From Ruminococcus sp. (GTDB taxonomy: Bacteria; Bacillota; Clostridia; Oscillospirales; Acutalibacteraceae), in NCBI GenBank assembly GCA_017473775.1, contig JAFUJH010000012.1, positions 1 to 59,147 of the forward strand: a stretch of DNA of 59,147 nucleotides. The letters are read 5' to 3'. The translations under genes were made by a program, and so were the position numbers. The notes beneath the pieces were generated by a model that was given only the letters and a program-made list of their open reading frames with translations, was not told the DNA's origin and did not search any database. Shown piece after piece: positions 1-59,147 of the stretch. The number at the start of each line of letters is the position of its first letter. Positions within the stretch are counted from its first letter, which is position 1.

Positions 1-112
1 GAGGTGGATTTTGCCGAAGGCAAAATACGGAGGGAGAGAAAACGCAGATATAATGCAATTTTTTAACTACCCCTCAGTCACCTACGGTGACAGCTCCCCT
101 GACAAGGGGAGC
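1..112. repeat. MITE-like two-arm palindromic element, copy 1
   Basis: The left arm reads AGGTGG, a hairpin (ATTTTGCC GAA GGCAAAAT) and ACGGAGGGAG. The right arm reads CCCCTCAGTCACC TAC GGTGAC and then GCTCCCCT..AGGGGAGC. The same modular order recurs at 19446-19583, and partial copies lie at 14658-14709 and 56350-56376. The left end may be cut by the window edge. No protein is encoded; the small reading frame at 11-226 is an accident of the repeat. Confidence 0.7.
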
Positions 113-137
113 CACGATTTATACTTTATCGACAAGC

Positions 138-173
138 TGACCGATGTGATTTTTTTAATCACATCGGTTTTTC
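138..173 (+). terminator. Rho-independent terminator of an upstream plus-strand gene
   Basis: The perfect 11-bp stem ACCGATGTGAT/ATCACATCGGT (140-150/158-168) is followed by a T run on the plus strand. It overlaps the stop codon of the convergent SLOG gene. The stem is almost identical to the terminator at 971-1004. Confidence 0.8.
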
Positions 174-608
174 TGTATCTGACAATTCGATTATTATTTT
201 CTTCTTTTTTTCTGCAATTTGCTTAAACTTACAGGCTCCGCCTGTTATATGGGTTACATAGGTAATTACATAATCGGAGTTATTTAACATCCAGTGGTTT
301 CTTTTATCTATTGCAAATCTAAGGGGCGTATGCTCCAATTCCTCGGGATACAAGGTTTCGTATATATCATTATTATCGAATAAGGATTTTGTAGGTATGT
401 AGGAAATAACAACATAAAAACTTATGAAAGGATAGGTTTCTTTTAATTGTCGCAACTGTTTTGTCACCATACAATCAAAGTTCCCGTTGTTGCCAACATA
501 GAACAAAGTTACATTTTTATTTTCAATCAAATCTATCAGAGCTGACCGTAGTGTGGGCTCTATTTTTTCAGGCGTATCTCTGTGTCCGAAAAAAGTACAA
601 GTAGCCAT
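159..608 (-). CDS. SLOG-domain (DUF1273-like) protein
   Basis: A 149-aa protein beginning with a TFFGHRD motif at residues 5-11, typical of the SLOG/DUF1273 Rossmann-like nucleotide-binding family (YpsA-like). SLOG proteins are thought to bind nucleotide-derived ligands, but no reaction can be assigned here. The start chosen is the ATG at 608 because AGGAGG lies 4 nt upstream. An extended frame to 698 would run through the divergent promoter and operator region. It is divergent from an XRE regulator (716-958), with palindromic half-sites between them, which suggests joint control. The C-terminus (KKKKIIIELSDTEKP) is lysine-rich. Family assignment is fairly secure; function is unknown. Confidence 0.8.
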   Translation of the reverse strand: MATCTFFGHRDTPEKIEPTLRSALIDLIENKNVTLFYVGNNGNFDCMVTKQLRQLKETYPFISFYVVISYIPTKSLFDNNDIYETLYPEELEHTPLRFAIDKRNHWMLNNSDYVITYVTHITGGACKFKQIAEKKKKIIIELSDTEKPM

Positions 609-618
609 AAATCCTCCT

Positions 619-700
619 AAAATATTGACCAGTATAACGGACAATATTTTATCTGAGTATAGCATACAATGAAATTTGTTGCAACCAATATTGGTCAAAA
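619..700. promoter_or_regulatory. Divergent control region with operator-like palindromes
   Basis: The half-site AATATTG(A/T)CC occurs at 621-630 and inverted at 639-648. A perfect 12-bp palindrome ACCAATATTGGT lies at 684-695, followed by TCAA. The repeated core suggests binding by the adjacent XRE protein and autoregulation of both divergent genes. This is inference from pattern only. Confidence 0.5.
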
Positions 701-715
701 ACTCAGGAGGTTATT

Positions 716-958
716 ATGGAGCAGAAAATCAGAAGAGATTTGAATATGGGAGATAATCTACGCAGATTGAGAGACGAAGCGGGTTTATCTCAAGAAAAAC
801 TATGTGCAGAACTTCAACGGAGAGGTTGCGATATCGGAAGGTCAACCTATGCAAAGTATGAGGCAGGAGAATTGAATATAAGAGCAAGTGTTATTGTGAC
901 TTTGAGAAAAATATATAATTGTTCCTATGATGAGTTTTTCAGGGGATTAGACCAATAA
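716..958 (+). CDS. XRE-family HTH transcriptional regulator
   Basis: An 80-aa single-domain Cro/C1-type HTH. It has the pattern LRRLRDEAGLSQEKL (residues 15-29), a recognition-helix region RSTYAKYEAGE (42-52), and a C-terminal helix ending YDEFFRGL. AGGAGG lies 5 nt before the ATG. It probably represses itself and the divergent SLOG gene through the palindromes at 619-700. The gene is monocistronic and followed at once by a strong terminator. Such small XRE proteins are common beside accessory genes in Clostridia; no ligand is evident. Confidence 0.85.
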   Translation: MEQKIRRDLNMGDNLRRLRDEAGLSQEKLCAELQRRGCDIGRSTYAKYEAGELNIRASVIVTLRKIYNCSYDEFFRGLDQ

Positions 959-970
959 TAATAAAACAAA

Positions 971-1004
971 ACCGATGTGACTTGAATTTCACATCGGTTT
1001 TTTA
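971..1004 (+). terminator. Terminator of the XRE gene
   Basis: Stem ACCGATGTGA (971-980) with TCACATCGGT (989-998), then TTTTT. It shares its ten stem bases with the hairpin at 140-168. Confidence 0.85.
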
Positions 1005-1052
1005 GTTTGTATAAAGCACAACACAACTCGCCGTCAGGCGAATATAACTTTG

Positions 1053-2864
1053 TTAATCTGTATCCAGTTTAAGTACAGCCATAAACGCCTCCTGAGGAAC
1101 TTCAACTGTTCCCAACTGACGCATACGCTTTTTACCTTCCTTCTGCTTTTCAAGGAGCTTCTTCTTACGGGTGATGTCACCGCCGTAGCACTTGGCAAGA
1201 ACATCCTTCCTCATAGCCTTGACGGTTTCTCTTGCGATAATCTTACCGCCGATGCAAGCCTGAATGGGCACCTCAAAGAGCTGTCTCGGGATTTTCTCCT
1301 TGAGCTTTTCTGCCATTTTTCTGGCTCTGGGGTAGGCTTTCTCTGCGTGAATAATAAAAGAAAGTGCGTCCACGATATCGCCGTTGAGCATAATATCAAG
1401 CTTCACAAGCTGGCTCTGGCGGTATTCCTTCAGCTCATAGTCAAAGGAGGCATAGCCTCGGGTCCTTGACTTCAGAGTATCAAAGAAGTCGTAAACAATC
1501 TCTGCCAAGGGGAGCTCGTAGTGAATATCAACTCGGTCAGAGTCAATGTAGGTCATACCGATGAATACTCCTCGACGCTCCTGACAAAGCTCCATAATGT
1601 TGCCTACATAGTCAGAGGGAGCGTAAATGTGAGCATTTGTGAACGGCTCCTCCGCAGAAGCTATGTGTGCAGGGTCGGGGTAGTTTGTGGGGTTGTCTAT
1701 CATCTGCACTGTGCCGTCAGTGAGGGTTATTCGGTAGCTAACCGACGGAGCAGTGGTAATAAGGTCAAGGTTGAACTCACGCTCAAGTCTCTCCTGAATA
1801 ATCTCCATATGGAGAAGTCCTAAGAATCCGCAACGGAAGCCGAATCCCAGAGCAACGGAAGTCTCTGCCTCATAGGTGAGGGACGCATCATTGAGCTTGA
1901 GTTTTTCCAGTGCGTCACGAAGGTCTCCGTAGCGTGCACCGTCTGCAGGATAAACACCGCAGTAAACCATGGACTGAATCTCACGGTAACCGGGCAGGGG
2001 ATTTTCTGCAGGATTCTGGGTGAGGGTAACTGTGTCGCCGACCTTGGCGTCTCCCAAGGTTTTGATAGATGCTGTGATATAGCCTACCTCGCCTGCATAG
2101 AGGGTGTCCTTGGGTACAAGGCTTACAGCGCCCATAGTGCCAAGCTCTACAACAGAGAAGGTGGAGCCTGTCTGCATAAGCTTGAACTCGTCGCCAACGC
2201 TAATCTTACCCTCTTTTACTCTTACATAGATGATAACGCCCTTGTAACTGTCGTAAACACTGTCAAAAATCATAGCTCGCAGAGGGGCGTCAATGTCACC
2301 CTCGGGAGCAGGTACATCCTGAACAATACGCTCCATAACAGAGTGGATGTTGATGCCGTTTTTAGCAGAAATCTCGGGTGCATCCTGAGCAGGAATACCG
2401 ATGATATCCTCAATCTCATTCTTGATTCTTGCAGGGTCGGCGCTGATAAGGTCGATTTTGTTGACAACGGGGACAATCTCAAGTCCTGAGTCAACTGCAA
2501 GGTAGGTGTTGGCAAGGGTCTGAGCTTCAATGCCCTGAGTTGCGTCAACAACCAGCACTGCACCTTCACAGGCGGCAAGGCTTCTGGACACCTCGTAGTT
2601 AAAGTCAACATGACCTGGAGTGTCGATAAGGTTGAAGATGTATTCCTCGCCATCATCTGCCTTGTATTTAAGAGTTACGGCACGAGCCTTGATGGTAATA
2701 CCGCGCTCCTTCTCAAGCTCCATATCGTCCAGAATCTGGTCCTGCATCTGACGCTCTGTGACGGAGCTTGTCTCCTCAAGAATACGGTCTGCCAGTGTGG
2801 ACTTACCGTGGTCAATATGAGCAATAATGCTGAAATTTCTAATTTTACTCTGATCGAATGCCAA
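1053..2864 (-). CDS. lepA: Elongation factor 4 (LepA), ribosome-binding GTPase
   Basis: A 603-aa translational GTPase, the usual LepA length. G1 is AHIDHGKST at residues 15-23, followed by G3 DTPGH and G4 NKID, and then the EF-G-like domains and the LepA-specific C-terminal domain ([19 protein letters not shown] region near the end). LepA binds ribosomes and affects translocation and assembly under stress. The start is TTG at 2864, with GAGGTGA 5 nt upstream. The frame extends upstream to 2927, but that stretch contains the promoter (2899-2927), so the longer form is excluded. It stands alone, with no hemN or hrcA visible downstream. Confidence 0.95.
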
Positions 2865-2898
2865 GAGTATCACCTCAAAAACATAAAAATACATAATA

Positions 2899-2927
2899 AT
2901 TATATCATAATGTTTTTTCACTGACAA
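2899..2927 (-). promoter_or_regulatory. Sigma-A-type promoter of lepA
   Basis: TTGTCA (2922-2927), a 17-nt spacer and TATAAT (2899-2904) on the minus strand, about 35 nt before the TTG start. Confidence 0.7.
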
Positions 2928-2985
2928 TAAGCTGAGCTGATTATTTCAAAACAAAGTTGGTAAAAATATCCCCGAGGTGATTATT

Positions 2986-4317
2986 ATGTCAACACTCTGG
3001 CAGGATGTTGAGCTGAAAAAACGGGACAGGCTGTATGGCAAAACAAAGGCGGATTGCACTGTTATAGGTGCAGGAATGGCAGGACTTATGACCGCCTTTG
3101 AGCTTGAAAAGCGTGGATTTTCTGTAGTGGTGCTTGAAGCAGGCAGGACGGCATCAGGTGCAACAGCAAAGACTACTGCAAAAATCACGGCACAGCACGG
3201 ACTTATATACGATAAGCTTACAAGCAAACACGGGTTATCTTCTGCAAAGCTGTACTTTGAGAGCAACACACAGGGAATAGACAAATATGAGAGACTCATA
3301 CGAGAAATGAATATTGATTGCGACTTCAAGCGGATGCCTGCCTATATCTACGGCAAAAACTCTGCTTATGAAATCAGAAAAGAAGCTCAGGCTGCAGACA
3401 AGATAGGAGCAATGTATAAGTATACAAGCAGGACATCACTGCCCTTTGAGGTGAAAGGTGCACTGAGGTTTGAGAATCAGGCACAGTTTCATCCTCTCAG
3501 ATTTGTAAAGGCAATTTGCGAGAATCTGCAGATATACGAGAATACTCCCGTAATAGATATTGAGGACGGCAAGGTGACTACTATGCAGGGTGAGGTGCAA
3601 ACTCACTATATAGTCAACACCACCCACTATCCTATAATCAATCTGCCGGGACTGTACTTTTTGCGTCAACATCAGGAGCGGTCTTACTGTGTTGGAGTAA
3701 AAACAGAGAAAAGACTTGACGGTATGTACTTAGGCATTGATGAGGTTAAAAGCTTCAGAAATTATGAGGAAGGTATAATTATCGGCGGAGAAAAGCACCG
3801 CACAGGGAATAACAGCGAGGGCGGTTGCCTGTGCAGACTCAGAGATTTTGCAAATAAATGTTATCCAAAAGGAGAGCTTGTGAGTGAATGGTCAAATCAG
3901 GATGCAATGACTCACGACGGGGTTCCGTTTATCGGCAGATTCAGTGTGTTTGCACCAAGAATGTTTGTGGCAACGGGCTTTAACAAATGGGGAATGAGCC
4001 TGTCATCAGTTGCAAGCGATTTGATTGCAGACCTTATCTGCGGAAAGAAAAACGAATATGAAAAACTGTATACACCGAACAGGGTGAAACTCCGTGCGTC
4101 TTTTTCCTCTTTTGCGGTTGATGCAGGTTACTCGGTGAAAGGACTTGCTGAGGGACTTCTGAGCAGTAAAGAAAAACGCTGTACTCACCTTGGTTGCAGA
4201 CTTAAAGAGAACAAGGATGAGGGGACTCTGGAGTGTCCTTGTCACGGGTCGCAGTTTGATAGGGACGGACGAGTTGTGTTTTCTCCTGCAAATAAGGACA
4301 TCCGCAGGGATGAATAA
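2986..4317 (+). CDS. FAD-dependent oxidoreductase with C-terminal Rieske [2Fe-2S] domain
   Basis: A 443-aa protein. The N-terminal DAO-type FAD domain shows a dinucleotide-binding GAGMAG (28-33) followed by an acidic end of beta-2 (VLEAG). The C-terminal Rieske domain has C399-x-H401 and C417-x-x-H420 cluster ligands. The architecture matches Bacillus YhfW-like oxidoreductases, whose substrate is unknown. The protein stops soon after the second cluster-binding loop, so the last Rieske strands are short. The ATG at 2986 was chosen because GAGGTGA is 5 nt upstream; an in-frame GTG at 2977 lies inside that ribosome site. It converges on the big surface-protein gene across a shared terminator. 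Confidence 0.88.
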   Translation: MSTLWQDVELKKRDRLYGKTKADCTVIGAGMAGLMTAFELEKRGFSVVVLEAGRTASGATAKTTAKITAQHGLIYDKLTSKHGLSSAKLYFESNTQGIDKYERLIREMNIDCDFKRMPAYIYGKNSAYEIRKEAQAADKIGAMYKYTSRTSLPFEVKGALRFENQAQFHPLRFVKAICENLQIYENTPVIDIEDGKVTTMQGEVQTHYIVNTTHYPIINLPGLYFLRQHQERSYCVGVKTEKRLDGMYLGIDEVKSFRNYEEGIIIGGEKHRTGNNSEGGCLCRLRDFANKCYPKGELVSEWSNQDAMTHDGVPFIGRFSVFAPRMFVATGFNKWGMSLSSVASDLIADLICGKKNEYEKLYTPNRVKLRASFSSFAVDAGYSVKGLAEGLLSSKEKRCTHLGCRLKENKDEGTLECPCHGSQFDRDGRVVFSPANKDIRRDE

Positions 4318-4352
4318 AGAGCTTGGACCACTCAGGTCCAAGCTCTTTTGCT
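4318..4352. terminator. Bidirectional terminator between convergent genes
   Basis: The perfect 12-bp stem AGAGCTTGGACC/GGTCCAAGCTCT (4318-4329/4335-4346) is followed by TTTTGC on the plus strand. It lies between the oxidoreductase stop and the stop of the surface protein. Confidence 0.85.
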
Positions 4353-4355
4353 TGT

Positions 4356-7300
4356 TCAGTATTCTTTTAATTTTTTCTTTTTAATAGCAACAGTAAGAAG
4401 GAAAACAGCAGACATTATCACAGTGAAAATCACCATAAATGGAATACCCATACCTGTGTTGACGATATCTTTGTTTACAGTATCGCTGTTATCTGTGGAA
4501 CCTGAGGGTGTGGTAGGAGTTGTGTGTTCACCGCCTATAACAGGAGGCAGAACAGAGCTCAGGTTTCCTGTGTTGGAGTAGGTGTTGTCTGTGTTTTTGT
4601 ATACTGTGCCGTGGGTGCTGAAAGGAACAGGGTAACTGTCAGTATTCAGAGTCTGATACCAACCCTGTGTGCCGTCGGTAACACCCTTGTTCAGGAGATA
4701 TGCCACTTCACCGCTGTTGAAAGCAGAAATGGTTGTCTCTGTGTAATAGGTGTTTTTTGCATTATCTGCAGGAGTGTAGAAACTGTCAAAGGGAGAACGC
4801 TGACCTGAAACTATCATAATGTTGTTCTGCAAAGTTCCGTTTGTGAAACTGCAGTTATACACAAAACAGTTTTCAATGAAGCCGTCATTTACCTGAGCAA
4901 GACCGCCCATAGGTTTAGAGGTTGAACCGCCCCAGCGTCTTGTAAGGGAAGAGTCTGCGATACCGCAGTTCTTGATTTTACCTGTGTTGCAGCCTGTAAG
5001 ACCTCCCAGATAGTTCCAGTTTCCAAGCTGAATGCTTGAGTTTTTCACAAGGCAACTTTCAACAGTGCCGTGATTGAATCCTGAGATTGCACCTGCACCT
5101 TCCCTTGAGGGGAACACATAAGCATTGTCAATAATAAGATTTTTTACTGTTGCAGTGTTTTCAATGGATACAAACAAGGGCTCTGCAGAACCTTCTCCTG
5201 CAATTGAACTGCGGTTAAGATTGCTGATTGTGTTGCCTTGTCCGTCAAAGGTTCCCTCAAAGGATTTTATGGGAATCCACTCTTTGCCTGTCATATCAAT
5301 GCTGTCTGAAAGAATGTACTGAGCCTTTGTATACTCAGGGATTCCGGAGTTTATGAAGGCAGACATACACAGCAGGTCCTCGTAATCGGAAATTACGAAG
5401 CTACCCTGTGAGGACTCCAGAAGTGAGTAATAAGTTTCTGTGAAGGAGTTGCTTAATACCAGCAAAGTTGCATCGCCTTCGGGCATGGTGAATTTTCCGT
5501 GGCTGTTGTCAAGAGCATAGTTGTAGGTCATCTCCACAGGAGTAACCGAATCCTTTGTGCTCAGATAGATATGATTTATATTTCCGTTGTAAATGAATTC
5601 GATTTCCTCGCCTTTGGTGTGAAGATTGCTGTAGGAATAGAAGTTTATGGGTGTGTCGGTGATGGTATTCAGGTAAGTAATGCTGTTTCCCTTTACGGTG
5701 CCGACTTCAAATCTTGTGTTTGAATAGGGCATAGTGAAGTCAAGCTTGTAGTAGCCTGTTGCTTCGTCGATTTCAAGGGAATGGAAGTTTTCTCTTTCAA
5801 GGAGAACTTCTGTACTTTCATCATTGTCTGCTGAAAGAGGATTCGGGCACTTGTATCTCTTGAGACTGTCAAGGATAGTTGCGGAGTCGGTTGCTTTCAC
5901 CCAGAGGGTAAGGTCTGTTCCACAAGTAACCTGAGAGCCGTTTGCGATTTTGTTGCCATCTGCATCTGTGATGTAAGCATCAGCCTTGCCATCGCCTGTA
6001 ACAGACAGAGAGATTGTGTTTTTGAGAGTTTCGCTCTGCTCCTTGAGGATAACAGTATAGTAAGAATTGTATGTGCTCTTGTCGTATCCGCTTTTGGTGT
6101 AATCCTTTTCGTAAACTACCTTGCCGTTTACCTTTTCAACAAGGTCTGTTGATACATCAAAGCCGATATATGCTGAGTTCATATCAAGAGTATCATAGAT
6201 AATATGGTCATCGGTCAGAATTCCGTCAGCCTTATAATCGATGTAGGACTTGTTGAACATCTGATATACTCTGTTTGATGAAGGACAGTAAGAAAGAAAC
6301 TCGTTTAAGTAGTAATACGGTGTGCTTGCATAGAAGTCAAAAGAGCCTGTGCTGTAGAGAGTCATAACCTCTGCAGGAGAAGCAGGACAACTGAAGCTGT
6401 TTATGCCGTCTGTGTAGGTGCACAGCCGCAGATTGTATGCATCGCAGGATGAGTAATAATAATCAAGAGCGTTATGGTCAAACTTGTGTACCATAGTTTT
6501 TGTTTTTGCGTTTTCAGAACTGATTCCTGTTGTGTCGGAGGTGCCGTTACCGTCAGCATCTACATCAAGGATATAGTAGGTGTCAACACCCTGAGATGTC
6601 ACAACAGCAAAACGGTGAAAACTCATATACTCAGTTGTATATGCAGCATCTGAGTCATAACCGTTGTATACATTTGTTTTGTCGTCGCTGTCAGTTCTGG
6701 ATTTATAAGCTGTATTGTGAAGTGTGATACTTCCCATATCTTCAGGGGTAAGGTAATCCTCCAAAGCAAGGGAGACAGAGGTGTCAAGCTGCAAAGGCTT
6801 GGAGATTCGCTTTTCCATATATCCCAGAAGGGATTTGTTGTATCGCTCAAAGGTGTCTATGTCGTTGTAGTAGGCTTCCCACATGGCCTTGTTTGCAGTA
6901 AGGAGTTCATCTGCGGTTTCTTTGTCAGGACTCTGCATAGCCTGATTATACTTGTACTCCAGATATTCGCCGCGCATAGAAAGATATTCCTGATAGAGAA
7001 GCTCTACCATGCAAATCTGCATAAACTGTCTGTTAACTCCGTTGAGTACATACTCGTACTGGTCGCTCAGATTAGGGATGGACTGGTATGCTACCTGAGC
7101 ACAACGGTCTGCGTAGCTGTCTTCTTTGTTTATATCAGAAGAAAGCTTACGGATAGCATCCTGCATCTGAACATCTATCTTGTTGGTGCTGAAGAGGATT
7201 TCAGCCTTTTTCTCCGGAGTGTTTGCCTCTTTATCTATACCGCCGTACATTTTACAGAATTCTTCAAAAAGAATCTCACGCTTTTTCTGCACCTCTTCTT

Positions 7301-7928
7301 CGGTGTAGGTGTGACCGTATTTGTCGGGAGTATTGTTTGCAAGGCAGGAAGCGGCGGCAAAATAACCGATATCTGTGTTGGTGTCGCTCTCTGCCTCAGC
7401 AGTGATATCTTCGTATTCAAAGAAATCAAGCATTGCAAAGTACACGCCGTACTGGGTCATAGTGTCAACTACATCGTCCTGCCAGGCTGAGTTCATTTTC
7501 TCCACAAGTTCTTTGTATTCATCCTTGGCATCCTTGGTTGCAAAGTAGTTTGCATAGGAATCCATTTTCTGCTCGATGTGCTTGAGTTCCGAAAGAATCT
7601 GATTACAAAGAGCAGTGATTTCTGCCAGAGTCTGGGTTGTGGGGTTACCGCCGCAAACCCATACATTTATAAAGGAGGCAATTTTCTCAAACTCCTCACA
7701 TTCGGTTGCCGCGGCAATCTTGGTGAGTGCGTAGCCTGCTGCTACAAGCCCTGTGGTGTAGAGCTTATTTACACCCAGATTCTTTGCACCGGTTTTCCAC
7801 ATAGCAGAAGCACCGACAGGCACAAGGCTGTCGTTTGTTGCGGCACTTATTCCCGTAGCTGTAACAGAGAAAACAAGGCACAAGCTTAGAATAAGAGCAA
7901 GTGTTTTCTTTAGAATTGAACATTTCAT
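4356..7928 (-). CDS. Large secreted surface protein with GLUG-like repeats and C-terminal membrane anchor
   Basis: A 1190-aa protein with a Sec signal peptide (basic start, hydrophobic segment, ATGISA near residue 29). A helical, charged N-terminal half (about 40-400) follows. The middle includes a DVDADGNGTSD calcium-type loop. Near residues 880-1030 there is a GTFDGQGNTISNL motif followed by GLUG-like repeats (GAISGFNHGTVESC, GGLTGCNTGKIKNC, GGLAQVNDGFIENC). A Thr/Ser-rich linker and VNTGMG precede a transmembrane helix and a KKKK tail. The end resembles a sortase signal, but the motif IVNTG is degenerate, so simple membrane anchoring is equally possible. The ATG at 7928 has GAGGTGA 5 nt upstream. 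The role is unknown; adhesion or surface binding is a guess. Confidence 0.75.
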   Translation of the reverse strand: MKCSILKKTLALILSLCLVFSVTATGISAATNDSLVPVGASAMWKTGAKNLGVNKLYTTGLVAAGYALTKIAAATECEEFEKIASFINVWVCGGNPTTQTLAEITALCNQILSELKHIEQKMDSYANYFATKDAKDEYKELVEKMNSAWQDDVVDTMTQYGVYFAMLDFFEYEDITAEAESDTNTDIGYFAAASCLANNTPDKYGHTYTEEEVQKKREILFEEFCKMYGGIDKEANTPEKKAEILFSTNKIDVQMQDAIRKLSSDINKEDSYADRCAQVAYQSIPNLSDQYEYVLNGVNRQFMQICMVELLYQEYLSMRGEYLEYKYNQAMQSPDKETADELLTANKAMWEAYYNDIDTFERYNKSLLGYMEKRISKPLQLDTSVSLALEDYLTPEDMGSITLHNTAYKSRTDSDDKTNVYNGYDSDAAYTTEYMSFHRFAVVTSQGVDTYYILDVDADGNGTSDTTGISSENAKTKTMVHKFDHNALDYYYSSCDAYNLRLCTYTDGINSFSCPASPAEVMTLYSTGSFDFYASTPYYYLNEFLSYCPSSNRVYQMFNKSYIDYKADGILTDDHIIYDTLDMNSAYIGFDVSTDLVEKVNGKVVYEKDYTKSGYDKSTYNSYYTVILKEQSETLKNTISLSVTGDGKADAYITDADGNKIANGSQVTCGTDLTLWVKATDSATILDSLKRYKCPNPLSADNDESTEVLLERENFHSLEIDEATGYYKLDFTMPYSNTRFEVGTVKGNSITYLNTITDTPINFYSYSNLHTKGEEIEFIYNGNINHIYLSTKDSVTPVEMTYNYALDNSHGKFTMPEGDATLLVLSNSFTETYYSLLESSQGSFVISDYEDLLCMSAFINSGIPEYTKAQYILSDSIDMTGKEWIPIKSFEGTFDGQGNTISNLNRSSIAGEGSAEPLFVSIENTATVKNLIIDNAYVFPSREGAGAISGFNHGTVESCLVKNSSIQLGNWNYLGGLTGCNTGKIKNCGIADSSLTRRWGGSTSKPMGGLAQVNDGFIENCFVYNCSFTNGTLQNNIMIVSGQRSPFDSFYTPADNAKNTYYTETTISAFNSGEVAYLLNKGVTDGTQGWYQTLNTDSYPVPFSTHGTVYKNTDNTYSNTGNLSSVLPPVIGGEHTTPTTPSGSTDNSDTVNKDIVNTGMGIPFMVIFTVIMSAVFLLTVAIKKKKLKEY

Positions 7929-7969
7929 ATTAATCACCTCATTATTTCATTGGGCGTCCTTTTACCCAT

Positions 7970-7997
7970 ACTATACAACTAATTTTTAAAAAAGCAA
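7970..7997 (-). promoter_or_regulatory. Promoter of the surface protein gene
   Basis: TTGCTT (7992-7997), a 16-nt spacer and TATAGT (7970-7975) on the minus strand, about 40 nt before the start codon. Confidence 0.5.
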
Positions 7998-8120
7998 TAT
8001 GTTTGGCTGAAATTCAGCAAAATAAGTTAAATTATGAAAAGTAAAGCGTTCAAAACTGTGCGTATGTACAAGAAAACTGAACAAAACTTAGAGTAATCGT
8101 CATAAGGTTTGGGGTCGCTC

Positions 8121-8149
8121 TTGTAAAAAATCTTATTTTGTGATATAAA
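8121..8149 (+). promoter_or_regulatory. Promoter of the C_GCAxxG_C_C gene
   Basis: TTGTAA (8121-8126), a 17-nt spacer and TATAAA (8144-8149). Confidence 0.55.
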
Positions 8150-8186
8150 GAACACAGAAACCATTGAAAGAAAAGAGGGGTTATGT

Positions 8187-8639
8187 ATGTCATCAAAAGC
8201 AGAGATTGCAAAGGAGCTTTTCCTGAAAGGATATAACTGCTCACAGGCTGTGTTCGGTGCATTCTGTGAGGACTTCGGTATAAAGATTGAGACAGGACTT
8301 GTGCTTTCCTCAGGTTTTGGCGGAGGAATGGCTCGCCGCCGTGAGGTCTGCGGTGCAGTCAGCGGTGCGGTTATGGTGCTGTCGCTTGTGCACGGCTACA
8401 GCGATACTGAAAACGCAGAGGCAAAAAAGCATCTGTATGAAGAAGTCAGAAAGGTGCTGAGCTCCTTTGAGAATGAAACAGGCAGTATAATCTGCCGAGA
8501 ACTGTTGGGACTTGAGGAGAAAATGTCAGCACCAACCCCCGAGGCACGCACAAAGGAATATTACAAAAAGCGTCCCTGTGCAGAGCTTGTGTACCTTGCG
8601 GCACAGTGCGTTGAAAATCATATAGCATCCCTTGGTTGA
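8187..8639 (+). CDS. C_GCAxxG_C_C family (redox-type) protein
   Basis: A 150-aa protein with the family's spaced cysteines: NCSQAV near residue 18, EVCGAVSGA in the centre, IICRELLG and RPCAELV, then AAQC. The glycine-rich segment GFGGGMARRR precedes the central cysteine. The family is widespread in anaerobes and is thought to be redox-active or metal-binding, but no reaction is proven. The start is ATG at 8187, with AGAGGGG upstream. A promoter lies at 8121-8149. The downstream M14 peptidase is 59 nt away on the same strand and may be cotranscribed. Confidence 0.85.
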   Translation: MSSKAEIAKELFLKGYNCSQAVFGAFCEDFGIKIETGLVLSSGFGGGMARRREVCGAVSGAVMVLSLVHGYSDTENAEAKKHLYEEVRKVLSSFENETGSIICRELLGLEEKMSAPTPEARTKEYYKKRPCAELVYLAAQCVENHIASLG

Positions 8640-8698
8640 TGTGATTTTTGAGGAGTGTGGCTCATACTCTGTATTAATAATTATACGGAGATGGTTTT

Positions 8699-9622
8699 GT
8701 GAGCGACTCAATTATTAATCCTGTGTACCCCTATACCTACGGCAGAATGTGGTATGCCGTAAAAAGACTCAAGGAAAAATACGCGGGTTTGATAGATACC
8801 GTCTGTGTATCACGAAGCACTCAGGGCAGATGCATACCTGTGCTGAGTCTTGGGTTGGGAGAGCGGAAAATCCTTGCCGTTGCATCTATACACGGCAGAG
8901 AATATGTGAGCACAGGGTATATACTCCTGTGTGTAGAGGAATACGCAAGGGCTTTTTGTAATAATACAAAATACTGTGGCTTTGATGTGAGGAGACTCCT
9001 TGAGGACTTTACATTCCAAATAGTGCCTATGGCAAATCCCGACTCGGTAGAGATTGCACTGGGAAGATGTTACCCTTGTGTGAGGATTGAGGACTTCAAC
9101 CCGTATTTTTACAAAAATAACGCAAACAATGTGAATATAAACGCAAATTTTCCTTTTGAGTGGCACTGTGTGCCCCGGTATCGTCAGGGCGGAAGCTGTG
9201 CAGGCAGTGAAAGCGAGACAAAGTTTTTGATGAAGCTTTGCGAAAAGTATGCTTACGAAAAAATGCTGTCCTTTCACTCACGGGGAGATTGTCTGTATTG
9301 GCGTGACGAGGGTAATGGTGAAGTTGAAATGGACAAAGCAGTTGCACAAAGGTTGCAGGAGGTCTGCGGATTTTCAATGTGCAAGCCCACAAGTAAGGCA
9401 GAGGACTACGCAGGAGGATTTGAAAACTGGTTTCGGTACAAATACAGAAAACCGGCAATTTGTGTAGAGCTTATAAAAGATGAGAATGCACCCTTTGATA
9501 TTTGTTGCTGTGATTTTTACAACCTTACAAGATGGGAGCAAACAGAGTGTGCAATGCTCTGTGTGTGCAATACTGAGAAATTTACAAAAAGTTCTCACAA
9601 GCACACAAAGCCGTCACATTGA
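8699..9622 (+). CDS. M14-family zinc carboxypeptidase (cytoplasmic form)
   Basis: A 307-aa protein with the M14 zinc ligands HGRE (H65, E68), a third-ligand candidate in SFHSRG near residue 199, and a catalytic glutamate candidate in CVELIKDEN near residue 258. M14 enzymes trim C-terminal residues from peptides, and several Firmicutes members cut gamma-D-Glu-diaminopimelate bonds in muropeptides. No signal peptide or membrane segment is seen, so it would act in the cytoplasm, possibly in cell-wall recycling (inference). The start is GTG at 8699 with GGAG upstream. No wall-binding domain such as LysM is present. Confidence 0.85.
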   Translation: MSDSIINPVYPYTYGRMWYAVKRLKEKYAGLIDTVCVSRSTQGRCIPVLSLGLGERKILAVASIHGREYVSTGYILLCVEEYARAFCNNTKYCGFDVRRLLEDFTFQIVPMANPDSVEIALGRCYPCVRIEDFNPYFYKNNANNVNINANFPFEWHCVPRYRQGGSCAGSESETKFLMKLCEKYAYEKMLSFHSRGDCLYWRDEGNGEVEMDKAVAQRLQEVCGFSMCKPTSKAEDYAGGFENWFRYKYRKPAICVELIKDENAPFDICCCDFYNLTRWEQTECAMLCVCNTEKFTKSSHKHTKPSH

Positions 9623-9687
9623 CAGGGTATCTTATAATCAGTAATATGTAAACACGGTTTTTTAAAAGCGGCACGGAGGTGTAAGCA

Positions 9688-10359
9688 GTGGCAAAGCTCC
9701 TTATAGTTGATGATGAATTCAGAATAAGAGAAATTATAAAGAAATATGCAGAGTTTGAGGGTCACACCTGTGTAGAGGCAAAGGATGGTATGGACGCCAT
9801 TGATAAGGCTTCTCATGAGGATTTTGACCTGATAATTATGGATGTTATGATGCCGGAGCTTGACGGCTTCTCTGCTTGCAGAGAGATAAGAAAGCACAGC
9901 TCAACTCCTATTATCATTCTGTCAGCCAGAGGCGAGGAGTACGACAGAATCCACGGCTTTGAGCTGGGAATTGATGATTATGTGGTTAAGCCCTTTTCGC
10001 CTAAGGAGCTGATGATGAGGGTATCTGCTGTAATCAAGCGTTCAAAGGGCACCGCTCAGGAGAAGGACATCTTCACCTACGAGGGGCTGTGTGTGGACTT
10101 CAGCGGACGGATTGTAACCATAGACGGTGAGCGTGTGGAGATGACCCCCAAGGAGTACGACCTGTTCTTCTATATGGTGAAGAACAAGGGCATAGCTCTG
10201 ACACGAGAAAAACTCATCAGGAAGGTCTGGGGCTATGATTTCTTCGGTGATGACCGTACCCTTGATACACACATAAAGCTTCTGAGAAAAAGCCTCCAAA
10301 GATACAGCACCCTTATTGTCACACTGAGAGGAGTTGGCTATCGGTTTGAAGCAGAATAA
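9688..10359 (+). CDS. OmpR/PhoB-type response regulator
   Basis: A 223-aa protein. The receiver domain has the acidic pocket D8-D9, phospho-acceptor D52, switch residue S79 and K101. A winged-helix DNA-binding domain from about residue 125 includes the typical MTPKEYDLFFYM and GVGYRFE segments. The start is GTG at 9688 with GGAGGTG upstream. The sensor kinase gene overlaps its 3' end, so the pair forms one operon. The signal and regulon are unknown; no obvious target gene adjoins it other than the M14 peptidase upstream. Confidence 0.93.
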   Translation: MAKLLIVDDEFRIREIIKKYAEFEGHTCVEAKDGMDAIDKASHEDFDLIIMDVMMPELDGFSACREIRKHSSTPIIILSARGEEYDRIHGFELGIDDYVVKPFSPKELMMRVSAVIKRSKGTAQEKDIFTYEGLCVDFSGRIVTIDGERVEMTPKEYDLFFYMVKNKGIALTREKLIRKVWGYDFFGDDRTLDTHIKLLRKSLQRYSTLIVTLRGVGYRFEAE

Positions 10360-11881
10360 ATCGGCGGCTACAGTTGATATAAAGGAAAATAAGAGCAGAA
10401 AAGGCTGGTCAAGGCTTCCGCTGAAGGTGAAGCTTATCGGCTTTTTTCTGCTTTTTGCTTTTTTACTGTTGGTTTTTCTGTGGTTGTTCCAGATAGTATT
10501 TCTGGACGACTTTTACAGAATGATAAAGACCAATCAGATTGAAAGCAGTACAAGCTATCTGAGTGCAAATCTTGACGACCCTAAGGCTCAGGAGCTTGTA
10601 GAAAGCATACATACAGGTAACGGAATGTCAGTGGCGGTGTTTGATACTTCTGCTCAGTTTTTCACAAGAGTTTACGAGAGCACTGCCGACAGGGATATGA
10701 GCCTTGATATAATGCCTCATCAGGCGTATGCCTATTATACAAAAGCCGCCCAATCAGGGGGCAAAGCTACCATAGAGTCAGAGGGCTTTGCAGAGAATAT
10801 ATGGGGCACAGAGGGGTTATTTGACGGAAACTTTCAGGGAGAGCTCCCCAGAATGGACAGGCAATCCTCAAAGATACTTACCTGTGCACAGATAGTAAAT
10901 GTTCAGGGCAGTGAGTACCTTGTTGTGCTGAAAACCCGAATGACTCCCGTTACCAGTACTGTGGATACTCTGCGGTTTCAGCTTCTTATAATTACGGCGT
11001 TGCTCATTATATTTGCAGTGGTTTTTGCTATTGCGGTTTCCTCAAGAATATCAAAGCCTATAGCAAAGACCAACGAGGGTGCAAAAGAGCTTGCACGACA
11101 GAACTATGATGTGCATTTTGATGCTGACGGCTGTAAGGAAATCTGCGAGCTTAGCGAGACACTGAATATTGCGGCGGCAGAGCTGTCTACAGTAGACAGG
11201 CTCAGGCGTGAGCTGATTGGAAATATATCTCACGATTTACGCACACCGCTGACTATGATAAGCGGCTACGCCGAGGTTATGCGTGATATCCCCGGAGAGA
11301 ATACACCTGAGAATCTGCAGGTGGTTATTGACGAGAGCCGCAGGCTTTCCGAGCTTGTGACGGATTTGCTTGACCTGTCAAAGCTGGAGGCACAGACCGT
11401 ACCTTTGAATTTGGAGGAATTCTGTCTGACAGACAGCATCAGAGGAATATTCACCCGTTATGCAAAACTTGTATCTCAAGAGGGTTATGTGCTCAGGTTT
11501 GAAAGCGACGGGGATGTATATGTGAAGGGTGATGAGCTGAGACTCACACAGGTTGTCTACAACCTTATTAATAATGCTATCAACTATGCAGGCGAGGACA
11601 AGATTGTTATTGTCCGCCAGATAGTGAGCGACGGTAAGGTGAGGATTGAGTTTGAGGATCACGGACAAGGTATTAGTCAGGAGGATATGAAGTATATCTG
11701 GGACAGATACTACCGTGTTGACAAGGAGCACCGCAGTGCGGTTATCGGCTCGGGACTGGGACTTTCCATTGTTAAGAATGTATTGCTTCTTCACAAGGCA
11801 CGCTTTGGCGTGAAAAGCCGAATCGGCGAGGGAAGCACCTTCTGGTTTGAGTTAGAAGCGTACTCTCACCGTAGCCCTTAA
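10334..11881 (+). CDS. Sensor histidine kinase
   Basis: A membrane kinase of up to 515 aa. Transmembrane helix 1 is near residues 34-54, followed by an extracellular sensor of about 160 residues, TM2 near 215-237 and a HAMP domain. The H box ISHDLRTPL has phospho-acceptor H300, followed by the N box (NLINNAINYA), G1 (DHGQGI) and G2 (GSGLGL). It partners the upstream response regulator, overlapping it by up to 26 nt. Start is uncertain: TTG at 10334 abuts the GAGAGGAG ribosome site with no spacing, whereas TTG at 10346 has 12 nt of spacing and is the more likely start. The C-terminus is complete and followed by a terminator. Confidence 0.92.
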   Translation: MAIGLKQNKSAATVDIKENKSRKGWSRLPLKVKLIGFFLLFAFLLLVFLWLFQIVFLDDFYRMIKTNQIESSTSYLSANLDDPKAQELVESIHTGNGMSVAVFDTSAQFFTRVYESTADRDMSLDIMPHQAYAYYTKAAQSGGKATIESEGFAENIWGTEGLFDGNFQGELPRMDRQSSKILTCAQIVNVQGSEYLVVLKTRMTPVTSTVDTLRFQLLIITALLIIFAVVFAIAVSSRISKPIAKTNEGAKELARQNYDVHFDADGCKEICELSETLNIAAAELSTVDRLRRELIGNISHDLRTPLTMISGYAEVMRDIPGENTPENLQVVIDESRRLSELVTDLLDLSKLEAQTVPLNLEEFCLTDSIRGIFTRYAKLVSQEGYVLRFESDGDVYVKGDELRLTQVVYNLINNAINYAGEDKIVIVRQIVSDGKVRIEFEDHGQGISQEDMKYIWDRYYRVDKEHRSAVIGSGLGLSIVKNVLLLHKARFGVKSRIGEGSTFWFELEAYSHRSP

Positions 11882-11917
11882 AAAACGAGGATGACGACCA
11901 TTTTCATAGAAAAAAAC

Positions 11918-11966
11918 AAGAGCAAGAGTAAAAGGACTAAAAACCTTTTATTCTTGCTCTTTTCGC
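11918..11966 (+). terminator. Terminator of the two-component operon
   Basis: An 18-bp stem with one G-T pair (11918-11935/11944-11961), core AGCAAGAGTAAAAGG, loop ACTAAAAA, followed by TTT. Confidence 0.85.
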
Positions 11967-11970
11967 TTTT

Positions 11971-12178
11971 TATAGATGAATTGATGCGGAAGCATCATGA
12001 ATTGGCTACGCCATGATTTTTCGTCGGCGTACCACCTCCTCCATGAATTGAATTGCAAAGAATATAATGCCCGCAGGGCAATTCATGCAGTTTACTGCAA
12101 TTCATGACACACCGTGTCAATTCATGCAATGTCGTTGCAATTCATTAGCGTGATCGTCCGTTAAGGACAGCACGCTAA
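11971..12178. repeat. Modular hairpin array A (linker ATGAATTG)
   Basis: The linker ATGAATTG occurs at 11976, 11997 and 12043, then inverted as CAATTCAT at 12079, 12098, 12118 and 12138. Between linkers lie different short hairpins: GATGC GGAA GCATC, GGC TAC GCC, GCCC GCA GGGC, GCAG TTTA CTGC, GACAC ACC GTGTC and GCAA TGTCG TTGC. The right end is a hairpin with stem TTAGCGTG/CACGCTAA (12145-12178). The array lies between convergent genes, in the expected 3' UTR of metH. Confidence 0.8.
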
Positions 12179-12227
12179 CTCCACTGTGTCCTTGTCAAAA
12201 TTCACAGCTACAAAAAGTCTCATATTA

Positions 12228-14633
12228 TCAACCCTTTTTGATAGCGTTGAAGTGCTTTTCTGCAATTCGTACAGCACCCATTGCATCTTTGGAGTAGAAG
12301 TCCGCACCTATCATATCTGCGTATTCCTGACTGAGCACTGCACCGCCGACAGTTACCTTAGCATAGGGGCACTCACTTCTCAACAGCTTGATTGTACGCT
12401 CCATAGAGGGGACAGTGGTGGTCATCAGGGCAGACAGAGCCACAAGTGTGACCTGCTCGCGCTTTACTGTTTCCAGTATAGTCTCCTCGGGTACATCCTT
12501 GCCAAGGTCGATAACTTTGTAGCCGTAGTTTTCCAGCAGGATTTTCACTATATTTTTGCCGATGTCGTGGATATCGCCCTTGACAGTAGCAACAATGATT
12601 TTCTCGCCATTTTCTGAGCTTTCACCCGAAGCACGCAGGGCGTCCTTCACAAGAGAAGCAGATGCCTGTGCCGCTTCTGCACTCATCAGAAGCTGAGGCA
12701 GATACACCTTGCCTTGCTCAAAGCCTGCGCCCACTGTATCAAGAGCAGGTATGATGTGCTCGTTTATAACGCTCAAAGGGGAAATAGTGCACAGAAGCTC
12801 CTTTGTAAGTGTAGCACTCTCCTCACAAAGTCCAGAGATAATGGCACTTTTCAGGTCAAGATTGCCTGTAGCCTTCGGTATTGCTTCCTGTACATCCTCC
12901 ATAGCCATTACTTGTGTGATTATGCTGTCTGCAAAATTCTCAACCTCACTCAGGATTTCATCTCCTGCACAGCCTGTAAATTCACGGACAGCCTGCATCA
13001 TTCTGTCTGAATGAGGATTCATAATTGCGCAGGAAAGTCCGCAACTCAAAGCAAGAGAGAAAAACGCTGAGTTTACATAATCCCTGTGAGGAAGTCCGAA
13101 GGATATGTTTGATACACCCAGAACAGTTTTGACACCCATATCTGTAATGCTTTTTATCGCCTCAAGAGTAACCTTTGCCGCGTTTCTGTCAGCACTGATT
13201 GCCATGGTCAGGGTGTCTACAATAATATTCTTTCTGTCAATGCCGTAGCTCTCGGCAGTTTCTATTATCCGCTTTGCAATTTCCACTCTGCCTTCGGAAG
13301 TGTCGGGAATACCCTTTTCGTCAAGAGTCAGGGCAACTATCACACCGCCGTATTTTTTTGCCAGAGGGAAAACAGCCTCCATAGACTCCTGCTTGCCGTT
13401 GACGGAGTTTATCATAGGCTTGCCGTTGTAAACTCGCAGTGCATGCTCCAGTGCAACAGGGTCAGAGGTGTCTATCTGCAAGGGTGTATCGCTGACACTC
13501 TGCAGTGCCTCGATAACCTGCTTCATAACTTTTGCCTCGTCAATCTCAGGCAGACCGCAGTTTACATCCAGAATCTGAGCCCCTGCCTGCTGTTGAGCCA
13601 CACCCTCACGGAGGATAAAGGCAAGGTCACCTTCACGCAGGGCTTCTTTGACTTTCTTCTTGCCTGTGGGATTGATTCGCTCGCCTATGACAACAGGTGA
13701 GTCGCCAAGCTCTACAGCGTGGGTGTATGAAGAAACAAGGCAGTGGTTTTTCTTTGTGACTCTGACAGGTGCAGTGCCTTCAAGGGCAGACACCACAGCC
13801 TTAATATATTCGGGAGAAGTTCCGCAGCAGCCGCCTAAGATTACGGCTCCAATCTGTGCAGAACGCACCATTTCCTGTGCAAATTCTTCTGCAGATACAT
13901 CGAATACAACTTTGCCCTGCACACTTCTGGGAAGTCCTGCGTTAGGGCTTATCATCAGGGGAGTGGAGCTGTATTCTGCGAAGGTTGTGAGAATTTCGTT
14001 CATCTTGTGAGGGCCTAAGGAGCAGTTCATACCAAGTGCATCAACGCCCAGTCCCTCTAACAGTGCAATCATAGATACTGCGTCGGCACCTGTCATAAGC
14101 TTCTCTTTTTCGTCGTAAACATTGGTGACGAACACAGGCAGGTCAGAATTTTCCTTAGCCGCAAGGACAGCCGCCTTTGTCTCGTAGGCGTCGTTCATTG
14201 TCTCAATGAGGATAAGGTCGGCTCTGTCTCGGCCAAGGCGTACTACCTGTGCAAAGCACTCCACTGCCTCCTCAAAGGGCAAATCTCCAAAGGGCTTGAG
14301 GATTTTGCCCAGAGGGCCTATGTCCAGAGCAATGTATCGCTTTTTGCCCCCTGCCTTTTTAACTGCTTTTTCGGCACAGTCAAAAGCGGCAGAGATAACA
14401 GATGCTAATTCCTCGGATGAAAACTTCAGAGGATTTGCACCGAAGGTGTTGGTGGAGATTACATCACAGCCTGCTTTAAGGTAGGACAAATGGATATCCT
14501 CAATGGCGTGGGGATTTGTTATATTAAGTAGTTCGGGAAGCTCGCCTGTTTTTAAGCCCTTCTTCTGGAGCTCAGTGCCCATAGCACCATCAAAAAACAC
14601 AAGGGAACTTTTCAGTTTTTCACGGATATTCAT
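12228..14633 (-). CDS. metH: Cobalamin-dependent methionine synthase, catalytic modules only
   Basis: An 801-aa protein with MetH modules in order: homocysteine methyltransferase (1-300; zinc ligand motifs GMNCS and GGCCGTS), pterin/folate-binding domain (about 315-570; VIGERINPTGKKK, NSVNGK), B12 cap domain (about 590-670) and B12-binding domain (about 680-800) with the base-off motif DIHDIG. It transfers methyl from methyltetrahydrofolate to homocysteine. The AdoMet reactivation domain is missing and is encoded by the gene just upstream (14672-15289). The ATG at 14633 has AAAGGA at 9 nt. It is the last gene of the metF operon, so folate reduction, transfer and reactivation are together. Confidence 0.95.
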   Translation of the reverse strand: MNIREKLKSSLVFFDGAMGTELQKKGLKTGELPELLNITNPHAIEDIHLSYLKAGCDVISTNTFGANPLKFSSEELASVISAAFDCAEKAVKKAGGKKRYIALDIGPLGKILKPFGDLPFEEAVECFAQVVRLGRDRADLILIETMNDAYETKAAVLAAKENSDLPVFVTNVYDEKEKLMTGADAVSMIALLEGLGVDALGMNCSLGPHKMNEILTTFAEYSSTPLMISPNAGLPRSVQGKVVFDVSAEEFAQEMVRSAQIGAVILGGCCGTSPEYIKAVVSALEGTAPVRVTKKNHCLVSSYTHAVELGDSPVVIGERINPTGKKKVKEALREGDLAFILREGVAQQQAGAQILDVNCGLPEIDEAKVMKQVIEALQSVSDTPLQIDTSDPVALEHALRVYNGKPMINSVNGKQESMEAVFPLAKKYGGVIVALTLDEKGIPDTSEGRVEIAKRIIETAESYGIDRKNIIVDTLTMAISADRNAAKVTLEAIKSITDMGVKTVLGVSNISFGLPHRDYVNSAFFSLALSCGLSCAIMNPHSDRMMQAVREFTGCAGDEILSEVENFADSIITQVMAMEDVQEAIPKATGNLDLKSAIISGLCEESATLTKELLCTISPLSVINEHIIPALDTVGAGFEQGKVYLPQLLMSAEAAQASASLVKDALRASGESSENGEKIIVATVKGDIHDIGKNIVKILLENYGYKVIDLGKDVPEETILETVKREQVTLVALSALMTTTVPSMERTIKLLRSECPYAKVTVGGAVLSQEYADMIGADFYSKDAMGAVRIAEKHFNAIKKG

Positions 14634-14657
14634 AATCATCATTCCTTTATGGTCAAA

Positions 14658-14709
14658 AAGTCCCCCTTGCCCTAAAGGGGGATGTCAGTTACAGACTGAC
14701 AGGGGGATT
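14658..14709. repeat. MITE-like half element overlapping a gene end
   Basis: Two hairpins read on the minus strand, GTCAGT CTGTA ACTGAC and CCCCCTT TAGGGC AAGGGGG, match the right arm of the elements at 1-112 and 19446-19583. The left part supplies the last codons and stop of the reactivation gene (14672-15289). Confidence 0.7.
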
Positions 14710-15289
14710 TAACAATTGCGGTGACGGATTTGGTGGGAGTCAAAAGATAGGAGTCGGTCATAGAAAGACCGATGTTAATACTTGCATCTAAAATTTCCAT
14801 AATATCTCTTTGCATTTCAAGGGGAAGGTCTCCATATCCGGGGGAGAATCTCTCCTGCTCGTTTGTATGGAAAACATCTCTGCAGATATAATCGCAGAAG
14901 CACTCGATTGCGGCAGTTGCACAGCCGTCGGTTATTACTGCGCGGCTGGGCAGAATAGAGGAATATCGGGATATGAGTCTGTCTGCACCTATCCCTACAG
15001 TTGCGGCGAAGATGTACACTGTGCAGTCCCCGCCTAAAAACTTTCTCAGGGATGTGCTCTCATATTTGCAAAAGCCGAAGTCTGCAATATCCCCTGCAAA
15101 GCTGACAGGTACTTCTGCGTAAACAGCACGGGGATTTAAAAAGGGACACAGCTCCTCCAGAGCATCCTTGCAAAGGGAGCAGAGCTTTTCATCCTCGCTT
15201 TGTCGGCAGCCTGAGTAACGAATAATGTCCTTTATGGGGACGCAGAGATTCCCTATATCTGCAGACAGTCGGTTGATGTATGGAATCAT
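14672..15289 (-). CDS. Stand-alone methionine synthase AdoMet-dependent reactivation domain
   Basis: A 205-aa protein matching the C-terminal activation domain of MetH: the central RFSPGYGDLPLEMQ segment and the terminal LTPTKSVTAIV motif are diagnostic of the AdoMet-binding fold. It reductively methylates inactive cob(II)alamin on MetH using AdoMet. It lies between metF and a metH that lacks this domain, so the two proteins form a split enzyme, as in Thermotoga. The last 12 codons (KSPCQSVTDIPL, stop) are read from a MITE-like repeat rather than from the family sequence. The start is ATG at 15289, 3 nt after the metF stop. Confidence 0.9.
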   Translation of the reverse strand: MIPYINRLSADIGNLCVPIKDIIRYSGCRQSEDEKLCSLCKDALEELCPFLNPRAVYAEVPVSFAGDIADFGFCKYESTSLRKFLGGDCTVYIFAATVGIGADRLISRYSSILPSRAVITDGCATAAIECFCDYICRDVFHTNEQERFSPGYGDLPLEMQRDIMEILDASINIGLSMTDSYLLTPTKSVTAIVKSPCQSVTDIPL

Positions 15290-15292
15290 AGC

Positions 15293-16156
15293 TTATCCCT
15301 TGATAATTTCAGACAGATTTGCCTGAATCTTCTGTGCTACATCGGGTTTGTTCATAGAATAAACATGGACATTCTTAACCCCATTGGCGTACAAATCGAT
15401 AATCTGCTCTGTAGCATAGGCAATACCTGCCTGCTTCATAGCATCAGGGTTGTCGCCATAGCGTTCTGCAATGCGGATGAATCGTTTGGGGAGTACTGTG
15501 CCTGAAAGCTCACAGGAGCGGTAAATCTGCTTTGCGTTTGTGATGGGCATAATACCTGCAACAATCGGGACAAAGATACCTTTTTTGCGGAGCTTGTCTA
15601 TATAGGAGTAGAGAATGTCGTTGTTAAAGAACATCTGTGTTGTCAGGAAGGAGCATCCTGCCTCTACCTTTCTGCCGATGTTTACGATGTCCTCCTCAAG
15701 GCTTTCGCATTCAATGTGGCCCTCAGGGTAGCAGGCACCGCCTATGCAGAAACCTCCCGTTTCAACAATCTCAGCAATAAGCTCTGAGGCATACTGATAG
15801 TCGCTTGCAAGTCTGCCCTCCTTGGGAATATCACCTCTCAGGGCTAAGATGTTCTCAATGCCTGCTTCTTTAAGCTTGTGAAGCTGTGCACGGACAGTTT
15901 CTTTGGTAGAAGAAACGCAGGTCAGATGTGCAAGTGAGGGGACTCCGTACTGATTCTTTATTCGTTCTGCAATGGAGACGGTGTACTCACTTGTGCCGCC
16001 GCCTGCACCGTAGGTAACGCTCATATAGTCAGGCTTTAAGGCGGCAATCGAGTGTGCCGCTTCCTCTACTTTTTTGTAAAGGTCGTGGGTCTTAGGTGGG
16101 AAAACCTCAAAGGAAAGTGTGGGCTTATCCTTTGCGAAAAGTTCTGACAGTTTCAA
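15293..16156 (-). CDS. metF: 5,10-methylenetetrahydrofolate reductase
   Basis: A 287-aa TIM-barrel flavoprotein with the N-terminal catalytic motif LSFEVFPPKT (residues 14-23, including the conserved Glu), the central LTCVSS and LALRGD segments and QMFFNND. It makes 5-methyltetrahydrofolate for the downstream methionine synthase. The start is TTG at 16156 with AAGGAGTGA upstream. It is the first gene of the metF-reactivation-metH operon. The aspS terminator stands just upstream, and no clear promoter or riboswitch could be found between them. Confidence 0.94.
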   Translation of the reverse strand: MKLSELFAKDKPTLSFEVFPPKTHDLYKKVEEAAHSIAALKPDYMSVTYGAGGGTSEYTVSIAERIKNQYGVPSLAHLTCVSSTKETVRAQLHKLKEAGIENILALRGDIPKEGRLASDYQYASELIAEIVETGGFCIGGACYPEGHIECESLEEDIVNIGRKVEAGCSFLTTQMFFNNDILYSYIDKLRKKGIFVPIVAGIMPITNAKQIYRSCELSGTVLPKRFIRIAERYGDNPDAMKQAGIAYATEQIIDLYANGVKNVHVYSMNKPDVAQKIQANLSEIIKG

Positions 16157-16186
16157 AAAATCACTCCTTGGGTCAGAATTTATTAC

Positions 16187-16225
16187 AGAAAACCCCGAAC
16201 AAAGCCGCAGGGATATGTTCGGGGT
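16187..16225 (-). terminator. Terminator of the hisS-aspS operon
   Basis: Stem ACCCCGAACA/TGTTCGGGGT (16192-16201/16216-16225), followed on the minus strand by TTTTCTG. Confidence 0.8.
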
Positions 16226-16240
16226 AAAATAACGATATAA

Positions 16241-18028
16241 TTATTCTTCCTCTGGCTCTGTGACAATTGTAAGTCCCAGTACATCCAGACTCTCCTTATC
16301 AACAGGAGCAGGACACTGTGACATAAGCTCGGAAGCGTTCTGTACCTTGGGGAAGGCGGTAACATCACGCAGGGACTCTGCACCGCAGAGAATCATTGTG
16401 ATTCGGTCAAGACCGATACCCATTCCGCCGTGGGGAGGAGCACCGTACTTGTAAGCATCTACAAGGAACCCGAACTTGAGTGCAATCTCCTCGTCGGTCA
16501 TCTTCAGTGCTCTGAACATCTTCTGCTGAAGCTCAGGGTTAGAGATACGGATTGAGCCTGAGGAAAGCTCAACGCCGTTGAGGGTCAGGTCGTAAGCCTT
16601 GGCGATAACCTTTGAGGGGTCAGTGTCAAGATACTCAAGACATTCTTCCTTAGGCATAGTGAAGGGGTGATGCATTGCAACCCACTCGCCGCTTTCTTCG
16701 TCCTTCTCAAAGAAGGGGAAGTCAACAATCCACAGGAATTTATATTCATCGGGGATAATCTCGAGTCTTTTTGCAACCATACCTCTCAGGGCTCCCAACA
16801 CGGGCAGGGTTACGGAGTCCTTATCTGCTACGATAAGCACAACATCGCCTTTCTCAGCACCCAGTCTCTCAAGGATTGCCTCAAGCTCGCCCTCTGCCAT
16901 AAACTTTGCAAATGAACAGGAGGGAGCATCCTCAACCCATCTTACAAAGGCAAGACCCTTTGCACCGATGCCGCGCACATATTCTGTGAGCTTGTCTATC
17001 TCTTTGCGTGTGTAAGTAGAAGCTGCGTTCTTTGCAACGATTGCACGGACAGAGCCGCCTGCCTCAATTGCACCTGTAAACACGCCGAAGCCGCAGTTTG
17101 CTACCATATCGGAGATATTCTGAATCTCCATACCGTAGCGGATGTCGGGCTTATCTGAGCCGAAACGCTCCATAGCCTCCTTGTAGCTCATACGCTCAAA
17201 GGGAGTCACAAGGTCTTTGCCCAGTACATCCTTGAATATTCTTTTCATAAGTCCTTCGTTAATCTCCAGGATATCCTCAACATCAACAAAGGAAAGCTCC
17301 ATATCAATCTGAGTAAACTCAGGCTGACGGTCAGCACGCAGGTCCTCGTCACGGAAGCAGCGAGCCAGCTGAATGTAGCGGTCAAAGCCTGAAAGCATCA
17401 GAAGCTGTTTGTAAATCTGGGGTGACTGGGGCAATGCATAGAAGGAGCCTTTGTGAATTCTGGAGGGAATGAGGTAGTCTCGTGCACCCTCGGGAGTAGA
17501 CTTCATCATCATAGGGGTCTCAATCTCTACAAAGCCGTTCTCATAGAAGTAGTCACGAGCAGACTTGCAGATTTCACTTCTCATCATAATGTTCTTCTGC
17601 AGGGGTCTGCGTCTTAAATCAAGGTATCTGTATCGGAGTCTCAGCTCCTCGTTGGTGTTAAGGTCATCAATAATCTCAAAGGGAGTGGTTTCTGCCTTTG
17701 AGAGGAGTCGCAGATCGCAAACATCAATCTCGATGTTACCTGTAGGAATGTCGGGGTTCTTGGAGCTACGCTCACGCACAACACCCTTGGCACAGATTAC
17801 ATACTCACTACGGAGAGTCTGTGCTTTCTCAAAAATCTCTCTGTCTGTTTTATCATCAAAAGCGAGCTGAACAATACCTGTGCGGTCACGAAGGTCCACA
17901 AACACAAGCTGACCTAAGTCACGCTGTTTCTGTACCCAACCGCAGACGGTAACCTCCTCGCCGATGTTAGAGTCACGCAGGTCGCCGCAATAGGTGCTTC
18001 TTTTAAGTCCTGTCATAAAATCTGCCAT
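16241..18028 (-). CDS. aspS: Aspartyl-tRNA synthetase
   Basis: A 595-aa class II synthetase, bacterial type. It has an N-terminal OB-fold anticodon-binding domain (VCGWVQKQRDLG, VFVDLRDRTG), motif 2 FRDEDLRADRQPEFTQ (about 217-232), a bacterial GAD insertion (about 290-420) and motif 3 GIGLDRI. It charges tRNA-Asp (and possibly tRNA-Asn if gatCAB is present). The ATG at 18028 has GGAGAG upstream; ATG at codon 5 is an alternative. It sits 29 nt after hisS, the usual Firmicutes hisS-aspS operon. The acidic tail (VTEPEEE) is normal. Confidence 0.96.
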   Translation of the reverse strand: MADFMTGLKRSTYCGDLRDSNIGEEVTVCGWVQKQRDLGQLVFVDLRDRTGIVQLAFDDKTDREIFEKAQTLRSEYVICAKGVVRERSSKNPDIPTGNIEIDVCDLRLLSKAETTPFEIIDDLNTNEELRLRYRYLDLRRRPLQKNIMMRSEICKSARDYFYENGFVEIETPMMMKSTPEGARDYLIPSRIHKGSFYALPQSPQIYKQLLMLSGFDRYIQLARCFRDEDLRADRQPEFTQIDMELSFVDVEDILEINEGLMKRIFKDVLGKDLVTPFERMSYKEAMERFGSDKPDIRYGMEIQNISDMVANCGFGVFTGAIEAGGSVRAIVAKNAASTYTRKEIDKLTEYVRGIGAKGLAFVRWVEDAPSCSFAKFMAEGELEAILERLGAEKGDVVLIVADKDSVTLPVLGALRGMVAKRLEIIPDEYKFLWIVDFPFFEKDEESGEWVAMHHPFTMPKEECLEYLDTDPSKVIAKAYDLTLNGVELSSGSIRISNPELQQKMFRALKMTDEEIALKFGFLVDAYKYGAPPHGGMGIGLDRITMILCGAESLRDVTAFPKVQNASELMSQCPAPVDKESLDVLGLTIVTEPEEE

Positions 18029-18057
18029 AATATATCTCTCCTTATAAAAGACAATTT

Positions 18058-19350
18058 TTAATTCATCTCAGATGCAAGGTCAGCTGAAAGGAGGTTCTCG
18101 ATGAAGATGTGTGCATCATTAATAGAAACCTCGGTCTGCTCGCCGCTTGTCATATTTTTGAGCATAGCTTTTCCGTTTTCGATCTCGTTATCACCAAGCA
18201 CCATAGAGAATTTAGCACCGATTTTATTTGCGTACTTCATCTGAGCCTTCAGACCTCTGCCTACAATGTCAAACTGAGCCTTAAGCCCTGTCTCGCGGAC
18301 TTCTCTTACAAGCTCAAAGGCTTTAACCTGAGCCTTGTCGCCCAGAGCGGCGATGTAGAGCATATCCTTCTCAGGAGCAGGAATCTCCAGCCCCTCAGCC
18401 TCAATAACCATCAGTAATCGCTCAAGACCGATAGCAAAGCCTAAGGAGGGCAGGGGACTTCCGCCTAATTCCTCGATAAGGCCGTTGTATCTGCCGCCGC
18501 CGCAAACTGTGGACTGAGCACCGATACTGTCAGAGATAAACTCAAAAACAGTGTTGGTGTAGTAGTCAAGTCCGCGGACGATGGAGGGGTTCACGGTGAA
18601 TTCTATTTCTGCGGCGTTCAGGTACTCCTGAACCTTTTTGAAGTGGTTGTCGCATTCCTCGCAGAGGAAGTCTGTGATTTTGGGTGCACCCTCTGCAATC
18701 TCCTTGCATATGGGACTTTTGCAGTCCAGAATACGCATGGGGTTTTTCTCAAGTCTTGACATACAAGTTGAGCACAAGGTATCTGTAAACTGAGAGAAGT
18801 ACTCCTTGAGTGCGGCGTGGTAGTTCTTTCTACACTCGGGACAGCCGATGGAGTTAATCTCCAGACGGATATTAGGAAGCTGTAATCTGTCAAAAATGGA
18901 GCTTGCGGCGCAGATAAGCTCTGCATCTGCAATGGGGTCTGATGCTCCGTAAACCTCCATACCAAACTGGTGGAACTCACGCTGTCTGCCTGCCTGAGGC
19001 TTTTCGTAGCGGTAGCAGGTGGTGAAGTAGTGAGCCTTGATGGGCAGACCGTCGTTGTAAAGTCCGTGCTCAAGCAGAGCTCTTGCGGCACCTGCTGTAC
19101 CCTCGGGACGGAGAGTCAGGGATTCGCCTCCCTTTGTCTCAAAGGTGTACATCTCCTTCTGAACAACATCTGTACCCTCACCCACACCACGCTGAAACAG
19201 AGCGGTCTGCTCAAATACGGGGGTGCGAATCTCAGAGAAGCCGTAAACCCTTGCCTCGTCAGAGAGAACCTTCTCTAAAAACTGCCATTTAAAGCTATCA
19301 CGGGGGAGGATATCCTCCGTGCCTTTGATTTTCTTAGCAATAAGTGCCAT
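18058..19350 (-). CDS. hisS: Histidyl-tRNA synthetase
   Basis: A 430-aa class II synthetase. Residues 5-16 (AKKIKGTEDILP) are the family start. Motif 2 is FTTCYRYEKPQAGRQREFHQ (about 108-127), the histidine-specific motifs include RGLDYYTNTVFE and GGRYNGL, motif 3 is GFAIGLERL, and the C-terminal anticodon-binding domain begins near 330. A cysteine-rich insertion (CxxC, CEECD; about 170-235) is seen in many Firmicutes HisRS. It is the first gene of the hisS-aspS operon with its own promoter; no T-box leader was found in the 45-nt leader. Confidence 0.96.
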   Translation of the reverse strand: MALIAKKIKGTEDILPRDSFKWQFLEKVLSDEARVYGFSEIRTPVFEQTALFQRGVGEGTDVVQKEMYTFETKGGESLTLRPEGTAGAARALLEHGLYNDGLPIKAHYFTTCYRYEKPQAGRQREFHQFGMEVYGASDPIADAELICAASSIFDRLQLPNIRLEINSIGCPECRKNYHAALKEYFSQFTDTLCSTCMSRLEKNPMRILDCKSPICKEIAEGAPKITDFLCEECDNHFKKVQEYLNAAEIEFTVNPSIVRGLDYYTNTVFEFISDSIGAQSTVCGGGRYNGLIEELGGSPLPSLGFAIGLERLLMVIEAEGLEIPAPEKDMLYIAALGDKAQVKAFELVREVRETGLKAQFDIVGRGLKAQMKYANKIGAKFSMVLGDNEIENGKAMLKNMTSGEQTEVSINDAHIFIENLLSADLASEMN

Positions 19351-19400
19351 CTCAAATCAACCTTTCCGATTATGTGAAAACAAATATTTATACATTATAT

Positions 19401-19429
19401 ATAGTATCACAAACACAGACGGTTTTCAA
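19401..19429 (-). promoter_or_regulatory. Promoter of hisS-aspS
   Basis: TTGAAA (19424-19429), a 17-nt spacer and TACTAT (19401-19406), about 45 nt before the hisS start. Confidence 0.5.
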
Positions 19430-19445
19430 TAAAAAGAAGAAAAAA

Positions 19446-19583
19446 TTAGCCCTCCTCACAGAGGAGGGTGGCACGGCTTGCCGTGACGGGAGGAGTATAT
19501 GCCAAGTAATAGGTAAGAGTGAAGATGTAAGAGGTTACTCCCTCAGTCAGTTTCACTGACAGCTCCCTCAGGGAGGGAGCCTA
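19446..19583. repeat. MITE-like two-arm palindromic element, complete copy
   Basis: In order: hairpin CCCTCCTC ACA GAGGAGGG, TGG, hairpin CACGGC TT GCCGTG, ACGGGAGGAGTA, a 35-nt unique middle, TTACTCCCTC, hairpin AGTCAGT TTC ACTGACA, and hairpin GCTCCCTC..GAGGGAGC. The inner ends (GGAGGAGTA and TTACTCCC) are complementary, so the whole element can fold on itself. It occupies the gap between hisS and the ECF S-component gene; no gene is seen in this gap. Confidence 0.75.
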
Positions 19584-19638
19584 AAAAGCCTTCCTCAAGA
19601 GAGGGGTAGTTGTGTAGAGAAGTTGACACACAGCTAAT

Positions 19639-20181
19639 TTATTTCAAAAACTTCTCTTTAATCTTTGTTCTTCTGAGCAGCTCTGTCAGTAGTGTGCCGG
19701 CAATTATGCCTGCCGCACCCTGCACGGAGTTGCCAAGGACTGATGCAAAGGCACCTGCACCGTAGCCAAGGATGAGAGCTTCAAACACCAGGTATCCCAG
19801 AACCATAATCACCTCGGCAAGAACTGCACCCAGAGCGGTGAAAAGGAAAAAGAGGTTTGGCTTTTTATCTGAGATTTTGCGGAAAATGTGAAGCACAAGC
19901 CATACGCATAGAGCCATCAAAGCTTTGATAATAAAGGTTGCAGGTGCATACTGAGCATATCCTGCAAAGATATCCGCCAAAGCTGAGCCAAGCCCTGCGG
20001 CAGCTGCCCCGTACACAGGACCTAAGAAGAATGCAGACACCACCACCACAGCATCGCCTAAGTTGAGGAAGCCTCCTGTGGGGGTAGGAATCTGAATTAC
20101 CATTGTTGCCACACAGCACAGAGAAGCAAATAGTGCTGTAAGCACGGTTTTGATAAGAGCGTTTGATTTACCTGATTTCAT
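19639..20181 (-). CDS. ECF transporter S component (substrate-binding membrane protein)
   Basis: A 180-aa polytopic membrane protein of about six helices. The segment IPTPTGGFLNLGDAVVVVSAFFLGP near residues 30-55 is typical of the ECF S-component group, with an ADIFAGYAQYAPATFIIK loop. Such proteins bind a vitamin or precursor and share an energising module (EcfA, EcfA', EcfT) encoded elsewhere. The substrate cannot be named; HmpT- or PdxU-like pyrimidine or pyridine substrates are possible. The start is ATG at 20181 with AAGG upstream; the frame extends to 20325 but passes through the promoter. The leader is only about 30 nt, so no riboswitch is present. Confidence 0.85.
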   Translation of the reverse strand: MKSGKSNALIKTVLTALFASLCCVATMVIQIPTPTGGFLNLGDAVVVVSAFFLGPVYGAAAAGLGSALADIFAGYAQYAPATFIIKALMALCVWLVLHIFRKISDKKPNLFFLFTALGAVLAEVIMVLGYLVFEALILGYGAGAFASVLGNSVQGAAGIIAGTLLTELLRRTKIKEKFLK

Positions 20182-20218
20182 TTTATATACCTTCTTTCTT
20201 GGTAGGTAATTCGCTTGT

Positions 20219-20247
20219 ATTATACTCCTGTGATTTTCATTTTGCAA
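20219..20247 (-). promoter_or_regulatory. Promoter of the ECF S-component gene
   Basis: TTGCAA (20242-20247), a 17-nt spacer and TATAAT (20219-20224) on the minus strand. Confidence 0.65.
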
Positions 20248-20322
20248 TATTTTTGAGAAAATTTTGCAAATTATGACAATATAGGCACAATTTGCTCCAA
20301 ATTTATGGAGCGTAATTTTGGT

Positions 20323-20358
20323 CAAAAAACCGCCTTCCCGAACAACGGAAAGGCGGTT
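20323..20358 (-). terminator. Terminator after the LicC-like gene
   Basis: Stem ACCGCCTT/AAGGCGGT (20329-20336/20350-20357), followed on the minus strand by TTTTTTG. Confidence 0.85.
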
Positions 20359-20375
20359 GCTGTATGTAAACTTAA

Positions 20376-21266
20376 TTATACATCGTAGGTTTTGTCCAGA
20401 GCCTTGAGCTCATTGTAGGTGTCGATTTCGATGATGTCATCGAAGGAGCATTCTCTGACATGAACCTTGTAGTCATCCTTGAAATACTCAAGGGCTACCT
20501 GGTCCCAGTATCTCTCCTTGCCGCCGGGAGCCTGGAACACCTGCTTGATGTGGCCCACAAGTCGAGCACCGTCAGCCTCGTCCCAGTAGGAGATGCCAAA
20601 CATATGGTGGCAGTTTACGCCGCCTACAAGGAGCTTCCTGATAACACCGCTGTCGTTTGTCTCGAAGCACCAGTCGTCTGTTTTGTCAACAGGCACTGCA
20701 AGGTAGTTGGAGCAGTACTGGTATTTGGTGATGAGCTTGGGATTGTAGAGGAATAAGTCACCCTCCAGCACATAGGCATTCTTGAGCAGATAGCTTGCGC
20801 ATACTGCAGAGGAAATGTTGTTAGCCTCGTTGTACTGGGGATTCTCGATAAACTTAATCATAGGATAATCGTACAGAAGCTGGTCAAATTGCTCTGCAAG
20901 GTAGCCTCTGACTATGTAAATCTCGGGGATTCCGGCGGCAACAACAGCGTCCAGCAGTGTGGTGATGATTCGCTTGCCGTTGACGCGGATAAGGGGCTTG
21001 GGGGTGTTGAGTGTTACAGGCACCATACGGGAGCCGAAGCCTGCCGCAATGAACACAGCACGCTTTACTCTGTAGGGCTCAAGGGCGTCAAGACCTGCAG
21101 GGGTAATCACGCCGTCGTTAAGGTAGCCCATATTTGTCAGCTCTGCAATGCACTTGTTGACTGTGCCCACAGACATTTTGGTCTCAGTTGCTATCTCACG
21201 CTGAGGGTGGGACTCGTGCTTGTCAGAAAGATAAACCAGCACATCAAACTGCTTTTTTGTAATCAT
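20376..21266 (-). CDS. LicC-like nucleotidyltransferase with N-terminal winged HTH
   Basis: A 296-aa fusion. Residues 1-65 form a MarR-like winged HTH (QREIATETKMSVGTVNKCI). Residues 68-290 form an NTP-transferase domain with AAGFGSRMVP at the nucleotide loop, TPKPLIRVNGK, and the metal-binding EGDLF. The pattern NPQYNEANNISS resembles LicC, the CTP:phosphocholine cytidylyltransferase used to decorate teichoic acids. The HTH-transferase fusion is a known family, but whether it regulates DNA is untested. The position beside a YidC-glycerophosphotransferase fusion suggests it makes a CDP-activated alcohol or sugar donor for a surface polymer (inference). GGTGA precedes the ATG. Confidence 0.85.
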   Translation of the reverse strand: MITKKQFDVLVYLSDKHESHPQREIATETKMSVGTVNKCIAELTNMGYLNDGVITPAGLDALEPYRVKRAVFIAAGFGSRMVPVTLNTPKPLIRVNGKRIITTLLDAVVAAGIPEIYIVRGYLAEQFDQLLYDYPMIKFIENPQYNEANNISSAVCASYLLKNAYVLEGDLFLYNPKLITKYQYCSNYLAVPVDKTDDWCFETNDSGVIRKLLVGGVNCHHMFGISYWDEADGARLVGHIKQVFQAPGGKERYWDQVALEYFKDDYKVHVRECSFDDIIEIDTYNELKALDKTYDV

Positions 21267-21342
21267 AAAATCACCGCTTATTTTTCAAACTTTTATTTGG
21301 AAAAATGAACACTAAACCTCAGAAGTTTACGGTTTATGAGGT

Positions 21343-21379
21343 ATAAGAAACCCTCTGCGTATTTGCCTTGGCAGAGGGT
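21343..21379 (-). terminator. Terminator after the small membrane protein gene
   Basis: Stem ACCCTCTGC/GCAGAGGGT (21350-21358/21371-21379) with a moderate T run (TTTCTTAT) on the minus strand. Upstream-strand sequence also forms ACCTCA..TGAGGT (21315-21342). Confidence 0.65.
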
Positions 21380-21420
21380 CTTATTAATTTACTGAAAATG
21401 AACAAAGGGGAGAGACAGGC

Positions 21421-21627
21421 TTACTGGTCCTCGCCGAAAGAGCCTGTAACCTCAGCCTCAACTTCCTTATGCTGGTTTTCGTCAATGCCGAGCTTGTCAG
21501 AAATCTTCTTCTTTGCACGACGGAAATAAACAGCCACAACTGTACCGATGGTAACTGCAACGCCTGCAACAGCGGCGAACACCATGGACATACTTGCTGC
21601 ATCAATGTATCCTGTAATAATCTGCAT
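21421..21627 (-). CDS. Small single-pass membrane protein
   Basis: A 68-aa protein. Residues 10-35 form one hydrophobic helix (AASMSMVFAAVAGVAVTIG..), then a basic patch RRAKKK and an acidic, soluble tail (DKLGIDENQHKEVEAEV). No named family is recognised. GGAGGAA precedes the ATG, and a near-consensus promoter (21682-21710) and a terminator frame it, so it is a real, separately transcribed gene. It lies between the YidC-glycerophosphotransferase fusion and the LicC-like gene, so it could be an accessory subunit of that system (inference). Confidence 0.75.
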   Translation of the reverse strand: MQIITGYIDAASMSMVFAAVAGVAVTIGTVVAVYFRRAKKKISDKLGIDENQHKEVEAEVTGSFGEDQ

Positions 21628-21681
21628 TTTTTATTCCTCCGTTATATTTGTTGAATATTGTTGACTTTTGTGTACATCAAC

Positions 21682-21710
21682 ATTATAGAGCAGTGTATAA
21701 AAAAAGTCAA
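21682..21710 (-). promoter_or_regulatory. Promoter of the small membrane protein gene
   Basis: TTGACT (21705-21710), a 17-nt spacer and TATAAT (21682-21687) on the minus strand, about 50 nt before the start codon. Confidence 0.7.
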
Positions 21711-21743
21711 TTGTTAATATATTGTCCCGTAAATTGGGAGATT

Positions 21744-23861
21744 TTATTTTTTCTTAGCTTCCTGCTGACGCTTTACAATCTGTCCGTAGATGTACTTAGC
21801 ACCTGCAAGACCGCTGCTGCCTACATTGAAGATGTTGCGGTGCAGTGCCTCGTCAATCTGCTTCTCATACTTCTTGGGGTTAGAGAGCAACTCTGCAACT
21901 ACATCGGGAACAGTAGAGAGCTTGTCTGTATCAATTGAGATACCAACCTGGTCCTTCCAGCTGATTTCTGTGGGAACAAAAGGAATCTTCTCGTAGTTGG
22001 GGTTGAGTACCTTCATGGGAGTGTTGATGAACATTGAGGGCTTCTTGGTTGCATAGGAGAACTCGTATGCAATACCTGACCAGTCGGTAATAAGCAGGTC
22101 GGACTCCCAGATTGTGCGGTTGGAGGAGAAGTCCATCTCGATAATAAAGTCGTCTCCGTCGCATCCCTCGTACTTCTTCACAATAGCGTCCATCTTAGCA
22201 GGGAAACGCTTGATGTACTCGGGGTGGGGTCTGAGTATTACCTTATTACCCTTGTGGAGGAGTCCCTCCATCAGCTCGTCAAGGCAGTACTCAAGGATGT
22301 TGTCCTCCTGCCAGGAGGGAGCAAGGAGAATCTGCTTTTTCTCGTGCTCAACCTTCTCCATCTCTGCGTACATCTTGCACAGGTTGTCGATAACGCCGAA
22401 GCCCACTGGCACCAGAGTTTTCTCGGGCAGATTATAAACCTGCTCTGTAGCTCTCAGCTCGTCCACCTGATGAGGACCAACGCAGAAGATAGTGTCAAAG
22501 TGGTCATATGCACCCTCACGCACACACATTGTGGTGCTGGTGGGACCGTGGAAGGTGTAGATATACTCAATGTCCTTTCTTACATAGGAACGCTTGATGT
22601 AATACTTCTCAAGGTCGGGAGTGGTCATCAGGACGATGTCTGCGTCCATTTTCATCATAAAGGTGATAATCTTCTTAGGGCCGATGTAGTATGCCTTGAT
22701 GCGGTCATTCTTCTCTGCCTTTTCAAAGATTGCATCCTTGGGGTCGTTGGTTACATAGTGGATGACGAGAGTGGTATTCTTCAGAAGCTCGTTGATGATG
22801 TTCTCAAAATACTTGTAGAATCCGCTTTTCTCAGAATAAATAACAAGGTGCTTGTTGGCAATAGAGAAGAAGCGCTTGTAGTCTGCACGCTCACGCTTTG
22901 CGTTTTCGTCACGCTTGAACAGACCCTTCTTCTTGTCGCCGTCCAGTGCCTCAATAGCGGCAAGCTCTTCACGGCTTGCCTCAAGCTCCTCGTAGTCTAC
23001 ATACTTTTTGGGAGAGATAAGTGCATTGAGCAGCAGAAGCTGAAGTACAGCGATAATGTTGCTGACTACCCAGTACAGAGCGATACCTGCTGGAACAAAG
23101 AATCCAAGGTAAAGAGAAAGACCAACGGAGAATGCCATGGTGCCCCACTTGTTGCCCTTGCCCTGCTCTGCCTGCAGAACATTGATTTTGTTCTGAATAA
23201 AGCACAAAAACCAAGAGGACAGACCTGCAATGATGGGAGCAAGCACATAAATCCAGTTGGAGCTTACTGTCTGGGATGGAGTTGCAGACAGGTCAAAGCC
23301 GAAGAAATCCAGGTCGAACTCCTGTGCGTTCTTGATAGCAAGAGCACCCTCCTCAGTCTTTGCAATCTCTGCAAAAGCCTCGGGGTAGTTCTTGATAGCA
23401 TACATAGCGTCAATCTCTACAGAGTTTGACTCAAGGTTAATATCCATAACTGTAGCCGCAGTGGTGTTGATATCGTTGATTACAGTGTCGGGAGTTTTAA
23501 ATATATATGAAAAGGGATGATAGATAACTGCAACAACGCCCAGAAGCAGTACAATCTGGATTGCAAGTGGAATAAGGCTTGCAAAGGGGTTGTATTTCTG
23601 CTCCTTGTACATCTTGGACTGTTCCTCGCCGATACGCTCTGCATCGCCGTAGTACTTAGCCTTGAGCCTGTTGATAGCAGGCTGGATTTTTACAATCTTG
23701 ATGGAATTCTTGTGTACCCAGATACCTACAGGGAGAATGATTATCTTTGTAATCAGGGTAAACAGAGAGATGGCAAGGCCGTAGTCAGAAACAAGTGCAT
23801 GAGTAAACTGCATAATGTATCCGAGGGGCAGAGCCAGCCATGAGATTATCATATCATACAT
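21744..23861 (-). CDS. YidC/Oxa1-type membrane domain fused to CDP-glycerol glycerophosphotransferase
   Basis: A 705-aa fusion. Residues 1-310 are a YidC/Oxa1-like domain: SLFTLITKIIILPVG in the first core helix, a coiled cytoplasmic hairpin (KIQPAINRLKAKY), PFASLIPLAIQIVLLLG, an 80-residue outer loop and further helices to about 300. After a charged linker, residues about 340-690 form a TagB/TagF-type glycerophosphotransferase with YTFHG (H438), APSWQED, RPHPE (H546) and DWSGIAYEFS. The transferase would add polyol-phosphate from a CDP donor at the inner membrane face. The groove Arg of YidC is Lys39 here. A housekeeping yidC is expected near the origin, so this one is probably dedicated. 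GGAGGAAAG precedes the ATG. Confidence 0.88.
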   Translation of the reverse strand: MYDMIISWLALPLGYIMQFTHALVSDYGLAISLFTLITKIIILPVGIWVHKNSIKIVKIQPAINRLKAKYYGDAERIGEEQSKMYKEQKYNPFASLIPLAIQIVLLLGVVAVIYHPFSYIFKTPDTVINDINTTAATVMDINLESNSVEIDAMYAIKNYPEAFAEIAKTEEGALAIKNAQEFDLDFFGFDLSATPSQTVSSNWIYVLAPIIAGLSSWFLCFIQNKINVLQAEQGKGNKWGTMAFSVGLSLYLGFFVPAGIALYWVVSNIIAVLQLLLLNALISPKKYVDYEELEASREELAAIEALDGDKKKGLFKRDENAKRERADYKRFFSIANKHLVIYSEKSGFYKYFENIINELLKNTTLVIHYVTNDPKDAIFEKAEKNDRIKAYYIGPKKIITFMMKMDADIVLMTTPDLEKYYIKRSYVRKDIEYIYTFHGPTSTTMCVREGAYDHFDTIFCVGPHQVDELRATEQVYNLPEKTLVPVGFGVIDNLCKMYAEMEKVEHEKKQILLAPSWQEDNILEYCLDELMEGLLHKGNKVILRPHPEYIKRFPAKMDAIVKKYEGCDGDDFIIEMDFSSNRTIWESDLLITDWSGIAYEFSYATKKPSMFINTPMKVLNPNYEKIPFVPTEISWKDQVGISIDTDKLSTVPDVVAELLSNPKKYEKQIDEALHRNIFNVGSSGLAGAKYIYGQIVKRQQEAKKK

Positions 23862-23924
23862 TTCGCTTTCCTCCGTTTTCAGGACTATGCAAAGAACGCA
23901 TAAATCCACATTATATCACTCTAC

Positions 23925-23954
23925 ATTATACTCCTAAGAGAATGCAGTTGTCAA
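23925..23954 (-). promoter_or_regulatory. Promoter of the YidC-glycerophosphotransferase gene
   Basis: Consensus TTGACA (23949-23954), an 18-nt spacer and TATAAT (23925-23930). A second TATAAT lies at 23909-23914. Confidence 0.65.
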
Positions 23955-24110
23955 TTGTGGGCGAATACAGTAAACGCCGCAAACAGACGCCCTGAAATAG
24001 GCATATTGACAGTAAATGTCAGGATTTGTAACTTTTGTGTTGTTGCAAAAAGGGTTTTACTGTGGTATATAGGAGATGTATTATTATGTTTTATGAAGAA
24101 GGGTACGCCT

Positions 24111-25313
24111 GTGAATAAAAAAACAAAAATCATACTTTCAGTATCAGCAGGGCTTATGGTGCTTGTGTTTGTGCTTGTGATGGCTTTGTCCTTGAGTGCA
24201 GAGCCACTGAGTACCGCCACCCCTGATGAGGTGCCTCAAAATACCGCGGTTGAGACAACTGTCACTGCTCCCATAGAGGATGGACCGCTGACCCTGTCTT
24301 TTATCGGAGACTGCATACTGGGCAGTGAGTCGGGCAAGTCCCGTGATGGAAACTTCACTTATACAGCAGAAACAAAAGACCACAGGTATTTCTTTGAGAA
24401 GGTATATGATGTGCTCTCAAAGGATGATCTGACCTTTGCAAATTGCGAGGTTGTACTCTCTGACAGAAACCTGGAGAAAACTCCCAAGGATTACAGCCCT
24501 GCCTTCTGGTTTATAGCACCTGCAATAAACGCAGATATCCTGAAGCTTGGCGGAGTTGAGGTGGCAGGCGTTGTGAATAATCATGTAAACGATTACGGCG
24601 ACGAGGGCTACAAAGATACTGTAGACGCCCTGAAAGCACAGGGACTGTATGTGGGAGAGAATCTGACGCCTCTGTATTTTGAGGAAAAAGGCATAAAAAT
24701 CGGTGTGCTGTACTGTAACCTGTGGTCTCAGTACAATACATATTATATAGAGCAGGCACTGGAGACAATGCAGGACAACTGTGATTATAGGATAATCTTC
24801 TTCCACGGAGGTACAGAGGCTGTCCACGAGCCTGATAACTATAAGATTGACGCCTGCAGATACCTGGCGGAGTCAGGGCTATGCGATTTGATTATCGGCA
24901 GTCATCCCCATGTGCTACAGCCTATGGAGGTTGTAAACGGAGTACCCATTGTGTATTCACTGGGAAATTTCTGTTATTCCGCAAACACTTATCCTGAGAA
25001 CAGAACAATTATCTTTCAGGCAGAGCTTTATAAGGAGGACGGCAGTATCCGTACAGAGACAAATATAATCCCCTGCTATGTATACACAGGATATGAGAAT
25101 AACTGGCAGCCTGCGATTGTAGAGGACGAGGGAGTGAAGGCGGAGATTATGGGGATGATGACTGCAAAGGTTGAGCATCAGACAGAGCCGTCTGCTACTA
25201 CAGAGCCGGAAACCGAGCCTGTAACTCAGGAGGAGGCTTATGCTCCCCCTGCAGAGCCTGACCCTACCGAAGGTGCGCAGGATGTGTGGGAGACTCAGGT
25301 AATGGAGTATTGA
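24111..25313 (+). CDS. CapA-family (PGA_cap) surface-polymer protein
   Basis: A 400-aa protein with an N-terminal membrane anchor (residues 5-25), a short Thr-rich linker and a CapA/PGA_cap metallophosphatase-like domain. That domain shows SFIGDCILG (metal motif), FANCEVVLSD, GVVNNHVNDYG, FFHGG and GSHPHVLQP, then VYSLGNF. The C-terminal tail is Glu/Pro/Thr-rich. CapA proteins take part in poly-gamma-glutamate or other capsule export, but many Clostridia members have no capsule operon, so the role is open. The GTG at 24111 with AAGAAGGG upstream was preferred to upstream in-frame codons. It is divergent from the YidC fusion and may share its surface role. Confidence 0.82.
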   Translation: MNKKTKIILSVSAGLMVLVFVLVMALSLSAEPLSTATPDEVPQNTAVETTVTAPIEDGPLTLSFIGDCILGSESGKSRDGNFTYTAETKDHRYFFEKVYDVLSKDDLTFANCEVVLSDRNLEKTPKDYSPAFWFIAPAINADILKLGGVEVAGVVNNHVNDYGDEGYKDTVDALKAQGLYVGENLTPLYFEEKGIKIGVLYCNLWSQYNTYYIEQALETMQDNCDYRIIFFHGGTEAVHEPDNYKIDACRYLAESGLCDLIIGSHPHVLQPMEVVNGVPIVYSLGNFCYSANTYPENRTIIFQAELYKEDGSIRTETNIIPCYVYTGYENNWQPAIVEDEGVKAEIMGMMTAKVEHQTEPSATTEPETEPVTQEEAYAPPAEPDPTEGAQDVWETQVMEY

Positions 25314-25365
25314 TAAAGCCGCAGAATCTCGTGTGTACGCAAAAATAAAAATTTCAAAAAAGATA

Positions 25366-25394
25366 TTGAAATTGCGTAAACTTTGTGGTAATAT
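25366..25394 (+). promoter_or_regulatory. Promoter of tRNA-Thr
   Basis: TTGAAA (25366-25371), a 17-nt spacer and TAATAT (25389-25394), 33 nt before the tRNA. Confidence 0.5.
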
Positions 25395-25426
25395 AGTCGG
25401 GTAGCACAAAATGCAATCCCGAATAT

Positions 25427-25502
<76 letters not shown>

Positions 25503-25503
25503 A

Positions 25504-25537
25504 AAACAAGCACTTCCTTTGGGAGTGCTTGTTTTTG
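25504..25537 (+). terminator. Terminator of tRNA-Thr
   Basis: Stem CAAGCACT/AGTGCTTG (25507-25514/25524-25531) followed by TTTTTGTG. Confidence 0.85.
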
Positions 25538-25541
25538 TGTT

Positions 25542-25716
25542 TGTGTCCGTAAGGGCACAACATCGTTTTGCAACGCAGTTGCAAACATCTTTTGACCGAC
25601 CGGTCAATATCGTTCTAATTGACGGACACAAAACGATGTTATGTTTTGCATAAACAGTGTTGCCTGAGGCAAACGATGTTCACCACAGGTGAAACGAAGT
25701 TGCACTTCGTGCAAAT
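25542..25716. repeat. Modular hairpin array B (linker AACATCGTTT / AAACGATGTT)
   Basis: The linker is CATCG-type in the left half (25559, then degenerate) and CGATG-type in the right half (25631, 25671, variant at 25692). Hairpins between linkers include TTGCAAC GCA GTTGCAA (25568-25584), TTGACC GACC GGTCAA (25592-25607), TTGCC TGA GGCAA (25660-25672), TTCACC ACA GGTGAA (25679-25693) and TTGCAC TTC GTGCAA (25700-25714). It fills the gap between tRNA-Thr and the next gene. Confidence 0.75.
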
Positions 25717-25749
25717 ATATGATAATATGCAACCGTGGGGTGATATAAG

Positions 25750-26100
25750 ATGAAAGAAGATAAATTATCTGACCTGTCTATGGAATTGTCTGTGGATATT
25801 CTTAACCTTGCAAAAGAGCTCAGAAAAAAGTACGAAACCGTTATCTCAAATCAGATAAGCAGAAGTGCGACCAGTATTTGCGCCAACATTGCAGAAAGTA
25901 AGTACGGGCACAGCCGCGCGGATTTTATTGCAAAGCTTGAGATTGCACTAAAAGAAGCCAGTGAAACAGGCAAGTGGCTGGAGATGCTTCTGAAAACAGA
26001 TTATATTACGGAAGAGATCTACAAGAAATTAAACAAAACTTGCTCAACCATCAGAATTTTGCTGATTGCCTCAATCAAAACTGCAAAGAGCAGACTTTAA
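25750..26100 (+). CDS. Four-helix-bundle protein (S23-intervening-sequence type)
   Basis: A 116-aa all-helical protein of the TIGR02436 'four helix bundle / S23' family, marked by SNQISRSATSICANIAES at about residues 37-54 and by a regular heptad pattern. Members are often encoded in rRNA intervening sequences or beside mobile repeats, and the function is unknown. GGGGTGA precedes the ATG. It directly follows hairpin array B, so linkage with that repeat is possible. No 23S sequence is present here. Confidence 0.85.
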   Translation: MKEDKLSDLSMELSVDILNLAKELRKKYETVISNQISRSATSICANIAESKYGHSRADFIAKLEIALKEASETGKWLEMLLKTDYITEEIYKKLNKTCSTIRILLIASIKTAKSRL

Positions 26101-26146
26101 TAACTATTCCAAAGCCTAACTGTTCATTGCAATACATCCCAACACA

Positions 26147-26175
26147 TTGAATTTTTTATTTCAATGTGATATATT
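26147..26175 (+). promoter_or_regulatory. Promoter of the tandem-repeat lipoprotein gene
   Basis: TTGAAT (26147-26152), a 17-nt spacer and TATATT (26170-26175). Confidence 0.45.
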
Positions 26176-26229
26176 ATAGACACAGTCAGGAAATGACTGA
26201 TTAAAAAATAAAAATTGGAGGAATCAAAA

Positions 26230-26895
26230 ATGAAAAAGTTTATTCCCGTTGTACTCACACTTTGTCTGGTATTTGCTCTTTGTGCTTGTAACACAGATGC
26301 AGATACAAACACCACCACAACTGCTGCAGGAACTGCAACAACAGCAACAGAAACCGTTGCTGATACAACTGTTGCAGAAACCGCAACTCAGGCTGATACC
26401 GAAGCTTCTGCTTTCACAGAAGATGATGCTCTTGAGTTGGTTAAGAATTCCTGTGAGTTATCCGCAGATGACCTGTACTACCAGTACAGAGGTATCTATG
26501 AGATTGACGGCACAAGCTACTATGCTGTTGACCTGAGAAAGAGTCTGGAGGACAGCACAACATATCTTTCATCTTACTTTGTAACTCTTGACGGCGCTGA
26601 AATCAAAGAGGGTTACATTACAGGTGAAGTTGCATCAATCAGCGACACAAAACCCACCATTGATGTTACTGAGGATAACGCAGTGAAGGTAGTAGAGGCT
26701 GCATACGATTTTGAAGACGGTTGCTTCCTTACATACAAAGGTGTTGAAGAAATCGACGGAGTAAAGTACTTTGCTGTTGATTTAAGAAAGAGCCTGGAGT
26801 CAAACACCACCTATCTTTCAAGTTTCTTTGTAACAGAAACAGGCACCATCGTAATGGGTTACTATGAGGGCGGCACAGCAGTTCTCGCAGAGTAA
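26230..26895 (+). CDS. Lipoprotein with two tandem domain repeats
   Basis: A 221-aa protein. A signal peptide ends in the lipobox FALCAC, followed by a Thr/Ala-rich linker (about 22-62). Two copies of a domain of about 75 residues follow; each has the order D-A-L/V, Y(x)YRG or YKGV, EIDG, Y-AVDLRKSLE and TTYLSS(Y/F)FVT. The repeats are close enough to be a recent internal duplication. The family is not recognised; extracytoplasmic binding of a wall or peptide ligand is a guess. The ATG at 26230 has TTGGAGGAA upstream. It converges on an XRE regulator across a shared terminator. Confidence 0.75.
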   Translation: MKKFIPVVLTLCLVFALCACNTDADTNTTTTAAGTATTATETVADTTVAETATQADTEASAFTEDDALELVKNSCELSADDLYYQYRGIYEIDGTSYYAVDLRKSLEDSTTYLSSYFVTLDGAEIKEGYITGEVASISDTKPTIDVTEDNAVKVVEAAYDFEDGCFLTYKGVEEIDGVKYFAVDLRKSLESNTTYLSSFFVTETGTIVMGYYEGGTAVLAE

Positions 26896-26922
26896 TACAG
26901 AATCAAAGTCATAAATAAAGAG

Positions 26923-26960
26923 AAAGACCTCGTTCCAAAAACGGAATGAGGTCTTTTTGT
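26923..26960. terminator. Terminator between convergent genes
   Basis: A 14-bp stem, AAAGACCTCGTTCC paired with GGAATGAGGTCTTT (one mismatch), then TTGT (26923-26936/26943-26956). Confidence 0.85.
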
Positions 26961-27098
26961 TTATTCTGTATCTTCAATATGCTCCATAATATCACACACA
27001 TCACACTTGAGGATTTTGCAGAAAATATCTATTGTGTGGGTGCTGACACTTTCGTTACGCTTGAGCCTTGTTATCTGTGCAGGGCTGATTTTAATCTT
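26961..27098 (-). pseudogene. 3' remnant of a YozG-like Cro/C1 HTH gene
   Basis: The minus-strand frame ending at the TAA at 26961 reads ISPAQITRLKRNESVST, then IDIFCKILKCDVCDIME. This matches the second half of small YozG-type XRE regulators (ISxxTxxxLxxNExVxxxxLxxICxxLxCDxxDIME). No start codon or first helix is present: the frame runs straight into the 3' end of the XRE gene at 27091 and hits a stop. It is probably the tail of a lost regulator gene. Confidence 0.6.
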
Positions 27099-27393
27099 CG
27101 TTGTTTAAAGCAAGCAATTCGGTTAATACCTTGTCAAGCAAAGGTAAATATTTTTCATTAATTCTGCTTATAGCATCAATCCGCATGGAGTCGCTTGAGC
27201 GTTCATCCCCAAAAAGTACATAATCTGCAGATAAGCCCAATAAATTGCATACTTTGATGAGCATTTTTACAGAGATTCCTGTTCTGCCTCTTTCGAGTTC
27301 AGCGAGGTAGGAAACACTTACATCTAACTTTTCTGCGAATTTCTCTCTGGTATATCCTTTATCTTCTCGTGCTTTTCTGATTCTTGTGTGCAT
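27091..27393 (-). CDS. XRE-family HTH transcriptional regulator
   Basis: A 100-aa protein. The HTH covers residues 3-60 (RIRKAREDKGYTREKFAEKL, VSVSYLAELERGRTG, LLGLSADYVLFGD), with a short helical tail that may dimerise. The ATG at 27393 has GAGGTGA 5 nt upstream. It is divergent from a membrane protein with an Ada-type metal-binding end; the gap carries a perfect long-range inverted repeat (27438-27484) and a GGTGAT/ATCACC pair, likely operators. It is directly followed by the remnant of another HTH gene, which suggests that this site accumulates regulator genes. Confidence 0.85.
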   Translation of the reverse strand: MHTRIRKAREDKGYTREKFAEKLDVSVSYLAELERGRTGISVKMLIKVCNLLGLSADYVLFGDERSSDSMRIDAISRINEKYLPLLDKVLTELLALNNED

Positions 27394-27398
27394 TACTA

Positions 27399-27484
27399 TC
27401 ACCTCTACATACAGTATGGGTGATAGTGACCAAAAATAACATCAACTAATATTGTATAAAATATATCTTGTAAAAGTTGATGTT
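27399..27484. promoter_or_regulatory. Operator-like inverted repeats upstream of the XRE gene
   Basis: The perfect 10-bp inverted repeat AACATCAACT (27438-27447) / AGTTGATGTT (27475-27484) has a 27-nt AT-rich centre. A second pair, ATCACC..GGTGAT, overlaps the XRE ribosome site (about 27399-27424). Confidence 0.5.
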
Positions 27485-27533
27485 GTGTGATATGATTAAT
27501 AAGGAAAAAGTGCAAATTATGTCGAAAATGTAC

Positions 27534-27562
27534 TTGAATAAATTATAGTTATGTGGTATAAT
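27534..27562 (+). promoter_or_regulatory. Promoter of the Ada-like membrane protein gene
   Basis: TTGAAT (27534-27539), a 17-nt spacer and TATAAT (27557-27562). Confidence 0.65.
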
Positions 27563-27588
27563 TTCACATAGATGAGAGGGGTTTGATT

Positions 27589-28110
27589 ATGAACGAAAAT
27601 TCAGTAAAAAGACCGCTTTATAAAAAGTGGTGGTTTTGGGTTGTTCTTGGTGTTATAAGCACTATATTTTTCGGTTTGATGGGGTCTTGCGGTGACACAG
27701 GTACTAACGATGATTATGAGACCTTCGGTGATAGTGTTATCGCTACAAGTTCCGATTTTGAGGATGTAACGGCTGAGCTTTCAACAACAGCAGAAACAAC
27801 AACAGAGCCCACAACAATTGTTGAAACAACAGTAGAGGTGACAGAGGCTCCGACTCAGGTAGTCGTGCCAGAAACTGAGATTTTAGACGAACAGGAAAAC
27901 GGAAATAATGGAGCAGTTCCTGTAATAGAAGAAATTCCTGTAGAAGATAACGGACAGGATTATGTTCTTAACAACAATACTATGAAGTTCCATTATCCGA
28001 GCTGTGCAAGTGCAAAGAAGATTAAAGCGGAGAACAGAGAGGATTATTACGGCACAAGGGAAGAACTGATTGACTGGGGTTATGACCCTTGCGGTAATTG
28101 CCATCCATAA
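27589..28110 (+). CDS. Membrane-anchored protein with Ada-type metal-binding C-terminus
   Basis: A 173-aa protein. A basic start (KRPLYKKWW) leads into one membrane helix (about 15-33). A long Thr/Glu-rich linker (about 45-110) follows. The C-terminal domain has YVLNNNTMKFHYPSCAS, then GYDPCGNCHP, the cysteine arrangement of the Ada metal-binding fold found in many secreted or nuclease-linked proteins of Firmicutes. The role is unknown; DNA or metal contact outside the membrane is possible. The ATG at 27589 has GAGAGGGG at 7 nt. Confidence 0.8.
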   Translation: MNENSVKRPLYKKWWFWVVLGVISTIFFGLMGSCGDTGTNDDYETFGDSVIATSSDFEDVTAELSTTAETTTEPTTIVETTVEVTEAPTQVVVPETEILDEQENGNNGAVPVIEEIPVEDNGQDYVLNNNTMKFHYPSCASAKKIKAENREDYYGTREELIDWGYDPCGNCHP

Positions 28111-28117
28111 ATATTGC

Positions 28118-28160
28118 AAAAACACAGGGAGCGGAATTTTTTGAAAAACCGCTCCCTTTC
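28118..28160 (+). terminator. Terminator, GGGAGCGG family copy 1
   Basis: Stem GGGAGCGG/CCGCTCCC (28127-28134/28149-28156) then TTTCTGTTT. The flanking ACACAGGGAGCGGAATT and the loop are repeated at 28544-28584, on the other side of the RAYT relic, and the stem recurs at 31003-31040. Confidence 0.8.
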
Positions 28161-28221
28161 TGTTTAATAAATTATGGTTGTATGGTATGATAGAGTTATC
28201 AATTATATCAGTGGTGATAAT

Positions 28222-28541
28222 ATGGACTTACCCAAAAGAAAATCTCCACGCTTAAATGAGTACGATTACAGCACCCCGGGATATTATTTCGTAACGGTTT
28301 GTACCCACAAAAAGGCTAAGATTTTATCCGATATCGTAGGCACATACTTGAGATGGTAGTGGGCTATATAAAAATGAACTCATCAAAGAAAATCCACACA
28401 GATGTTGCAAGCGGCAAGGTGTGGCAACGCTCCTTCCACGACCACATCATACGCGGTGAAAAGGATTATCTAAAAATCCGGCAATATATCCACACAAACC
28501 CTTTCTGCCGGAAGGATGATTGCTTTTATCTCGAATACTAA
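28222..28541 (+). pseudogene. Decayed REP-associated tyrosine transposase (RAYT, Y1_Tnp)
   Basis: The N-terminal part (28222-28359) reads PKRKSPRLNEYDYSTPGYYFVTVCTH, the hallmark start of RAYT/TnpA-REP proteins. The C-terminal part (from about 28347 to 28541, another frame) reads VVGYIKMNSSKKI, WQRSFHDHIIRGEKDY, IRQYIHTNP, the hallmark end. The middle, including the catalytic HxH motif, is deleted, and a frameshift separates the parts. RAYTs are domesticated relatives of IS200/IS605 transposases tied to REP palindromes. This copy cannot be active. It is bracketed by near-identical GGGAGCGG hairpins. Confidence 0.85.
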
Positions 28542-28543
28542 AC

Positions 28544-28584
28544 AAAAACACAGGGAGCGGAATTCTTCAAAAAAACCGCTCCCT
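28544..28584. repeat. GGGAGCGG hairpin, copy 2 (REP-like or terminator)
   Basis: The stem GGGAGCGG/CCGCTCCC (28553-28560/28576-28583) is in the same context as copy 1 but lacks a good T run on either side, so it is a poor terminator and looks more like a repeat. Confidence 0.7.
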
Positions 28585-28660
28585 GATAAGTGCAAGAGTA
28601 AGAGAAAGAATAGAATTAATTTTTTTATAAAAATCTCTTTTGTTTTTGCATATCAGCGTG

Positions 28661-29446
28661 TTAACTGAACATTTTTTCAACATTGGGGGATTCGGTGCCT
28701 GTGGGTACAGATACAAGTACAATGTTCATAAACTTACCCATAGCACGCAGATAGTAGGTGCTTTGGGTGGATGTGCCGCCTGTGTCTGTCCTGAACACTG
28801 CCTTCTGGTAGGTCTGACCGCTGAGCTTCACTGTGTATTTGCCGAGAAGTGTGGTGCCCTCTGTGTTCTTGAATGCACCCTCCAGCATTTCCATATATTC
28901 GTCGGTGGTCATCTGAACACTTGCAGTAACATGCATATTCTCGTAAGCAACGGATATGTTCACCCCTGTGTCAGGGTCGGTTGCCCACATATCGTACACA
29001 GCAGGAACTCTGTCTGCTGTAGTGGGGAAGGCATAGTCTGCAAGCTCCATAGTATCAACACCGATTTTCAGTGCAAGCTCCTCATCAGTTAGGAAGTTCC
29101 AATCCGCAGGCTTTGTAAATGTAAGTCCTGTGGTGGGGCTTTTGTAGGTGTCTTTGCTGATTGTACCACGGTACAGGTTTTTGTCATTGCTCTGTGCAGG
29201 CTGAGTTGAGTCTGCTTGTGTGCTCTGCTGAGTCAGAGCCTCGGTGGGCTGAGGGTCTGTTGCCTTATTGGTAGCAGGCTGAGTGGATGTTCCCTCCTGT
29301 GCAGAGCCTGTGGGGATTGACTCCTGTGCGTGAGTGTGTGAATGTGTATGTGCTGTGGTTTCCTGTTCACCTTGTGAAGTGGGGTCGCAGGCAGTGCAGG
29401 AAATAATAATTAATAATGTTAAGAGTAATGCAAATAGTTTTTTCAT
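28661..29446 (-). CDS. Lipoprotein, paralogue of the 33037-33642 product
   Basis: A 261-aa protein. The signal peptide has the lipobox ISCTAC; then comes a long Thr/Gln/Ser/His-rich linker (about 22-95). The C-terminal domain shows GTISKDTYKSPTTGLTF, PADWNFLTDEELA and VAYENMHV, and ends NVEKMFS. The same domain without the linker forms the lipoprotein at 33037-33642. The family is unrecognised; the FTKPxDW region faintly resembles PsbP-like or DUF domains. The ATG at 29446 has GGGAGG upstream; the longer frame to 29593 passes through the promoter. It is divergent from the purine permease. Confidence 0.75.
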   Translation of the reverse strand: MKKLFALLLTLLIIISCTACDPTSQGEQETTAHTHSHTHAQESIPTGSAQEGTSTQPATNKATDPQPTEALTQQSTQADSTQPAQSNDKNLYRGTISKDTYKSPTTGLTFTKPADWNFLTDEELALKIGVDTMELADYAFPTTADRVPAVYDMWATDPDTGVNISVAYENMHVTASVQMTTDEYMEMLEGAFKNTEGTTLLGKYTVKLSGQTYQKAVFRTDTGGTSTQSTYYLRAMGKFMNIVLVSVPTGTESPNVEKMFS

Positions 29447-29478
29447 GTAGTTACCTCCCTGAGGTTTTCTTTGATTAA

Positions 29479-29508
29479 AGTATAACATTATGCCTTGATT
29501 GCTGTCAA
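29479..29508 (-). promoter_or_regulatory. Promoter of the linker-type lipoprotein gene
   Basis: TTGACA (29503-29508), an 18-nt spacer and TATACT (29479-29484). This is the same hexamers and spacing as at 33671-33700. Confidence 0.65.
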
Positions 29509-29586
29509 TTACCATATACACCGCAGGTGTGGGTTTGTAAGGCAAAATACATAAATACAGAACAGATAATTTGAGCGGTGTTTCCG

Positions 29587-29615
29587 TAGACATTTGTAAA
29601 AATTTGTGGTATGAT
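29587..29615 (+). promoter_or_regulatory. Promoter of the purine permease gene
   Basis: TAGACA (29587-29592), a 17-nt spacer and TATGAT (29610-29615). The leader is about 25 nt, too short for a purine riboswitch. Confidence 0.5.
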
Positions 29616-29647
29616 TTTTCTACAAAATTTTTATGCAGGAGGAGCTT

Positions 29648-30988
29648 ATGGAAAAACTCTTCAAATTGAAAGCAAACGGCACCAATATCCGCACAGAAAT
29701 AATTGCGGGACTTACTACCTTCTTTGCAATGGCTTACATTATCTTTGTAATGCCAAATATGGTTGGTGACGGCACAAATGCAAATATGCCGTCCGTGGCG
29801 GTAATGACAGGTACTTGTCTTGCGGCAACTGTGGGCACATGGCTTGTGGGTATTCTGACAAACTACCCTCTGGCACAGACCCCCGGTGTAGGATTGGCGG
29901 CGGTGTTTACATACACCCTCTGCGGCAGTATGAAACTTTCCTACTCTGCGGCACTCAGTGCGGTGTTCATTGCAGGTACATTCTTTATTCTGCTGACAGT
30001 TACAGGTGCCAGAAAAGCCATTGTTGATGCAATACCGTTGTATCTTAAAAAAGCTATCTCCTCAGGTATCGGTCTTTTCATAGCGCTTTTGGGGCTTAAC
30101 AACGCAGGTCTGCTCACAAACGAAGCAGGCACAATTATCGGACTTGCCCGTATGTCTGAGCCTACAACTCTGCTGTCCCTGTTCGGTCTTATACTTACTA
30201 TCGTACTTGTTGTAAGAAAGGTTAAAGCAAGCCTTTTTATCTCTATTATTGTCACCTCTGTGGTAGGCTGTGTGGCACAGTTTGTGTTCGGTGCGGATAT
30301 GGGACTCACTGTTCCTGAGAGCTTTGTTCCCAAGCTTGACTTCAGCACCTTTGGTGTAGCGTTTACAGGTTTTCCTGAGCTGTTCTCCTCCTCTGTGCCT
30401 GCCCTTGTCTCTGTTATGATTACATTGGTTATGGTGGATATGTTTGATACTATCGGCACCCTTATCGGTGCGGCAGACAGAGCAGGGTATCTTGACGAAA
30501 ACGGCAACCTGCCCAAGGTAGAGCGTGCAATGCTCGCAGATGCTATCGCTACTGCCACAGGTGCAGTGCTTGGCACACCTACAGTTACAACCTGCGTGGA
30601 ATCCTCTGCAGGTATTGCAGTAGGCGGCAGAACAGGACTTGCCTCTATGGTAACAGGTCTGTGCTTCCTGATTTCAATGTTCTTCTCGCCTGTGCTGGGC
30701 TTTGTGCCCACAGGTGCTACAGCACCTATACTCATTGTAGTAGGTGTTATGATGTCAGGCTCTCTGAAGGATATTGACTGGGAGGATATCGAGGTAGCTC
30801 TGCCTTCCTTTGTTACAGTGCTTGGAATGCCTGTGTTCTATTCTATCACTGACGGTATCGCCTTCGGCTTTATCACATATTTCATCGTAAAACTTGCAAA
30901 GGGCAAGTTCAAAGAGATTCACCCCATTATGTATGTGGTTGTACTGCTGTTCATAGTAAAGTATGTAATCACAGCACTGGGATATTGA
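29648..30988 (+). CDS. NCS2/AzgA-type purine (adenine/guanine/hypoxanthine) permease
   Basis: A 446-aa polytopic membrane protein. The start LKANGTNIRTEIIAGLTTFFAMAYIIFV is typical of AzgA-like transporters. Further motifs are QTPGVGLAAVFTYTL (substrate-site region), ISSGIGLFIALLGL, MVDMFDTIGTLIG (family signature, about 265-277) and TTCVESSAGIAVGGRTGLAS. It imports nucleobases with protons. The ATG at 29648 has AGGAGG at 5 nt. The usual purine riboswitch is absent. Which base it prefers cannot be told. Confidence 0.92.
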   Translation: MEKLFKLKANGTNIRTEIIAGLTTFFAMAYIIFVMPNMVGDGTNANMPSVAVMTGTCLAATVGTWLVGILTNYPLAQTPGVGLAAVFTYTLCGSMKLSYSAALSAVFIAGTFFILLTVTGARKAIVDAIPLYLKKAISSGIGLFIALLGLNNAGLLTNEAGTIIGLARMSEPTTLLSLFGLILTIVLVVRKVKASLFISIIVTSVVGCVAQFVFGADMGLTVPESFVPKLDFSTFGVAFTGFPELFSSSVPALVSVMITLVMVDMFDTIGTLIGAADRAGYLDENGNLPKVERAMLADAIATATGAVLGTPTVTTCVESSAGIAVGGRTGLASMVTGLCFLISMFFSPVLGFVPTGATAPILIVVGVMMSGSLKDIDWEDIEVALPSFVTVLGMPVFYSITDGIAFGFITYFIVKLAKGKFKEIHPIMYVVVLLFIVKYVITALGY

Positions 30989-31002
30989 TATTCAGATATA
31001 AA

Positions 31003-31040
31003 AACAGGGAGCGGTTTGATTGCCGCTCCCGTTTACTTTT
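31003..31040 (+). terminator. Terminator of the permease, GGGAGCGG family copy 3
   Basis: Stem GGGAGCGG/CCGCTCCC (31007-31014/31023-31030) then GTTTACTTTT. The stem is identical to the two hairpins around the RAYT relic. Confidence 0.8.
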
Positions 31041-31143
31041 GTGTACGGATATAATAAAATTTTTACAGATTTTGCACCCAAATGAAAAATCCTCCTGTTA
31101 TTAAAGACAGAAGCGCTTCAAAGCGAAAGTGAGGTTAAAGGAA

Positions 31144-31683
31144 ATGGATAAGCTTGTGCATAAGCTGAAAAAGCACGACGAGAAAGCACTAATACAAATT
31201 ATGGATCAGTACACGCCCCTTGTAGCAACGATTGTTTCAAATGTTGCAAGGGGGAATATGAGCAAAGAGGATATTGAGGAAACCGTGTCGGATGTGTTTG
31301 TAACTCTCTGGAATAATTCAGAGAAAATTCAGGACGGAAAGTTGAAAGGCTATATCTGCAGTATTGCACGCACCCGTGCAATAAACAAGGCGAACTCCCT
31401 TGGCAATAAAGCTATACTGAACATTGACGACTACGACCCTCAGGACGATTTCTCCATTGAAGATGCAACGGATAAAAAAGATGTTGAACGGGAACTGAGA
31501 GAAGTAATCGGGGAAATTCCCGAGCCTGACAAAGAGATACTTATACGACACTACTACTTCTGCGAAACCGCGTCAAAAATATCGGAGAATATGAGCATCA
31601 ATATTGAAACCGTTAAGTCAAAGCTAAGACGCACAAGAGATAAATTAAAAAAGATACTTACAGAAAGGGGCTATACATTATGA
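31144..31683 (+). CDS. ECF-type RNA polymerase sigma factor
   Basis: A 179-aa sigma-70 family protein. Region 2 (about 10-80) contains DIEETVSDVFVTLWNN, and region 4 (about 115-170) contains EPDKEILIRHYYFCETASKISENM followed by a recognition helix ending KSKLRRTRDKLKK. It directs RNA polymerase to a small set of genes, probably including itself. The ATG at 31144 has GAGG and AAAGGA upstream; an in-frame GTG lies at 31129. The next gene overlaps it by 4 nt (ATGA) and encodes the likely anti-sigma factor. Confidence 0.9.
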   Translation: MDKLVHKLKKHDEKALIQIMDQYTPLVATIVSNVARGNMSKEDIEETVSDVFVTLWNNSEKIQDGKLKGYICSIARTRAINKANSLGNKAILNIDDYDPQDDFSIEDATDKKDVERELREVIGEIPEPDKEILIRHYYFCETASKISENMSINIETVKSKLRRTRDKLKKILTERGYTL

Positions 31684-32975
31684 AAACAACTCTGAGAGAA
31701 GTTTTTTGGAATATAGATGACAGCACATACAGCTGTGAGCATACAGATATCGACTGCGAAAAGGTCAAGGCGGATGTGTTGTCCAGAATCAAATCAGACA
31801 CTGCAAAGAAAGCCCGACCCAAAAAGCAGTTCAGAACCATACTGATTGCGGCGGTGCTGGTTGTGATTCTCGCTCTGGGAGCAACCGCTATCTATGCATC
31901 AGGCAGTATTGAGTATATCTTCAAGGAGTTCTTCGGCGGCAATATGAATTCAGCGGGGCTGTACGACTCAGGCAAGGTCAACATTACAAGCGGCGACGAG
32001 GAACTGAATATAAACCTTTTGGGTGTTACAGGTGACAGCAAGAAGATTTATGCCGCAATTGAAGTAACAAAAAAGGACGGCACTGCCTTTACTGATGAAG
32101 GCTATTCAAACGCTTATCACATTCTGGATAATCCCGAAGATTTCGGCTGTTACTTTGAATGTACTGATAAGGACGGAAACTCTCCCGAGAGGTGCAACGG
32201 CAAAGTGGAATACAGCCTCAGCGAGGACGGAAAGGTACTGAAACTGTGCGTTCTTGCTATGAACGGTGACGAAAATATGGACCTTAAAGACGGCACAATG
32301 TATCTTAGCCATAACCGCTTTGGCGCTGTAAAAATACTGGAGAAAATCGCCAAAAGAGTTGATATGGAGCTTGCAAATCAGATGGGTGCCGGTTACGGCT
32401 GGGATAAGGATAGTTCTGAGATTGATGAACTTATAGCGAAGGCAGAAGCATCTCTGGATGAACAGGGCATCACTGACTATACCACCTATACCACAAACGA
32501 CAATGAATTGTGCATTGTGCAGAGAAAGGTGTTTTCTCTTTCCTTTGAGATGAACTTTGAGCTCAGTTACGAAACAGACCGCAACATCACAAAGACCCTC
32601 ACTGCACAGGATGCACCCGATTACATCACAGAAGATGCAATTGAAGTGAAAATGGAGATCACGCCCTTCGGTGTGAATCTTTACGGCAAGTGTGACCCTG
32701 CTATCACATCTGCACGGCCTGATAAAAGCTACTGCTACAAGGTTATGGATTACAACTCAAGACCCAGAGTTGTACTTGAGGACGGCACAGTGTATTATCT
32801 TTATCAGGGAGGACTTGACACAGAAGGAGTAAAGGGCGACTACTACACAGAAGAAAAGGTGTTCAATCTGTCCACCAACAACGGACCTCCGCATTACGAG
32901 GCACAGGTAAACCTTATTAATCCTGAGGATGTAGTTGAGGTAGTCATCAACGGCAATACGATTTACACTAAGTAA
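31680..32975 (+). CDS. DUF4179-type membrane anti-sigma factor
   Basis: A 431-aa single-pass membrane protein. The cytoplasmic N-terminus (1-50) is followed by one helix at about 52-74 (FRTILIAAVLVVILALGATAIYA) and a large extracytoplasmic domain with ELNINLLGVTGDSKKIYAAIEV, typical of DUF4179 proteins paired with ECF sigma factors in Firmicutes. It should hold the sigma factor at the membrane until an outside signal arrives. Translational coupling with the sigma gene (ATGA) supports a fixed ratio. The signal is unknown. Confidence 0.85.
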   Translation: MKTTLREVFWNIDDSTYSCEHTDIDCEKVKADVLSRIKSDTAKKARPKKQFRTILIAAVLVVILALGATAIYASGSIEYIFKEFFGGNMNSAGLYDSGKVNITSGDEELNINLLGVTGDSKKIYAAIEVTKKDGTAFTDEGYSNAYHILDNPEDFGCYFECTDKDGNSPERCNGKVEYSLSEDGKVLKLCVLAMNGDENMDLKDGTMYLSHNRFGAVKILEKIAKRVDMELANQMGAGYGWDKDSSEIDELIAKAEASLDEQGITDYTTYTTNDNELCIVQRKVFSLSFEMNFELSYETDRNITKTLTAQDAPDYITEDAIEVKMEITPFGVNLYGKCDPAITSARPDKSYCYKVMDYNSRPRVVLEDGTVYYLYQGGLDTEGVKGDYYTEEKVFNLSTNNGPPHYEAQVNLINPEDVVEVVINGNTIYTK

Positions 32976-32993
32976 TCATAATTTCCTCCAAAC

Positions 32994-33025
32994 AAAAACT
33001 CCACCGATTATCGGTGGAGTTTTTC
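32994..33025. terminator. Bidirectional terminator between convergent genes
   Basis: Stem AAAAACTCCACCGA/TCGGTGGAGTTTTT (32994-33007/33011-33024), with a run of Ts on each exit strand. Confidence 0.88.
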
Positions 33026-33036
33026 GGTTGTTCGGT

Positions 33037-33642
33037 TTAACTGAACATTGCTTCAATATTTATACCGGTCACATCTGCGGTGTAGGCGGCGGTGATAACG
33101 GTCATATAGGTGTCAATGACACGGATGTAGTAGTCGGTTTTCATCAGTACGCCGTCTATCTCTACAGAGCAGGAGGTTTTAAGATAGTCCTGTCCGCTGA
33201 GCTTCACTACTATCGACTCATCTACTGTCATATTACCCATAGTCTGCAGGTACTCGGTCATAGCGTCCATATACTCAGCTTCTGTGACTGTTCCTCCCAT
33301 AGTGACGGTTAGGTTTTCGTAGCCTACTGTCAGGTTGAGTCCCGATGCGTCATCCATTACCATCATATCAACGAGGCTGGGATATTCCTCAAGGGAGGCG
33401 GCAAACTCCTTATCACTTATGGCTTCTTCAGAGATGCTCATTGCCTGAGCAAGCTCCTTGTCGCTTAAAAATCTCCAGTCATCAGGCTTTGTGAATTTGA
33501 GCCCTGTGTATTTGCTTGTGTAGGTGTTGCCCTTTATACTTCCTCTGGAAATTCCTGTTTCAGTGTCCTGTGTGTCCTGAGTACAGCAGGCAAGGCAGAG
33601 CATAATCACAATTGCCAGAAAAGCAGAAACCAATCTTTTCAT
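33037..33642 (-). CDS. Lipoprotein, short paralogue of the 28661-29446 product
   Basis: A 201-aa protein. The signal peptide with lipobox MLCLACC is followed directly by the domain GSIKGNTYTSKYTGLKF, PDDWRFLSDKELA, LTVGYENLTV and an end NIEAMFS. It matches the other lipoprotein domain by domain but lacks its Thr/His-rich linker. GAGGAGG precedes the ATG at 33642. The function is unknown. Confidence 0.75.
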   Translation of the reverse strand: MKRLVSAFLAIVIMLCLACCTQDTQDTETGISRGSIKGNTYTSKYTGLKFTKPDDWRFLSDKELAQAMSISEEAISDKEFAASLEEYPSLVDMMVMDDASGLNLTVGYENLTVTMGGTVTEAEYMDAMTEYLQTMGNMTVDESIVVKLSGQDYLKTSCSVEIDGVLMKTDYYIRVIDTYMTVITAAYTADVTGINIEAMFS

Positions 33643-33670
33643 ACATTACCTCCTCAAGGTTATATGTAAA

Positions 33671-33700
33671 AGTATATCATTCACAGGCAAGGTGTGTCAA
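33671..33700 (-). promoter_or_regulatory. Promoter of the short lipoprotein gene
   Basis: TTGACA (33695-33700), an 18-nt spacer and TATACT (33671-33676). Confidence 0.65.
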
Positions 33701-33802
33701 TCCGTGAGCAAGGCGGTGCTCAGAATATGTTGCAATATTTGTCGGTGGCTTCATATAATTTATAAACTTGGATTTTTACTTGAATTTAATGTAGAAAAAC
33801 TA

Positions 33803-33831
33803 TTGAAAAATGGAGAGAAAAGCCGTATAAT
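33803..33831 (+). promoter_or_regulatory. Promoter of the Fe-S scaffold / GGGtGRT operon
   Basis: TTGAAA (33803-33808), a 17-nt spacer and TATAAT (33826-33831), about 50 nt before the start codon. Confidence 0.65.
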
Positions 33832-33882
33832 ATCCCTGTATGAGTTATCTCAACTTTAATTTCAGAAAGGAGTAGCAACAAA

Positions 33883-34575
33883 ATGAACTATTCACATGAA
33901 GTACAGAAAATGTGCGTTGTTGCAAAAGGACCTAAGCACGGTCCCGCACCTATCCCCGAAGAGGGCAAATGGGTAAAATCCTATCAGATTTCCGACATCT
34001 CCGGTCTTTCTCACGGTGTAGGCTGGTGTGCACCCCAGCAGGGTACATGTAAGCTCACACTCAATGTTAAGAACGGTATTGTGGAGGAGGCTCTGGTTGA
34101 GACTCTGGGTTGTTCCGGTATGACTCACTCCGCTGCTATGGCTGCAGAGATTCTTCCCGGCAAGACTCTCCTTGAGTGCCTTAACACAGACCTTGTTTGC
34201 GACGCTATCAACACAGCTATGAGAAACATCTTCGAGCAGCTTGCTTACGGCAGAAGCCAGACAGCATTCTCCGAGGACGGTCTGCCCATCGGTGCAGGTC
34301 TTGAGGACCTTGGTAAGGGTCTCCGCTCACAGGTTGGTACAATGTTCTCTACAAAGGACAAGGGTGTTCGTTACATGGAGATGGCTGAGGGCTATGTCCT
34401 CAAGACAGCTCTGGACGAGAACAACGAGGTTATCGGCTATCAGTTCGTTAAGCTCGGCAAGATGATGGAGGATATCCGTCACGGCATGAGCCCCGACGAG
34501 GCATATAAGAACAACATCGGTCAGTACGGTCGCTTTGACGGCGCAGCTAAGTACATTGACCCTCGTGAAGAATAA
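33883..34575 (+). CDS. Iron-sulfur cluster assembly scaffold-like protein (NifU/IscU N-domain family)
   Basis: A 230-aa protein of the NifU-N-like scaffold group that travels with GGGtGRT proteins. Conserved cysteines are in GWCAPQQGTC (about 48-57) and ETLGCSGMTHSA (about 75-86), replacing the standard IscU set. It may bind a metal or cluster. AAAGGAG precedes the ATG. It is 18 nt upstream of the GGGtGRT gene with one promoter for both. Codon choice (AAG, AAC, ATC, GAG heavily preferred) suggests high expression. The target of the scaffold is unknown. Confidence 0.85.
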   Translation: MNYSHEVQKMCVVAKGPKHGPAPIPEEGKWVKSYQISDISGLSHGVGWCAPQQGTCKLTLNVKNGIVEEALVETLGCSGMTHSAAMAAEILPGKTLLECLNTDLVCDAINTAMRNIFEQLAYGRSQTAFSEDGLPIGAGLEDLGKGLRSQVGTMFSTKDKGVRYMEMAEGYVLKTALDENNEVIGYQFVKLGKMMEDIRHGMSPDEAYKNNIGQYGRFDGAAKYIDPREE

Positions 34576-34593
34576 TAAGGGAGGTTAATAGTA

Positions 34594-35595
34594 ATGGCTG
34601 TAACATTTGAAAGTATGGACAGAAGAATGCCCAAGATCAATGCTTGCATGGCTGAGTACGGCATCAAGGATCTTGAGGAGGCAAGAGCAATCTGTCTTGA
34701 GAAGGGCTTTGACCCCGATGAAATCGTTAAGGGCGTTCAGCCCATCGCATTTGAGAACGCTTCCTGGGCATACACACTGGGTTGTGCAGTAGCAATCAAG
34801 AAGGGCTGTACTACAGCTGCTGATGCTGCTGAGGCTATCGGTGTAGGTCTTGAGGCTTTCTGTATTCCCGGCTCTGTTGCAGAGCAGAGAAACGTAGGTC
34901 TTGGTCACGGTAACCTGGGCGCAATGCTCCTCAGAGACGAGACAAAGTGCTTTGCATTCCTTGCAGGTCACGAGTCCTTTGCAGCTGCAGAGGGTGCTAT
35001 CGGTATCGCAAGAAACGCTAACAAGGCAAGAAAAGAGCCCCTCCGCGTTATCCTCAACGGTCTTGGCAAGGATGCTGCATACATCATTTCCAGAATCAAC
35101 GGCTTCACATATGTTGAGACAGAGTTTGATTACTTCACAGGCGAGCTGAAGATTGTAGAGGAGAGAGCATTCTCCGACGGCGAGAGAGCAGCAGTTCGTT
35201 GCTACGGCGCAGACGATGTTCGTGAGGGTGTTGCAATTATGCAGTTCGAGAATGTAGGCGTTTCCATCACAGGTAACTCCACTAACCCCACAAGATTCCA
35301 GCACCTGGTTGCAGGTACTTACAAGAAGTGGGCTATCGAGAACGGCGTTCAGTACTTCTCAGTAGCATCAGGCGGCGGCACAGGCCGTACACTCCACCCC
35401 GATAACATGGGTGCAGGTCCTGCTTCCTACGGTCTCACAGACTCCATGGGCCGTATGCACGGCGACGCTCAGTTTGCAGGTTCTTCTTCCGTTCCTGCTC
35501 ACGTTGAGATGATGGGTCTTATCGGTATGGGTAACAACCCCATGGTTGGTGCTACAGTTGCTTGCGCAGTTGCAGTTTACAACGCAATGAAATAA
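34594..35595 (+). CDS. GGGtGRT protein
   Basis: A 333-aa protein carrying the name-giving motif SGGGTGRTLHPDNMGAG at about residues 263-279. Other conserved blocks are GHGNLGAMLL, GHESFAAAEGAIGIARNANKARKEPL and FENVGVSITGNSTNPTRFQHL. The family is widespread in anaerobic Firmicutes next to the scaffold-like gene found just upstream here; its biochemical role is not established. GGGAGG lies upstream of the ATG. The C-terminus (VACAVAVYNAMK) is complete. The strongly biased codons point to abundant expression. Confidence 0.88.
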   Translation: MAVTFESMDRRMPKINACMAEYGIKDLEEARAICLEKGFDPDEIVKGVQPIAFENASWAYTLGCAVAIKKGCTTAADAAEAIGVGLEAFCIPGSVAEQRNVGLGHGNLGAMLLRDETKCFAFLAGHESFAAAEGAIGIARNANKARKEPLRVILNGLGKDAAYIISRINGFTYVETEFDYFTGELKIVEERAFSDGERAAVRCYGADDVREGVAIMQFENVGVSITGNSTNPTRFQHLVAGTYKKWAIENGVQYFSVASGGGTGRTLHPDNMGAGPASYGLTDSMGRMHGDAQFAGSSSVPAHVEMMGLIGMGNNPMVGATVACAVAVYNAMK

Positions 35596-35615
35596 TCAAG
35601 GTTTTGAGCCTTTTT

Positions 35616-35640
35616 GTAGGGGCGATTCACGAATCGCCCG
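35616..35640. repeat. Dispersed hairpin GGGCGATT CACG AATCGCCC
   Basis: A perfect 8-bp stem preceded by GTAGG. It is the type of short palindrome that is dispersed in many genomes of this group. No T run follows, so it is not a terminator. Confidence 0.6.
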
Positions 35641-35662
35641 AATAAACCTAAATTAAATTATT

Positions 35663-35709
35663 AGACCCATCATTTTAAGAAAAATTCCTTGATGATGGGT
35701 CTGTTTTTA
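35663..35709 (+). terminator. Terminator of the GGGtGRT operon
   Basis: Stem AGACCCATCAT/ATGATGGGTCT (35663-35673/35692-35702) then GTTTTTATT. Confidence 0.85.
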
Positions 35710-35811
35710 TTAAAATAACAATAGAGTAAAAAGGGAAATCTAAGAGAAACTGATATTTTATTTTAAAGAATTTGATATGAACAGTTAGACTTGCATATAA
35801 GGAGAAAGTTT

Positions 35812-37047
35812 ATGAATCTGTATATTGATCCGGGAACAGGAAGTATGCTTTTTACAATACTCATAGGAGTAATTGGTGCAGCAATATATTCCCTGAGAAT
35901 GCTTTTTATTAAGCTGAAATTTAAAATTAGCGGAGGAAAAACAGAAACCGATAATAAAAGAATTCCTTATGTGATATTCTCAGACAACAAGAGATATTGG
36001 TCAATATTTGAACCTATATGTCGAGAGATGAACAAAAGAGGCGTAAAAGTTGTGTATATAACAGCCTCTCCTGATGATCCTGCATTAAGTTGTGAATATT
36101 CTAACCTTAAAGTAGAATGTATAGAAAACGAGAACAAACTTTTTACAAGGCTTAATTTCCTTAACGCAGATATAGTTTTATCTACCACACCGGGGCTTGA
36201 TGTTTATCAATGGAAACGCTCAAAAGAAGTTAAGTGGTATGTCCATATACCACATGCAGCTAACGATATAACACTGTATCGAATGTTTGGAATTGACTAT
36301 TATGATGCGATTATGTTATCTGGTGACTATCAGATGGAAGATATAAGGTCACTTGAACATTTAAGAGGATTGCCTGAAAAAGAACTCGTTAAAGTCGGGA
36401 TTCCTTATATGGACGAAATGGCAAAAAGACTTGAAAATAGTTCTAAAGTTTCTGAGCACACTCGAACGGTACTTTTAGCACCTTCTTGGGGACCAAGTGC
36501 TATTTTTGGAGTGTATGGCGGTAAAATAATTGATGCTTTGTTAAAAACGGGATATCGGATTATAATACGCCCTCACCCCCAATCGTTTTCTTCTGAAAAA
36601 GAATTAATGGATAAACTTATGACGGAGTACCCCGAGAATGAAAATCTTGAATGGAACAGGGATAACGATAATTTTGAAGTGTTAAAGCGTGCAGATATTC
36701 TCATTTCCGATTTTTCGGGCGTTACTTTTGACTTTTCTTTGGTTTACAACAAGCCTATTATTTACACTAATCCTAAAATTGATATTAGTGTTTATGATGC
36801 ATGGTGGTTAAATAAGCCTTTATGGACAGCTACAGCGTTGCCAAGAATTGGCAGGGAGTTAACAGACGAAAATATGGAAAATCTTAAAGATGTAATAGAC
36901 ATCTGTATTGATGATTCTCAATATGCAAAAGGCAGAGCGGATGTTAAGGCAGAAACTTGGGCAAATCCGAGTAAAGGAACTGATTGTGTAGTTGATTACC
37001 TTTTGAATAAATATGAAGAACTAAATGTAGTAAAAAAGGAGGTTTAA
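35812..37047 (+). CDS. CDP-glycerol glycerophosphotransferase family protein, membrane-anchored
   Basis: A 411-aa protein. An N-terminal helix (about 9-31, after YIDPGTGS) anchors it. The GT-B type transferase domain has ADIVLSTTP, VHIPHA (H148), APSWG, IIRPHP (H255) and SDFSGVTFDFS, the same blocks as in the YidC fusion at 21744-23861. It should transfer glycerol-phosphate or a related polyol-phosphate from a CDP donor to a growing surface polymer. AAGGAG precedes the ATG at 35812. Its stop is 1 nt before the YidC-sulfatase gene, so the two are cotranslated. Base composition is clearly more AT-rich than the neighbours to the left, which suggests transfer. Confidence 0.88.
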   Translation: MNLYIDPGTGSMLFTILIGVIGAAIYSLRMLFIKLKFKISGGKTETDNKRIPYVIFSDNKRYWSIFEPICREMNKRGVKVVYITASPDDPALSCEYSNLKVECIENENKLFTRLNFLNADIVLSTTPGLDVYQWKRSKEVKWYVHIPHAANDITLYRMFGIDYYDAIMLSGDYQMEDIRSLEHLRGLPEKELVKVGIPYMDEMAKRLENSSKVSEHTRTVLLAPSWGPSAIFGVYGGKIIDALLKTGYRIIIRPHPQSFSSEKELMDKLMTEYPENENLEWNRDNDNFEVLKRADILISDFSGVTFDFSLVYNKPIIYTNPKIDISVYDAWWLNKPLWTATALPRIGRELTDENMENLKDVIDICIDDSQYAKGRADVKAETWANPSKGTDCVVDYLLNKYEELNVVKKEV

Positions 37048-37048
37048 A

Positions 37049-39823
37049 ATGAATTTTTTATCTATACTGGAAAATATTTTTATTGGGCCTCTGAAGATAT
37101 TGTTTGAATATATATTTGAAATTGCATATGCATTTACATATAATCCTGGCCTTTCTATTGTTTTCTTGAGTCTGTTGATAAACATTCTGGTGCTTCCTTT
37201 ATACAAACGCGCTGATGCAATGCAAGAAGAGGCAAGAGTTATAGAGAATAAGCTCCATAACGGAGTGTCGCATATAAAAAAGTCTTTCTCGGGTGACGAG
37301 AAGATGATGATATTGCAAACCTATTACAGACAAAACAATTATAAACCAACTGATGCGTTAAAAGGTTCGGTGTCCTTGCTTTTAGAGATTCCGTTTTTTA
37401 TGGCTGCGTATCAGTTTTTGTCCCATTTAAAAATTTTAAGTGGGACATCATTTGGACCAATAAAGGATTTGGGTTCACCGGATGGATTGCTGATTATTGG
37501 GGGAATAGCAATAAATGTGCTCCCGATTTTAATGACTCTTGTAAATATAATTTCCAGTGCCATTTATTTAAAGGGTTTTCCCTTGAAAACCAAGATTCAG
37601 TTATATGGAATGGCTTTGTTTTTCTTGGTCTTTCTTTATTCATCACCTTCCGGACTAGTCTTTTATTGGACAATGAACAATGTTTTTTCTTTGGTTAAAA
37701 CTATTTTTTATAAAGTGAAGAACCCCAAAAGAGTTATTTGTGTTATTATGGCTGTTTTGGGTGTTGCTATAATAGGTTTTAGCTCCTTTTTGTTCTCCGG
37801 AACATTAGCCAAGAAAGTAGCTTTGATTCTGTTCGGTATACTAATGGTTGTTCCTTTAGGGGTTATGTTGTTAAAAGTAAAGATTTCCTGGGTTGCAAAA
37901 TCATCAGGCTTTAAACATAATAAAAAGCTATTTGTGTTGGGTTCGGTATTGCTATCTTTATTGGTGGGAGCGCTGATACCTACTTCGATTATTTCTGCTT
38001 CACCACAGGAGTTTCTGAACCTGTATGATCTTACCAATCCGATGCTGTATGTTGTAAGTACATTGAGTTTATCTATAGGAACATTTTTGGTATGGTTGCA
38101 AGTTTTTTATTGGCTTGCTACACCAAAAGGAAAAGCTATGTTTGATATCCTTATATGGATATTATGCGGAATTATGATAATAAACTATATGTTTTTTGGA
38201 ACAAATTTAGGAACGATCTCTGCAGAGTTGCAATATGAAACCGGAGTGTATTTTACCCTGCAAGAACAAATAATTAATTTACTTGTAATATTTGCTGTAA
38301 TTGTTGTATTTTTTGTTGTCATCAAAAAAATTAACAAAATTGTTGTTCCAGTTTTATTAACAGCAATTATTGCAGTATTAGCGATGTCTGTGGTTAATAC
38401 TGTTACTATAACAAAATCTGTTGCAGAAGTTTCAGATGTTGATATGTCTAAAATGCCAACATACACCTTAAGTAAAGAAGGGAAAAATGTTGTAGTAATA
38501 ATGCTGGATAGAGCAATGGGGGAATATTTTCCGTACATAATTAATGAAAGTAAAGACTTATTAGAGCAGTACGATGGATTTACTTACTATTCTAATACAG
38601 TATCGTTTGGTGGCCACACGATTTTTGGAAGTCCATCGCTAATGGGTGGATATGAGTATACTCCGGTGGAGATGAATAAAAGAAGCGATGAGCCTCTTGA
38701 AGAAAAGCATAATGAGGCACTTAAAGTTATGCCGGTGTTATTTGATAACGAAGGCTATGATGTTACTGTGTGCGATCCGCCATATGCCGGGTATAGAGAA
38801 ATACCAGACTTAACCATTTATGATGAGTATGAGAACATTCAAACATTTATAACCGAAGGCAAGTTTCTTGATGAAACTCAAAAAAGCACATCTGCACAAA
38901 GTAATCATCGCAATTTTTTCTGTTTAAGCATAATGAAGTGTATGCCCGTTTGTGTTCAGCCTGTTTTGTATGATAGAGGCATATATTTTGAACCGGCGTC
39001 CAGTGAATCAAACGCTTATTCTATTCAGACAGCGGAAAGTATGTCAGTGGCAAGTGGATATAAAAAAAGTTTTATGGAAGCTTATAATGTTTTGTTGAAT
39101 TTGGAAAATATGACAAATGTTTCGGATACAACAGACAATACTTTTTTATTCCTTGCTAACAATACAGCCCACGAAAATGTAATTTTGCAGGAGCCCGATT
39201 ATGTTCCCGCTTATCATGTGGATAATTTGTTATATGATTCAGAGAATGCTGAAAGATTTACGGTAGATGGAGAAACATTGTCGGTAACAAATAGTACACA
39301 AATGGGTTCGTATCATGCGAATGTTGCTGCAATAAAGAAAATAGGTAACTGGTTGGATTATTTGAGAGAAAATGATATTTATGACAATACACGGATAGTC
39401 ATTGTTTCAGATCATGGATTTCCAACCTACCAGAACGAAAAGCTGATAAATGGCGAGCCCGCAGATACCTATAAAGATGCAGAGTTTTTCTATCCTTTGC
39501 TTTTAGTAAAAGACTTTGATGGTACAGGATTTTCAACATCTGACGAGTTTATGACAAACGCAGATGTTCCTACCTTGGTAACAAAGGATTTAATTCAAAA
39601 CCCTATAAATCCGTTTACAGGAAAAGAAATAAATAACGATGAAAAAACAGAGCACGAACAGTTTATAATTCTTTCTGATAAGTGGAATATCAGTGAAAAC
39701 AAAGGGAATACTTATCCCAAGGCAAGATGGGCCAGTGTTTCCCAAGATTTGTGGGACAAGGATAACTGGGGTTTTTATGAAGAAGAAATTGTGCTAAAGG
39801 AACATCAATTCCCAGAAAATTAA
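37049..39823 (+). CDS. YidC/Oxa1-type membrane domain fused to sulfatase / LTA-synthase-like domain
   Basis: A 924-aa fusion. Residues 1-225 form a YidC-like domain: SLLINILVLPLYKRADAM, a coiled hairpin, SVSLLLEIPFFMAAYQFLS and FYWTMNNVFSLVKTIFYKV. Another block of about seven helices (230-460) follows. Residues about 470-900 form an extracellular alkaline-phosphatase-superfamily domain with metal-site D487 (VIMLDR), nucleophile candidate T524 (GGHTIFGS) and D788-H789 (VSDHGF). This layout resembles LtaS, which polymerises glycerol-phosphate outside the membrane. The groove Arg of YidC is Asn45 here, so insertase activity is doubtful. AAGGAGG precedes the ATG. It forms an operon with the upstream glycerophosphotransferase. 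The gene is AT-rich. Confidence 0.86.
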   Translation: MNFLSILENIFIGPLKILFEYIFEIAYAFTYNPGLSIVFLSLLINILVLPLYKRADAMQEEARVIENKLHNGVSHIKKSFSGDEKMMILQTYYRQNNYKPTDALKGSVSLLLEIPFFMAAYQFLSHLKILSGTSFGPIKDLGSPDGLLIIGGIAINVLPILMTLVNIISSAIYLKGFPLKTKIQLYGMALFFLVFLYSSPSGLVFYWTMNNVFSLVKTIFYKVKNPKRVICVIMAVLGVAIIGFSSFLFSGTLAKKVALILFGILMVVPLGVMLLKVKISWVAKSSGFKHNKKLFVLGSVLLSLLVGALIPTSIISASPQEFLNLYDLTNPMLYVVSTLSLSIGTFLVWLQVFYWLATPKGKAMFDILIWILCGIMIINYMFFGTNLGTISAELQYETGVYFTLQEQIINLLVIFAVIVVFFVVIKKINKIVVPVLLTAIIAVLAMSVVNTVTITKSVAEVSDVDMSKMPTYTLSKEGKNVVVIMLDRAMGEYFPYIINESKDLLEQYDGFTYYSNTVSFGGHTIFGSPSLMGGYEYTPVEMNKRSDEPLEEKHNEALKVMPVLFDNEGYDVTVCDPPYAGYREIPDLTIYDEYENIQTFITEGKFLDETQKSTSAQSNHRNFFCLSIMKCMPVCVQPVLYDRGIYFEPASSESNAYSIQTAESMSVASGYKKSFMEAYNVLLNLENMTNVSDTTDNTFLFLANNTAHENVILQEPDYVPAYHVDNLLYDSENAERFTVDGETLSVTNSTQMGSYHANVAAIKKIGNWLDYLRENDIYDNTRIVIVSDHGFPTYQNEKLINGEPADTYKDAEFFYPLLLVKDFDGTGFSTSDEFMTNADVPTLVTKDLIQNPINPFTGKEINNDEKTEHEQFIILSDKWNISENKGNTYPKARWASVSQDLWDKDNWGFYEEEIVLKEHQFPEN

Positions 39824-39856
39824 AATGTTTGTGTTATGTATCATCATACCTAAATA

Positions 39857-39888
39857 AAAAGGCTTCCGATTTTCGGAAGCCTTTTGCT
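39857..39888. terminator. Bidirectional terminator, GGCTTCCGA family copy 1
   Basis: Stem AAAAGGCTTCCGA/TCGGAAGCCTTTT (39857-39869/39873-39885), between convergent genes. The same stem recurs at 42800-42830 and 43966-43994. Confidence 0.88.
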
Positions 39889-39918
39889 TTTGTTCTTTAT
39901 GTGTACCTGCAGATTGGC

Positions 39919-40839
39919 TTATTCTTTGTATCCGCAAGTGTCTAAAAAATACTCGATTATTTTTCTGTCATAGGCTAAGCTGAATTTTCTTGCAAAGAAC
40001 TTTTTGGATGCAATAATATCGTCCAAGAAACTCATTGAACAAGTGTTTGGACTGCCAGGAGGGAGGTCTTGTCCTCTGTCTTTCCAATCAACGTATCTCA
40101 GATTAGAGTTATTACATACTTTTTTGTTGCTTTTTAAGGCTTCAAATAAAGTAGGATAATATATTTCTGCACCAGATAAGGATTTGATGAACAAGGACTC
40201 AAAATCAGGATGGCTGTCAACGAAAGCAAGAAGATCGTTAACGCAGTCTTCGCTGATGGTAAACCAGTCGTGACCGCCATAAAAGGTATACTCAGGAGGA
40301 AGTTTCTTTCCTTTTATTATGCCGGCACCATATAATCTGCCGTATAAAGAACGGAGATATCTTCTTGGGGAGTGTTTGCCTGCTCTTTTTCTGAACATCT
40401 TCGGCCAGTTAAGTGCAATGCGTCCAAAACCGCCACGGTATTGCCAGGTTGTTGGTAATTTTTGTGCATCATAATAGGCATAACAGTTTGTTTCGTTGAG
40501 GTGTGAAACAAACTCATGAAGAGGGCGTATTGCCATATCTGCACCGCTATGCAATGAATAAAAATCGTGGTGTTGTGTTGTTACAGCGTAGTTCAAGAGA
40601 TAATTGTTTACCGTAATCTGAGTATAGTCGCCCCATTGCACATCATAATGTTCCGGCAAAATAGTAACTCTCTCCGATTTAATTATCTGGGAGACCATAT
40701 TTGGGTTTTTGGCATCAACATGAACATATATGTAACTGTTTTCATAAGTGAGCAGTAGATTAATAAACATATTTACCTGCTCAGGGTTGTTGTGAACCAC
40801 CAACAAAAATGCTATAGTAGGCTTGGTATTATCTAACAT
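39919..40839 (-). CDS. Core-2/I-branching type (GT14) glycosyltransferase
   Basis: A 306-aa protein with the family's blocks in order: IAFLLVVHNNPEQV near the start, YVHVDAK, VQWGDYT, FYSLHSGADMAIRP (about 93-106), GHDWFTIS (about 187-194), EIYYPTL and LRYVDW. GT14 enzymes add beta-1,6 GlcNAc or xylosyl groups; bacterial members decorate surface glycans. GGAA lies 10 nt upstream of the ATG. A perfect consensus promoter drives it. It converges on the YidC-sulfatase gene, and the cluster as a whole points to surface glycan/polymer assembly. Base composition is AT-rich. Confidence 0.88.
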   Translation of the reverse strand: MLDNTKPTIAFLLVVHNNPEQVNMFINLLLTYENSYIYVHVDAKNPNMVSQIIKSERVTILPEHYDVQWGDYTQITVNNYLLNYAVTTQHHDFYSLHSGADMAIRPLHEFVSHLNETNCYAYYDAQKLPTTWQYRGGFGRIALNWPKMFRKRAGKHSPRRYLRSLYGRLYGAGIIKGKKLPPEYTFYGGHDWFTISEDCVNDLLAFVDSHPDFESLFIKSLSGAEIYYPTLFEALKSNKKVCNNSNLRYVDWKDRGQDLPPGSPNTCSMSFLDDIIASKKFFARKFSLAYDRKIIEYFLDTCGYKE

Positions 40840-40896
40840 TGCATCTCGGTTCCTTTCTAATAGACATGGTATGATGTGTGTAATATATCTTTTTTC

Positions 40897-40925
40897 ATTA
40901 TATATTTTGTGGCTGTGTGTGTCAA
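40897..40925 (-). promoter_or_regulatory. Consensus promoter of the GT14 gene
   Basis: Perfect TTGACA (40920-40925), a 17-nt spacer and TATAAT (40897-40902). Confidence 0.8.
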
Positions 40926-41027
40926 TAAGAATATATTGAGATGTTTATGATGGCTTTTGATGAATTCTGAATAAAAGTTAGGATTGGTTGAAGAACACAA
41001 CAAAAATGCTGAACAATAATTTGCATA

Positions 41028-41060
41028 TGTAACATTTGATTGCAAAATTTGTTATATATA
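41028..41060 (+). promoter_or_regulatory. Possible ECF-type autoregulated promoter
   Basis: TGTAACATTT (41028-41037) resembles the ECF -35 class (TGAAAC/TGTAAC-TTT) and lies about 16 nt before an AT-rich -10 region upstream of the sigma gene. The evidence is weak. Confidence 0.25.
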
Positions 41061-41100
41061 CAGAAGTGCTTCGGAAATATAAGACGAAAGGGGAGAGGGT

Positions 41101-41598
41101 ATGGATAGCAGGCTTTTGAAAGAACTATATCAGAAGTATCACAGAGAGCTGTATCTTTATCTGTACTCTCTTTGCAAGAATCGGGAGATTACGGAGGATT
41201 TACTGCAGGAGACTTTTCTCAGGGCTTGTCTTTCACTTTCAGAAAATCACACCAATATGCGTGCGTGGCTTTATATGGTGGCGAGGAATCTGTTTCTGAA
41301 TCTTACCAAAAAAGAAAAGAGCAAGTTGGATATTGAGCAGTTGAGAGATGTATCGGCAGAGGACGCCGATGTACCACAGCAGATAATAGAGCAGGAGCGG
41401 ACGCGGCTGCTTTATGAGGCCTTGCAATGCCTTGACAGGATGAAGCGGGAGGTTTTGGTCATGCAGTATTTCGGCAGTTTGTCTCAGAAAGAGATTGCAG
41501 CTGTACTGCGACTAAGTCCTGAGAATGTGCGGGTGCTGAGCTTCAGAGGAAAAAGAGAAATCAGAAAAATTATGGAGGCGAGCGGTTATGACATATAA
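41101..41598 (+). CDS. ECF-type RNA polymerase sigma factor
   Basis: A 165-aa protein. Region 2 (about 5-70) contains LYLYLYSLCKNREITEDLLQETFLRA and MRAWLYMVARN. Region 4 (about 110-160) contains LDRMKREVLVMQYFGSLSQKEIA and a recognition helix ending RVLSFRGKREIRK. The ATG at 41101 has GGGGAGAGGG upstream. It overlaps the anti-sigma gene by 11 nt. It lies in the surface-polymer region between two glycosyltransferase genes and may respond to envelope stress (inference). Confidence 0.92.
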   Translation: MDSRLLKELYQKYHRELYLYLYSLCKNREITEDLLQETFLRACLSLSENHTNMRAWLYMVARNLFLNLTKKEKSKLDIEQLRDVSAEDADVPQQIIEQERTRLLYEALQCLDRMKREVLVMQYFGSLSQKEIAAVLRLSPENVRVLSFRGKREIRKIMEASGYDI

Positions 41599-42781
41599 GG
41601 AATTATTAGAGCTTTATAAGAGCGGAGAGCTGGACAAGGAACAAAGAGAAAAGGTTGAAAAAGAAATTGAAAAGCAGGAGGCAATATCGGAGTATCTGTT
41701 TGAGGCTGAGGGAATACCCGAGTTTTCGGATATGGATATTCAGACTGACAGTGCTTTTGCTGAGAGCGGAGACGACAAAAAGTTTATGAAAATGATAAAC
41801 AAATCTATCCGCAGGGCGTTTATTAAATTAGGCGTGGCTGTCGGTGTGGTTGTGCTGGCGGTGGTGCTTATAACTGTCACTGCACTGCCTTATATTGTTG
41901 ATGCCTGCTATTATAACCCTGCAAAGGTGCTAGGCGAGTATAATGGCATTGAGACAAATCAGATGAGCCTTGACACTGCGGTTTACACCGAGTTGTTTAC
42001 TCCCGGCTACTATCGTACAAAAGTAATTGTTGACAGAGAGGGCTACGGCAACTACGATATCCGCATTATGCAGAATTTCAGTGTAAACAGCCAGTTCAGA
42101 GATGTGTACGGAACAGTTGAAAAAGGAAATCTGAATCTGTATACCGACGGGCTGTTTAAACTTCCTACGTCAAACGCCTTTGTAGCAGGTGAAATTAAAA
42201 ATGTTATCGGTCATGGAGGCGCAGGTGCGGCAGGTAGTGCTGAAAACGCACTGGAGAAACTTAAGGAACTGGACGATACAGACTACTATGTGGGTTATAT
42301 TACTCTTGATAAGGTTATGACTTACGACGAGTTTGTAGCCTGGTGCGAAGCACATGGTGTGAATCCCGAGTGGTGTGCTGTGTGCTGTAGTCAGGAGAGC
42401 GGCGATTATTCAGCACAGGATATCATAGGATTTATGTATCATAGCGGTGCAAGTCAGATGGCTTATGATGATGAAAAGTACCCATACCTCAACTACTTTG
42501 ATATGATAGAAACTGTAGAGGATTACTCTGAGGACACTATCTCTGCTGATGTTATGGAAACCCACATGGTAAGTATGCTCCGCTATATGGCTGAAAGAGA
42601 AGATTTCCGCGAGATGGCAGGCTGTGTAATTTCTGAGCATTACTTTGAGCAACTTGCAAGAGATATAGAAGAAAACGGTCTGAGCATCTACGGCTTTGCA
42701 GTTGTGGCTCAGAGGGCTGATCTCTTAGAAATAAGTCAGATGGAGAATGTATATTATATATATACTTCACCGCTGATTTGA
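41588..42781 (+). CDS. Membrane anti-sigma factor (Sigma_reg_N / Sigma_reg_C type)
   Basis: A 397-aa protein. The cytoplasmic N-terminus (about 1-75; YKELLELYKSGELDKEQREKV, KFMKMINKSIRRAFIKLG) is followed by one membrane helix (about 80-100) and an extracytoplasmic domain of about 290 residues. This layout matches Sigma_reg proteins that pair with ECF sigma factors in Firmicutes. It should bind and silence the sigma factor encoded just upstream. The outer domain contains YITLDKVMTYDEFVAWCEAH. The signal is unknown. Confidence 0.82.
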   Translation: MTYKELLELYKSGELDKEQREKVEKEIEKQEAISEYLFEAEGIPEFSDMDIQTDSAFAESGDDKKFMKMINKSIRRAFIKLGVAVGVVVLAVVLITVTALPYIVDACYYNPAKVLGEYNGIETNQMSLDTAVYTELFTPGYYRTKVIVDREGYGNYDIRIMQNFSVNSQFRDVYGTVEKGNLNLYTDGLFKLPTSNAFVAGEIKNVIGHGGAGAAGSAENALEKLKELDDTDYYVGYITLDKVMTYDEFVAWCEAHGVNPEWCAVCCSQESGDYSAQDIIGFMYHSGASQMAYDDEKYPYLNYFDMIETVEDYSEDTISADVMETHMVSMLRYMAEREDFREMAGCVISEHYFEQLARDIEENGLSIYGFAVVAQRADLLEISQMENVYYIYTSPLI

Positions 42782-42799
42782 TATAATCGCGGTATAGGT

Positions 42800-42830
42800 A
42801 AAGGCTTCCGAGAAATCGGAAGCCTTTCTG
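42800..42830 (+). terminator. Terminator, GGCTTCCGA family copy 2
   Basis: Stem AAAGGCTTCCGA/TCGGAAGCCTTT (42800-42811/42816-42827) then CTGT. Confidence 0.85.
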
Positions 42831-42882
42831 TAATTGAGGTGTTCTGCGGTAGAATACAAAACGGTTTTGTGTGCGGATAGTA

Positions 42883-42910
42883 TTGACTTTATCTTACATA
42901 GAGGTATAAT
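42883..42910 (+). promoter_or_regulatory. Promoter of the glycosyltransferase-like gene
   Basis: TTGACT (42883-42888), a 16-nt spacer ending GG and TATAAT (42905-42910). The same layout occurs at 45300-45327 and 50386-50413. Confidence 0.65.
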
Positions 42911-42985
42911 TTTATTGAAAGTGAATTTGGCGGATTTGTAAAAAACAGATTGCGGGCTGAATTGAAATCAAAGGACGGGAATAAA

Positions 42986-43957
42986 GTGGATACAAAGTAT
43001 AATTATGTCTTGTATAATTTTTTTGAAGAATGTTATGAGCCGATTTTCTGGCCTTTGAAAAAGTATCCTTTTGTGCGTATATACAAACACGCTTTTGAAT
43101 CAGGCAAGCTAAAGCAATTGTTGTTTTTTGTTCATTGGTCGGCAAAGGTCAACAGAATACTCACACTTCCTTTCAAGGGTGTTTGGTTCAAAAGGATGTG
43201 CAAGCAGAACTTTAATAACAATAAGCCGTGTTGTTACATTTTTCACAGTGGAAAGTATATTGACCAGACACCTGCTCTCTATGACTATATAAAGAAGCTT
43301 AACCCTGATAACAAGGCGGTCGTTATATATTGCGACCTGATTTCTAAAAAACAATGGGATATCAGCAAAGTAAAATCAGTGTCTGATATGATTGTTACAT
43401 ATGATAAGGGCGAGGCAGAGGAGTACGGGGTGGATTATTTCCCCCTTGATTTTTACGGTGCTGTTGAGGAGGTCACAACACCTGATACCTTTGAAAATGA
43501 TGTGTATTTTCTCGGTTTTGCAAAGGATAGGCTTGAGGAAATTCACTCTGCATACAGAGTTTTGTCAGATGCAGGGTGCAAATGCAAGTTCATTATTTGT
43601 GGAACTCAGGAGAAGGACAGAATTGAAGGAGAAGGGCTTCACTATATTTCTCCCATAAGCTATAGAGAAAATCTGAAAAATGTAAATAGCAGCAGATGTG
43701 TACTTGAGATAATTCAAGGCGGAAGCTGTGCGCCGACATTGCGTTTGCATGAGGCTTGTACATACAAGCGTAAGCTTATTACCAATAATACAAATCCTGA
43801 ATATAACGATTATATTGATAGCAGTAATCTTCTGGTCTATGAGAATGCTGAAGAAATTGACACGGATTTTGGCAGGACACCTGTTAATTATAAAGGGTTT
43901 GAATCTGAGGCAAAGAGTCCTCTGAAGTTTATTGAATATCTGGAGAATAATCTATAA
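42986..43957 (+). CDS. Glycosyltransferase-like protein (GT-B fold, polysaccharide type)
   Basis: A 323-aa soluble protein. No close family is certain. The N-terminal half has CCYIFHSGKYIDQTPALYDYIKKL. The C-terminal half shows VYFLGFAKDRLEEIHSAY, CKFIICGTQEKDR, YRENLKNVNSSRCVLEII and LRLHEACTYKRKLIT, a pattern of GT-B nucleotide-sugar binding domains in lipopolysaccharide- and capsule-type transferases. The start GTG at 42986 has AAGGA 10 nt upstream; a TTG at 42950 is an alternative. It is transcribed alone, in the surface-polymer region. Confidence 0.65.
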   Translation: MDTKYNYVLYNFFEECYEPIFWPLKKYPFVRIYKHAFESGKLKQLLFFVHWSAKVNRILTLPFKGVWFKRMCKQNFNNNKPCCYIFHSGKYIDQTPALYDYIKKLNPDNKAVVIYCDLISKKQWDISKVKSVSDMIVTYDKGEAEEYGVDYFPLDFYGAVEEVTTPDTFENDVYFLGFAKDRLEEIHSAYRVLSDAGCKCKFIICGTQEKDRIEGEGLHYISPISYRENLKNVNSSRCVLEIIQGGSCAPTLRLHEACTYKRKLITNNTNPEYNDYIDSSNLLVYENAEEIDTDFGRTPVNYKGFESEAKSPLKFIEYLENNL

Positions 43958-43965
43958 ATATTACA

Positions 43966-43994
43966 GGGCTTCCGATTTTTCGGAAGCCTTTTAT
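43966..43994 (+). terminator. Terminator, GGCTTCCGA family copy 3
   Basis: Stem GGCTTCCGA/TCGGAAGCC (43967-43975/43980-43988) then TTTTATA. Confidence 0.85.
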
Positions 43995-44005
43995 ACTTTG
44001 TTTAT

Positions 44006-44101
44006 GTGATCTTAGACAATCTGAATGTGTCAGAGCTTGCGAGGGTGTGCGACCTGAGCCGCCGGGCTGTTTATAAATATATTTCTCTTTTGGGAGCATA
44101 A
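44006..44101 (+). pseudogene. HTH remnant (recombinase-type C-terminus)
   Basis: A 31-codon frame from GTG 44006 to TAA 44099-44101 reads NLNVSELARVCDLSRRAVYKYI near its end, a clean helix-turn-helix like those at the C-terminus of serine recombinases. No ribosome site or rest of the gene is present, so it is best read as a fragment. Confidence 0.4.
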
Positions 44102-44121
44102 ACGAAGGAAGCGGAGTTTGG

Positions 44122-44748
44122 TTAATAAATATCAGCTGCTTTACTTAGCTTATCTATATTTTGTTCATAGTTTTTATAGTCGCTTGTATAACTAATCAGA
44201 CTTCCTGATGGGTTTAAGCTAAAATCAACAAAAACACTAACTTCGACATATAATTCATTTAATGTTCCAAATTCAGATTCAAACTTATCACCATATGTAT
44301 TCCTAAGAGATTTTATATCTGCTTCGATTTCATTATTGAGTTCTTCGGCTTTTATACAAGCATTTTTATAATCTTTACACATAGTGTGAAATTCCATAGC
44401 ATCTGTATTAAGGCTTATGCCAAATGAAGAATTATGTAGCCAACCATATTCTTCTGCGATTTCACATTGCCATAGTTTTTCCATAGGAGTTTCACTGGCA
44501 TCCCAAAAAGCCTCAAAGTCATCAGGCACATTTGCCATATAAGATAAACAAGCAGCTGCGGAATCTGCCCCAACGATTTCCCAAACATCAATAACAACAT
44601 CACATATGCTTTCGCAGGTTTGCGATAAGTCAGTTATTTTATTATATTCTGATATGTATAACTCTTTTGTATCTTGGGAAGATTCTCCGCACGCACAAAG
44701 TGAAATCCCTAAAATAACAACCATAAGTAATGCGATAAACTTTTTCAT
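44122..44748 (-). CDS. Lipoprotein of unknown family
   Basis: A 208-aa protein. The signal peptide KKFIALLMVVILGISLCAC ends in a lipobox with cysteine near residue 20. The mature part is acidic and largely helical (YISEYNKITDLSQTCESICDVV, CKDYKNACIKAEELNNEIEAD). No family is recognised. The start is ATG at 44748; the ribosome site is weak. A perfect consensus promoter precedes it. It is divergent from an XRE regulator, and an inverted repeat ATGTCA/TGACAT covers the -35 region, so repression by that regulator is plausible. Confidence 0.72.
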   Translation of the reverse strand: MKKFIALLMVVILGISLCACGESSQDTKELYISEYNKITDLSQTCESICDVVIDVWEIVGADSAAACLSYMANVPDDFEAFWDASETPMEKLWQCEIAEEYGWLHNSSFGISLNTDAMEFHTMCKDYKNACIKAEELNNEIEADIKSLRNTYGDKFESEFGTLNELYVEVSVFVDFSLNPSGSLISYTSDYKNYEQNIDKLSKAADIY

Positions 44749-44812
44749 AAAATTACCCACTTTCAAAATATAAAATTACGGGCATATATACTTAAATTCC
44801 CCGTTTGTTTAT

Positions 44813-44860
44813 ATTATATATCCTCAAATTACATATGTCAACAAATTTATATACTGACAT
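44813..44860 (-). promoter_or_regulatory. Consensus promoter with overlapping operator-like repeat
   Basis: TTGACA (44836-44841), a 17-nt spacer and TATAAT (44813-44818) on the minus strand. The inverted repeat ATGTCA (44835-44840) / TGACAT (44855-44860) overlaps the -35. Confidence 0.7.
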
Positions 44861-44915
44861 TCCATATAAATAGCCCTTGAGGGATTTATACTATATACAG
44901 ACGGAGGTGTGTAGT

Positions 44916-45230
44916 ATGGATTACATCGAGTGGTTTTATAAGAGGGTTTCTGAGCTGAGAGTTCAAAAGGGCGTATCAGCAAGAGAGATGAGCTTGTCAC
45001 TGGGACAGAGCGAAAGTTATATAAACAAGATCGAAAACAAAAGGACCTTGCCGTCTTTGACAGGGTTTATTTATATATGCGAATACTTTGGCATTACTCC
45101 GCAAGAATTCTTTAACAATAACACCGTGTCACCCCAAAAGACAAAACAGCTCATAAACGAAATTGAAAAGCTGACCCCTGAGCAGGCAGAGCATATTTTG
45201 CAGATCATCAAAGATATAAATGGCAAATAA
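44916..45230 (+). CDS. XRE-family HTH transcriptional regulator
   Basis: A 104-aa protein. The HTH at about 8-65 has VSELRVQKGVSAREMSLSLG, QSESYINKIENKRTLPSL and EYFGITPQEFF. A C-terminal helix (TPEQAEHILQIIKDI) probably dimerises. The ATG at 44916 has GGAGGTG upstream. It probably controls the divergent lipoprotein gene and itself. A strong terminator follows 4 nt after the stop. Confidence 0.88.
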   Translation: MDYIEWFYKRVSELRVQKGVSAREMSLSLGQSESYINKIENKRTLPSLTGFIYICEYFGITPQEFFNNNTVSPQKTKQLINEIEKLTPEQAEHILQIIKDINGK

Positions 45231-45233
45231 AAT

Positions 45234-45258
45234 TGAGCGGAGGGATCCGCTCTTTTTT
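45234..45258 (+). terminator. Terminator of the XRE gene
   Basis: Stem GAGCGGA GGGA TCCGCTC (45235-45252) then TTTTTTG. Confidence 0.88.
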
Positions 45259-45299
45259 GTTACTGCTAATTAAGTTTTAATTAAAATTTCGGCTTTGCC

Positions 45300-45327
45300 T
45301 TGACTTTGTGCGGTATAGGGGTATAAT
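45300..45327 (+). promoter_or_regulatory. Promoter of the membrane protein gene
   Basis: TTGACT (45300-45305), a 16-nt spacer and TATAAT (45322-45327). It lies inside the longest open frame, so translation must start further downstream. Confidence 0.65.
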
Positions 45328-45400
45328 TACTGTTGCACCGTGTTCGGTGTTTCTGTGCGTGCTTTGCTTGCACAGGTATGTATGGATTGGATGGGATTAT

Positions 45401-46027
45401 ATGGATTTGGGGTGTGTACATCCCAGACGCAGGGCTATCACGGCGGCGTTGTGTCTGATGTTGTGTGCCGTGGGGGTTTACAGCTGTCTGACACATCTGA
45501 CGATATATCTGGATGTGGAGATATTTGAGCTTAACCTGCTGATTGAGGATTTGATAATACTGGCAGGCTATGTGCTTATGGCGGTGGGAGCTTTCAGAGT
45601 AAACCCTGTGCTGCCCGGCTTGGGACTCTCGGTTGTAGCATTAGAAAAAATAGTTGGAATCTGCACGGATTTGTGGTTTTCTGAAGCACAGAAGACAGCG
45701 CAGGAAATCTGTACCCTTGTGTTTGTTGATGTGTTTGAGATTGCAGGACTTTTGTTTGCCGTACTGATTATACTGTCACAGGTAAGGGTGTTGAAGAGCC
45801 TGAGTTCCTTTGCAAAGAAATGCTGGTTTGTGCCTGCATTACTGCTGATGGTTTCCTTTGTGGGATATCTGTTTGCAAATATCGGTGTGTTGACAGATGC
45901 TACCTTCGGGATGCTTTTTCTTTGGCTTGCTGTGGTGAGCTTCTGTGTGTGGTGCACAGACCCTGAGGGTATACCCCGATGGATAGCAAGAAGAATCCGC
46001 GAGAACGAAGCCGCCGAGAATAAGTGA
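45401..46027 (+). CDS. Polytopic membrane protein of unknown function
   Basis: A 208-aa protein with about six hydrophobic segments: AALCLMLCAVGVYSCL, LIEDLIILAGYVLMAVGAF, PVLPGLGLSVVALEKIVG, VFEIAGLLFAVLIILSQV, FVPALLLMVSFVGYLFANIG and GMLFLWLAVVSFCVWC. The tail is charged (RRIRENEAAENK). No family is recognised. The ATG at 45401 with GGATGGGA upstream was chosen because the earlier in-frame start at 45308 lies within the promoter. Confidence 0.65.
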   Translation: MDLGCVHPRRRAITAALCLMLCAVGVYSCLTHLTIYLDVEIFELNLLIEDLIILAGYVLMAVGAFRVNPVLPGLGLSVVALEKIVGICTDLWFSEAQKTAQEICTLVFVDVFEIAGLLFAVLIILSQVRVLKSLSSFAKKCWFVPALLLMVSFVGYLFANIGVLTDATFGMLFLWLAVVSFCVWCTDPEGIPRWIARRIRENEAAENK

Positions 46028-46051
46028 AAATAAATATGGATAAAAATAACG

Positions 46052-46090
46052 ACCGCCGAGGTGATAAATTCACTTCGGCGGTTGCTGTTT
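46052..46090. terminator. Terminator between convergent genes
   Basis: Stem ACCGCCGAGGTGA/TCACTTCGGCGGT (46052-46064/46070-46082), a 13-bp stem with one wobble. Confidence 0.82.
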
Positions 46091-46096
46091 GTGCGC

Positions 46097-49000
46097 TTAG
46101 TTTAATTCAAAGGATTCCCATTGGTTTGAGGTGTTGTTGAAGATAAGTGTGTAGCTTGTTTTCAGGTCGGCGGTCTGGGTGCCCTGACCGTTGTTGAAGA
46201 TTATGTTCTGATATTTTTGAGGAACTTCGTAGTAATAAATATCATCTGTCAGCTGCTCCATTTTTACACCGTGCCAGGGATATGCTTCACCCTCGGAGTC
46301 TGACCAGTAGTAGCAGTAAACATCGCTCCAGCCTGCGGTATTCTTCATATATACATGAGTGCCATCGGGGGACACGGTGTTATTCTCTGTAGGCATAGAG
46401 GTCTGCGCAGGGTCTGTTGCTTCTGTCACAGGGGGTGTGACCTGGGGAGTGATGTAAATTTTCTCGCCAATGGGATAGCCCGTAGGGATGCCAGCAATGT
46501 GCTTTTGGATGGCTGTGGCGTCCTTGATGTTGACCTCGTTGTTTTGGTCGGAGTCTGCACACAGCAGTGTCTTATCCGAGAGCATCTCCAGATTTGCAAT
46601 GTGCTTCTGGATTGCTGTGGCGTCTTTAATGTTTACATCCTTATCCAAATCTGTATCGCCAAGAATAATGTACTCGGAGGGCTGTGCAGGTGCTGTTGCA
46701 GGCAGGGTGTCAGGCTCGGAGGTGGTTGTTTCTGTAGGAGTTGTAGGGACAGTTGTGGGGATTTCAATTTCCTTATCGCTACGCTCTATCCACACAATCT
46801 CGCTGTCGTAGGCGCTGTTCATGCCAGTGACGGTGATACCTGCAGACATAAGCTCTGCACCCGACTTTGTGCAGTTAAGGTTTGTCCTGTCCTCAAAGGT
46901 CAGCTTGTAGGTGCCTGATGCGTCAAGTCCCTTGAGCTTCACTGTTTTGCTTGTTTCGCCTGATTTGTCGCGGAAAAGGAACAGTGAGCCCTGATCGATG
47001 CTCTCGTTGTAATACTCAATGCCGTCGATGGTGTTACCTGTAGGCATAGGCAGAACATGATATACATCAGCACCGCGCAGTATGGGACGCTGTTTCTCCT
47101 TATAAAGACTCCAACCTTCTTTAAGAGCGGACAGCTCCTGACTGTTTAAGCGGTTGGACACATTCTGCATCATCATTGCGCCCATCATAGCTGTGCGGAC
47201 ATTGTAGGTTATCCACTCCTGCTGATTGCTGTTAATTAGGTTTTGTTCGTTGGAATCGGCAGGCCGCCAGTCAAAGCCCATATCGAACTTGAGCTGAACG
47301 GGGTTTATCATATAGGAGTTGGAGTAGAACGCCATTCGGTGATTCAGCGCTCCGCCTGAGTCCTCCATTGTCATAAAGGTCATTTTTTGCAGAGTAGCGA
47401 AGTCCTTCAGTGAGCCGCCTGCGGAGCAGTGCTCATAGCGGAAGTCCTCATTCCAGTCAATAAGGCTCTGCAGAATATACATAAGCCCTTCGTGGTTTGC
47501 GTAGTTGTTGGGCTTGAGCACATCAAAGTCGCTTCGCCAGTAGTCAATATCCCAACTTGAGAGTCTTGTCTTGAGAGCGTTGAGCTGTGTTTCTCTGCCG
47601 CTCTTTGTGCCGATATCCACACCCTGATAGGTGTCGCACATATAGAGTGAGGTCTTGACCGAGGGGTAGCTTGCCTTGACAAGGTGGCCGTAGGTCATGC
47701 CATTTGGCCACTTGGAGGGATAAGGGTTCCACTGCTGTTCAAGGTTTGCGTCAAAGGCGGAGTTAGAGGGAACAGTCCACCAGTAGTCCATCTTGGTCAG
47801 CTCTACACCCCAGCTCTCAAGGTTGCAGTCATAGAGGTAGCCCTTTAAATCCTGCTCGGAGAACAGCGGCAGATGAAGCTCAATGAGAGGCTCGTTTTCA
47901 TTCTCACGGAGGGATTCTGTCATAAGGTGATTATAAAACCACTTTTTCATCTGATTGCTACCCTCGTCTGCGTCACCTGAGTATGCACCCATGAACACAG
48001 GGGGGATGGTGAGGGTCTCGCCGTTTTCTCGCACAATTGTATCAGCTACACTGCCAAGAGAGGCAGAAAATCTGATTTTCTTTGCGTTGTCCTGAGTTCT
48101 CAGAGAAAGCTCGCCGTAGCTCCACTCATAGCCTGTGTACAGACCCTCGGCACTGCCTTGAATGATGTTGAAGGGCAGTGTGCCTGAGTTTGCAAGCCAT
48201 GAGTTCTCCACAGTGGATTTGATGAAGGTGTCCTTGCCCACATTATCTGTCAGCACGCCTGTGGTGAAAAGTCCGTCAAAGCCGTTGTTAAACCGTGAGC
48301 GGTTGAAGCGGTAAACGGTGTTCTGTGTGGTAGGAGCTGTCAGCTGAATATCTGCACAGATAAGGTCAGATTGTGAGAAGCTGATAGTTTTGCCTGTGGT
48401 GTTTGTAATATCACTGTAATGATAAAGAGGACCTGTGGGATAGATTTTGTAATAAGAATTAAGGCTGAGACCCTGTACACTGCCTGTGTATTTAAGGGTC
48501 AGTGTGTGGCAGGCGTCCTTGCCTGTGCCTGCAAGGGGTTTGGAATTATCAAGGGTTGCTTCCTTGAGCGTCCAGCTTATATTGCCCCCTGTGTATGTAT
48601 TGGTCAAAGGCAGTTCGCTTGCTTTGTCTATCCAGTTTGTGCCTGTAGCCTTGTTTGTAAGAGAGGTCAGGTATTCTTTGTTGTTATCTGTGGTGATTGT
48701 GGCTGTTATGTCAGAATTCTGCAGAGTGTAGGACTTTGCATTCTGAGAAAGGGCAGGGGGAGTCTCGTCGTAGGAATCGTAGACAATCTCTGTAAGGGTA
48801 ACATCGTCAAACCACACATCGCCTGTTATGCCTGCACCAAGATGCTGGTTGATGGAATAGTTGGGCTCAACTACAAGTCTTGGAGTCACAGAGGTAGCAC
48901 TGCCGCTGTTCCATACTCCCGATACATACACCCACTTACCGTAGGAGTCGATATTCAGAAGCTGAAGCTCTCCTGTGCGGTCGTTCATATCAATATAACC

Positions 49001-49315
49001 CCATGTGGAGTTATCTGCACGATAGATGTAGCCGCTGTACAGATAGTCGGTCTGTGGCTTAACAGAAACCGTAGAGTGGTTTGCAACGCACACAGAGCCT
49101 CCGCGTGCAGAGCACTTAACGGAATAACTGCCTGTGTGGGCTTTGTCTGTTGTTCTGTAGATACTGCCTGTTGCCCAACCGCCGTCATATTCAAAAGAGG
49201 AGTTGGCGATGAGACTTGAGCTTGAGGCAGATGCACTCAAAGACAGGGCGGGAACAGATGTGATAATGAGCACAAGTGCAAGGAACATACAGAGAATGTG
49301 TTTTGTTCTTTTCAT
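46097..49315 (-). CDS. Secreted GH36-like glycosidase with dockerin and starch-binding-like module
   Basis: A 1072-aa secreted enzyme. The signal peptide ends near ALSLSASA. An N-terminal CBM4/9-like beta domain (about 32-175; NSSFEYDGGW, DVWFDDVTL) is followed by a GH36-type alpha-galactosidase domain (about 190-850) with YWRSDFD near residue 596 as nucleophile site, EHCSAGGS and W-R-P-A-D segments. A Thr-rich linker leads to a type I dockerin (886-947) with two DxDxxxxVNIKDATAIQKHIA repeats. A C-terminal CBM26-like module (about 988-1072; VYMKNTAGWSDVYCYYW, IIFNNGQGTQTADL) ends the protein. It should join a cohesin-based complex on starch or galactosides. The promoter is at 49347-49375. Confidence 0.85.
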   Translation of the reverse strand: MKRTKHILCMFLALVLIITSVPALSLSASASSSSLIANSSFEYDGGWATGSIYRTTDKAHTGSYSVKCSARGGSVCVANHSTVSVKPQTDYLYSGYIYRADNSTWGYIDMNDRTGELQLLNIDSYGKWVYVSGVWNSGSATSVTPRLVVEPNYSINQHLGAGITGDVWFDDVTLTEIVYDSYDETPPALSQNAKSYTLQNSDITATITTDNNKEYLTSLTNKATGTNWIDKASELPLTNTYTGGNISWTLKEATLDNSKPLAGTGKDACHTLTLKYTGSVQGLSLNSYYKIYPTGPLYHYSDITNTTGKTISFSQSDLICADIQLTAPTTQNTVYRFNRSRFNNGFDGLFTTGVLTDNVGKDTFIKSTVENSWLANSGTLPFNIIQGSAEGLYTGYEWSYGELSLRTQDNAKKIRFSASLGSVADTIVRENGETLTIPPVFMGAYSGDADEGSNQMKKWFYNHLMTESLRENENEPLIELHLPLFSEQDLKGYLYDCNLESWGVELTKMDYWWTVPSNSAFDANLEQQWNPYPSKWPNGMTYGHLVKASYPSVKTSLYMCDTYQGVDIGTKSGRETQLNALKTRLSSWDIDYWRSDFDVLKPNNYANHEGLMYILQSLIDWNEDFRYEHCSAGGSLKDFATLQKMTFMTMEDSGGALNHRMAFYSNSYMINPVQLKFDMGFDWRPADSNEQNLINSNQQEWITYNVRTAMMGAMMMQNVSNRLNSQELSALKEGWSLYKEKQRPILRGADVYHVLPMPTGNTIDGIEYYNESIDQGSLFLFRDKSGETSKTVKLKGLDASGTYKLTFEDRTNLNCTKSGAELMSAGITVTGMNSAYDSEIVWIERSDKEIEIPTTVPTTPTETTTSEPDTLPATAPAQPSEYIILGDTDLDKDVNIKDATAIQKHIANLEMLSDKTLLCADSDQNNEVNIKDATAIQKHIAGIPTGYPIGEKIYITPQVTPPVTEATDPAQTSMPTENNTVSPDGTHVYMKNTAGWSDVYCYYWSDSEGEAYPWHGVKMEQLTDDIYYYEVPQKYQNIIFNNGQGTQTADLKTSYTLIFNNTSNQWESFELN

Positions 49316-49346
49316 AAAAATTGCCCCCTTTGGCTTTTATGCTTTC

Positions 49347-49375
49347 ATTGTACGATAAATGAGGTAAGTTGTAAA
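49347..49375 (-). promoter_or_regulatory. Promoter of the dockerin glycosidase gene
   Basis: TTTACA (49370-49375), a 17-nt spacer and TACAAT (49347-49352). Confidence 0.55.
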
Positions 49376-49406
49376 GAAAAAAGCACACCCAAATGCTTGG
49401 GTGTGC
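49376..49406 (-). terminator. Terminator of the coiled-coil protein gene
   Basis: Stem GCACACCCAA/TTGGGTGTGC (49383-49392/49397-49406), followed on the minus strand by TTTTTTC. Confidence 0.85.
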
Positions 49407-49427
49407 CTGAGTGGATGTAGATTTTTA

Positions 49428-50273
49428 TCAGAAGTCGAAGGACTCGGGGGATTCGCCGTCAGCAGAGGAGCTGTCATCGGTGGAATCTGTGTCAGCAGGA
49501 GCCTCCTGAGCAGTCTCTTCGGCAGGAGCAGGGTCTGCCTCGTCAACCTCTTTGAGTGTCAGGTCAATACTGCCAAGGATTGCACCGATATCTGCGGCTG
49601 CCGCCTGGTCCTCCTCAGAGTATTCCTCAATGTAGTTGTCGTCCTCGTACTCATCTTCGTATTCAAACTCATCGTACATATCGCGGAATTCATCGCCCTC
49701 GGGGTATTCCTCCTCAGTTGATCCTTCGCCGCTTCCTATGCGTGATACAGCGGCAGTTGCACGGGATGCAACCTCGTCCACAGCGGCTTTAGCCTTATCT
49801 GCGGCAACGGATGCTTTCTGCTTGATGGTGGTGATGGTCTCCTGTGCCTTGTCGGGCAGGTTATCCACAGCGGCCTTTGCCTTTGTGCTCAAATCTCTTG
49901 CAACTTCGGCGGTTTTGTCCTTTGCCTGCTGAACCTTGCTCTCCAGTTCTTCTCTGAATGCAACTGTGCACTCATCAACAGAGTGTGCCTTTCTGAGTTG
50001 TTCAAGGCGGATTTTTGCACGCTCCTCGCGGAGCTTCAGGTGGTCGATTGTATCATAGAGCATCTCTACTCTGGCTTTGTTCTTCTCCAGTGTGCCCTCG
50101 CAGTACATACGGCCTATCTCTGCATATGCGTTACGCAGACGCTTTTTATCTGCCGCCATAATCTCCTGCAGGCGTGCAATCTGTCCTTTGATTCTTGTAC
50201 GCTCTACTATTTCCTTGGTTGCGTCTACAAACAGCTCGCCCATAACTTTGGAAGGAGTGTAATCGTTGCTCAT
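49428..50273 (-). CDS. Coiled-coil protein with acidic tail, unknown function
   Basis: A 281-aa soluble protein with three parts. A basic coiled coil (about 1-105; GQIARLQEIMAADKKRLRNAY, DHLKLREERAKIRLEQLR) is followed by an Ala/Lys-rich amphipathic helix (110-175; KAKAAVDNLPDKAQETI, repeated KAAVDEVASR) and a strongly acidic, Tyr-rich disordered tail (EYEDEYEDDNYIEEYSEED). GAGG precedes the ATG. No family is recognised; the shape suggests a bridging or membrane-surface-bound protein. Confidence 0.7.
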   Translation of the reverse strand: MSNDYTPSKVMGELFVDATKEIVERTRIKGQIARLQEIMAADKKRLRNAYAEIGRMYCEGTLEKNKARVEMLYDTIDHLKLREERAKIRLEQLRKAHSVDECTVAFREELESKVQQAKDKTAEVARDLSTKAKAAVDNLPDKAQETITTIKQKASVAADKAKAAVDEVASRATAAVSRIGSGEGSTEEEYPEGDEFRDMYDEFEYEDEYEDDNYIEEYSEEDQAAAADIGAILGSIDLTLKEVDEADPAPAEETAQEAPADTDSTDDSSSADGESPESFDF

Positions 50274-50385
50274 ATAAAGACCTCATTTCTGTGATTGTTG
50301 TATCAGTAGTGTGTTATGTAAGATATACACATCTATATTATTACACTAATTAAGAATAAAATCAATAAAAATTTGTAAAAAGCCT

Positions 50386-50413
50386 TTGACTCTTATTCTA
50401 CCCGTGATATAAT
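50386..50413 (+). promoter_or_regulatory. Promoter of the CpXC gene
   Basis: TTGACT (50386-50391), a 16-nt spacer and TATAAT (50408-50413). Confidence 0.65.
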
Positions 50414-50463
50414 AAAATAGATTAAATATGCAGATTGCTTTTTATATATAAGGAGGACAAACA

Positions 50464-51156
50464 GTGGCAAATGTAGTTGTAAAGAAAATTGCCTGCCCCA
50501 AGTGCTCTGAGTGCACAGAGGCGAAGCTTTATATGAGCATAAATGCAACCAACGAGCCCACACTGCGTGCCGATGTAATGGACGAGAGGCTCTTCAAGTT
50601 CAGGTGCACTGCCTGCGGACACGAGGCAAGGCTCACATATCCTGTACTTTATAATGATATGAAAAACCGCTTTATGATATATATGATTCCTGAGGTGGAC
50701 CGCTTTCAGCTTGAGGATGTAGAGCTTGAGCAGAAGTACGAGCGGCTCCGCGGAATCAGAAAGCGTCTTGCGTCAGACTTTAACAGCTTCAAGGAGAAGG
50801 TGTTTATCTTTGAGTCAGGGCTTGACGATATGGCGGTGGAGATTACAAAGCTTGTTATATCCGAGATGGTGGCTAAAAAATACGGCCTCTCACAGGTTGA
50901 GGAGGGCTACCTGTCTATGTATGACAGAGAGAAAAACACCATGGGATTTACCTTCTTTGTAGGTAAGGAGCACGAGCCCTATGTGCAGTCAGCCCGACTT
51001 GAGATATACGGCAAGGCGGTGACCATTGTCAGCGAAATGGCAATCAAGGACAGAAAGCTGTCGGGTTTTATCAAGATTGACCGAGAGTGGGCACAGAATG
51101 TGCTGTACCGCTATAAGAGAATGAAACAGCTTGATAAAAAAGCTCAGGAGGATTGA
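50464..51156 (+). CDS. CpXC-domain protein
   Basis: A 230-aa protein. Near the N-terminus it has CPKCSEC (12-18) and, about 36 residues later, CTACGHE, forming a zinc-ribbon-like CpXC domain. The rest is alpha/beta and unassigned (YPVLYNDMKNRFMIYMIPE is typical of the family). The start is GTG at 50464 with GGAGGAC upstream. It overlaps nothing but ends 1 nt before the acetyltransferase start, so the two are translationally coupled. The function is unknown. Confidence 0.85.
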   Translation: MANVVVKKIACPKCSECTEAKLYMSINATNEPTLRADVMDERLFKFRCTACGHEARLTYPVLYNDMKNRFMIYMIPEVDRFQLEDVELEQKYERLRGIRKRLASDFNSFKEKVFIFESGLDDMAVEITKLVISEMVAKKYGLSQVEEGYLSMYDREKNTMGFTFFVGKEHEPYVQSARLEIYGKAVTIVSEMAIKDRKLSGFIKIDREWAQNVLYRYKRMKQLDKKAQED

Positions 51157-51157
51157 G

Positions 51158-51760
51158 ATGACTCAGTTTGAGCGAATGCTCGCGGGGCTTCCGTATCACG
51201 CAGATGACGAGACCCGTGCAAAGATGATGAACACCAGACTCCTTCTGCAGGAGTACAACTGTCTTGCTCCCGATAATATGGACAGGAAGAATGAAATCCT
51301 CAGAGAGCTTCTGGGCAAAACAGGAGAGAGCGTCTACATTGAGCCGCCCTTTCACTGCGATTACGGCTGTAATATTGAGCTTGGGGAGAATTTCTACGCC
51401 AATTATAATCTGATTGTGCTGGATTGCAACATAGTCAGAATCGGTGACGATGTGCTCTTTGGACCTAATGTTACCATTACTGCCGCAGGACACCCCATCC
51501 ACCCCGAATCGAGAAAAAAGTACGAGTACGGAATCCCTGTGACTATCGGCAACAAGGTGTGGATTGGTGCAAATGTTGTAATTTGCCCGGGCGTGACAAT
51601 CGGTGACGGGTCGGTTATCGGTGCAGGAAGTGTAGTTACCCGAGACATACCTGCCAATGTGGTGGCATTCGGCAATCCTTGCAAAGTATATCGGGAGATT
51701 ACCGACGAGGACAAACCTTTTTATTATAAAGACAGACCCTTTGATGTAGAGGATTATTAA
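51158..51760 (+). CDS. Sugar O-acetyltransferase (maltose/galactoside acetyltransferase family)
   Basis: A 200-aa protein. The N-terminal Mac domain (about 1-55; TQFERMLAGLPYHADDE, LLQEYN) is followed by left-handed beta-helix hexapeptide repeats with YIEPPFHCDYGCNIELGENFYANYN, catalytic His in AAGHPIHPE (about 107-115) and VWIGANVVICPGVTIGDGSVIGAGSVVTRDIP. It acetylates sugars with acetyl-CoA, usually as detoxification of non-metabolised sugars. AGGAGG in the end of the CpXC gene is 6 nt before the ATG. A long 3' UTR holding hairpin array C follows before the terminator. Confidence 0.93.
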   Translation: MTQFERMLAGLPYHADDETRAKMMNTRLLLQEYNCLAPDNMDRKNEILRELLGKTGESVYIEPPFHCDYGCNIELGENFYANYNLIVLDCNIVRIGDDVLFGPNVTITAAGHPIHPESRKKYEYGIPVTIGNKVWIGANVVICPGVTIGDGSVIGAGSVVTRDIPANVVAFGNPCKVYREITDEDKPFYYKDRPFDVEDY

Positions 51761-51793
51761 AATCAGATAATCAAAAGTAAAAAAACCGATGAT

Positions 51794-51999
51794 TAGCGTG
51801 TTATCCTTAACGGAGAACACGCAGCGATATAAATCCCTTGCGGGATTTGCGATATTCCCTTCAGGAGCGATATAAGGCTACGCCTTGCGATATGCCCTCT
51901 TGGGCGTGAAGGGATTTATATCATATCGCATTGGCGCAAAGCGACAATATATCGCACGAGCAAAGCGAGTATATCGCGTTTGCTTGCAAACATATCGCC
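51794..51999. repeat. Modular hairpin array C (linker GCGATAT, 4 + 4)
   Basis: The left-end hairpin has stem GCGTGTT/AACACGC around TCCTTAACGGA. Then GCGATAT occurs at 51824, 51849, 51867 and 51887, and inverted ATATCGC at 51923, 51949, 51971 and 51992. Spacers of 11-19 nt are mostly hairpins: AAATCCC TTGC GGGATTT, TCCC TTCA GGA, AAGGC TAC GCCTT, GCCC TCTT GGGC, GTTTGC TT GCAAAC. The array lies upstream of the terminator at 52007, so it should be transcribed with the acetyltransferase gene. Confidence 0.85.
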
Positions 52000-52006
52000 T
52001 AACAAA

Positions 52007-52052
52007 AAAGAGAGAACATTTCGGCTATAAACCGATTTGTTCTCTCTTTCTG
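52007..52052 (+). terminator. Terminator of the CpXC-acetyltransferase operon
   Basis: Stem AAAGAGAGAACA/TGTTCTCTCTTT (52007-52018/52038-52049) with inner CGG/CCG pairing, then CTGTTTG. Confidence 0.8.
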
Positions 52053-52182
52053 TTTGTAAATCTGGGTTTGGGCTTAGCCCATTCTGCATTTGTCCATACA
52101 AATGCGATGCTGGTTCTTGACTGAAGTTGAAGGATTTTCAATTTTCCACTAAGAACATCACCCATTTTCATCGGGTTTTGAT

Positions 52183-53076
52183 TTATTTCAGGGCTTCTTT
52201 TGCTTTTTCTATATCTTTGTCTATAGCTTCTCTGAGCTGTATAAGGGAGTCAAACTTCTGCTCCGGACGGATAAATGACACAAGCTCAAGGGTGACGCAT
52301 TTTTCGTAGAAATCCCCCTGTGTGTCAAGGAGAAATGCCTCAACCGTAGGGGACTCGGAGCCTACTGTGGGCTTGAGCCCTATGTTGGCTACTGACTTGT
52401 GGGCTTTGCCGTCAATCAATGCATAGCAGGCGTAAACGCCGAACTTGGGCAGGAGCTTCTCAGGTGAGACAGCTACATTCAGGGTAGGGGTGTCTATAGT
52501 CCTGCCGATGGCGTTGCCGTGGACTACCTGTCCGCTGAGGGTGTATGCTCTGCCAAGAAGTCGTTTTGCTTTTGTAACATCGCCTGCAGACAGCAGACTT
52601 CGTATCTCGGTGGAGGAAACAGTGATGTCCTCTGTGACAAACTCCTCAACACAGGTGACCTCTATACCCTCTTTTTCACAAAGAGTCTGCAGGGTGTGAG
52701 CATCTGCCGATGCACCCTTGCCGAAGCGGTAGTTGTAGCCGCAGAATACAGCCTTTGCACCCAGAGCATCTTTGAGCACAAGGGTCACAAACTCCTGTGC
52801 CGAAAGATTGCACACAGAGTCAAAGGTTGCGTTTATCATAATCTCTGTGCCGCAATTTTTTATTAACTGCCTCTTTTCTTCCTCTGTTGCCAGAAGAAAG
52901 GAGGCTTTTTTATTGGGATTGTCGCAGAAGGTGAAAACTGCAGGGACGAGTCCCTTTGATTTTTCACTCACTGCGGCACTGATTACTGCCTTGTGTGCAA
53001 GGTGTACGCCGTCAAACCGTCCCAGAGCCACTGCAGTGGGACTGCTCAGCTTGCAGGGGTAGTTGTGTACTTTCAC
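52183..53076 (-). CDS. ribF: Bifunctional riboflavin kinase / FAD synthetase
   Basis: A 297-aa protein. The N-terminal FMN adenylyltransferase domain has GRFDGVHLAHKAV (about 19-31), GYNYRFGKGASAD (about 114-126) and VSSTEIRSLL. The C-terminal riboflavin kinase domain (about 180-297) has GNAIGRTIDTPTLNV, GVYACYALIDGK and TVEAFLLD. It makes FMN and FAD from riboflavin. The start is GTG at 53076 with GAGGAA upstream. It is 7 nt downstream of asnB, in an unusual operon; ribF is more often beside truB or rpsO. Confidence 0.94.
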   Translation of the reverse strand: MKVHNYPCKLSSPTAVALGRFDGVHLAHKAVISAAVSEKSKGLVPAVFTFCDNPNKKASFLLATEEEKRQLIKNCGTEIMINATFDSVCNLSAQEFVTLVLKDALGAKAVFCGYNYRFGKGASADAHTLQTLCEKEGIEVTCVEEFVTEDITVSSTEIRSLLSAGDVTKAKRLLGRAYTLSGQVVHGNAIGRTIDTPTLNVAVSPEKLLPKFGVYACYALIDGKAHKSVANIGLKPTVGSESPTVEAFLLDTQGDFYEKCVTLELVSFIRPEQKFDSLIQLREAIDKDIEKAKEALK

Positions 53077-53083
53077 TTTATAA

Positions 53084-55126
53084 TCATTCCTCAGAGTTTT
53101 CTGCAGGAGCAGCTGTATCTTCTATAAGGTTTTCGTCAATGCCTGCTCCGTCCTCGTCGTCAAACGCCATACCGAACAGGGCATCCAGACGCTCAGGGTC
53201 AGGAGTACCGATGGTGCTCTGTGCTATCTCCTGTGTTTCGTTCTCGGCAATAGCTTCAACCTCGGCAATTGCATCCTCTTTAATCTCTGTTGCAGTTACT
53301 TCCTCAAAATACTGCTTGTACCAAATAAGGAACACATACACTGTCCATACATTACGACTGGTGTCAGCAACTCCCTCGTAGTGGTCATCAAGCCAGCTCA
53401 GGAGCACATCAATATTAAAGAACTTCTGTGCAGTGGGAGACTGGAACTCCTGCTTGACTACATTGTAGTATTTCTCGTCTCTGAGCCATACACGGGTAGG
53501 CACAGGGAAGCCCAGCTTCTCTTTCTCTGCTGTCTCCTGAGGCAGATGTCTGAGTGCCGCCTGACGCAGTGCGTACTTGGTATTTACTCTGTTTACGCGA
53601 AGCTTTGCGGGAATTCTGGAAGCAACCTTCCACACTTCTTTATCAAGGAAGGGAACTCTCAGCTCCAGAGAGTTTGCCATACTCATTCGGTCAGCCTTCA
53701 GCAGAATATCGCCAACCATCCACAGGTTGATATCCAGATACTGCATCTTGGTAACATCGTCGTATTTTCTTGCTCTGCGGTAGAAGGGCTTGGTTACATC
53801 CTGAGGACGGGTTGCAATGGAGGGGTCCTTCAGGAGCTCGCACTTCTCCTCGTAATTATACATAAATGCGTTGCCGATGAATGCTTCCTCCAAGGGGTCG
53901 CAGGCACGGATAAGGTAGTCGCGTCCCTTGATATCGGGCATTTTCCGTGCAATATTACGCAGAAGCTTTCTCACAGGATAGGGAACAATCTTGTGATAAA
54001 GACGCTGATTCATAGGTGAGCGGTATACCTGATATCCGCCGAACAGCTCGTCTGCACCCTCGCCTGAAAGCACAACCTTGACATGCTCTGACGCAAGCTT
54101 GGATACAAAGTACAGAGCTATGCAGGAGGGGTCGGCAAGAGGCTGGTCCATAAAATACTGCACCTTTGGTACAGCATCCCAGAATTCCTCGCTTTTGATA
54201 AGCTTGGTATGGTGGTCAACGCCGATTTTCTCAGAAAGTCGGGATGCCCAGCTTATTTCGTTGTATTTTTCTCCGAAGTCAAAGCCAACGGTAAAGGTCT
54301 TTTGGTCTGCAAAATAGGTGGACACATAGCTTGAGTCAACACCTGAGGACAGGAAGCAGCCAACCTCAACATCAGCAATCTTGTGTGCGTTGACGGAATT
54401 TTCAAAGGCGGCCTCAATCATATTTACTGCGTCATCTTCGCTTAAATTCTCATCAGGGTCAAACTTTGCCTCAAAGTAACGCTCGGTCATAACCTCGCCG
54501 TGCTTGTACCACAAAAAGTGTCCGGGAAGCAGACAGTATACACCCTCAAAGAAGGTCTCGGGGGGTACTACATACTGGAATGAAAGATAATTATCCAGTG
54601 CTTTTATATTAAATTTTTTCTCAAACTTAGGATGCTCAAGGATGCTCTTAATCTCAGAGCCGTACACAAGCTCGCCGTCAATGACGGTATAGTGCATAGG
54701 CTTGATGCCGAAGAAGTCACGGGCAATGAACACAGAGCCGTCCTCTTTGTTGTAGATAGCAAAGCCAAACATACCGCGGAGCCTCATAAGCATATCCTCG
54801 CCCCACTGCTCAAATCCGTGAACAAGCACCTCACTGTCTGTCTCTGTATAGAAGGTGTGACCTGATTCTATAAGCTCCTCGCGTAACTCTTTGTAGTTGT
54901 ATATCTCACCGTTGAAAGTGAGTACAAGAGTCTTGTCCTCGTTGTAGATAGGCTGATGGCCTGCGTCTACATCAATAATGCTCAGACGGCGGAAGCCCAT
55001 AGCGATTTTGTCATCCTCATAAAATCCAGAGGAGTCGGGGCCTCTGTGAGTGATGACCTCTGCCATCTTCCTCACTGTTTTGCTACGGTCGATTACTTCG
55101 CCTGTAAATCCGCAGATACCGCACAT
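53084..55126 (-). CDS. asnB: Asparagine synthase (glutamine-hydrolysing)
   Basis: A 680-aa protein. The N-terminal glutaminase domain has nucleophile Cys2 (MCGICGF), RGPDSSGFY, FNGEIYNYKEL and GDGSVF-type strands. The synthetase domain has a pyrophosphatase loop at CFLSSGVDSSYV (about 250-261) and GEGADELFGGY. It makes asparagine from aspartate, ATP and glutamine. The C-terminal 70 residues are an acidic extension (ATEIKEDAIAEVEAIAENE..) beyond the usual family length of about 610. The ATG at 55126 has AAAGGA about 12 nt upstream. It has its own promoter at 55212-55240, and ribF follows. Confidence 0.94.
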   Translation of the reverse strand: MCGICGFTGEVIDRSKTVRKMAEVITHRGPDSSGFYEDDKIAMGFRRLSIIDVDAGHQPIYNEDKTLVLTFNGEIYNYKELREELIESGHTFYTETDSEVLVHGFEQWGEDMLMRLRGMFGFAIYNKEDGSVFIARDFFGIKPMHYTVIDGELVYGSEIKSILEHPKFEKKFNIKALDNYLSFQYVVPPETFFEGVYCLLPGHFLWYKHGEVMTERYFEAKFDPDENLSEDDAVNMIEAAFENSVNAHKIADVEVGCFLSSGVDSSYVSTYFADQKTFTVGFDFGEKYNEISWASRLSEKIGVDHHTKLIKSEEFWDAVPKVQYFMDQPLADPSCIALYFVSKLASEHVKVVLSGEGADELFGGYQVYRSPMNQRLYHKIVPYPVRKLLRNIARKMPDIKGRDYLIRACDPLEEAFIGNAFMYNYEEKCELLKDPSIATRPQDVTKPFYRRARKYDDVTKMQYLDINLWMVGDILLKADRMSMANSLELRVPFLDKEVWKVASRIPAKLRVNRVNTKYALRQAALRHLPQETAEKEKLGFPVPTRVWLRDEKYYNVVKQEFQSPTAQKFFNIDVLLSWLDDHYEGVADTSRNVWTVYVFLIWYKQYFEEVTATEIKEDAIAEVEAIAENETQEIAQSTIGTPDPERLDALFGMAFDDEDGAGIDENLIEDTAAPAENSEE

Positions 55127-55211
55127 AATATTCAAATCCTTTCTATAAATAGAAATAGCTGTATTATACACTTGCCTTTAATATATCAAAGACACTAATT
55201 TTCTAATTTAT

Positions 55212-55240
55212 AGTATAACACATAATTTTTTGCTGTGCAA
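55212..55240 (-). promoter_or_regulatory. Promoter of asnB-ribF
   Basis: TTGCAC (55235-55240), a 17-nt spacer and TATACT (55212-55217), about 80 nt before the asnB start. It lies downstream of the structured RNA's terminator. Confidence 0.65.
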
Positions 55241-55284
55241 TAAAAAGAGAGCGGATTGTGACGCATACAGAATAATTTGTGTCA

Positions 55285-55528
55285 AAACCAAAGGCACCGT
55301 ACCAGAGTTTAGTACGGTGCCTTCGGAAAAATGAGGGGATGCAAGTAGTCTCACTTGCCGGTCAGCCTGAGGATATAGGAACAAAAATCACACAGGGGTA
55401 TCAGGTCCTGCGGTTTGCACCCATATCGCTCAGGTTGACCGTGTACAGGCTGCAGCCTGTATAGGAGGGTAGAACATTCGTCATTCTCTCTCTGACGGTA
55501 CCTGTGAGTTGCGGTCTCATCAGGTACA
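55285..55528 (-). ncRNA. Structured non-coding RNA candidate of about 240 nt
   Basis: On the minus strand, from an extended -10 promoter to a terminator. The hairpins, in plus coordinates, are 55498-55507/55516-55527 (GTACCTG.TGAG), 55479-55483/55493-55497 (CGTCA), 55444-55450/55455-55461 (TACAGGC TGCA GCCTGTA), a long arm 55360-55376/55423-55440 (about 16 bp: GGTCA, CCTGAG, GATAT), 55341-55346/55353-55358 (GCAAGT), and the terminator stem 55291-55302/55312-55323 (AAGGCACCGTAC). No ORF is present. SRP RNA, RNase P and tmRNA core motifs are absent. The many side arms do not fit the single-rod 6S RNA. The family is not identified; raiA-type RNA is one candidate. Confidence 0.65.
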
Positions 55529-55533
55529 ATTAT

Positions 55534-55542
55534 ATTATAGCA
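55534..55542 (-). promoter_or_regulatory. Extended -10 promoter of the structured RNA
   Basis: TGCTATAAT on the minus strand, with an overlapping second TATAAT at 55529-55534. No good -35 is present, as is normal for extended -10 promoters. Confidence 0.5.
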
Positions 55543-55624
55543 AAGCTTTGCGAGACTTGGTGAATAAGTTATTAACTTACCCTGAATTTATATTGTATTT
55601 TTCGTGAAATTATCTGTAAAAATT

Positions 55625-55664
55625 AAAACAAATGTTTGATTTTTTCTTTTATATATGTTATAGT
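55625..55664 (+). promoter_or_regulatory. lexA promoter with LexA-box-like operator
   Basis: TTGATT (55636-55641), a 17-nt spacer and TATAGT (55659-55664). AAAACAAATGTTTG (55625-55638) resembles the Gram-positive LexA box (GAAC-N4-GTTC) with A and T at the outer positions, and overlaps the -35, which fits autorepression. Confidence 0.5.
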
Positions 55665-55743
55665 ATGATTACAGTATGGATTATAAGAAGATTTATCCCT
55701 TGTTTCTATATATAGTATGTGTATTATGAAAGGAGAAATGTGT

Positions 55744-56334
55744 ATGAAGCCTTTGACCAAAAGCCAGCAGAAGGTTTACGATTACATCACTCAGTGTGCT
55801 CAGGAGCAGAGAGTCCCCTCAGTGCGTGAGATTTGTGCCGCCACAGGGCTGAAGTCTACCTCCACAGTGCATCTGCATCTGAAGACTCTGGAGGAGAGAG
55901 GTCTCATTGAGCGTGAGCGCGGCTTCAACCGTTGTATCAAGGTAAGCGGTATGGACCGCTCGGCCTCAGTACCTGTACTGGGCAGGGTCACAGCAGGTGT
56001 ACCTATACTTGCTGTGGAGGACATCGAGATGTACATCCCCATAAGCGAGAGCCTCAGACGAGGCAGAGAGCTTTTTGCTCTGCGTGTAATGGGCGAGAGT
56101 ATGATAAACGCAGGTATTCTGGACGGAGATATTGTTGTTGTTCACCGCACACCCGTAGCCAATAACGGAGATATCGTTGTAGCTATGATTGAGGACGAGG
56201 CAACAGTGAAGCGTTTTTATAAGGAGGAGGGTCACTTCCGCCTTCAGCCTGAGAATGATGATTACGAGCCTATCATCACCGATGAGGTTGTGCTCCTTGG
56301 CACAGTGGTGGCACTGTACAGAACTTTTGATTAA
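55744..56334 (+). CDS. lexA: SOS repressor LexA
   Basis: A 196-aa protein of normal length. The winged HTH (1-70) has PSVREICAATGLKSTSTVHLHLKTL. The autocleavage site is A84-G85 (VTAGVPIL). The peptidase domain has S119 (GESM) and K156 (TVKRF). It represses DNA-damage genes and is cut on RecA filaments. The ATG at 55744 has AAAGGAG at 8 nt; nearer ATGs at 55717-55738 are too close to it or lie upstream. A box-like palindrome overlaps the promoter. The terminator is at 56400-56430. Confidence 0.96.
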   Translation: MKPLTKSQQKVYDYITQCAQEQRVPSVREICAATGLKSTSTVHLHLKTLEERGLIERERGFNRCIKVSGMDRSASVPVLGRVTAGVPILAVEDIEMYIPISESLRRGRELFALRVMGESMINAGILDGDIVVVHRTPVANNGDIVVAMIEDEATVKRFYKEEGHFRLQPENDDYEPIITDEVVLLGTVVALYRTFD

Positions 56335-56349
56335 CATTCAAGAAAATAC

Positions 56350-56376
56350 GTGCCGCCCCTGCAAAGGGGAGCCACG
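56350..56376. repeat. MITE-like element remnant
   Basis: GCCCCTGCAAAGGGGAGCCACGA matches the right end of the element at 1-112 in short blocks (AGGGGAGCCACGA, then CTTTATC). In both places a terminator hairpin follows directly. Confidence 0.55.
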
Positions 56377-56399
56377 AGTACTGCTTTATCTATAAGTTG

Positions 56400-56430
56400 A
56401 GCCGTCGGGTTTTTCCGACGGCTTTTTATA
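56400..56430 (+). terminator. Terminator of lexA
   Basis: Stem AGCCGTCGG/CCGACGGCT (56400-56408/56415-56423) then TTTTATA. Confidence 0.85.
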
Positions 56431-56739
56431 TGCTGTATACAGGCGAATTTGTTACCGCTTTAATTACAAAAATACATCCAAAAAACGGCTTGTGTTTTGT
56501 TGATTTAAAAGAAAAATATGTCGAAAAACATCCCCGAAAAGCCCATTGTTAAGCCAATGACAAAAAAGAAACACAGCGAAAAATCGGATAAAAAACGACA
56601 ACGAACCATTACATCGCTGTCATTTTTTATTACATTTTTGTAACAATTGATTTCTGTTGCTTTTTTACAGTTTTCGGGGGTGCGATAATTCCCATAAAGA
56701 AATAAAAGCGGATGAGTCAACTTGATTTTACAACTTATA
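56431..56739. other. AT-rich intergenic stretch without a gene
   Basis: About 310 nt with no supported coding region; a minus-strand frame here lacks a ribosome site and a family. It holds A-runs and a T-rich tract (56620-56650), but no clear hairpin or repeat shared with the rest of the window. Confidence 0.5.
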
Positions 56740-56804
56740 TTGTGCAATGTGCACAAATTTTAACTCCAAAACAATTTGACACCTGTTGAAAATCTGAATA
56801 TAAT
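56740..56804 (+). promoter_or_regulatory. Consensus promoter with upstream palindrome, G5/3D gene
   Basis: Perfect TTGACA (56776-56781), a 17-nt spacer and TATAAT (56799-56804). Just upstream is TTGTGCA ATG TGCACAA (56740-56756), a perfect 7-bp inverted repeat that may bind a regulator. Confidence 0.75.
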
Positions 56805-56885
56805 GCAAGTGTCATATGCTGAGGGCACCTATGTGTGGCTTTGGCAGACACTGTTTTACGGATAAAAGAAAGGATGTGATGTGCC

Positions 56886-58085
56886 GTGAACAGAAAACTC
56901 ATCTCTGCTCTTTGTGTGGGGCTGATGGCTATTCTTGTATGTGTGTTTGTGTTGACGGTGCAGGCACATACTGCTTCCCCTGATGAGGCTGTGTCGGATG
57001 TATCCGATGTATATACCGACCAGATTCTTGACAAAGCGGATATAGTAGTCAGCGAGAACGACAAGGTAATCCGCACTGACGGCAAGGGCTGTGTTGCCCT
57101 TACTATAGTGAGAGCCTTTGAGGTAAAGGTTGATTACCGCGGTCAGGTGATTGCTGTAGAGTGTACAGAGGGTACTGTTGCAGATGCAATCAGAAAGGCA
57201 GGCATCACTCTTACAGGAACAGAGGAGATTACACCCCCAGCTGACACACCGCTTACGCCTTCTATGGAGATTACAGTTACCGCCGGTTGCGGTGCAACTG
57301 TGACAATCGGCGGCGAGACCGAGACTTATAATGTATCATCAGGTACTGTTGAGGCACTGCTTGCTGATTTAGGCGTAGAGCTTACAGAGGATGATGTGGT
57401 TTATCCCTCACTTTCCGATGAGATATACGACGGAATCGAGATTGTAGTACAGCGTATTGAGTATAAAGAAGAAACAGCAGTTGAGTCTATCGACTATGGC
57501 TATGTGTCTGAGGAAACAAGCAGTATGCTTGCAGGTACATCCAAGATTACACGGTATGGTATCGAAGGCGAAAGAACTGTTGTATCCAAGAATAAGTATA
57601 TTGACGGAGAGCTTGCAGAGTCTGTTGTTATAAGCGAGGAGGTCACCAGGGAGCCTGTTGACCAGATAAAGCTTATCGGTACAGGAGTGCCCAAGACTCA
57701 GAGCAGCTCCTCATCAAAGCCCTCTCAGGGTGCATCTGTCAGCAATAAGGCAGGCACCTTCACAGATGCTTCAGGCAACACGGTTGCTTACACAAAGAAG
57801 CTGACAGGTACATCTACTGCCTACTACGCGGCAGAGGGTGCTATCACAGCCACAGGGGTGCCTGTGTACTATGGCGGCGTTGCAGTTAATCCCAATGTAA
57901 TTCCCTATGGCTCAAAGCTGTATATTGTGTCCTCTGACGGCAGTGTGGTTTACGGCTATGCCACAGCGGTTGATACAGGCGGAGCTCTTATGAGCGGCTC
58001 TGTGCTTGTGGATGTGTTCTATCCTACCTACAACCAGTGTGTAAACTGGGGCAGACGCAATGTAACTGTATATGTATTAAGTTAA
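56886..58085 (+). CDS. Secreted cell-wall protein with DUF348, G5 and 3D domains
   Basis: A 399-aa protein. The signal anchor is at residues 5-27. DUF348-type (YabE-like) segments follow at about 65-195 (FEVKVDYRGQVIAVECTEGTVADAIRKAG, SGTVEALLADLGV). The G5 domain is at about 195-275 (EYKEETAVESI, EGERTVVSKNKYIDGE, SEEVTREPVDQI). A Ser-rich linker leads to the C-terminal 3D domain (about 310-399) with Asp residues in AVDTGG and VLVDVFYP. The layout matches YabE/Rpf-like wall hydrolases such as lytic transglycosylases. The start is GTG at 56886 with AAAGGA upstream. It may remodel peptidoglycan. Transcription is from a perfect consensus promoter. Confidence 0.9.
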   Translation: MNRKLISALCVGLMAILVCVFVLTVQAHTASPDEAVSDVSDVYTDQILDKADIVVSENDKVIRTDGKGCVALTIVRAFEVKVDYRGQVIAVECTEGTVADAIRKAGITLTGTEEITPPADTPLTPSMEITVTAGCGATVTIGGETETYNVSSGTVEALLADLGVELTEDDVVYPSLSDEIYDGIEIVVQRIEYKEETAVESIDYGYVSEETSSMLAGTSKITRYGIEGERTVVSKNKYIDGELAESVVISEEVTREPVDQIKLIGTGVPKTQSSSSSKPSQGASVSNKAGTFTDASGNTVAYTKKLTGTSTAYYAAEGAITATGVPVYYGGVAVNPNVIPYGSKLYIVSSDGSVVYGYATAVDTGGALMSGSVLVDVFYPTYNQCVNWGRRNVTVYVLS

Positions 58086-58088
58086 GAT

Positions 58089-58128
58089 AACGGCTTACAT
58101 CTATCTTTGATGTGAGCCGTTTTATTGT
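58089..58128 (+). terminator. Terminator of the G5/3D gene
   Basis: Stem AACGGCTTACATC/GATGTGAGCCGTT (58089-58101/58109-58121) with one G-T pair, then TTATTG. Confidence 0.82.
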
Positions 58129-58134
58129 TTTTGA

Positions 58135-58270
58135 CGATATGTTTGCTTTGCAAACCCGATATACTTGCTTTGCTCGTGCGATATATCGTCACTGTGTTCC
58201 GATGCGATATGATATAAATCCCGCACGGGATTTATATCGTTGCAAATTCTCCTGACGGAGAATTTGCGAT
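58135..58270. repeat. Modular hairpin array D, homologous to inverted array C
   Basis: The linker CGATAT or GCGATAT occurs at 58135, 58157, 58178 and 58204, with ATATCG before 58240 and GCGAT at the end. Hairpins are GTTTGC TTT GCAAAC, AAATCCC GCAC GGGATTT and CAAATTCTCC TGAC GGAGAATTTG. Read on the plus strand it lines up unit by unit with array C read on the minus strand. It ends at the stop codon of the TtcA-like gene, so it is that gene's 3' UTR. Confidence 0.82.
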
Positions 58271-58980
58271 TACCAACCGCTGATTGAGCCTCTCTCCAAG
58301 GCTCCTAAGATTTTTGACTTCAGGTCGGGGTAACGCTCAGACAGCTCTTTTATAAGGTTGCCTGTCCGTTCTCTCTCTGTGTTTTTGTCCATAGGGCACT
58401 TGCTCTTAACAACAGGGAAGTTGTATCTTTCGGCGAGGGAGGTTATCTTGCTCTCGTCACAGAATATCATGGGACGGATTACAGTTATGTCCTTGATGCT
58501 CAGATATGTGACAGGTCTGAAGCAGGCAACATTGCCGCCGCAGAACAGATTCATCAGCATAGTCTCTGCCGCATCATCAGAGTGATGTCCCAGAGCTAAC
58601 TTATTACAGCCCTGTGCTTTAGCCATATCGTGGAGGATTCCCCGACGCATCTTGGCACACAGTGAGCATGGACTGTCAGTCGCTTTTTCTTCAAATACTA
58701 CCTTTGCAAGCTCTGTCCGTCTGATGATGTACTCTACATCGTTTTCTTTGCAGAAGTTTTCTATGAGTGAGTAGTCTGCCTCTTTGCCCTCAAAGCATGG
58801 GTCGGCGGTGAGGGCTACAACCTGAAACTTCTTCGGATAATAGCGTCTCAAGTGAACAAGCCCCCAAAGCAGTGCAAGGCTGTCCTTGCCGCCTGATACA
58901 CCTACGGCAATACGGTCTCCCTCGTCTATCATATTATATTTATCAATGGCGGCACGCATAAGTCCGCTGTGTTTTTGCAT
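58270..58980 (-). CDS. TtcA-like tRNA 2-thiolation / PP-loop ATPase
   Basis: A 236-aa protein with PP-loop GVSGGKDS (about 27-34), CSLC at about 108-111 in DSPCSLCAKMRRG, GHHSDDAAETMLMNLF and SKCPMD, the third cysteine of the TtcA cluster site. TtcA proteins adenylate a tRNA base and add sulfur with a [4Fe-4S] cluster, usually at C32. It could also be another TtcA/TtuA-family sulfur transferase. The start is ATG at 58980, AGGAG at 8 nt. The stop is fused to array D. The promoter region upstream adjoins an insertion sequence. Confidence 0.88.
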   Translation of the reverse strand: MQKHSGLMRAAIDKYNMIDEGDRIAVGVSGGKDSLALLWGLVHLRRYYPKKFQVVALTADPCFEGKEADYSLIENFCKENDVEYIIRRTELAKVVFEEKATDSPCSLCAKMRRGILHDMAKAQGCNKLALGHHSDDAAETMLMNLFCGGNVACFRPVTYLSIKDITVIRPMIFCDESKITSLAERYNFPVVKSKCPMDKNTERERTGNLIKELSERYPDLKSKILGALERGSISGW

Positions 58981-59037
58981 ATTCATCACTCCTGAATCTA
59001 ATTATACTGTAGGTTTGTCAATGATGCGTTACAAAGT

Positions 59038-59147
59038 TTAATAAAAAACTTCGCCGGTAGATAAGAAGTGATCTAGAAATTCTTTAGGAGACTTCCAACC
59101 AAGCGGACGCATAGGAAAGTTGTTGTATTTTTTGTTGTGAACAGCTA
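59038..59147 (-). mobile_element. C-terminus of an integrase-core transposase, cut by the window edge
   Basis: The minus-strand frame ending at the TAA at 59038-59040 reads HNKKYNNFPMRPLGWKSPKEFLDHF. The YNN-P-R-LGWKSPKEF pattern is the usual end of DDE integrase-core transposases (IS3/IS30-like). The rest lies beyond the window. A terminal repeat may lie near 59008-59035 (starting TGTAGG), but this cannot be confirmed without the other end. Confidence 0.7.

Follow-up and report, generated by a model that had tools for sequence, protein, structure and literature searches.

The analysed window, a 59,147-nucleotide stretch of a Ruminococcus sp. genome (G000), contains two loci in which a YidC domain is joined to an enzyme (Table 1). 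Locus 1 is referred to here as build 1 and locus 2 as build 2.

Table 1. Genes and putative promoters of the two loci, in window coordinates.
Feature	Position	Strand	Basis
ECF-transporter S component	19639-20325	-	PF07155
LicC/PntC-like cytidylyltransferase (N-terminal winged helix + NTP transferase)	20376-21266	-	Pfam, PDB match
YIDP-type mini membrane protein, 68 aa	21421-21627	-	YIDAASMS + one TM + basic tail
Putative promoter TTGACT-17-TATAAT ahead of YIDP ORF	21682-21710	-	11/12 consensus bases, consensus match only
YidC::TagF-like/Glyphos_transf fusion, build-1 core	21744-23909	-	Pfam, AlphaFold, Foldseek
Putative promoter TTGACA-18-TATAAT ahead of YidC::Glyphos	23925-23954	-	12/12 consensus bases, consensus match only
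N-terminal YIDPGTGS membrane segment::TagF-like transferase	35791-37047	+	PF04464, alignment
YidC::sulfatase-fold fusion	37049-39823	+	Pfam: YidC E 1.2e-23, Sulfatase E 1.3e-7

The core protein of locus 1 consists of a YidC domain (PF02096, 60KD_IMP; aa 43-295, E 3.6e-31) followed by a TagF-like transferase domain (PF04464, Glyphos_transf; aa 351-627, E 4.3e-11) extending over aa ~340-721, and translation probably begins at the ATG of aa 17 (23861), close to the start of its relatives. The AlphaFold model of this YidC::Glyphos protein (mean pLDDT 84.4, pTM 0.61) was searched with Foldseek, giving TagF with CDP-glycerol (3l7k/3l7l) as the top matches and E. coli YidC (6al2) at rank 24; the transferase domain used alone as a query against the PDB gave no match. 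The closest solved relative of the cytidylyltransferase is a CTP:phosphocholine cytidylyltransferase, 1jyk, pneumococcal LicC (E 8e-30, query residues 56-292), and the protein also matches 6pd1, a PntC fusion (E 5e-12). A standalone YIDP-type ORF was found in 12/14 build-1 loci, 0/22 build-2 loci and 0/10 control stretches, using a search pattern composed only after the family had been inspected. These Pfam and PDB matches bear out a preliminary description of locus 1 as a YidC-transferase fusion, a small membrane protein and a LicC-like enzyme, with the small membrane protein corresponding to the 68-aa ORF and not to the ECF S component, which we rejected as a partner of the machine since it has no counterpart in 36 other mapped stretches. 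The two putative promoters are among 19 promoter-like sites found in the region, where 7.6 were expected.

Pfam likewise agrees with the description of locus 2 as a free transferase next to a YidC-sulfatase fusion. The transferase (Glyphos_transf, E 6.5e-11) has a probable start at ATG 35812, and its YIDPGTG, RPHP and D-x-S residues are all invariant in an alignment of 18 rows; its sole PDB match, TarL (8va1), is weak (E 0.0033). The fusion protein is laid out as a YidC domain (aa 34-221), about 7 TM helices and an extracytoplasmic Thr-type domain of the alkaline-phosphatase superfamily (aa ~476-840). The Thr, Asp and His residues of the sulfatase fold are invariant in 15/15 aligned rows. The AlphaFold model of the fusion protein has a mean pLDDT of 50.7, obtained from 7 rows, which is too low to interpret. 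The two YidC domains of the window score 108.8 and 84.3 bits against PF02096 (gathering cut-off 35) and the two transferases 42.8 and 42.2 bits against PF04464 (cut-off 22.1). G000 encodes three YidC proteins, one housekeeping and two in the window, and two PF04464 proteins, both in the window.

That the same partners are fused in one place and adjacent in another had been noticed in the window itself; the relatives confirm the pattern and widen the set to four parts, namely a sulfatase-fold enzyme, YidC, a TagF-like transferase and a YIDP mini-membrane segment. Build 1 has a YidC::transferase fusion, with the sulfatase and the YIDP protein encoded separately; build 2 combines YidC with the sulfatase in one protein and YIDP with the transferase in another. 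A sulfatase gene stands beside YidC::Glyphos in 12/14 mapped build-1 loci (L052 is divergent); locus 1 of G000 has no adjacent sulfatase, and two unfused copies lie on another contig of that genome. Matches to the unfused sulfatase occur in 9/197 order genomes, and all nine also have YidC::Glyphos (Fisher 1e-14; kinship ignored), a fusion present in 10/197. YidC::sulfatase is matched in 8/197 order genomes, with the contig ending inside the gene in G113, and is adjoined by YIDPGTGS::Glyphos in 8/8. Relatives of YidC::sulfatase are encoded by 380 stretches, and in 79/79 loci kept as named loci, which overlap our genome set (L131, L157 and L159 are contigs of G196, G178 and G102), YidC and sulfatase share a single open frame. 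Here YIDPGTGS::Glyphos lies within 400 bp in 68/79; the transferase is absent from 10/79, some at contig ends, and from 4/22 build-2 stretches (L114, L117, L118 and L119). Because the fusions recur across order genomes and named loci, they are not artefacts of one assembly. The parts, their families, the fusion patterns and the adjoining donor genes can be read directly from sequence, and the gene system is well supported.

The preliminary description went further in proposing that both loci work as one complex, which we reject on genome distribution: build 1 is carried by 14 genomes, build 2 by 19 and both by 4 (29 carriers in all), at cut-offs of 1e-20, 1e-40 and 1e-60 with which distant relatives could be missed. 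Co-occurrence across the 197 order genomes is weak, with 3 observed versus 0.4 expected (Fisher p 0.005; kinship ignored). The loci are found mostly apart, which the preliminary description had named as refuting; against the other half of its refuting case, genes of surface chemistry are common alongside them. Its broader idea is supported, namely a surface-chemistry machine that combines enzymes for making the donor with others acting at the inner and the outer face.

The adjoining genes point to CDP-choline or CMP-phosphonate donors, rather than to the teichoic-acid polymerisation first suggested. A LicC-HTH gene with a phnSTU-like importer for 2-aminoethylphosphonate (AEP) stands beside build 1 in L044, L045, L047 and L049 and beside build 2 in L054 and L184; PEP mutase, Ppd and PntC accompany build 1 in L104 and build 2 in L115, L196 and L204, and the build-2 locus L113 has phosphonate genes with LicC-HTH and a PhnW-like gene. 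Among the named build-2 loci, a LicA-like choline kinase is present in 28/79 (21/79 at 50% identity) and LicC in 40/79 (37/79 at 33% identity), counts that depend on the chosen identity cut-offs. The flank holds no recognised donor gene in 36/79 of these loci, or 16/49 among those of at least 15 kb, and LicC is not near in 6/14 build-1 loci. On the genome level, a PhnU2-like permease occurs in 8/15 carriers versus 7/182 other order genomes (p 7e-7; kinship ignored), and PF13714 in 5/15 versus 8/182 (p 0.001; kinship ignored, one contig-truncated row left out); since PF13714 also has matches in E. coli and similar cases, a match does not by itself establish a PEP mutase.

In a LicC tree of 55 rows, reduced from 58 by dropping duplicates and short rows, the window protein falls in a 12-row clade (support 100/99) with 9 importer- or phosphonate-linked, 0 choline-linked and 3 unlabelled members. 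G000 has two phnSTU sets (L121, L122), neither with LicC alongside, and gave no PF13714 match at E 1e-30 in a search for PEP mutase and no LicA-like match at 1e-8 in one for choline kinase. This organism most likely imports its donor from outside, as AEP or a closely related phosphonate, and its LicC-like protein is the predicted donor enzyme, making a CMP-phosphonate that is probably CMP-AEP. LicD (PF04991) was found in 12 of the 23 carriers searched out of 29, including two in G000, which could use the donor, and one in G042, where a LicC::LicA fusion stands beside build 2; it was not found in the other 11, among them G178 and G196, both with LicABC.

Since both builds stand beside an AEP importer with LicC or beside PEP mutase, Ppd and PntC, and build 2 often beside LicC and choline kinase, the gene content suggests that the likely job is headgroup transfer to the surface and not synthesis of a classical teichoic polymer. 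We consider it somewhat probable that the two loci are builds of one machine, which carries small CDP- or CMP-activated headgroups (AEP, other phosphonates, phosphocholine) out of the cytosol and onto the cell surface. The LicC/PntC enzyme would make CDP-choline or CMP-AEP, the products described for LicC and PntC, respectively (PMC6697681). The TagF-like transferase, anchored at the inner face through YidC (build 1) or the YIDP segment (build 2), would then put the phosphoryl or phosphonyl headgroup on a membrane lipid or lipid-linked glycan. By analogy, the YidC-fold groove may aid the polar headgroup-lipid in crossing the membrane, and the outer-face Thr-type enzyme, which is LtaS/EptA-like, might pass the headgroup via phospho-threonine to a surface glycan.

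Five known systems come close. The lic pathway of Streptococcus pneumoniae (LicA-B-C-D) shares the choline kinase, EamA-type transporter and LicC found beside build 2, as well as the routing of a CDP-activated headgroup to the surface, but here LicD is replaced or supplemented by the TagF-like, YidC and sulfatase-fold parts. Pnt phosphonyl tailoring (PntC/Ppm; PMC6697681) has in common with the surroundings of both builds the PntC-like, PEP mutase, Ppd and Fe-ADH or PhnW-like genes; the neighbours given in that article are LicD-like phosphotransferases or glycosyltransferases, whereas YidC, a glycerophosphotransferase and a sulfatase are absent from its main text. The TagF, TagB and TarL transferases for CDP-glycerol or CDP-ribitol resemble the transferases of the two builds in fold and in their [RK]-x-HP and D-[YFW]-S motifs, but those described here are fused to YidC or YIDP, and their predicted donor is CDP-choline or a CMP-phosphonate. 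With LtaS and EptA-MCR the outer enzyme shares the Thr nucleophile, the DH motif and an extracytoplasmic domain after TM helices, although sequence similarity is weak and the enzyme is fused to or operon-linked with YidC. The likeness to YidC/Oxa1 insertases lies in the domain score and, for build 1, the fold; here, however, the domain is fused to enzymes, and build 2 is without the groove basic residue.

This basic residue is essential to the function of Bacillus YidC. It is K/R in 14/14 build-1 and 21/21 housekeeping rows and N/S/Q/T in 27/27 build-2 rows, Asn45 standing in its place in the window protein. The build-2 YidC has diverged to such a degree that its groove may function differently from that of known YidC. 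In the YidC tree, build 1 (14 rows, 100/100) lies beside the housekeeping rows, a biased sample made up of the best matches to YidC::Glyphos and G000's own, and build 2 (27 rows, 100/100) forms a long branch of its own. Two independent captures are nevertheless unproven, since a constraint joining the YidC domains of both builds was not rejected (AU p 0.197). We put forward only tentatively that the YidC fold is the lipid-headgroup export step, the product being made inside, passed through the groove and transferred outside, with YidC captured twice (basic residue kept or lost) and the machine drawing, throughout gut Clostridia, on exchangeable donor modules for AEP import, de novo phosphonate or choline. 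Lipid scrambling in vitro by YidC and Oxa1 has been described (PMC10491306).

YidC could also be just an anchor or a dedicated insertase. LicD is thought to decorate a lipid-linked repeat in the cytosol; with the same genes and donors, the transferase could do likewise, an ordinary flippase exporting the product and YidC serving as anchor or as insertase/chaperone for the YIDP protein and the multi-TM sulfatase. We regard this as possible but doubtful. The retained K/R of build 1 is what an insertase should have, and the YIDP segment alone seems a sufficient anchor for the build-2 transferase. A complete YidC in each build would, however, be more than an anchor requires, as would the fusion to the outer enzyme in build 2, and the loss of the basic residue throughout build 2 speaks against an ordinary insertase.

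The sulfatase-fold domain bears on a further, unlikely reading, in which the end product is a phosphonolipid or phosphatidylcholine-like membrane lipid and the enzyme a hydrolase trimming or recycling headgroups. Its profile indeed matches phosphonate monoester hydrolase (2w8s) first and choline-sulfatase (7oz8) third, with LtaS among the sequence matches. In hydrolases of this type a Cys/Ser nucleophile becomes formylglycine. That hallmark is absent here; the position is Thr in 15/15 rows and aligns with a Thr of MCR-1, which argues against a hydrolase. The hallmarks of LtaS and pEtN transferases (Thr nucleophile, DH metal site) are present in all these rows. Least probable is a teichoic-acid-like polymer machine formed jointly by both loci, which would use CDP-glycerol at the inner face and polymerise with an LtaS-like enzyme at the outer: the TagF complex as top structural match, LtaS among the profile matches and the restriction of G000's PF00884 matches to machine proteins would suit it, but the loci coincide in so few carriers, the donor genes recognised nearby are those for choline and phosphonates, and the LicC-like enzyme is by family no CDP-glycerol maker. 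The preliminary description proposed a test for the absence of ltaS; in six carriers searched for PF00884, the matches of G000, G187 and G155 are all machine proteins, and there are other matches in G178 (two), G141 and G196 (one each).

Gut Clostridia thus seem to possess a so far undescribed machine of the membrane, in which a YidC fold is joined to enzymes that probably place small charged groups, for instance phosphocholine or aminoethylphosphonate, on the surface; our searches of open-licence PMC papers gave no description of a YidC-fused headgroup machine. The steps of phosphonyl tailoring past PEP mutase have been called enigmatic in PMC6697681, which itself provides activation and, for the transfer, directs attention to LicD-like neighbours. 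For that transfer the present gene system is an alternative candidate, with phosphonates as well as phosphocholine, in Clostridia of gut and rumen. Cultured isolates are among them, build 2 being carried for example by Hominifimenecus microfluidus CLA-AA-H215, Mediterraneibacter agrestimuris DSM 111629 and Butyrivibrio sp. MB2005. Its two differently fused builds reveal which parts stay together, and it offers a natural test of lipid movement as a physiological role of YidC/Oxa1 proteins.

The proposed headgroup-transfer machine has four parts, namely a sulfatase-fold protein, YidC, a TagF-like transferase and a YIDP protein, and occurs in two builds; its parts, fusions, co-occurrence, donor neighbourhoods and active-site conservation were observed directly. 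As seen in gene maps of relatives, build 1 comprises a sulfatase-fold protein, mostly of 550-760 aa, a YIDP protein whose position varies, and the YidC::Glyphos fusion. The separate sulfatase is present in 12 of 14 build-1 loci; that of L052 is divergent, and L104 gives only an 18% match for it. No sulfatase gene was found at the window's build-1 locus. The unfused sulfatase is homologous to the C-terminus of the window's YidC::sulfatase (P0005), and invariant Asp, Thr, His and Asp-His residues are common to both in the 15-row alignment. At an E value of 1e-15, nine of 197 genomes matched the unfused sulfatase, all carrying YidC::Glyphos (Fisher 1e-14), among them the window's genome (G000) with two unfused copies on contig C93 (L071); the tenth YidC::Glyphos genome (G158) has the divergent sulfatase as neighbour. 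PF00884 matched only P0005 and the two unfused sulfatases in G000.

In build 2, the sulfatase is joined to YidC, and a YIDPGTGS-type segment occupies the transferase N terminus (20/20 mapped). A standalone YIDP-type ORF occurs in 12/14 build-1 loci, 0/22 build-2 loci and 0/10 control stretches; therefore, each of the two forms, standalone protein or N-terminal segment, seems to take the place of the other. The build-2 transferase is present in 18 of 22 stretches from the searched genomes (absent from L114, L117, L118 and L119) and in 69 of the 79 named loci. Two or three YidC::sulfatase copies accompany a single transferase at L107, L111, L115, L116, L152 and L154 (two transferases at L115), as if several outer enzymes were served by one inner enzyme.

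Features of the two window loci and their flanks
Feature	Position	Strand	Remark
ECF transporter S component, riboflavin-type	19639-20325	-	PF07155; adjoins LicC-like gene
Winged-helix LicC-like nucleotidyltransferase	20376-21266	-	Locus 1, downstream of YidC::Glyphos
One-TM protein, 68 aa	21421-21627	-	Locus 1, downstream of YidC::Glyphos
YidC domain, then TagF-family (Glyphos_transf) domain, one gene	21744-23909	-	Locus 1
Sigma-factor-like and membrane-protein pair	31129-32975		Flanks locus 2; possibly ECF sigma/anti-sigma
TagF-family transferase with N-terminal membrane segment	35791-37047	+	Locus 2
YidC domain, ~7 TM helices, sulfatase-fold domain	37049-39823	+	Locus 2
Core-2/I-branching-type glycosyltransferase (PF02485)	39919-40839	-	Downstream of locus 2; possible surface-glycan acceptor gene
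Sigma-factor-like and membrane-protein pair	41101-42781		Flanks locus 2; possibly ECF sigma/anti-sigma
WaaS/CpsH-type glycosyltransferase (NF053598)	42950-43957	+	Downstream of locus 2; possible surface-glycan acceptor gene
Large secreted glycoside-hydrolase-like protein, two dockerin-like repeats	46097-49315	-	Suggests a Ruminococcus-type cellulosome

The G000 assembly, a 2.46-Mb draft of 95 contigs, encodes three YidC proteins. Both of its Glyphos_transf proteins lie within the window. No ECF S component was seen beside the machine in relatives. A single base separates the locus 2 genes, and the G+C content over this pair (35791-39823) is 0.349 versus 0.441 for the window, a value equally low in 0.7% of 4,033-bp windows. 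The low G+C content suggests that locus 2 may have been acquired.

Of 197 genomes in the order set, 10 matched the YidC::Glyphos protein (P0003), 8 matched P0005 and 3 matched both; in the partly overlapping class set of 391 genomes, the counts were 5, 12 and 2. Pooled, 14 genomes carry build 1, 19 build 2 and 4 both, for a total of 29. The transferase, sulfatase and YidC domain trees, which are unrooted and in the sulfatase case have long branches, each separate by build with high support. Therefore, the builds look old and seem not to exchange parts freely.

Donor genes adjoin both builds. In G187 (L044), genes for the sulfatase, YidC::Glyphos, YIDP, a winged-helix LicC, a binding protein, an ATPase and a permease run in one direction; the best NCBIfam models for this importer type, tested on G178 homologues, are those of the 2-aminoethylphosphonate (AEP) importer phnS2/PhnT2/PhnU2, all three under curated cut-offs. 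The importer and LicC block also adjoins build 2 in G102 (L054) and at L184. Build 2 is followed in G307 (L113) by LicC, a PhnW-like class V aminotransferase, PEP mutase and a TPP decarboxylase, and build 1 in G423 (L104) by decarboxylase, PntC-like, PEP mutase and Fe-ADH genes. G307 has two build-2 copies; at L112, genes for MTTB (trimethylamine methyltransferase) and URO-D, together with a LicC-like gene, lie downstream of one of them. A LicC-like gene is present at 40 of the 79 named build-2 loci, a LicA-like gene at 28, a LicB-like gene at 17 and any donor gene at 43 (33 of 49 for loci of at least 15 kb). A PhnU2-like permease occurs in 8/15 carrier genomes versus 7/182 others, and PF13714 in 5/15 versus 8/182, the latter being a rough marker because it also matches controls such as E. 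coli. LicC adjoins the importer in G187, G091, G155, G178, G102, G156 and G113; it was found beside no importer in G000, nor in the three of seven importer-bearing non-carriers opened (L125-L127; L126 is a 4.4-kb contig).

The window's LicC-like protein (P0002) falls in a 12-row clade with nine importer- or phosphonate-linked, three unlabelled and no choline-linked rows, all 33 choline-linked rows lying outside. G000 has two phnSTU-like importers and no match to PF13714 or LicA-like proteins. Therefore, an imported phosphonate, most simply AEP, is the expected donor. One importer (L122, contig C42) adjoins genes that may serve AEP catabolism, encoding a PhnW-like aminotransferase and a HAD protein resembling phosphonoacetaldehyde hydrolase. 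That the two LicD proteins of G000 use the same donor is a real alternative to its use by the machine. Build 2 in G178 and G196 is accompanied by LicC, choline kinase and an EamA transporter, and the absence of a LicD match from these LicABC-bearing genomes suggests that LicD can be replaced by the machine. However, both are drafts (97% and 85% complete), and G042, which has LicC::LicA beside build 2, retains LicD. The LicA and LicD searches covered 23 of the 29 carriers.

Substrate, acceptor, step order and the role of YidC we infer as follows. The TagF fold moves a CDP-bound group onto a hydroxyl, and the P0003 model (pLDDT 84.4, pTM 0.61) has TagF with CDP-glycerol as its best structural match. 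YidC topology places the C terminus in the cytosol, where a C-terminally fused transferase would also lie; seven further TM helices, predicted by hydropathy, would put the P0005 catalytic domain outside. Sulfatases have Cys or Ser at the position held by Thr in this outer domain, whose Thr segment matches MCR-1 (E 2e-4). A YidC groove position is K/R in 14/14 build-1 and N, S, Q or T in 27/27 build-2 proteins. A preprint describes lipid scrambling by purified YidC and Oxa1 (PMC10491306). The step otherwise lacking a part would be the route of the polar headgroup between the inner and outer sides, and YidC, whose fusion partner is the inner-side enzyme in build 1 and the outer-side enzyme in build 2, may provide it.
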